The notes beneath the pieces were generated by a model. The model made no database searches, had not been told where the DNA came from, and was given only the letters and a program-made list of their open reading frames with translations. DNA of 21,556 nucleotides from a virus. Location: positions 1 through 21,556 of the IMG/VR virus record IMGVR_UViG_3300049218_000482; one strand, written 5' to 3'. Within the stretch, counting starts at the first letter, position 1, and the number at the start of each line of letters is the position of its first letter. Of this stretch, positions 1 to 21,556 are shown piece after piece. The translations under genes and the position numbers were made by a program.

Positions 1-720
1 ATGACGCCATCCTTTTCTCGTCGAAAAATCCTGAAGTGCGCCTGTTGCCTCCCGATAGCAGCGGCGTTAATAGAACTGCCCTCTCTCGCCAATGCCGCAA
101 CACCCAGCTCACCCCGCACGTCAATGACCGCCGACCAAGCATTGAAGACGTTACGTGAAGGCAACGACGCGTTCATGTCTGACAAAATGGTCGCCAGCGA
201 AACCAACCGCGCCCGCCGCCTGGAAATCGCCAAGGGGCAGACGCCGTTCTGCGTGCTGATCTCCTGCTCAGACTCGCGAGTGCCGCCTGAGTTACTGTTT
301 GGACGCGGACTGGGTGAGCTGTTCATCGTCCGTAACGCAGGCAACACGGTCGACACCGCAGCCTTAGGTTCGGTCGAATACGCGGTCAGCCAGCTCGGCG
401 TGCCGCTGGTAGTCGTGATGGGCCACGAAAAATGCGGTGCTGTCAGTGCTGCGGTATCGGTGGTAGAGGACAACATCGTCTACCCAGGCGCCATTGGCGA
501 AATGATAGAACCGATCATTCCTGCGGTTCTGGCAGCCAAAGCGAAGAAGACCAACAACTTGCTGGAAGCTTCCGTTAAAAGCAACGTGCAGCGCACGGTT
601 GAGCGCTTGCGCTCAGCATCGGAGCCGACCCTGATGAACCCCATCAAAGAAGGCAAGGTGAAAGTCGTCGGGGCTTATTACTCACTGGAAAACGGCAAAG
701 TCGAATTCTTCGACGTCTGA
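1..720 (+). CDS. beta-class carbonic anhydrase with Tat signal peptide
   Basis: This enzyme interconverts CO2 and bicarbonate with a zinc ion. The 239-residue product carries the beta-class zinc and active-site signature: C89-S-D91-S-R93 in one motif, and H142 and C145 in GHEKCG. The N-terminus begins with SRRKILK, which fits the twin-arginine consensus, followed by a hydrophobic stretch to about residue 32, so the folded enzyme is probably exported to the periplasm by Tat. The reading frame starts with ATG at the first base of the window, so its ribosome binding site and any upstream promoter are not visible. It ends well before the tRNA gene and reads toward it. It appears to be an ordinary host gene unrelated to the phage-tail locus. 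The family call is firm; the export route is inferred from the signal. Confidence 0.93.
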   Translation: MTPSFSRRKILKCACCLPIAAALIELPSLANAATPSSPRTSMTADQALKTLREGNDAFMSDKMVASETNRARRLEIAKGQTPFCVLISCSDSRVPPELLFGRGLGELFIVRNAGNTVDTAALGSVEYAVSQLGVPLVVVMGHEKCGAVSAAVSVVEDNIVYPGAIGEMIEPIIPAVLAAKAKKTNNLLEASVKSNVQRTVERLRSASEPTLMNPIKEGKVKVVGAYYSLENGKVEFFDV

Positions 721-847
721 GGCCAATAACAGCCTGATCCGTTCGCCGGATGCGAGCCAGAGCGCAATTACGCTACCGGGCATTTCCCATGGAGACAGAG
801 GCCATGTGCTTTTTTGCTTAAGCGCATGAAAATTCTGAAAAAAAGTT

Positions 848-876
848 TTGCCTTTGGAAAGAACATCGACTACATT
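848..876 (+). promoter_or_regulatory. candidate sigma70 promoter of tRNA-Ser
   Basis: TTGCCT at 848-853 and TACATT at 871-876 are separated by exactly 17 bases and lie about 37 bases upstream of the mature tRNA 5' end. This is the expected place for a housekeeping promoter with a short leader. It is a sequence match only. Confidence 0.5.
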
Positions 877-912
877 AGCGCGCCTCGACAGACTGAACGT
901 CTGAAGAGACAC

Positions 913-1002
913 GGTGAAGTGTCCGAGTGGCTTAAGGAGCACGCCTGGAAAGTGTGTATACAAGAAATTGTATCGAGAGTTCGAATCTCTCCTTCACCGC
1001 CA
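913..1002 (+). tRNA. tRNA-Ser (anticodon GGA)
   Basis: The acceptor arms GGTGAAG (913-919) and CTTCACC (992-998) pair perfectly. They are followed by discriminator G999 and an encoded CCA (1000-1002). The anticodon loop reads CTGGAAA, giving anticodon GGA. The long variable arm and the T-loop GTTCGAATC are typical of a serine tRNA. The gene is complete. It sits just left of the phage-derived cluster, but no copy of its 3' end is found at the right side of the cluster, so there is no sign that it served as an attachment site. Confidence 0.96.
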
Positions 1003-1015
1003 TATTCGAAGTAAA

Positions 1016-1056
1016 CAAAACCCCTGAGATTCCTCGCGAATTCAGGGGTTTTGTGT
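1016..1056. terminator. bidirectional terminator between tRNA-Ser and the tailocin operon
   Basis: CAAAACCCCTGA (1016-1027) pairs with TCAGGGGTTTTG (1042-1053), a 12-base-pair stem with T-rich tails on both strands. It would stop tRNA-Ser transcription from the left and the convergent late operon, whose last gene ends at 1105, from the right. Confidence 0.85.
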
Positions 1057-1104
1057 TTCTGCGATACGGCCCTATGCCTTGAACGCTGACAGCCCTCTCC
1101 CCCT

Positions 1105-1614
1105 TCAACGCAGACACACCTCGCGGATATAAGCCTGCGCGGCGATCAAAGCTGCCTGATTGGTGATGAGGGCGGCGCGGAGATCGAGAACACGTTGTCC
1201 AGCATCTGAACCGAGTTCAACGGTGCCTGCATCACCCACGCTGGCGGTGCTGGCGGCAGCGGACACGTCGCCGCCACTGGCACGGCAACTTCCCGCGATG
1301 CGCAGCCGGCGAGTGCCGTCAGCCACAGCGCGGCGCAAAGACTGGTTTTCGGCATCGGCATGTTCCTTTTGCTGTGTAGCGGCCTGATCCAGGTCCGCGA
1401 GACGTTGTTGCGCTGAACGCTGACGCTCCAGCGCCAGACGTGACTGATCTGCTGCGGCAGCAGCGATTGCGGCGAGTGCGGTTTCATGTTGCTGCCGCTC
1501 GATGGCGAGTAACGCCACATAACGATTGGCTTGCCATTGCCATGCGACCGAGAAGCCGCTGGCAAACAGCACCAGCACGGCAAGCCCGATGCGGGCGATA
1601 CCCAAACCGTTCAC
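1105..1614 (-). CDS. Rz-like i-spanin
   Basis: This is the inner-membrane spanin subunit, which with Rz1 fuses inner and outer membranes at the end of lysis. The 169-residue product has one N-terminal membrane helix (about residues 6-25). A long alanine- and glutamine-rich helical region with coiled-coil character follows to about residue 95, as in the phage Rz family. The start is GTG at 1614, which overlaps the endolysin stop (GTGA); AAGG lies eight bases upstream and the two genes are probably translationally coupled. The lipoprotein partner is encoded inside this gene in another frame. It is the last gene of the late operon. Rz proteins are poorly conserved in sequence, so the call rests on topology, position after the endolysin, and the embedded Rz1. 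Confidence 0.85.
   Translation of the reverse strand: MNGLGIARIGLAVLVLFASGFSVAWQWQANRYVALLAIERQQHETALAAIAAAAADQSRLALERQRSAQQRLADLDQAATQQKEHADAENQSLRRAVADGTRRLRIAGSCRASGGDVSAAASTASVGDAGTVELGSDAGQRVLDLRAALITNQAALIAAQAYIREVCLR
1146..1355 (-). CDS. Rz1-like o-spanin lipoprotein, nested in Rz
   Basis: A 69-residue frame lies wholly inside the Rz-like gene in a different frame. It begins MPKTSLCAALWLTALAGC, a signal sequence with lipobox LAGC and modified Cys at residue 18. A short proline-rich segment (PLPPAPPAW) follows, typical of Rz1 lipoproteins anchored in the outer membrane. I chose ATG at 1355 because AAGGA lies eight bases upstream; the in-frame ATG at 1361 is only two bases from it. The open frame extends further upstream to 1583, but that part lacks a ribosome binding site and would bury the signal peptide. 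The nested arrangement is the same as in phage lambda. Confidence 0.85.
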   Translation of the reverse strand: MPKTSLCAALWLTALAGCASREVAVPVAATCPLPPAPPAWVMQAPLNSVQMLDNVFSISAPPSSPIRQL

Positions 1615-2222
1615 ATCAACACCTTGAGCGCCCGGCCATATAGCGCCAGCCGGTCCTCATAACCGTTCAAACCGCCATTCACGCACAGTGTCACGGTCTT
1701 CAGATCGCCTAGGTCCGCTTGCCGGTTCAACTGATTGACCGACCAGAACCAGCCCGCCGACAACGCGGCATTGTCCGGGTGCTCCAGCCACTCGGGATGA
1801 GCCAGCAAATCCAGGCCAAGCGCTGTACCGCACTCGCGGTAATTGTCCTTGCCGGTGACCTGAATCAAACCTCTGCCGCGGTATTTCCAGCCATCGCCTG
1901 ATGCCGGAGGACCATTGCCCATGCGCGAGGCATAGGCCAGGTTGGCGATGTTCTCAGGCTGATGAGCCACCGCCAGCGCCGTCGCATCATCAAAACGCCC
2001 AGGCCAACTGCGACGCAGCGCCTGAGCGCTGTAATCCAGGTTCTCGGTCAGACGATTCAACTGCGCCGACTCATGACCAATCTGCGCCATAAACGCTGCC
2101 ACGCGCACACGGGTGACGATCTGGTAACGGCTCATCGCCGCATTAAGCACAGGCACAAAAACGCCGGCAACAGGGCCGGCGTTGGGGAGGATCTGCAGCA
2201 ATTGCTGCTGGTTTAGTTGCAT
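1611..2222 (-). CDS. endolysin, glycoside hydrolase family 19 (chitinase-like lysozyme)
   Basis: This muramidase-type enzyme degrades peptidoglycan so that tail particles can be released. The 203-residue protein is a single GH19 domain. The catalytic glutamate is expected in IGHES (E51), with the second acid near E60 (LTENLDYS). The family motifs WKYRGRGLIQVTGKDNY and CVNGGLNG are also clear. There is no signal peptide, so it should depend on the holin encoded at the other end of the operon. ATG at 2222 is preceded by CGGAG. The stop overlaps the Rz start. GH19 endolysins are common in Pseudomonas prophages and tailocin clusters, so family and role are both secure. Confidence 0.93.
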   Translation of the reverse strand: MQLNQQQLLQILPNAGPVAGVFVPVLNAAMSRYQIVTRVRVAAFMAQIGHESAQLNRLTENLDYSAQALRRSWPGRFDDATALAVAHQPENIANLAYASRMGNGPPASGDGWKYRGRGLIQVTGKDNYRECGTALGLDLLAHPEWLEHPDNAALSAGWFWSVNQLNRQADLGDLKTVTLCVNGGLNGYEDRLALYGRALKVLM

Positions 2223-2288
2223 GGGTGTCTCCGGGTTGAGCAGATCAGTCTGGGAATGCCCGCCTAAGCGGGTCGAGGATTCAATGCG

Positions 2289-3734
2289 CTAAGCAGCGCT
2301 GAAAAAAGCTTCCATCAATGGCGCATCGTGAGCCGCCTCAAGGATGTGGCCGTCACGGTTGGGGTGCAGGCCATCAGGCGTGAGATTCGCCTTGAAACAC
2401 AGGCCGTTAGCACCCAGCAACGCTTCTCGACTCAAGACAAGCCCGTAGCGGGTGTCGGCCTGTGCGAGCGCTTTGTATTGCTGAACCACCTCACCTGCGC
2501 CCCACCCCGCTTTAGGCACCTGGTTTGCCTCGGTCGCCCAGCCGTCAGTGCTTGTTGTCTGCGCAATAGGCAGCACAAGCACGATCTTGTTGGCAGGAAT
2601 ACCGCCCGCCACCATCTGATCGCGCCGAAAATCTACGCGTGCCTTCGCCTGCGCCGCTGTCAACGCAGACGGATTCAGAAGGTCGTTGGTTGGCTCCTCG
2701 ATCAGAGCCGCCGTGCAGTACTTGAAGTAAGCCGACAGTCGTTGATCATCCTTACCCGCCAATGACGTACTTCCGGATATGGCGAAGTTGAACGCACCCG
2801 GTACGACAGTGAAGTTCTTGAGCGACCGCTGGAACCAGGCAGACCCGCCAAACACATCCGCCGGATCGCTGACAGCAGCGGTAATGCTTGTGCCAATAGC
2901 GATCAGCGCAGTGGCCTGCTTGTTTTTGTGTCGCGCCAGAAAGAACGGGTAATAGCCTCCGCTGCGCATCACCGGATCGGCGCCCGTCCAGGTAAATGAG
3001 CCTGGCACGTCCGTGTCTGACATCGTTGTCTGCGCAGGGTCAAAACGGTACATCGCCGTGCCATGCCCTTCGGCCGGGTTTCGATTGGAGTAAGGCACCG
3101 CTGCCGGACCGCTGAATACCGCGATGAGCTTCGCCGAGATGATTGAGCCACCCGGAATCTCATCGAGCCCGAATGCGGATGCGGGGATTTCATCGGCGTT
3201 AACGTCAGCCGCACCATCAGCGATGGTGTAAGCACGCGACCCATTCCAATACACGAGCGCGGCCTTGGGGGCGCCCTCGATATGCACCGCAAGCTTTTGT
3301 ATCGGTAAAGTATTGCCGGTATTGGTCAGCGTCGAGGTGCTGTCACGGTCAAGAAAAGCGTTGATGAAGTTAGGCACTAAGTGAGTGGCAGGTTCACTCC
3401 CCATCAAATGCGCTGAAAGCGTCGCGTAGCCATAGAGCTCTTGGGAGACCGTATCGAGAGCCATGAACATCGGGTTCCAGACTGTGGCCACCTTCAGCGA
3501 TGCAAGAGAACCGGGATCGGTACTGACGACACTGCGCAGGTAGACACTTCGCCACACGCTCCCATCGCTGTAAGCCCACGTGAATGAGTGAGGTGCTTCA
3601 GCGATGTCCGATACCTTGATGACCTGTTCCGGATTATCACCTGCCTTGAAAGCCTGAAGTTGCGCCAGCGTCAGTGACGGCACGCTATCAGCTCCGGTGT
3701 TTGCACCCAGGCTGCTACCGATAACCTGACTCAT
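2289..3734 (-). CDS. SGNH/GDSL-like hydrolase, probable enzymatic tailspike
   Basis: The 481-residue protein has an N-terminal half of unrecognised fold, likely for particle binding and beta-rich structure, and a C-terminal SGNH-hydrolase domain from about residue 273. Visible SGNH blocks are IAIGTSIT (nucleophile S283), AISGSTS (G321), EEPTND (N350) and TPDGLHPN (D454 and H457). Such esterases often remove acetyl groups from polysaccharides. In this position, after the fibres and before lysis, it most likely modifies or recognises O-antigen or another surface glycan of the target cell. It starts at ATG 3734 with GAGGTGAG upstream and overlaps the stop of a 31-codon frame. The substrate is unknown. 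An alternative is a soluble esterase not attached to the particle, but its length and context favour a spike. Confidence 0.75.
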   Translation of the reverse strand: MSQVIGSSLGANTGADSVPSLTLAQLQAFKAGDNPEQVIKVSDIAEAPHSFTWAYSDGSVWRSVYLRSVVSTDPGSLASLKVATVWNPMFMALDTVSQELYGYATLSAHLMGSEPATHLVPNFINAFLDRDSTSTLTNTGNTLPIQKLAVHIEGAPKAALVYWNGSRAYTIADGAADVNADEIPASAFGLDEIPGGSIISAKLIAVFSGPAAVPYSNRNPAEGHGTAMYRFDPAQTTMSDTDVPGSFTWTGADPVMRSGGYYPFFLARHKNKQATALIAIGTSITAAVSDPADVFGGSAWFQRSLKNFTVVPGAFNFAISGSTSLAGKDDQRLSAYFKYCTAALIEEPTNDLLNPSALTAAQAKARVDFRRDQMVAGGIPANKIVLVLPIAQTTSTDGWATEANQVPKAGWGAGEVVQQYKALAQADTRYGLVLSREALLGANGLCFKANLTPDGLHPNRDGHILEAAHDAPLMEAFFSAA

Positions 3735-3826
3735 AAGCTCACCTCAAAAACGGCGCGGCTGATTGGTTTAATTGCTACACGTTTCTGCCCGAGATAATGC
3801 TCGGTGGTTAATTGGGTCGTGTTCAT
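3731..3826 (-). CDS. short coupled frame (31 aa) upstream of the SGNH spike
   Basis: ATG at 3826 opens a 31-residue frame beginning MNTTQLTTEHYLGQKR and ending in VFEVSL. AGGT lies about eight bases upstream, and the stop overlaps the SGNH start as ATGA, so translation could be coupled. I do not recognise the peptide. It may be a real small tail component or only a leader that delivers ribosomes to the spike gene. The overlap and ribosome binding site are the only support. Confidence 0.4.
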   Translation of the reverse strand: MNTTQLTTEHYLGQKRVAIKPISRAVFEVSL

Positions 3827-3904
3827 GGTGTTTACCTAATAAGTGAGACCTTCTGTTGAGTGATTGCCGTCCTTACCCGCAGCCCGACTGAATGCTTCAA
3901 GCAC

Positions 3905-3927
3905 AAAAAAACCCGCTCATTGGCGGG
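3905..3927 (-). terminator. intrinsic terminator inside the late operon, upstream of the SGNH spike
   Basis: On the minus strand CCCGC-(CAATGA)-GCGGG is followed directly by seven T residues. It lies between the second fibre-chaperone gene (ends 3975) and the SGNH module, so it falls within the transcription unit, not at its end. Confidence 0.75.
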
Positions 3928-3974
3928 CTCTATGTGTTTCAACGGGATGAGAAAGTTTCGGGAGAGTTAGTACG

Positions 3975-4307
3975 TTACGCTTGAGGCATTTCTAAACGGG
4001 CAGGCTCTGGCACAAGGATGTGCAGCGTGATCATGTGCTTCAAGTCGTAGGGAGCCCCGTCTTTCGTTACGGTTATCGTAAGCAAGCCATCCGTGAAGTC
4101 CGTCTCTACGTCTGCGCGACTGTCAATCTGATTGACCGTGTAGCCCCATCCTTCATCAACTGGTGGAAAAGGCACCATCCCCAAGGACCCTACGACCTGA
4201 TAAACACCTTTTGATAGCCTGGCAGAGGATACGGCAGTATTTCCCTGCGAAACAAAATCGTAAGTAGCACCGTCAGAACCGAGAATATTGATTGCTGCTC
4301 TGGACAT
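3975..4307 (-). CDS. fibre-associated protein, N-terminal half of a tail-fibre chaperone (second cassette)
   Basis: The 110-residue product aligns along its whole length with about the first 105 residues of the chaperone gene at 5295-5861. Shared features are RAAINILGS near the start, GVYxVVGxLGM and GWGYxVNQ in the middle, and ITLHxLV near the end. It lacks the C-terminal Caudo_TAP-type chaperone segment found in that paralogue. It begins two bases after the stop of the second fibre. Either the chaperone domain has been lost and this half is now a fibre cap or subunit, or the paralogue at 5295 must serve both fibres. The gene is followed by a strong terminator hairpin and about 150 bases without a clear gene. 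Confidence 0.7.
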   Translation of the reverse strand: MSRAAINILGSDGATYDFVSQGNTAVSSARLSKGVYQVVGSLGMVPFPPVDEGWGYTVNQIDSRADVETDFTDGLLTITVTKDGAPYDLKHMITLHILVPEPARLEMPQA

Positions 4308-4308
4308 A

Positions 4309-5169
4309 TTAGATAGCCTTCAGTGTGCCGTCAGCGGCGCGAGTGGTGTTGCTGGTGTGGTAAAGCTTGCACCAAGCCGAGAATCCAGAGCTCCCACTCA
4401 AACTCCTGAATCCCATTTCAGCCGTGGCGTAGTCAACCGCTATCTGCCCGCCGTAGTTAGCGCCTCCGCTAAAAATGGCAGACAGTTCTATCATTGATCC
4501 GTAACCAGTTCCGAACGTAGGCTTATCAACGGTGAGACCGTCATAACGATAAAAACCCGTAGGGTATATTTCTGAGTTTGAAGCGTTTGAAATTCTCACT
4601 AGGCCCGGATTAAAAGGGCTGCCCAAGCCAAAACTTCCGACCTGCATAACAGACCCCGCATCCGAGCCTATGTTAGCGGTTGACGCTGTACCTAACTGTA
4701 GCCCTGCACGTGCTGCAGCTGGACTAGTACCACCTGTTCCGCCGTTTACAACAGGTACTGCATCCACCTGAGCAGTCGCTAGCCCAAGAGCAAGCCTTGC
4801 CGCCCCAGAATCTGAGGACCCCGTGCCGCCCTTAGCCACTGGCAGAACCTCGTAATTGCCGGTAGTGCGCAGTGAAGCGAGTTTATTTCCGAACTCGTTG
4901 ACCAATGCCCGCAGCGTATCTGCCGAATCCTTCACGTATCCCTGCATAGGAGTCAGCGCATAAATGCCAACGGCATTAGTTACACCCTGATAATTCGGCG
5001 ATATCGACAAAACCGTATCACTGGCGATATTAACCACTTCATACCAGCCACCATCAGGACCGCGAAATGCATCGCCTACACGACTGTTTGCTGCAAAAGC
5101 GGTGTTAGTACCTGTTACCGTTGCAACATTATTTTGCACGTTAACCGTGCCTGTTTTGTACCATGGCAT
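4309..5169 (-). CDS. tail fibre, second copy
   Basis: The 286-residue fibre shares its N-terminal region with the fibre at 5858-6736: both contain RVGDAFRGPDGGWYEV, SISPNYQG and MQGYVKDSAD. Both also end in NTTRAADGTLKAI, whereas the segment from about residue 180 to 265 differs strongly. Repeats of the KGGTG type, common in phage fibre shafts, occur around residues 110-155. I chose ATG at 5169 because its product starts MPWYKTGT, matching MAWYSTGT of the paralogue; an upstream TTG at 5190 is in frame but has no support. The variable distal part is expected to bind the receptor on the target cell. Confidence 0.82.
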   Translation of the reverse strand: MPWYKTGTVNVQNNVATVTGTNTAFAANSRVGDAFRGPDGGWYEVVNIASDTVLSISPNYQGVTNAVGIYALTPMQGYVKDSADTLRALVNEFGNKLASLRTTGNYEVLPVAKGGTGSSDSGAARLALGLATAQVDAVPVVNGGTGGTSPAAARAGLQLGTASTANIGSDAGSVMQVGSFGLGSPFNPGLVRISNASNSEIYPTGFYRYDGLTVDKPTFGTGYGSMIELSAIFSGGANYGGQIAVDYATAEMGFRSLSGSSGFSAWCKLYHTSNTTRAADGTLKAI

Positions 5170-5190
5170 TTTTTTGATTCCCGAAGTCAA

Positions 5191-5294
5191 TCTCTATCGA
5201 AATGCATATATACAACCAAAGCAAGCCCCCTAAAACACATGCTTACTATTAGTCTAGGGCGCTTTTATTGGAAAGCTTTACTTATTGATTTTAA
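5191..5294. other. AT-rich gap between fibre cassettes
   Basis: About 100 bases of AT-rich sequence separate the first fibre-chaperone gene from the second fibre. I see no good open frame. An imperfect inverted repeat (AGCCCCCTA against TAGGGCGCT) spans roughly 5222-5262, without a T-run. It may be the junction of the cassette duplication. Confidence 0.35.
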
Positions 5295-5861
5295 TCACTC
5301 TGGCGCTACCGGCCAGTCAATTTTATTCGGATAGCCGGACTGATCAATTACCCGGTTAAGCGCGACTCTGTATTTCTTCCAGGCCTTGAGTAGAGTGACG
5401 TTTTCTTCCGTGGCCTCGTCGACATCAACTGCATCCTGCAGCGGTGCGACCTTGAAGTCTGCAATTGCACGTAGCCGCATATATTCAGCATCCACTTCAG
5501 ACATAAGCTCACTGGTTTTTTCGGCAGGCTGATTTGACAAGGACATTTCTACCGGAGGCAGTTCCTCGACAAGAACATGAAGCGTGATGCTATGCGCGAG
5601 TTTGACGGGTACCTTTTCATTTTCGACCGTCACTCGCAGTTCGTTTTCCGCATACTCAATTGAAATAGTCTTGTCGAGGTCTGCCTGATTAACAACATAA
5701 CCCCAACCCATAGGTGGCGGCGCCATGCCGAGCGTGCCCACTACCCGATAAACCCCATCGCTGTACGAAGACGTAATCTCGCTGACGCCCAGAGACGTTA
5801 CATCGATGATTTCCCCGCTAGAACCGAGGATATTAATTGCTGCGCGAGTAGTCATATTCAT
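5295..5861 (-). CDS. tail fibre assembly chaperone (Caudo_TAP-type C-terminus), first cassette
   Basis: The 188-residue protein has an N-terminal domain of about 105 residues shared with the gene at 3975-4307. Its C-terminal segment (about residues 128-188) has the look of the phage tail-fibre assembly (Tfa/Caudo_TAP) family: an AIADFKVAPLQDA segment, a helix with LLKAWKKYRVALNRV, and an ending IDWPVAPE. Such proteins help fibres trimerise and may stay attached at the tip. ATG at 5861 overlaps the fibre stop (ATGA), so the two are coupled. An internal ATG at 5855 is also possible. The role is well supported by the C-terminal family features and the position directly after a fibre gene. Confidence 0.85.
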   Translation of the reverse strand: MNMTTRAAINILGSSGEIIDVTSLGVSEITSSYSDGVYRVVGTLGMAPPPMGWGYVVNQADLDKTISIEYAENELRVTVENEKVPVKLAHSITLHVLVEELPPVEMSLSNQPAEKTSELMSEVDAEYMRLRAIADFKVAPLQDAVDVDEATEENVTLLKAWKKYRVALNRVIDQSGYPNKIDWPVAPE

Positions 5862-6736
5862 ATCGCCTTTAGGGTGCCGTCCGCAGCGCGGGTTGTATTA
5901 CCGGTGTGATAAATTTCAGCCCATGACGTCGCGCCGGTTTGATCTTTTAAAATTGAACGAAAATAAGCCTTGTTTACAGAAATACCCAGTGCCAGCTGCG
6001 ACTGCCAGCGAGGATCATTCCCCCAATCGGTGGACAGCAGTTGAACTGTACTCCAAGGAGAGTTGAAAGCATTATTTAGACTATATAACCCAGTACTTCT
6101 TGCCTCATTAGCATTACCATTAGAAATGATAGACGAATCCAACCACCCTCCTGCCCCAACGCTCATCACATTACCTGGCTGGGTACCAATGTTAGCAACT
6201 GCAGCCGTACCCAGTCCTAGTCCACTCCTTGCTAACACCTGAGTATTTCCTCCGGTTCCTCCTTTGGTAATAGGCAGCGTGTTTTCTACTGCAACACTTC
6301 CCAAGCCAAGACTAGTACGCGCCGCTACTTGGTCGGAACCTCCGGTACCTCCTTTAGTAACGGGTAGAACGTTCTCCGTAGCGACAGTTCCGACACCCAA
6401 GGAAGCTCGGACTCCTTCAACAGTCCCTGAGGTGCCCAGCACTGCCAGTGTTGCACCGAATTGGTTAACCACCATACGAAGCGCGTCGGCCGAATCCTTA
6501 ACGTAGCCCTGCATCGGCGCCAGAGCATAGGAGCCCGCAGCGTTGTTTGCGCCTTGATAATTTGGGGAGATAGACATCGCCGTGTCGCTGGCTATGTTAG
6601 TTACCTCATACCATCCACCGTCAGGTCCTCTAAAGGCATCGCCAACCCTAGCATTAGCGATAAAAGAAGTGCCTTTACCTGTAACTGCGCTGGAATCCAG
6701 AGTGACAGAAATTGTACCTGTACTGTACCAAGCCAT
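5858..6736 (-). CDS. tail fibre, first copy
   Basis: The 292-residue protein is a receptor-binding fibre candidate. Residues 1-95 form a conserved region shared with the second fibre. Residues 119-145 and 149-175 are two copies of a shaft repeat of the form (V)ENxLPxTKGGTGG...ARxxLGLG. The stretch from about 185 to 270 is unlike the second fibre. The final residues NTTRAADGTLKAI are shared. ATG at 6736 has GGAGG nine bases upstream. It is coupled to its chaperone by an ATGA overlap. The fibre identity is supported by the GGTG repeats and the chaperone neighbour; the receptor is unknown. Confidence 0.85.
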   Translation of the reverse strand: MAWYSTGTISVTLDSSAVTGKGTSFIANARVGDAFRGPDGGWYEVTNIASDTAMSISPNYQGANNAAGSYALAPMQGYVKDSADALRMVVNQFGATLAVLGTSGTVEGVRASLGVGTVATENVLPVTKGGTGGSDQVAARTSLGLGSVAVENTLPITKGGTGGNTQVLARSGLGLGTAAVANIGTQPGNVMSVGAGGWLDSSIISNGNANEARSTGLYSLNNAFNSPWSTVQLLSTDWGNDPRWQSQLALGISVNKAYFRSILKDQTGATSWAEIYHTGNTTRAADGTLKAI

Positions 6737-6819
6737 AGCTTATTACCTCCAAAAAATTTGAAAAAATAAAAATACACTAAAAATAGATCACTATTAATCA
6801 ACTTTCACAAAGGTACACT

Positions 6820-7509
6820 TTAATACCCAGTAACATCAACAATCAAACATGCATAACTTAAATACTCAAAGGTATCATGATAGTCAATTTCACGAGCCGC
6901 CTCGCTTCGACTAGAATAAAGCAACCTATGATCAATTAAATAACCACCTAATGATGGAGTACTGACGACACCACCGCTAACGGCTCGCGTTATGTACGGC
7001 ACGCCATTAACTGTTGTATGCCCCCCTTGAAATCTATAAGGCCTCATTGATTGAATAACCGCCAGTTTTCTATTAGGAAAGGATCCGGAAACTGATGTTC
7101 CTGACGCTAACTTACCAGACTTAACCCCAAGAATTTTCAGATAGTCCTTAGCTGAATTATAAACAACACCAAGCCCCGAGGAGTTCCTAACTACAAGCCC
7201 AACGCCCCCACTCACAACCTCATTACTTGGAGGCCCAAATACAAAAACCTCAGCTGATTGTTCCTCGTTACTATTTGATACAATATTTATTCGCAGCGTC
7301 GTATCATTTATTTTCTGACAAAACACACCGTAAACACTGCTAATAGCGATCAACGAGCTTGTAAGAAGTGGAACATTTAGATGAACATATTTATATATAC
7401 CACCCGCCAAATTTGCAATCACGACACTTTTCTGAAGCAACTCTAAATTTTTATAAGCGTCATCAATCTGAATAACACCATTATTTCTCACACGAAAACC
7501 TACAGACAT
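6820..7509 (-). CDS. J-linked tail protein of unknown function, AT-rich
   Basis: I do not recognise this 229-residue protein by family. Its first residues, MSVGFRVRNNG, resemble the start of the preceding gene product, MTLGFRVRDAA, so the two may share a small attachment domain. The rest is rich in V, S, G and N, as in beta-structured tail proteins, and has no signal peptide or membrane segment. Its start overlaps the previous stop (TGATG). The DNA is markedly AT-rich: one 60-base line (7261-7320) has 19 G or C. This suggests acquisition from elsewhere together with the C-terminal end of J. A tip or fibre-like role is inferred from position only. Confidence 0.6.
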   Translation of the reverse strand: MSVGFRVRNNGVIQIDDAYKNLELLQKSVVIANLAGGIYKYVHLNVPLLTSSLIAISSVYGVFCQKINDTTLRINIVSNSNEEQSAEVFVFGPPSNEVVSGGVGLVVRNSSGLGVVYNSAKDYLKILGVKSGKLASGTSVSGSFPNRKLAVIQSMRPYRFQGGHTTVNGVPYITRAVSGGVVSTPSLGGYLIDHRLLYSSRSEAAREIDYHDTFEYLSYACLIVDVTGY

Positions 7510-7805
7510 CAGTACACTCCATAGATAATAGTTACGGATCGTCTTTTACTAGTCGTATTATCGATAAATGACCAGCTTAGCGTTGTACCGCTTATAGCGG
7601 GAGTAGAAAAATCTGCGGGCTCGGACAAGCTACTGATAGGTTGCATGATCACTGCCCACGGTGTACCTGTCGCGAAACCCGGAACATCCATGGCACCATT
7701 CGAAATTCCTGTATCCACCTTTCCAATAACACGGGTCAACCGATCAGTGACCTCTAGCTTTACCTGTCCGGTTGCTGCATCCCTAACTCTAAAGCCTAAT
7801 GTCAT
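7509..7805 (-). CDS. small J-linked tail protein of unknown function
   Basis: The 98-residue product follows J with an ATGA overlap and overlaps the next gene by one base, so the three are translationally coupled. It begins MTLGFRVRDAATGQVKLEV, which resembles the start of the next protein, and is predicted by eye to be beta-rich with no membrane segment. Genes of this size directly after J are common in lambda-like Pseudomonas prophages, but I cannot name the family. It probably forms part of the tail tip or connects J with fibres; this is inference from position. Confidence 0.65.
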   Translation of the reverse strand: MTLGFRVRDAATGQVKLEVTDRLTRVIGKVDTGISNGAMDVPGFATGTPWAVIMQPISSLSEPADFSTPAISGTTLSWSFIDNTTSKRRSVTIIYGVY

Positions 7806-10800
7806 GAAAGCACCCCCAACTCCACGACGACCACATTTGTCGAGGTATCGGTCAGATAAAGCCCTTGATTATTGAGCTTCAACCTATAACCAACACCACT
7901 ACCATTAAGATTTAAATTCCCTGCCTTATCAAGCCGCCATCCGGCAGAACCCTCCTGATAATTATTAGATTGAATTACATTATCAATCATTGCATTAGTA
8001 ATCGTACCGTTCTGGATGAACGCACTATTAATGAACGTATCACCACCAGAAACGGCAAAGGGTGAAACAGGCTTACCGTTATTCACGTTCATCAGCATAA
8101 ACGTGTCCGCCTGCACCACAAATCGTGAAGACACTCCGGAGGGATCAACTTGAAGCCCAAGTCCAAACGACGCTGCGTACTTTTCTCCGCCAGCTGTGGT
8201 ATTCATTTTTACAGACCAGATCGTCCCGATTAGACCATCCGTATTAGCCTGCGCTTGAGACACCTGTTGCACAGCGGCTGTATTACTACCTACGGAAGCC
8301 GAAAGCGTGTAGATCTGCTGTGCAGTTGCCGATTGATTATTAGCGACGGTCTGGGCCAGGTTACTCACGGTCGCAGCATTACTACTCACTTGTGAGTTGA
8401 GTACATTAAGCTGCTTGGCAGTAGCTTCATTCTCGGAAGATCGCACTGCCTGCTCAGTGGCAATACTCGCAGTGCTACTCCAACCTTTTAGCGCATCCGC
8501 CAGCTCACCCTCACCTTTGTCATCTCTCGAAGCCGCTCGTAACACTTGAAGACTGGAGGCTTGAGAGGCCAACGCACCATTTAGATTATCGATGCTCGTG
8601 GAGTTGGTGTTCGTTTGCTGGGCAATACCGCCGACAGATTTCACGATCTGGCCAACATCAAGCCAATACGCCGGATTGGGCGGTGGCGTGTTGAAGGGAA
8701 CATCAATGGCGGCTTGATATATTCGCTGCCCTACCTGCACGCTGTCGCCGGTCTTATAAGTCTTGGCAGCGTCGTAAAGAAGGATATCGTCCAGGGCATT
8801 AATCTGGTTCTGGAGGTCATCGATTTTGCGAATATCGCTTAGTAGCTCCTTACCCAGTTGGCTCTCGGTAAGTTTATCGACCAACAACTCAAGAATAGGC
8901 CCGGCATCCGAACTGGCCTGCCCCATCACCCCATTCAACACCGGATAAAACGGTCCGATATTGCCGCTGCGGTCTACAAGCCGTGCCCAGAAGAAGAACG
9001 TGGCACCCGCCCGCAGGTCTTGCATCGCGTAGTCAGCTTGCGGGTAGGACAGGTCGGTCAGCTTGGTCTTGCCGTCAAAATTGTTGGTCGGCGCGTACCA
9101 GATCTCGGTGCGTTGCGTGTCTTCTGCACCTGGTGGGAAGGACCATTTCAGGCCGATGCCGAACAGTAAGCTCTCGGCCGTCAGTGTGGTCACCGAGGGT
9201 GGCAAGCCTTCCTTGCCTTTGAGCTGAGCAAGCATCGAGCTTTTCCAGATCGACGAGATATCGAACGCGCTGACGGCTCGCACCCGAGCCAGGTAGGCAC
9301 CGGCGTAGATGCCGGTGATGTCGACGCTGGTGGCGCCGGTGCGTTGCACGCTGATCCAGTTGCCGCTGTCTTTGCGCCATTCGACGTCGTAAGCGACTGC
9401 GCCGGACACCGCAGGCCAGGCGATGGTCATGGTGGTGACGGCAAGGCCTTGGGCGATGGCGGTGTTGGAACTGATGCTGACGCTGGCAGGCGCGGCGACG
9501 GTGGAGATCGGCAGTGCGCTGATGGGGCGCTCTTCCAGCCGCGCGCCGGAGTCGATGTAGTCGAACTTGCCGGGTTCGTACTGCAGGGCGGTGATGTCGA
9601 AATTGCCTTCGCTGGTGCGGCTGACTTTCAGTACGCGGTAAAGCGGAATCGCCAGATCGTCGGCGTCAAGTGCCCATTGCAACTGCGCCAACGGCGTTTC
9701 GCTGTAGGCAGTGGTGACAGTGATGGCGCGGCCATTGACCACGCTTACTGTGCGCGCTTCGGCCTTGCCGCTGGGCAGGTTGATGATCAGCCGGTCGCCA
9801 GCTTTGGCCTGGGTGTCGCGGTCAAGGGTCACGGCACGGCCGGACACCGCCGAGATACGCCCACCGATTTCACAACCGGCCAGCAGCGAGTCGGCAATCG
9901 GGATGATGTAGCCCGGCAGCGGAATAACGCCTTCCATACCGGTTGAAAAGCTCACGGTACGGTCCTGGCTATTACTCAGCACCGCCCATTTGCCACGTCG
10001 CTGCGCCTCTGATGCGCGGGTGCAACCGATGGCGCTGATCTCGACCGGCCTGTCGCCGTAACGACGCTGCAAGGCGAGGTCGGCGTAGGGAATGACGTCG
10101 GTGTCGTAGTTGTTGTCGGGGTTGTCGTAGCTGACGATGGCCCGGGTGTAACGGGTCTTGGCCGAGGCACTGCCGTAAGCGAACTTGCCATCGATGACGT
10201 TGGCGCGGGTAAAGACGTAGTCAAAGTCCTGCGCACGGGGCATGTCGGCCTGCATCACCAATTGGCCTTGCGCCCAGTAGGTCATGCCGCGATAGATTGC
10301 CGAAATATCCCGCAGCAGTGACCAGGCATCGGCCTTGCCTTGCAGGTTCATGTCGCACAGAAAGCGCGGCTCCATCCCGCCCGATCCGTCGCCGACAGCC
10401 TGATCGCAATACTGGGCGATGCGGTACAGCTCCCACTTGTCGACCATCCAGGTTTTGATGCGCTTGCCCAGGCCAAAGCGGTCTTCGGTGCAGATACCGA
10501 AGGTGATCCACGCCGGGTTGTTGGTCCAGGCCTGCTTGAACGTGCCGTCCCAAACGCCGCTGTAACTGCGGTTTTGCGGATCGTAGTTGCTCGGCACCTG
10601 CCATTTGCGGGCACGGCACTTGACCGTGACTGCCGGGATGTTGCTGAACTGCTCGGCATCGAACTCCAGGTACAACAGCGCCGTGTTCGGGTAGCGCAGC
10701 TTGGCGTCGATGACGTCGGTCATGCCCGCGACGAGCATGGTGTCGGAAATCTTGTTGGTGTGCTGGTTGGGCGTCAAACGACGCACACGGATCTGCCAGC

Positions 10801-11356
10801 CGCTGGTGGCGGCAGGCAGGTCAATGCGCCGCGAGCGCTCGTAACGGGTGGTGGTTTTGCCATCGACGGCTTCGTTGAGCACTTGCTGATACGCGCCGCC
10901 ATCGGTGGCGACATCAATCGCGTACTCGATGCGGTAACCGCCGAGGTTGCCGGAATTATCCTGACTTTGCAGGCCGGGCCAGGCCAGGCGCACCCGCACC
11001 GCCGACAGTTGCGTGTTGGTGATAGAGCGCACCCAAGGCGTGTCATCACGCAGCTCGACGTTGATGGTGGTTTCGTTTTCCACCGACGGGATGCCAGGAA
11101 TGTAGGCCTGATCAACAGTGCCGCTGCGCCATTCCCACTTCACATTGGGGAAGTTGACGTTGCCGTGCTCGTCGGTGATCGGTGTGTTGTCCAGATAGAT
11201 GTCAGCGGCGGTGGGTACGCCGTCAAACTCGCCCTCACCGACGGCGATCAGAATCTTCGCCAGGTTGGTCGAACGCAGGCTGTCGCTGACTTCGATAGGC
11301 GCCTTGGGACTGCTGCTACCGCCCTTGGCACCGTGAATCTCTTGTGCTGCTCCCAT
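7802..11356 (-). CDS. tail tip attachment / host-specificity protein, lambda J-like
   Basis: At 1184 residues this is close to lambda J (1132). It forms the central tip hub and fibre, and contacts the target cell. The N-terminus (GAKGGSSSPKAP, SDSLRSTNLAKILIAVGEGE) is typical of J-family proteins. Fibronectin type III-like sequence follows at about 630-815, then a region rich in heptad-like and Q/N/S repeats near 850-1000, and a distal DUF1983-like end. GGAG precedes ATG 11356. The DNA changes character near 9000-8800: the part for the N-terminal two-thirds is about 58% GC by eye, while the distal part is AT-rich, so the receptor-binding end looks like a recombinant cassette. Identity is secure; receptor specificity is not known. 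Confidence 0.93.
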   Translation of the reverse strand: MGAAQEIHGAKGGSSSPKAPIEVSDSLRSTNLAKILIAVGEGEFDGVPTAADIYLDNTPITDEHGNVNFPNVKWEWRSGTVDQAYIPGIPSVENETTINVELRDDTPWVRSITNTQLSAVRVRLAWPGLQSQDNSGNLGGYRIEYAIDVATDGGAYQQVLNEAVDGKTTTRYERSRRIDLPAATSGWQIRVRRLTPNQHTNKISDTMLVAGMTDVIDAKLRYPNTALLYLEFDAEQFSNIPAVTVKCRARKWQVPSNYDPQNRSYSGVWDGTFKQAWTNNPAWITFGICTEDRFGLGKRIKTWMVDKWELYRIAQYCDQAVGDGSGGMEPRFLCDMNLQGKADAWSLLRDISAIYRGMTYWAQGQLVMQADMPRAQDFDYVFTRANVIDGKFAYGSASAKTRYTRAIVSYDNPDNNYDTDVIPYADLALQRRYGDRPVEISAIGCTRASEAQRRGKWAVLSNSQDRTVSFSTGMEGVIPLPGYIIPIADSLLAGCEIGGRISAVSGRAVTLDRDTQAKAGDRLIINLPSGKAEARTVSVVNGRAITVTTAYSETPLAQLQWALDADDLAIPLYRVLKVSRTSEGNFDITALQYEPGKFDYIDSGARLEERPISALPISTVAAPASVSISSNTAIAQGLAVTTMTIAWPAVSGAVAYDVEWRKDSGNWISVQRTGATSVDITGIYAGAYLARVRAVSAFDISSIWKSSMLAQLKGKEGLPPSVTTLTAESLLFGIGLKWSFPPGAEDTQRTEIWYAPTNNFDGKTKLTDLSYPQADYAMQDLRAGATFFFWARLVDRSGNIGPFYPVLNGVMGQASSDAGPILELLVDKLTESQLGKELLSDIRKIDDLQNQINALDDILLYDAAKTYKTGDSVQVGQRIYQAAIDVPFNTPPPNPAYWLDVGQIVKSVGGIAQQTNTNSTSIDNLNGALASQASSLQVLRAASRDDKGEGELADALKGWSSTASIATEQAVRSSENEATAKQLNVLNSQVSSNAATVSNLAQTVANNQSATAQQIYTLSASVGSNTAAVQQVSQAQANTDGLIGTIWSVKMNTTAGGEKYAASFGLGLQVDPSGVSSRFVVQADTFMLMNVNNGKPVSPFAVSGGDTFINSAFIQNGTITNAMIDNVIQSNNYQEGSAGWRLDKAGNLNLNGSGVGYRLKLNNQGLYLTDTSTNVVVVELGVLS

Positions 11357-11370
11357 GGGTTTCTCCAGGT

Positions 11371-11395
11371 ATAAAAAAACCGCCAGAGGGCGGTT
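11371..11395 (-). terminator. intrinsic terminator inside the late operon, upstream of J
   Basis: On the minus strand AACCGCC-(CTCT)-GGCGGTT is followed by a T-run (11379 down to 11373). It lies between the second gpI gene and J, so it would stop transcription of J and everything after it unless read through. Confidence 0.78.
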
Positions 11396-11413
11396 GGGTG
11401 GTGTCAGTAGAGA

Positions 11414-12025
11414 TCAGGATTTGTCTTCGGCGTAGATCGACGCCGACACAATCGCCCCGCCCCAGCGTCGCTCGCCGATGCAGATAGGCACCGGGTTGCC
11501 GCTGGCGGTGGTGTTTTTTGCGCTGCCGAAAGCGTAGGACGGCAGGTTTTCAGGCGATGCGCTTTGGCTAAGGCCCGCGAGCTGGGGGCTTAACAACTGC
11601 AGAACACCACCGGCAGCCGTCGCGATACCCGCGCTGGTCACAAGCGATGCGGTGGCAACGCTCCAGGTCAGTGGATTCCACCATGCGAGTGCAATCAGGG
11701 CGACACCCAAAACCACTTGCATCGCGCCTGCGCGTTTGCTGCCCTCAACCACCGGGACAATACGAATCTCTTGACTCCCGGCGGATGTAAACTCTTCCAC
11801 TCCGGCATTTCTCCGGTTCTTGAAAATCGCGAAGCACATGCCAGAGCGACCCAACTTCCTGATCGCCGCTTCAAAGCCTTCCAGGGTATTTCTCAGCGAA
11901 CTGAACGCTTCGCTGACTGAGCCCGTTTCAAGCTGACGCCGATGGGTTCGGCCAAACAGTTTGATAAGAGGGCCAGACAATTTGATAGTGGTCATCGGTT
12001 GCTGATGCGCTGCTATGGCGGCCAT
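11414..12025 (-). CDS. tail assembly/tip protein, lambda I-like (second copy)
   Basis: This 203-residue gpI-family protein is the second of two tandem copies. It aligns without gaps to the copy at 12123-12734: by hand count 87 of the first 157 residues and all of the last 46 are identical. The N-terminal part contains IKLSGPL and FGRTHRR. Residues 104-140 are hydrophobic and are the most divergent part. The C-terminal tail ends in YAEDKS. GGAG lies before ATG 12025. In lambda, gpI acts with K, L and J in tip assembly. Having two full-length copies is unusual; a specialised pair, for example a heteromeric ring, is possible but unproven. Confidence 0.85.
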   Translation of the reverse strand: MAAIAAHQQPMTTIKLSGPLIKLFGRTHRRQLETGSVSEAFSSLRNTLEGFEAAIRKLGRSGMCFAIFKNRRNAGVEEFTSAGSQEIRIVPVVEGSKRAGAMQVVLGVALIALAWWNPLTWSVATASLVTSAGIATAAGGVLQLLSPQLAGLSQSASPENLPSYAFGSAKNTTASGNPVPICIGERRWGGAIVSASIYAEDKS

Positions 12026-12122
12026 CTTTTTCTCCGGACATTAAGGGCTAAGCCCTGAAACGGGCTATTCAATAGCGGGGGTAATCATTGCGACCGCCGC
12101 ATCACCGACTCAATCGTGATGT

Positions 12123-12734
12123 TCAGGATTTGTCTTCGGCATAAATCGATGCGGAGACAATCGCCCCGCCCCAGCGTCGCTCGCCGATGCAAATGGGTAC
12201 CGGATTGCCGCTGGCGGTGGTGTTTTTCGCACTGCCGAAAGCATAGGAAGGCAGGTTTTCAGGCGCGGCACTTTGCTTCAGACCTGCCATCTGCGGACTG
12301 AGCATTTGCACCACACCCCCGAGCATCATCAACGCGCCCGCCTGAATCAGAAAGGGAGAAGCAGCACTAAAAGGCGTAAAGGACAAGACCACGCCAACCA
12401 CGATAAGAACTGCACCTAGAATGGTTTGAAATGCCCCGGCCCGCTTACTGCCTACCAGAACCGGCACAATCCTGATTTCCTTGGTGCCGCCCAGCAAAAA
12501 TTCATCTTCACCGACGTTTCGTCGATTGCGGAAAATCGCAAAACGCATTCCGAGCCTTGCAAGGCGCTGAATCTCTTCCTTGAAACCTTCGAGCGTAATA
12601 ATCAATGCCCGAAACGCCTCCCTTACATCTCCCGAACTCAATACACGTCGATGTTCACGACCATATTTTTTCAGCAGCGGACCAGACAGTTTGATGACGG
12701 TCACGGGCTGATAACTGGCTGCATTAGCTGCCAT
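12123..12734 (-). CDS. tail assembly/tip protein, lambda I-like (first copy)
   Basis: This is the promoter-proximal gpI-family copy, 203 residues, located after K as in lambda. It has the same layout as its neighbour: N-terminal domain (IKLSGPL, YGREHRR), a hydrophobic stretch at about 104-145 that could form buried or membrane-seeking helices, and a strictly conserved C-terminus. ATG 12734 is preceded by GGAGAG. About 97 bases without a convincing gene separate it from the second copy. Which copy corresponds to the ancestral gene cannot be told from this sequence alone. Confidence 0.87.
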   Translation of the reverse strand: MAANAASYQPVTVIKLSGPLLKKYGREHRRVLSSGDVREAFRALIITLEGFKEEIQRLARLGMRFAIFRNRRNVGEDEFLLGGTKEIRIVPVLVGSKRAGAFQTILGAVLIVVGVVLSFTPFSAASPFLIQAGALMMLGGVVQMLSPQMAGLKQSAAPENLPSYAFGSAKNTTASGNPVPICIGERRWGGAIVSASIYAEDKS

Positions 12735-12751
12735 AACTCTCTCCGGACAAT

Positions 12752-12776
12752 AAATAAGGCTGCGTAATGACAGCCT
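12752..12776 (-). terminator. weak hairpin between K and I
   Basis: AGGCTG (12757-12762) pairs with CAGCCT (12771-12776). On the minus strand it is followed by TATTTATT, not an uninterrupted T-run. It could be a weak terminator or an mRNA-stabilising hairpin. Confidence 0.35.
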
Positions 12777-12803
12777 GTAAATGAATGGATCTTCTGAAGT
12801 GGA

Positions 12804-13559
12804 CTACCTCGCCAGCCGATGCCGAAGCACCATTCTCGTCCGCGCCAGCCAGGGCCCGCCGAACACGATAATCTCCGAAGGTCGACCGTACAGGTGATGC
12901 AGCAGAAACGGCCCGGCACCTTGCACTGCCACGGTTTCACCGGGCAGCGCTGGATCATCGCCCAGGTAGATACCGGCATGGTTCGGGTGTTTGGTGCGGC
13001 CAATTTCCATGATGATGATGTCGCCGCGCTGCGGTGTGCCGACACGTTCAAAGCCTGCGTCGGCGTAGCGGTCTTCATAGTGGCTGGGACCGCCATCGTG
13101 CTCCCACCAGCCGTCCTCACGGCTGTAGGCTTCGAACGCCAGACCCCATTCCCGCGAATACCAGTCGGCGCAGACTTGCCAGCAATCCCAGGCGCCATGC
13201 ACGAACGGACGTTTGAGCAACGGCGTGTGCCCGGTCGGCAAAACGGTGCGCAGGTCACCTTCCGGCCAACTGAGAATATGCCAGGGCAAACCGGTGGCTT
13301 CGCACATGGCGAGGTCACGCGGCGACGGGCGACTGGTGGCATCGGGATGTGAATGAACGATGCCGGTCACCTCGCCCCGATCCTCTGCGTCGGCGTATTC
13401 CTGTGCAGCGATACGAAACTCTTCGCTGGGTTCAGTGGCGTTGTTAACGCAAGCGATGTACTGCTCGATGCCGTCTGTGGAGATGATCAAACCGCAGCTT
13501 TCCCGAGGGTATTCTGCGACCGCGTGCGCTCTGATCGCGTCGAGGGTCTGCGTGCGCAT
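12804..13559 (-). CDS. tail tip peptidase, lambda K-like (JAMM + NlpC/P60)
   Basis: The 251-residue protein carries two peptidase domains in the usual K order. The first is a JAMM/Mov34 metalloprotease-like domain with E20 and the motif H69-S-H71-x7-S79-x2-D82, all residues present. The second is an NlpC/P60 domain with Cys126 in AWDCWQ and His194 in PNHAG. In lambda-like phages K is needed for tip assembly and may cut peptidoglycan during penetration. Both active sites look intact, which fits a working particle. ATG 13559 follows the L stop within two bases and has AGGAG upstream. Confidence 0.93.
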   Translation of the reverse strand: MRTQTLDAIRAHAVAEYPRESCGLIISTDGIEQYIACVNNATEPSEEFRIAAQEYADAEDRGEVTGIVHSHPDATSRPSPRDLAMCEATGLPWHILSWPEGDLRTVLPTGHTPLLKRPFVHGAWDCWQVCADWYSREWGLAFEAYSREDGWWEHDGGPSHYEDRYADAGFERVGTPQRGDIIIMEIGRTKHPNHAGIYLGDDPALPGETVAVQGAGPFLLHHLYGRPSEIIVFGGPWLARTRMVLRHRLAR

Positions 13560-13561
13560 GG

Positions 13562-14311
13562 TCAGCTCCTGGCGATCAGTGAGACCGCTGGAAAGCCGCC
13601 GAATGGCAGTTGGTTGGCTTGGCCGAAACGCGGATCACAGCCGCGCACCAGCGTCCCGTCACATTGATCTTTGGCTGGATCGTCAGTGGCTTTGCCGTCC
13701 TTGTCGATATAAGGGCCGGTGTAGCCGCAGTCAGGGCCGCGATAACCTCCGGTCAGGCACCAGTGGCACAAGGTGGTCATCTGTCGGCCAATGGATTCGT
13801 TGCCGACATCCCCTGGGCTGGCCAGCTCCCAGGTGACGTTCTCACCGTCTTCGTTGGTTTTCTGATCCAGAAACCAGACTTCGATGGACTCCTGCGTCGG
13901 GTCTGCCTCGTCGTTGCCCGCAGCGAAGTTCACCACGTCCAGATAACGGCCGAGGGTGTGGCGCAGGGTCAGCTTGAATTCGAGCAAATCCTCGAAGGCC
14001 AGACACAGCGCGGTGATGCGCCCGTTGACGTTGCCCACTGAAAGCTTTGGTCGAACCGCAGTACCGTCGCCATTGGCTTCGATGCCGTCGATCTGCAATG
14101 GCCAGGCGCTGTACTCATTGCCCTGCCACCAGATGGATTTGGCCGGCAACTGATCGGCGTTTACACCGGCAGCGGATAATTCTTCAGCAGAATAGCCGAT
14201 GGAGTGTCCGTGAAAACGCAGGGTATCAGCGCCGTAATCGGAGCCATCCAGTTCGAACAACAGCACTTCACTGCCAGGTTCCAAGACCTGGAGATCACTG
14301 ATTAAAGGCAT
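13562..14311 (-). CDS. minor tail tip protein, lambda L-like
   Basis: The 249-residue product follows M, as in lambda, and has the L-family layout: a beta-rich N-terminal part and a cysteine-bearing C-terminal domain. Cysteines are at 103, 182, 185, 195, 217 and 225, with C182-H-W-C185 forming a CxxC pair. Lambda L is known to bind an iron-sulfur cluster through C-terminal cysteines, so cluster binding is likely here. ATG 14311 has AAGGA upstream, and the gene lies directly after M. The protein would link the hub to the tube. Confidence 0.9.
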   Translation of the reverse strand: MPLISDLQVLEPGSEVLLFELDGSDYGADTLRFHGHSIGYSAEELSAAGVNADQLPAKSIWWQGNEYSAWPLQIDGIEANGDGTAVRPKLSVGNVNGRITALCLAFEDLLEFKLTLRHTLGRYLDVVNFAAGNDEADPTQESIEVWFLDQKTNEDGENVTWELASPGDVGNESIGRQMTTLCHWCLTGGYRGPDCGYTGPYIDKDGKATDDPAKDQCDGTLVRGCDPRFGQANQLPFGGFPAVSLIARS

Positions 14312-14320
14312 GGTCTGTCC

Positions 14321-14659
14321 TTATGGATGAAAGGCTTGGTCAAAGGTGGCTGTGACTTGAAACAGTCCACCACCGATGGGCCGTGGCACGGATTTCTGGC
14401 AGGTGTACAGGCCCAGCTCGCCCAGTGGCGTAGTCCACAAAAACGCCTTGGCACCGGCATGGCGATCAAGGAACGCCATGATCTCCAAAGCCCGGGCTTT
14501 GGTCCCGGTAAACGACACCGGATACGATTGCAGTTTGTTGTTGGGGCCGTCGGCAACGGTTTGTTTGTAGCCATCGCCAAACTGCGAAGAACGCACCCGC
14601 CAACTGATGTCGGGGGCGTCGCCGTGTTGCGTGGGCCAGGTAAAGGTTTCGATAGCCAT
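14321..14659 (-). CDS. minor tail protein, lambda M-like
   Basis: The 112-residue protein matches the phage minor tail M family in size and sequence features: a FTWPTQHGD opening, SSQFGDGYKQ, FLDRHAGAKAFLWTTPLG, and an ending FQVTATFDQAF. In lambda-like tails it joins the tape measure end and distal tube to the tip. It lies immediately after the tape measure and is preceded by GGAGGG. It is a standard member with nothing unusual. Confidence 0.92.
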   Translation of the reverse strand: MAIETFTWPTQHGDAPDISWRVRSSQFGDGYKQTVADGPNNKLQSYPVSFTGTKARALEIMAFLDRHAGAKAFLWTTPLGELGLYTCQKSVPRPIGGGLFQVTATFDQAFHP

Positions 14660-14661
14660 GC

Positions 14662-15783
14662 TCAGGCCCTCCCGTTAGCGTTGCGATAACTGACGCCACC
14701 GGCACGCCAGGAGTCGGCCACTGCTCGTTCAGCAGCTGCGCTCATTTGCTTTTGCAGGTTCTGTTGCAACGCTTGTTGATCGAGCTGGGCGCCATCGCCA
14801 CTGCTGTTTTGCGCGTTGACGGTGACCGGTGCGTTGATCTGAATCGACGCCCCGCCGCCGCCACCACCAAAACCGCCGACGGCACGTACGCCCAAGGCGC
14901 CGTTGCTGGTGCGGGTCAGCGGGATGATGGCTTCAGGGCCTGCTTCGCCCATGAGGCCCATGCGCCCACCGGCCATGCCAAATGAGGTCGGGGTGCTGAC
15001 GACGCTGTTGGTGAAGGCACCGCCATTGGCGAAGAGTTGAACACCTGAGCCCCAAGCGCCGCCTTTAGCTTGCTGAGCACCCAGCCAGTTACTGAAAGCC
15101 GCGCCGGTATAATCCGAAGCACTTGAGCCAGCCGATGGGGAGGCTCCCGAAGGAGCAAACAGAGTTGTTCCGATATCGAACAATGTACCTAGAATCCCGA
15201 CCGCTGCCTTCTGTGCCGCAATCTTAGCCATGTCAGCTACGACTGATTTTGTGAAGTCGGAAAAAGAGAACTTTCCGGTTGTCACAAAGCTGGTAATACC
15301 GTTCTCCATTGAGGTGAAGGCACCGTTGAACACGTCCTTACTCATACCCGCTACATCACTGGCTTTTTTCTTGTAATCGTCAAAAGCCGTGCTGGCACCC
15401 TCAAGAATCGGATTGCTGTTCTTCTCGTCTTTCTTATCATAGGTAGATGTGGACACTGGATAAGACAGGCCTGAAGCATCCAGGGTGTATTTGAAGCTGT
15501 CGAGACTGCTCTTATCCCCCACAGAACTGACCGGATCGTAAGACGTTGTCAGCGCCTTTCCGGTTAACACCCCAGCCTGTGTCGCACCGTAATCGAACGC
15601 CATGGGCAACTTGGTTTTGAGCGCAGTGGCTTCATTCCCTTGGCTCTTTAACGACTGCGTAGCCTTAGTGGTACTTTTTTCGATATCTGCCGAAGCCTTG
15701 ACTGCCCGTGTAAGGGACTGCGTATATTTATCGATTTCGGTTTTCGCCTTGGTATAGGCGCTGATGTCAGCAATGGAAACCAT
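14662..15783 (-). CDS. tape measure protein, lambda H-like, unusually short
   Basis: This protein sets tail length and is ejected or released on attack. At 373 residues it is less than half of lambda H (853). Its C-terminal part is a recognisable lambda-type tape-measure C domain: an SMENGITSFVTTGKFSFSDF segment near residues 155-175, MAKIAAQKAAVGIL, then a G/A-rich end with FANGGAF and MGEAGPEAIIPL. Only about 130 residues precede that domain, where long helices would be expected. The sequence coding the N-terminal part is poorer in GC than that coding the C-terminus (27 of 60 at 15421-15480). The start has a strong AAGGAGG. The frame is intact, so this appears to be an internal shortening or replacement, not a pseudogene. 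Confidence 0.85.
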   Translation of the reverse strand: MVSIADISAYTKAKTEIDKYTQSLTRAVKASADIEKSTTKATQSLKSQGNEATALKTKLPMAFDYGATQAGVLTGKALTTSYDPVSSVGDKSSLDSFKYTLDASGLSYPVSTSTYDKKDEKNSNPILEGASTAFDDYKKKASDVAGMSKDVFNGAFTSMENGITSFVTTGKFSFSDFTKSVVADMAKIAAQKAAVGILGTLFDIGTTLFAPSGASPSAGSSASDYTGAAFSNWLGAQQAKGGAWGSGVQLFANGGAFTNSVVSTPTSFGMAGGRMGLMGEAGPEAIIPLTRTSNGALGVRAVGGFGGGGGGASIQINAPVTVNAQNSSGDGAQLDQQALQQNLQKQMSAAAERAVADSWRAGGVSYRNANGRA

Positions 15784-15793
15784 GCTGCCTCCT

Positions 15794-16488
15794 TTATTTC
15801 ATTTCGCTCATCACGAGCAAGGCTTCGGCCTCCATCAGGCGAAGGTCATTGAAGATTTCTGAAAGTTCAGGGCGCTTGATGCCTAGCATCCAGGCGACCT
15901 GAGGGATTGCGGTGTAGTCCATTCCGGTAGCGCCTCGGGGTCCGGTGCGCCATTGCGTGGACATGGCCTCAAACACCCGCACGGCTGACCAGTTGTCTGG
16001 CCAGACGTCATATGCGGTGTCGGGCATGTCCGCAACGGTCATGCCCAAGGCCGCCAGCTCAGCGTCTGACGGCCCGGGTTGGTAGAGCACGCGGGAGGCG
16101 CCGATCAGTTTCCCAGGCGGGTCTGCTGGTAGCACTGCTGATAGCGATCAAGCACGGCTTTGGGCACGCTGACCGAGGTCTGCACTAACGCCAGCAACGC
16201 CTCTTCGCACAGCGCGTCCTCAAAGCCCCAGTCGACAATCACCTCTTTGAGCTGAGCGGCCTGCATCTGGGTTTCAGCCAACGTGCTGTCCGCAAGCCCA
16301 AGGGACTGTTCTTCGATGCGCGCGAACAATGCCTCGCGCTCGCTGTTCCACTTGTCGAACAGGGCTGCCAACTGAGTGCGATCCAGATACCGGAATTCGA
16401 ACGGCACCTTGACCGGCTCCGCACCGACGCGAGGGATCTCGACATCGGCCTTGAACGTCGGGTTGTGGGCAATTCTGATCTTCGCCAT
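15794..16488 (-). CDS. tail assembly chaperone G-T, made by -1 frameshift
   Basis: The G frame (16488 to the TGA at 16107-16105) and the T frame (ending 15794) overlap. The T frame is in the -1 register relative to G and has no ribosome binding site of its own. GGGAAAC, a canonical X-XXY-YYZ slippery heptamer close to lambda's GGGAAAG, lies at 16114-16108 directly before the G stop, in the correct phase (G GGA AAC). Slippage would join 127 residues of G to 104 residues of T, giving about 231. The T part resembles DUF1799 proteins (WSAVRVFEAMSTQWRTGP). In lambda the G to G-T ratio is needed for tape-measure handling and tube polymerisation. Confidence 0.88.
16105..16488 (-). CDS. tail assembly chaperone G
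   Basis: The 127-residue product is made by the ribosomes that do not slip. It is rich in E, L, A and Q with a helical character (YLDRTQLAALFDKWNSE). It follows the tube gene and precedes the tape measure, as gpG does in lambda. AAGGAG lies before ATG 16488. It is expected to coat the tape measure and is not part of the finished particle. Confidence 0.88.
   Translation of the reverse strand: MAKIRIAHNPTFKADVEIPRVGAEPVKVPFEFRYLDRTQLAALFDKWNSEREALFARIEEQSLGLADSTLAETQMQAAQLKEVIVDWGFEDALCEEALLALVQTSVSVPKAVLDRYQQCYQQTRLGN
16108..16114 (-). promoter_or_regulatory. programmed -1 ribosomal frameshift site GGGAAAC
   Basis: The minus strand reads CTG GGA AAC TGA in the G frame. The heptamer G-GGA-AAC allows both tRNAs to re-pair in the -1 frame (GGG AAA), after which the ribosome continues CTG ATC GGC into T. 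The stop codon immediately after the slippery site may assist slippage. Confidence 0.9.
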
Positions 16489-16497
16489 GTCCGCTCC

Positions 16498-17151
16498 TTA
16501 CACCGACGCCTGGTAGCGGGTCGGACGTGAGGCCAGCGACAGGGTCACGACACGGGTCATGATGTTGTTGCGAGACAGCGTCGGCGTCGCCGAAATCGAC
16601 ACGTAGGCGTGGTAATAGATGACCGCGCCGTTAGGCAGGGTCAGGCGCACCACGCGTGCTTCCTTGGCTTCGTCAGCGCCCTCGCACACAGCGACATACG
16701 CAAGCGACGGGTCGTCAGCCACGGTGACCGTCATGCTGGTCGCAGACTTGGTGGTAGGCAGTTGGCGATCATCGTCCTCTTCCAGAAAACCAAAAGTAGC
16801 GAACTGTTGCTCGCCGCCTGTGGTAGCGACTTCGGTGATCTGACTGATCTGCGCCCAGGCGCTGACCGAGCGTACCGAACCGGCGCCCGAGCCTGGGGTG
16901 TAGATCGCTGTTTTGCTGGTGTCGACGTTCTCCAGAGCGAAGGAGCCAGCCTGTACTGCGCTGATCCGTGCCACGCGCTCATTGAGACGAGCCCAGCCGG
17001 AGTGAACCACGACCACATCGCCGGTGACCAGGTTGTGACCCGCTGCGGAAACCACCGCAGGGTTAGCGTTACTCAGCGCCGTTGCTGGCACGAGTGGGTT
17101 AAGCACTGCGGCGATTTCCATGATGGCGCCGTTAGGTAGGTTAAAGCTCAT
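16498..17151 (-). CDS. major tail tube protein, lambda V-like
   Basis: The 217-residue product is the main tube subunit candidate. It is beta-rich and follows the tail terminator, in the V position directly before G. It contains NPLVPATALSNANPAVVSAAGHNL and an ALENVDTS region that resembles the tube and Ig-like segments of siphophage tails. GAGGAA lies before ATG 17151. Its assignment comes from size, fold character and strict gene order; no catalytic motif is expected. Confidence 0.87.
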   Translation of the reverse strand: MSFNLPNGAIMEIAAVLNPLVPATALSNANPAVVSAAGHNLVTGDVVVVHSGWARLNERVARISAVQAGSFALENVDTSKTAIYTPGSGAGSVRSVSAWAQISQITEVATTGGEQQFATFGFLEEDDDRQLPTTKSATSMTVTVADDPSLAYVAVCEGADEAKEARVVRLTLPNGAVIYYHAYVSISATPTLSRNNIMTRVVTLSLASRPTRYQASV

Positions 17152-17173
17152 TGGGTATTCCTCGTTTTAAATG

Positions 17174-17196
17174 AAAAAACCCGCACGCGGCGGGTT
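17174..17196 (-). terminator. intrinsic terminator inside the late operon, between tail terminator and tube genes
   Basis: On the minus strand AACCCGC-(CGCGT)-GCGGGTT continues into TTTTCAT. The hairpin stands between the genes ending at 17221 and starting at 17151, near the head of the late operon. Confidence 0.75.
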
Positions 17197-17220
17197 GTGG
17201 TTTTGCCCTTGTGGGCGGAA

Positions 17221-17631
17221 TCAGTAAGTGTCGGCGCGGTACTGAAAGCTTGCGGCGACGGTATACGTAGTGGCGTCCTGAACGCCCGGCGCAGGCTTGA
17301 CCGGGGTCAGCACCATCACCGCGAAATCATCGCGACTCAGGCGCAAGTAAGCCGGAAACAATGCCGCCAGCTCATCGACCAGGGTGTCCGCCAGGCCAGC
17401 ACCGCTGCCCAGCGGCGTGACGATGCTGATCTGGAAAGAGCCGGTATACACATAGAGGTCTGCGCCCAGAGTGCTGCTGTCAGTGCTGACCGGCAGCATC
17501 AACGGCTTGAGCCATGTTTCGCCGGCTTGCGGTACAAAATCGAGGCCTTGCAGGGCAACGCGCAAGGTTTTTGCAGACGCCCATTGACTCAGGCGCTGTT
17601 CAAGCAGCGAGCGAATCAGCGCATGGCTCAT
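17221..17631 (-). CDS. tail terminator / U-like minor tail protein (DUF4128-like)
   Basis: The 136-residue product begins with a helix (ALIRSLLEQRLSQWA), followed by alternating strands and the segment GSFQISIVTPLGSG. This is the layout of siphophage tail-completion/terminator proteins of the DUF4128 type. It caps the tube when the tape measure length is reached. It is the first tail gene, and no Z-like protein, which in phage joins head to tail, is present, as expected if no head is made. ATG 17631 overlaps the stop of a 16-codon leader frame. Confidence 0.78.
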   Translation of the reverse strand: MSHALIRSLLEQRLSQWASAKTLRVALQGLDFVPQAGETWLKPLMLPVSTDSSTLGADLYVYTGSFQISIVTPLGSGAGLADTLVDELAALFPAYLRLSRDDFAVMVLTPVKPAPGVQDATTYTVAASFQYRADTY

Positions 17632-17678
17632 CGCAGCTCCTTTCGGCCAGTCAGGCCAAGGTATTGAAGGTGATACAT
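17628..17678 (-). CDS. 16-codon leader frame before the tail terminator gene
   Basis: ATG at 17678, with GGAG eight bases upstream, opens a 16-residue frame MYHLQYLGLTGRKELR. Its stop overlaps the next start as ATGA. It resembles a translational-coupling leader. I do not recognise the peptide, and it may not have a function as a protein. Confidence 0.4.
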   Translation of the reverse strand: MYHLQYLGLTGRKELR

Positions 17679-17696
17679 GGTCAAGTCTCCATAATG

Positions 17697-17717
17697 AAAA
17701 ACCCGCCGAAGCGGGTT
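17697..17717 (-). terminator. UUCG-loop intrinsic terminator directly after the holin gene
   Basis: On the minus strand AACCCGC-TTCG-GCGGGTT is followed by TTTCATT. A C(UUCG)G tetraloop is exceptionally stable. It separates the holin from the tail genes and could limit structural gene expression unless transcription is antiterminated. Confidence 0.8.
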
Positions 17718-17749
17718 AATGGGTTGCTCAGAAATGGGAAGTGGCTGGC

Positions 17750-18070
17750 TCAGACGGAGTCCATCTTCCTGCTGATCAAACGGATGATCAGCTCGCGAAT
17801 TGCCGTGACGCCGATGAAGCCAATTGCGCCGCCAGCGCCTACCGACAAGCTGGAAGGCCAGGCCATCCATTCGATAACGCTGCTGGCCGACAGGCTCAGC
17901 GCGCCGCAGATAAGGGCCTCAAGGACAACCCGCAGCTTGCTGGTCTCCTTGGCGTCATACAGCACCCGCAGCACCGAAATGATCACGGCCATGATTGCTC
18001 CTTGCCAGATCGGGGTACGCAGAACCAGCCAGATATCAGCCCAAACTGACGGGTCTTTGTCCGGCGTCAT
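17750..18070 (-). CDS. holin
   Basis: The 106-residue membrane protein has three hydrophobic segments, about 20-38, 47-67 and 77-98, and a charged C-terminus (RLISRKMDSV), consistent with a class I (lambda S-type) holin. It opens the inner membrane so that the GH19 endolysin can reach peptidoglycan. I chose ATG at 18070, giving MTPDKDPSVWADIW, because GAGAG lies just upstream. The open frame extends to 18196, but that extension is not holin-like and overlaps the late promoter region. Being first in the late operon while endolysin and spanins are last is an arrangement known in Pseudomonas pyocin and tailocin clusters. Confidence 0.87.
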   Translation of the reverse strand: MTPDKDPSVWADIWLVLRTPIWQGAIMAVIISVLRVLYDAKETSKLRVVLEALICGALSLSASSVIEWMAWPSSLSVGAGGAIGFIGVTAIRELIIRLISRKMDSV

Positions 18071-18280
18071 GGCTGCTCTCACAGGGATTGGGTTGCAGGG
18101 GGAACACCCGCCGACCAAGCCCTTAGAGGCCAACCAACAGATGTTTCGTAAGAGATGTCGGGTTATGCATAAGCGCAAAAACCAGAGCATGGACAAAATC
18201 TACGGGACGGCGACAACGCTGTAAACAATTATTTATGCATCAGTGCAAATTAATCTGTGATAACGCCGCCCTGAAACGCA
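18071..18280 (-). promoter_or_regulatory. late-operon promoter and operator region
   Basis: No gene is seen here. On the minus strand TTGCAC (18248-18243) and TTTACA (18225-18220) are 17 bases apart and form a candidate, non-ideal promoter, leaving a leader of about 140 bases before the holin. Two related inverted repeats are present: TGCATAAGCGCA (18166-18177) and TGCATCAGTGCA (18236-18247), both of the form TGCR-N4-YGCA and embedded in a 17-base direct repeat with two mismatches (18163-18179 and 18233-18249). The second overlaps the candidate -35. They match the central site of the repressor region at 18953-18964. Confidence 0.55.
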
Positions 18281-18306
18281 AAAAAACCGGCGCAGTGACC
18301 GGTTTT
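18281..18306 (-). terminator. terminator between the putative late regulator and the late promoter
   Basis: AAAACCGG (18283-18290) and CCGGTTTT (18299-18306) form an 8-base-pair stem; the minus strand then continues as TTTTTT. It lies about 50 bases after the regulator gene and isolates it from the late operon. Confidence 0.85.
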
Positions 18307-18358
18307 ATTGAGTTAAGTCTCATATGCATAAAGACAAGGACGAGAGAAGCAACGACCG

Positions 18359-18913
18359 TTAAACGGCATCGTTTGACAGCACGCCTTCGCTGTCGCAAAT
18401 GGCCTGCACCTGAACCAGGGCGTCCTGCACCCACTCATCCAGCGTGCGACGAATAGCGCTGGCCCAGCGTTGCCGGGTGCGCTCTGAGCGCACTTCGTTA
18501 TCCCAGGTAGACATGTCATACCAAGACGCCGGCAGCGTGCCAATGGAGCGCTTCCCCACCGCCGCACCCTTGGGTTTGGCAAACCCCCAGGTCGACACGC
18601 AACGCTCACGAAACACAGCAGGAGCAGGCGTATTAACCCTTTCACAGAGCTGTTCAAGGGCTGCAATCTTGTGTTGCGTGTGGGTTGAATATCGTGCCGT
18701 CAACGCAGCCCAGTGGTCGCCACTCAAGACGCCATGAAGGCGTGCGTACATCCAGCAGTCGTGAATTTTCATGTCCTCGCGAGACAGCCCGCTGCCCCTG
18801 CGGCGGACCTCTCCCGAATCGATTTTGCCTTGCCATGACTGGCTGCGAATATCATGCAGCGTCTCGGTCGCCATCACCCTGACCACAGCCGTTACCGCAT
18901 TTCGATAGATCAT
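18359..18913 (-). CDS. putative late-gene regulator of unknown family (PrtN or Q analogue by position)
   Basis: I do not recognise a named family. The 184-residue soluble protein is basic in its N-terminal part (residues 20-60: an RRRGSGLSREDMKIHDCWMY stretch). It has a compact middle (SGDHWAALTARYS) and a helical C-terminus (TRQRWASAIRRTLDEWVQ). It is divergent from the repressor and lies immediately before the late promoter, the position of PrtN in pyocins and of Q in lambdoid phages. I chose ATG 18913, with GAGG eight bases upstream, over the GTG at 18943. A minus-strand promoter TTGCAA-17-TTTAAT (18992-18964) overlaps operator-like repeats, so repressor control is likely. Activator or antiterminator are both possible. 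Confidence 0.6.
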   Translation of the reverse strand: MIYRNAVTAVVRVMATETLHDIRSQSWQGKIDSGEVRRRGSGLSREDMKIHDCWMYARLHGVLSGDHWAALTARYSTHTQHKIAALEQLCERVNTPAPAVFRERCVSTWGFAKPKGAAVGKRSIGTLPASWYDMSTWDNEVRSERTRQRWASAIRRTLDEWVQDALVQVQAICDSEGVLSNDAV

Positions 18914-18930
18914 TGAGTGCACCTCGAGGA

Positions 18931-19000
18931 TTGCATATCGCACACAAATGTATGCGTTAACGCATTAAACATTTGCGAAATAACATTTGCAATATGCAAA
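18931..19000. promoter_or_regulatory. divergent promoter/operator region between repressor and late regulator
   Basis: Three dyads are visible: TGCATATCGCA (18932-18942), the perfect palindrome ATGCGTTAACGCAT (18952-18965), and TTTGCAATATGCAAA (18986-19000). The best promoter is on the minus strand, TTGCAA (18992-18987), 17 bases, TTTAAT (18969-18964), so the -35 lies in the third dyad and the start point in the second. Three operators between two divergent genes resembles a lambdoid switch. The rightward repressor promoter cannot be placed with confidence. Confidence 0.7.
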
Positions 19001-19022
19001 AACGCGAATCAATATGCACGCC

Positions 19023-19757
19023 ATGGAAAAACGAACGGTTTCGCAAACACTCAGAGCACTGCTCGCTCGCGACGGGATTACCCCCACGGAACTCCACCGT
19101 CGCACCGAGGTGCCGCAATCAACGCTGTCCAGGATCCTCAACGACAAAATCGCGGACCCTGCGGACAAGCACATCTCCCGAATCGCTGGCTATTTTCGGG
19201 TGTCCACCGATCAGTTGCGCGGGCGCGTACCGCTGCCCACACAGACGGCGGAGGGCTTGAGTGTCGAACACCCAGGCATGCAGGACATCAGTGTCTGGGA
19301 CGATGCAACACCGCTGGAGGTTGATGAAGTGTCAGTCCCTTTTCTACGCGAGGTTGAATTGGCTGCCGGATCGGGAAGGTTCGTCATCGAAGAGAGCTCA
19401 AACGCCTCGTTGCGTTTCGGCAAACGCAGCCTGCGCAACAATGGCGTGCAGTTCGATCACGCCAAGTGCGTGACGGTCCGCGGCAACAGCATGCTGCCGG
19501 TGCTGCGCGACGGCGCGACTGTGGGCGTCAACATCGGCAAATCGGCCATTGGCGATATCACTGACGGTGATCTCTACGCCATTAACCATAATGGCCAGTT
19601 ACGCGTAAAACAGGTGTATCGCCTGCCATCGGGTATCCGCTTTCGCAGCTTCAACCGTGACGAGCACCCCGACGAGGACTACAGCTTTCAGCAGATTCAG
19701 GAAGAGCAAATCGCCATTCTCGGCCATGTGTTCTGGTGGGGCATGTTCGCGCGCTGA
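19023..19757 (+). CDS. CI/LexA-like autocleavable repressor (PrtR-type)
   Basis: The 244-residue protein has an N-terminal helix-turn-helix (about residues 18-41, with PTELHRRTEVPQSTLSRIL) and a C-terminal S24 peptidase domain. The expected cleavage pair is A115-G116 in ELAAGSG, with nucleophile S156 in RGNSMLP and Lys196 in LRVKQVY. All are present, so RecA-stimulated self-cleavage after DNA damage is likely, which would induce the locus. I chose ATG 19023 as giving the usual N-terminus (MEKRTVSQTL). ATG 19014 and an even earlier TTG are in frame. None has a clear Shine-Dalgarno sequence, so a leaderless mRNA as for lambda cI is possible. It probably binds the dyads just upstream. Confidence 0.92.
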   Translation: MEKRTVSQTLRALLARDGITPTELHRRTEVPQSTLSRILNDKIADPADKHISRIAGYFRVSTDQLRGRVPLPTQTAEGLSVEHPGMQDISVWDDATPLEVDEVSVPFLREVELAAGSGRFVIEESSNASLRFGKRSLRNNGVQFDHAKCVTVRGNSMLPVLRDGATVGVNIGKSAIGDITDGDLYAINHNGQLRVKQVYRLPSGIRFRSFNRDEHPDEDYSFQQIQEEQIAILGHVFWWGMFAR

Positions 19758-20088
19758 TCCGAATGAATATAAGGGCGCCGTTTTAATCTGCGCTAACGGC
19801 TGATAATTCAAAGCGCTCGAACAAATCCATTCATATGCCCTACCTCTTGAACCCGAACGGATAGCGCTTAAAAGGCCCTCGGGACCTTTTCGCAAATGAA
19901 GCTCCCAGTGCAGCCAAAACCCTCCCGCAGTCCCGGTTCACGAGCTATGGTCTACTCGCGGCTGCTGAAACGAGCAGCCATAAGTACGAGGCTGATTCTC
20001 TGATCTAAAACAAAGCCCGTATTCCAGCCCCCATTGCGTGCCCACTACACAAACGAAGTGCAGGGCACGAATTCGCAGGAGTATGTTG
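19758..20088. other. non-coding stretch at the right boundary of the locus
   Basis: These 331 bases hold no convincing gene. They include a likely terminator for the repressor (19870-19890) and a perfect hairpin GGCTGCT/AGCAGCC (19960-19979) without a T-run, perhaps in the leader of the next gene. A search by eye for a copy of the tRNA-Ser 3' end, which would mark an att site, was negative. Confidence 0.6.
19870..19890 (+). terminator. probable terminator downstream of the repressor
   Basis: AAAAGG (19870-19875) pairs with CCTTTT (19885-19890), with an inner CC/GG and one bulged A, and the stem ends in TTTT. It lies about 110 bases after the repressor stop. Confidence 0.5.
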
Positions 20089-20583
20089 ATGAACGGTATC
20101 GGCAAACGTCTGAAGCAGGAAAGAAAGCGCCTGAAGCTCACCCAGAGCGCACTGGGTGCAATTGGCGGCGTGGAGGCCAATGCCCAGGGTCATTACGAAA
20201 GCGGGCAACGTCTGCCCAGAGCGGATTATCTGTTCAGGGTCGCGGCAGCCGGCGTCGACATCAATCGGGTAGTGACCGGAATCGAGTCAATCAATCGCCA
20301 GGAAGTACCGGTCCTCCCGGAACGCTTCTGGACTCATGAAGGTTATCAAGAGCAGGACGCGACCTGCGCCGAGGGTGTAGTGAAAATCATTGGCCAATTG
20401 CGCCAAAGCTTATGGGTGACCGCCAACGCCCTGTGCGAGGTGACGCGACTGATCGAAAACCAGGATCACGCAAGCACGGGAGATCATGTCGAAGATCACT
20501 TACGCGTACTGCAAGGAGATGCAGACCTGTTTGTCGCATTGGCGCTGGCCAGGGTGCAAAAAGCTCACCAAGAAGCACATTGA
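20089..20583 (+). CDS. XRE-family helix-turn-helix regulator
   Basis: The 164-residue protein has an N-terminal XRE/Cro-like DNA-binding domain at about residues 3-62 (GIGKRLKQERKRLKLTQSAL, then NAQGHYESGQRLPRADYL). Its C-terminal part, of about 100 residues, is helical with no known domain. ATG 20089 is supported by AGGAG seven bases upstream; ATG 20083 is too close to that site. Similar proteins are common near Pseudomonas prophages, so it may be a remnant of the phage-derived locus or a host gene. It is co-directional with the repressor but separated by 331 bases and a terminator. Its target is unknown. Confidence 0.8.
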   Translation: MNGIGKRLKQERKRLKLTQSALGAIGGVEANAQGHYESGQRLPRADYLFRVAAAGVDINRVVTGIESINRQEVPVLPERFWTHEGYQEQDATCAEGVVKIIGQLRQSLWVTANALCEVTRLIENQDHASTGDHVEDHLRVLQGDADLFVALALARVQKAHQEAH

Positions 20584-20651
20584 GGAGCACTGGCGCGATT
20601 TGGCGGCTGGACTGGCAGGTGGTAGCCTTGCGCGTCAAAAGGAGGCGACCC

Positions 20652-21083
20652 ATGAAACGGTATTCACTGCTGCTGGCAGCCGCAACGACCTGGCTCTGCG
20701 GGCAGGCTCAGGCCGAGGTGTTCAAATGCACCAATGCTGAGGGCAAGGTCAGTTTTGCATCGACGCCCTGCCCCACATATGTGGGACAAAGCACATTGCA
20801 GCGCGGTGCACAGAGTCGCCTGTCAAGCGATTGGGAGGAGCGCGATTTCACGCACCGGCTCAACCTCAACGCCACGGAAATCCTTCAGGTCAGCCGACGG
20901 CGCAAAATCATTATCACCAACGAAAAAGAGATCGCTGATCGCATGCAGAAAATCCGTCAGCCTCCGCCCGGAGTGCCGTCGGTCTGCGTTGCGCCACGGT
21001 TTGACAGCATCTGTTTCGACCCCTCGGGAGGCCGGGTGCGACAGCCTGTAGCGGGTGGCCTGGTGCAGTCAGGCGCAAAGTGA
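20652..21083 (+). CDS. exported DUF4124-type protein
   Basis: The 143-residue protein begins with a clear signal peptide (MKRYSLLLAAATTWLCGQAQA, cleavage about residue 21). The mature N-terminus EVFKCTNAEGKVSFASTPC is the hallmark of DUF4124 proteins, which are small periplasmic proteins of unknown role, with two cysteines that could form a disulfide. The rest is charged, with no other recognised motif, and ends in a proline- and glycine-rich tail. ATG 20652 has a strong AGGAGG six bases upstream. It follows the XRE gene after 68 bases and may share its transcript. It looks like a host gene. Confidence 0.82.
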   Translation: MKRYSLLLAAATTWLCGQAQAEVFKCTNAEGKVSFASTPCPTYVGQSTLQRGAQSRLSSDWEERDFTHRLNLNATEILQVSRRRKIIITNEKEIADRMQKIRQPPPGVPSVCVAPRFDSICFDPSGGRVRQPVAGGLVQSGAK

Positions 21084-21262
21084 AGCCGCTTGGGCGACTT
21101 CTATTGCACCTGTTTTGGTGACCCATACTCTGCAACGCCCTACCCCGACCGACGGCCCATCGTTGGGTAGCACATGCGCGGCACTTAACGCACAATCCTT
21201 TCTCAAAGAAAAATCCCGACCACCAAAACATGTCAGCTCGACCCACAGGAGATCACTCTCGC
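21084..21262. other. intergenic region before the last gene
   Basis: The 179 bases have no gene I can support. AGGAGA at 21247-21252 is the ribosome binding site of the next gene. No clear promoter or terminator can be assigned. Confidence 0.4.
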
Positions 21263-21556
21263 ATGAACGCAAACGACTGGAACGAAGCTGCCCTGGCCAA
21301 ATACATCGTCACCAACCCTACATTGCAGGCTGAAATCCAGAACCTGAGCCCGGAAGAGCAAAAACAGCAGACCCTATGGGCCTTTGAAGATGAAGCAGAA
21401 GACCTGGGCATCCCTACATGGGACCTTGCGCTGCAGTTCATCGCGGAGACACCGGAGCAACTCAAGGAAATGCGTCTGTCTGCGCACAAAGAAGCAGCCG
21501 AAGCCCTCGACATGGACTGGGATGAATACTGCGAGCTGAACGACGTCGAGGCATAA
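21263..21556 (+). CDS. small acidic conserved protein (DUF6388-like)
   Basis: The 97-residue product is acidic, helical and without signal or membrane segments. It has a QNLSPEEQKQQTLWAFEDEA centre, PTWDLALQFIAETPEQL in the middle, and WDEYCELN near the end. I believe it matches a small conserved Pseudomonas family annotated as DUF6388, but recall is not certain and no function is known. ATG 21263 follows AGGAGA by ten bases. It ends exactly at the window edge with TAA. Confidence 0.72.
   Translation: MNANDWNEAALAKYIVTNPTLQAEIQNLSPEEQKQQTLWAFEDEAEDLGIPTWDLALQFIAETPEQLKEMRLSAHKEAAEALDMDWDEYCELNDVEA

Follow-up and report, generated by a model that had tools for sequence, protein, structure and literature searches.

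The stretch of DNA analyzed here (the window) is the 21,556-base IMG/VR record IMGVR_UViG_3300049218_000482. It carries a block of phage genes that lies between a tRNA gene and a group of chromosomal genes, and its features are as follows.

913 to 1002, plus strand, tRNA-Ser(GGA), left chromosomal edge of the island (ARAGORN)
1018 to 1054, plus strand, host terminator behind the tRNA (alignment with empty sites)
1105 to 1614, minus strand, Rz (i-spanin; PF03245, 2e-17)
1146 to 1361, minus strand, putative Rz1-like lipoprotein frame inside Rz (MPMPKTSLCAALWLTALAGC...; translation read by eye)
1611 to 2222, minus strand, GH19 endolysin (PF00182, 7e-10)
2289 to 3734, minus strand, GDSL/SGNH hydrolase (PF13472, 7e-10)
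3975 to 4307, minus strand, fiber chaperone 2 (47% identity to chaperone 1 over 106 aa)
4309 to 5190, minus strand, tail fiber 2 (PHROG tail-fiber families)
5295 to 5861, minus strand, fiber chaperone 1 (PF02413, 1e-16)
5858 to 6736, minus strand, tail fiber 1 (PHROG tail-fiber families)
6820 to 7509, minus strand, phage protein (PHROG, phrog_4062)
7509 to 7805, minus strand, phage protein (PHROG, phrog_2427)
7802 to 11356, minus strand, J, central tip protein (PF24801, PF13550, PF09327)
11414 to 12025, minus strand, I, second copy (phrog_32; clusters apart from copy 1)
12123 to 12734, minus strand, I, first copy (phrog_32; PF06805 just under the cutoff)
12804 to 13559, minus strand, K, JAB plus NlpC/P60 (PF14464 and PF00877)
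13562 to 14311, minus strand, L, minor tail protein (PF05100, 1e-68)
14321 to 14659, minus strand, M, minor tail protein (PF05939, 7e-30)
14662 to 15783, minus strand, H, shortened tape measure, 373 aa (PF09718)
15794 to 16135, minus strand, GT-like gene (DUF1799), overlapping G (PF08809)
16105 to 16488, minus strand, G, tail assembly chaperone (PF08748, 1e-31)
16498 to 17151, minus strand, V, tail tube (PF08813, 5e-64)
17221 to 17631, minus strand, U, tail terminator, the first tail gene, with no Z or other head gene before it (PF13554)
17700 to 17717, minus strand, intrinsic terminator between the holin and the tail genes (conserved in four loci)
17750 to 18070, minus strand, holin, start set at MTPDKDPS (PF05106, 8e-29)
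18188 to 18226, minus strand, late-promoter block, TTTACA-17-TAGATT (conserved in four loci)
18283 to 18306, minus strand, terminator-like hairpin behind the Q-like gene
18359 to 18913, minus strand, Q-like protein, 184 aa, candidate antiterminator (phrog_3412)
18914 to 19016, no strand, divergent control region, with palindromes ATGCGTTAACGCAT (18952 to 18965) and TTTGCAATATGCAAA
18987 to 19757, plus strand, S24 repressor of the CI/LexA kind, divergent (PF00717, 8e-18)
20080 to 20583, plus strand, HTH gene, chromosomal and not part of the tailocin, right edge of the site (empty sites)
20625 to 21083, plus strand, DUF4124 gene, chromosomal, right flank, start approximate (profile and empty sites)
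21230 to 21556, plus strand, DUF6388 gene, chromosomal, right flank (profile and empty sites)

A preliminary description of this DNA had reported a full set of tail genes in lambda order, lysis genes, and a two-gene control region, and all of these are present with open, full-length frames. Read on the minus strand from 18,070 to 1105, the gene order is holin, U, V, G, GT, H, M, L, K, I, a second I, J, and two small phage genes, followed by two fiber-chaperone pairs, the GDSL protein, the GH19 endolysin, and Rz. The same description had found no genes for capsid, terminase, the head-joining protein Z, integrase, or replication, and this is borne out: the other genes tile the interval from 1105 to 19757 and leave no space for any of them, nor for a portal gene. 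The complete noncontractile, lambda-type tail set with no capsid, portal, terminase, head-joining, or integrase gene, accompanied by dedicated lysis genes (holin PF05106, GH19, and Rz PF03245), is the makeup of an F-type tailocin, while the head, packaging, and integration genes of an intact prophage are missing. The best match to J among solved structures is the F2-pyocin fiber (25vf, E = 0), and for H it is the 612-aa tape-measure chain in that entry (1e-56). G and GT overlap by 31 bases (16105 to 16135) in different frames, which is possibly a programmed frameshift as in lambda.

The tape measure is unusually short. H residues 129 to 373 align with the C-terminal ~245 residues of full-length tape measures, and residues 14 to 367 align with the tape measure of locus L026; compared with these proteins, H is missing the N-terminal two thirds and retains the conserved C terminus. 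The sequence AAGGAGG ahead of its ATG is a strong ribosome-binding site, and a query of viral contigs with the N terminus (126 aa) found no relative. Related loci yielded 145 uncut tape-measure frames, of which 135 have 800 aa or more (median, 1019), and headed relatives have tape measures of about 800 to 1200 aa. The short frames are of 345 aa (L271), 416 aa (L076 and L077), 421 aa (L257), 459 aa (L021, twice), and 473 aa (L254), to which can be added 563 aa (L028), 754 aa (G184), and 219 aa (L080). With L080 and G184 left out, the other headless-looking loci have tape measures of 345 to 563 aa. L076 and L254 adjoin a mutS-like gene (recognized by eye), and L021 contains a repressor, a Q-like gene, holin-like genes, U through J, and lysis genes, with no space for a head. 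In loci that have a long H and a match to U, a major head protein precedes U in ~46 of 47 (44 phrog_247 and 2 phrog_283 matches among 57 proteins). A short H is associated with a headless appearance of the locus. In a tree built from L proteins, the short-H trait needs at least five changes, and the well-supported branches also force five. Because tail genes recombine, these changes mark separate backgrounds and are not five proven deletions. PHROG includes tape-measure-like families of 390 to 463 aa, and short rulers are therefore not confined to tailocins.

The lambda ratio of tail length to ruler length gives a little under 60 nm for 373 aa. Scaling from the F-pyocin, which is about 106 nm long (PMC9598984) and has a 612-aa tape measure, gives a predicted tail of ~65 nm, and overall we would expect about 55 to 65 nm. 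Two of the loci with short frames are of interest in their own right. L021, at about 472000 to 490600 of G001:C2 (Pseudomonas sp. LP_7_YM), also encodes a flexible tail without a head, in a chromosomal setting different again; its tape measure has 459 aa and its J frame 2171 aa, and it carries two I genes. In L028 (Pseudomonas baltica MBT-2), the tail set, with its 563-aa tape-measure frame, lies directly behind Q-like and holin genes, and this locus is probably headless.

Two copies of I are present in the window, in L021, L076, L077, and L257, and in one long-H locus (L060), versus a single copy in 157 loci. The last 46 residues of the two window copies are identical, with 13 silent differences. 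A simple tandem duplication is ruled out, since the copies within one locus cluster with different prophage I genes; because the copies thus have different phage ancestry, the second I was probably acquired by recombination, perhaps together with a J module.

The two tail fibers are 50% identical to each other. The GDSL/SGNH hydrolase is a probable tailspike or surface-sugar esterase, a role we assign by inference, and a search of NCBIfam returned nothing for the fibers, the Q-like protein, or the GDSL protein. The G+C content of the fiber region (2289 to 7805) is 50%, lower than the 58% of the tail core, as would be expected of exchanged specificity genes.

The preliminary description had placed the tailocin beside tRNA-Ser(GGA) and had proposed that its flanks be compared with other Pseudomonas genomes in search of an empty site. 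The tRNA was called by ARAGORN at 913 to 1002, and empty sites were found in 14 related genomes, in which a stretch of 0.33 to 5.2 kb free of tailocin genes separates tRNA-Ser(GGA) from the HTH gene. In these genomes, the order is HTH and then DUF4124, with DUF6388 beyond where the fetched stretch was long enough; because the three genes come after the tRNA at empty sites, they are chromosomal. This also rules out the HTH gene at 20080 as a control gene of the tailocin. In alignments with the empty sites, host homology ends at ~1061 and restarts at ~19,890, which defines an island of ~18.8 kb (~1062 to 19890). Since both edges rejoin the conserved chromosomal arrangement, capsid and terminase genes, which the preliminary description had said would count against its reading if they lay just outside, are not hidden there.

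The block from 806 to 1061, which contains tRNA-Ser(GGA) and its terminator, is matched in most sampled Pseudomonas genomes, and the 1050-base query has some match in 297 of 299. The HTH gene is rarer, at 9 of 299 genomes (E ≤ 1e-30), and further members were added to the set of carriers beyond those 9. The named carriers are P. abietaniphila, P. graminis, P. petrae, and strains RIT409, NFACC02, NFR16, and LP_7_YM, which we take to be the Pseudomonas lutea group. No integrase gene was found in the island, no att-like direct repeats of at least 9 bases were found at its edges, and an Rfam search gave no match. To the left of the tRNA (1 to 720), the window has a carbonic anhydrase gene where the inspected empty-site genomes have a short-chain dehydrogenase-like gene. 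In four P. lutea-group genomes (G402, G407, G001, and G197), the site holds small unrelated inserts of 2 to 5 kb with acyltransferase-like, GNAT-like, and unknown genes, and it may be a general insertion hot spot.

Neither of the gene pairs trpE-trpG and mutS-cinA, the Pseudomonas tailocin sites on record (PMC10598620; PMC8319346), flanks the island, in agreement with the preliminary description; its site is tRNA-Ser(GGA)-HTH-DUF4124. The suggestion that this is a less described position is also supported, as a review gives only those two sites for Pseudomonas (PMC10598620). tRNA-Ser in Pf-5 is a known site for ordinary prophages (PMC2647930), and we found no description of a tailocin at tRNA-Ser(GGA) in the literature searched.

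The S24 repressor has the motifs expected of a self-cleaving repressor (AAG at 126, NSML at 167, and K at 208), which would fit the predicted SOS control of the locus. A search for S24 in 15 P. lutea-group genomes, which had no positive control, gave none at E ≤ 1e-60. The operator-like palindromes ATGCGTTAACGCAT and TTTGCAATATGCAAA in the ~100-bp divergent region are conserved in four loci. As a match to the consensus, TTTACA-17-TAGATT is at chance level; the block is conserved in the four loci amid diverged intergenic sequence. The hairpin AACCCGCTTCGGCGGGTT (17,700 to 17,717) is kept in all tail variants.

The Q-like gene occupies the position of a Q gene, with a late promoter and then a terminator after it, and this position, the conserved late promoter, and the post-holin terminator together suggest antitermination of the lambda Q type. 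The Q-like protein was modeled with AlphaFold (pLDDT 83), and lambda Q (7ubn_Q) is the top of 40 PDB hits to the model by TM-score and probability, at values that are not significant (TM, 0.41; probability, 0.23; E = 3.9). The protein sequence has no match in the PDB. A query of viral contigs confirmed no relative, but relatives do occur beside S24 matches, so this blank result does not speak for their absence. The late-promoter block was not found convincingly downstream of 22 other Q-like genes. The nonsignificant fold match and the fact that PHROG calls the family unknown would suit an F-type tailocin whose late operon is instead turned on by a DNA-binding activator in a PrtN-like role. We regard such an activator as possible and the less probable of the two, since the gene sits in Q's place, just before the late promoter and holin, and since the conserved hairpin between the holin and the tail genes would stop tail-gene transcription and must therefore be passed in each tail variant. 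We accordingly treat the Q-like protein as a putative antiterminator.

Six IMG/VR contigs (L247 to L252) encode S24 repressors 86 to 89% identical to that of the window and share with it the Q-like gene (59 to 72%) and the holin (81 to 84%). On their right flanks, L247 runs into HTH, L248 into HTH and DUF4124, and L251 into DUF4124 and DUF6388, and because these right-flank genes are the same, the three contigs lie at the window's site; the remaining three end with S24. None of the six contigs, all fragmentary, extends as far as the tRNA, which is therefore only their putative left edge. Behind the holin, the tail of L247 and L248 is contractile, as shown by a sheath (DUF3383, phrog_205) along with a terminator protein. 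L249 to L252, near-copies of one another, have a different flexible tail, whose tube is of the Phage_tube_2 family and whose tape measure has 1013 aa. At the DNA level, L247 and L248 are similar to the window over a segment that starts at S24, includes the holin, and breaks off at 17,690 to 17,697, just behind the hairpin. Tails are exchanged directly behind the conserved post-holin terminator. At mutS-cinA, tail exchange between a conserved prtR-holin end and the lysis end has been proposed (PMC2647930), and the exchange at tRNA-Ser(GGA) seems to follow the same scheme.

This recurrence of the control module, with other tails plugged in at one point, bears on the reading that the locus is a decaying prophage remnant that lost its head, integration, and replication genes by chance and was left with an unbroken tail operon that has no function. 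Such a remnant would account for the missing integrase, for the lack of a detectable att repeat, and for the loss of the N-terminal two thirds of H. However, about 20 phage genes are all intact, H has kept its conserved C terminus and a strong ribosome-binding site, and the I copies differ only silently over their last 46 codons, and so we consider a remnant unlikely.

Every sequence feature of an F-type tailocin that could be looked for was found, which supports the reading in the preliminary description, and we judge with good confidence that the locus is a domesticated headless siphophage tail, that is, an F-type tailocin between tRNA-Ser(GGA) and the HTH-DUF4124 pair on a P. lutea-group chromosome. 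A headless particle and the killing of relatives would be predicted, as is standard for such loci. Upon DNA damage, activated RecA would cause the S24 repressor to cleave itself and free the divergent promoter. The Q-like protein would then be made and, at the late promoter that precedes the holin, would load on RNA polymerase; the modified polymerase would pass the post-holin terminator and transcribe the 16-kb tail and lysis operon. The tail would assemble on the 373-aa tape measure, with specificity set by the fibers and the GDSL protein; holin, endolysin, and Rz/Rz1 would lyse the producer, and the particle would depolarize related cells. Siphophage tails and heads assemble separately, so that a headless tail could also serve a purpose other than killing, for example, as a source of spare tails or lysis for a resident helper phage or gene-transfer agent, and an RcGTA-type tape-measure model does match H weakly. 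That match, at 61 bits, is far below the 220-bit cutoff, and the locus has its own repressor and its own lysis set and no capsid or packaging gene, all of which makes a nonkilling tail very improbable.

What is new here is an F-type tailocin at a site undescribed in the papers searched, a module common to unrelated tails, and a very short ruler. We propose, with confidence that is evenly divided, that the tRNA-Ser(GGA)-HTH-DUF4124 site of the P. lutea group is a third Pseudomonas tailocin dock, at which a contractile and two unrelated flexible tails lie behind one repressor-Q-late promoter-holin-terminator module, and that flexible phage tails, on turning into weapons, have repeatedly had their tape measures shortened, possibly as an adaptation. 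Tailocins attract study as antibacterials with a narrow spectrum; a survey limited to trpE-trpG and mutS-cinA would miss this site, which offers a natural comparison of tails swapped behind one switch at a defined breakpoint. The short rulers in headless loci on separate branches make it testable how long a tail needs to be when it has no DNA to carry.

The F2-pyocin has, like the window, a lambda-order headless flexible tail with lysis genes, and its entry (25vf) is the closest to J and H. In contrast, F-pyocins lie at trpE-trpG and not at tRNA-Ser(GGA), the F2-pyocin tape measure has 612 aa rather than 373, and the matches to the window's tube protein V are phage tubes and do not include the F2-pyocin entry. 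Compared with the F2-pyocin, the window also has two I genes, two fiber pairs and a GDSL protein, and a Q-like gene beside the repressor. The mutS-cinA tailocins found in other Pseudomonas (here L076 and L254) have an S24 repressor about 77% identical to that of the window, and they share with it a short H (416 to 473 aa) and a conserved control end with exchangeable tails (PMC2647930). However, their chromosomal site differs, their tails fall in other clades of the L-protein tree, and no Q-like gene was matched beside the repressors of L076, L077, L254, and L257, whereas the window has one. Rhizoviticin, an F-type tailocin of Allorhizobium vitis, resembles the window in having a headless flexible tail, in adjoining a tRNA gene, and in lacking att repeats (PMC10811719). 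It has a LexA-family repressor and is SOS dependent (PMC10811719), and SOS control by the S24 CI/LexA-like repressor is predicted for the window's locus. Unlike the window, rhizoviticin has a 164-nm tail, has kept replication genes and a truncated integrase, and is alphaproteobacterial (PMC10811719).

Among phages, the I/J region of Pseudomonas phage Medea1 is 78% identical in DNA to that of the window, and the L protein of a P. lutea-group lambda-like prophage (strain RIT409) is up to 85% identical to the window's L. These P. lutea-group prophages differ from the window in having heads and tape measures of about 800 to 1200 aa. In three records titled Pantoea sp. Ap-967 or P. putida 700447 (L055, L006, and L013), the tails or the site are of a type usual in other Pseudomonas groups, and the record names may be wrong.
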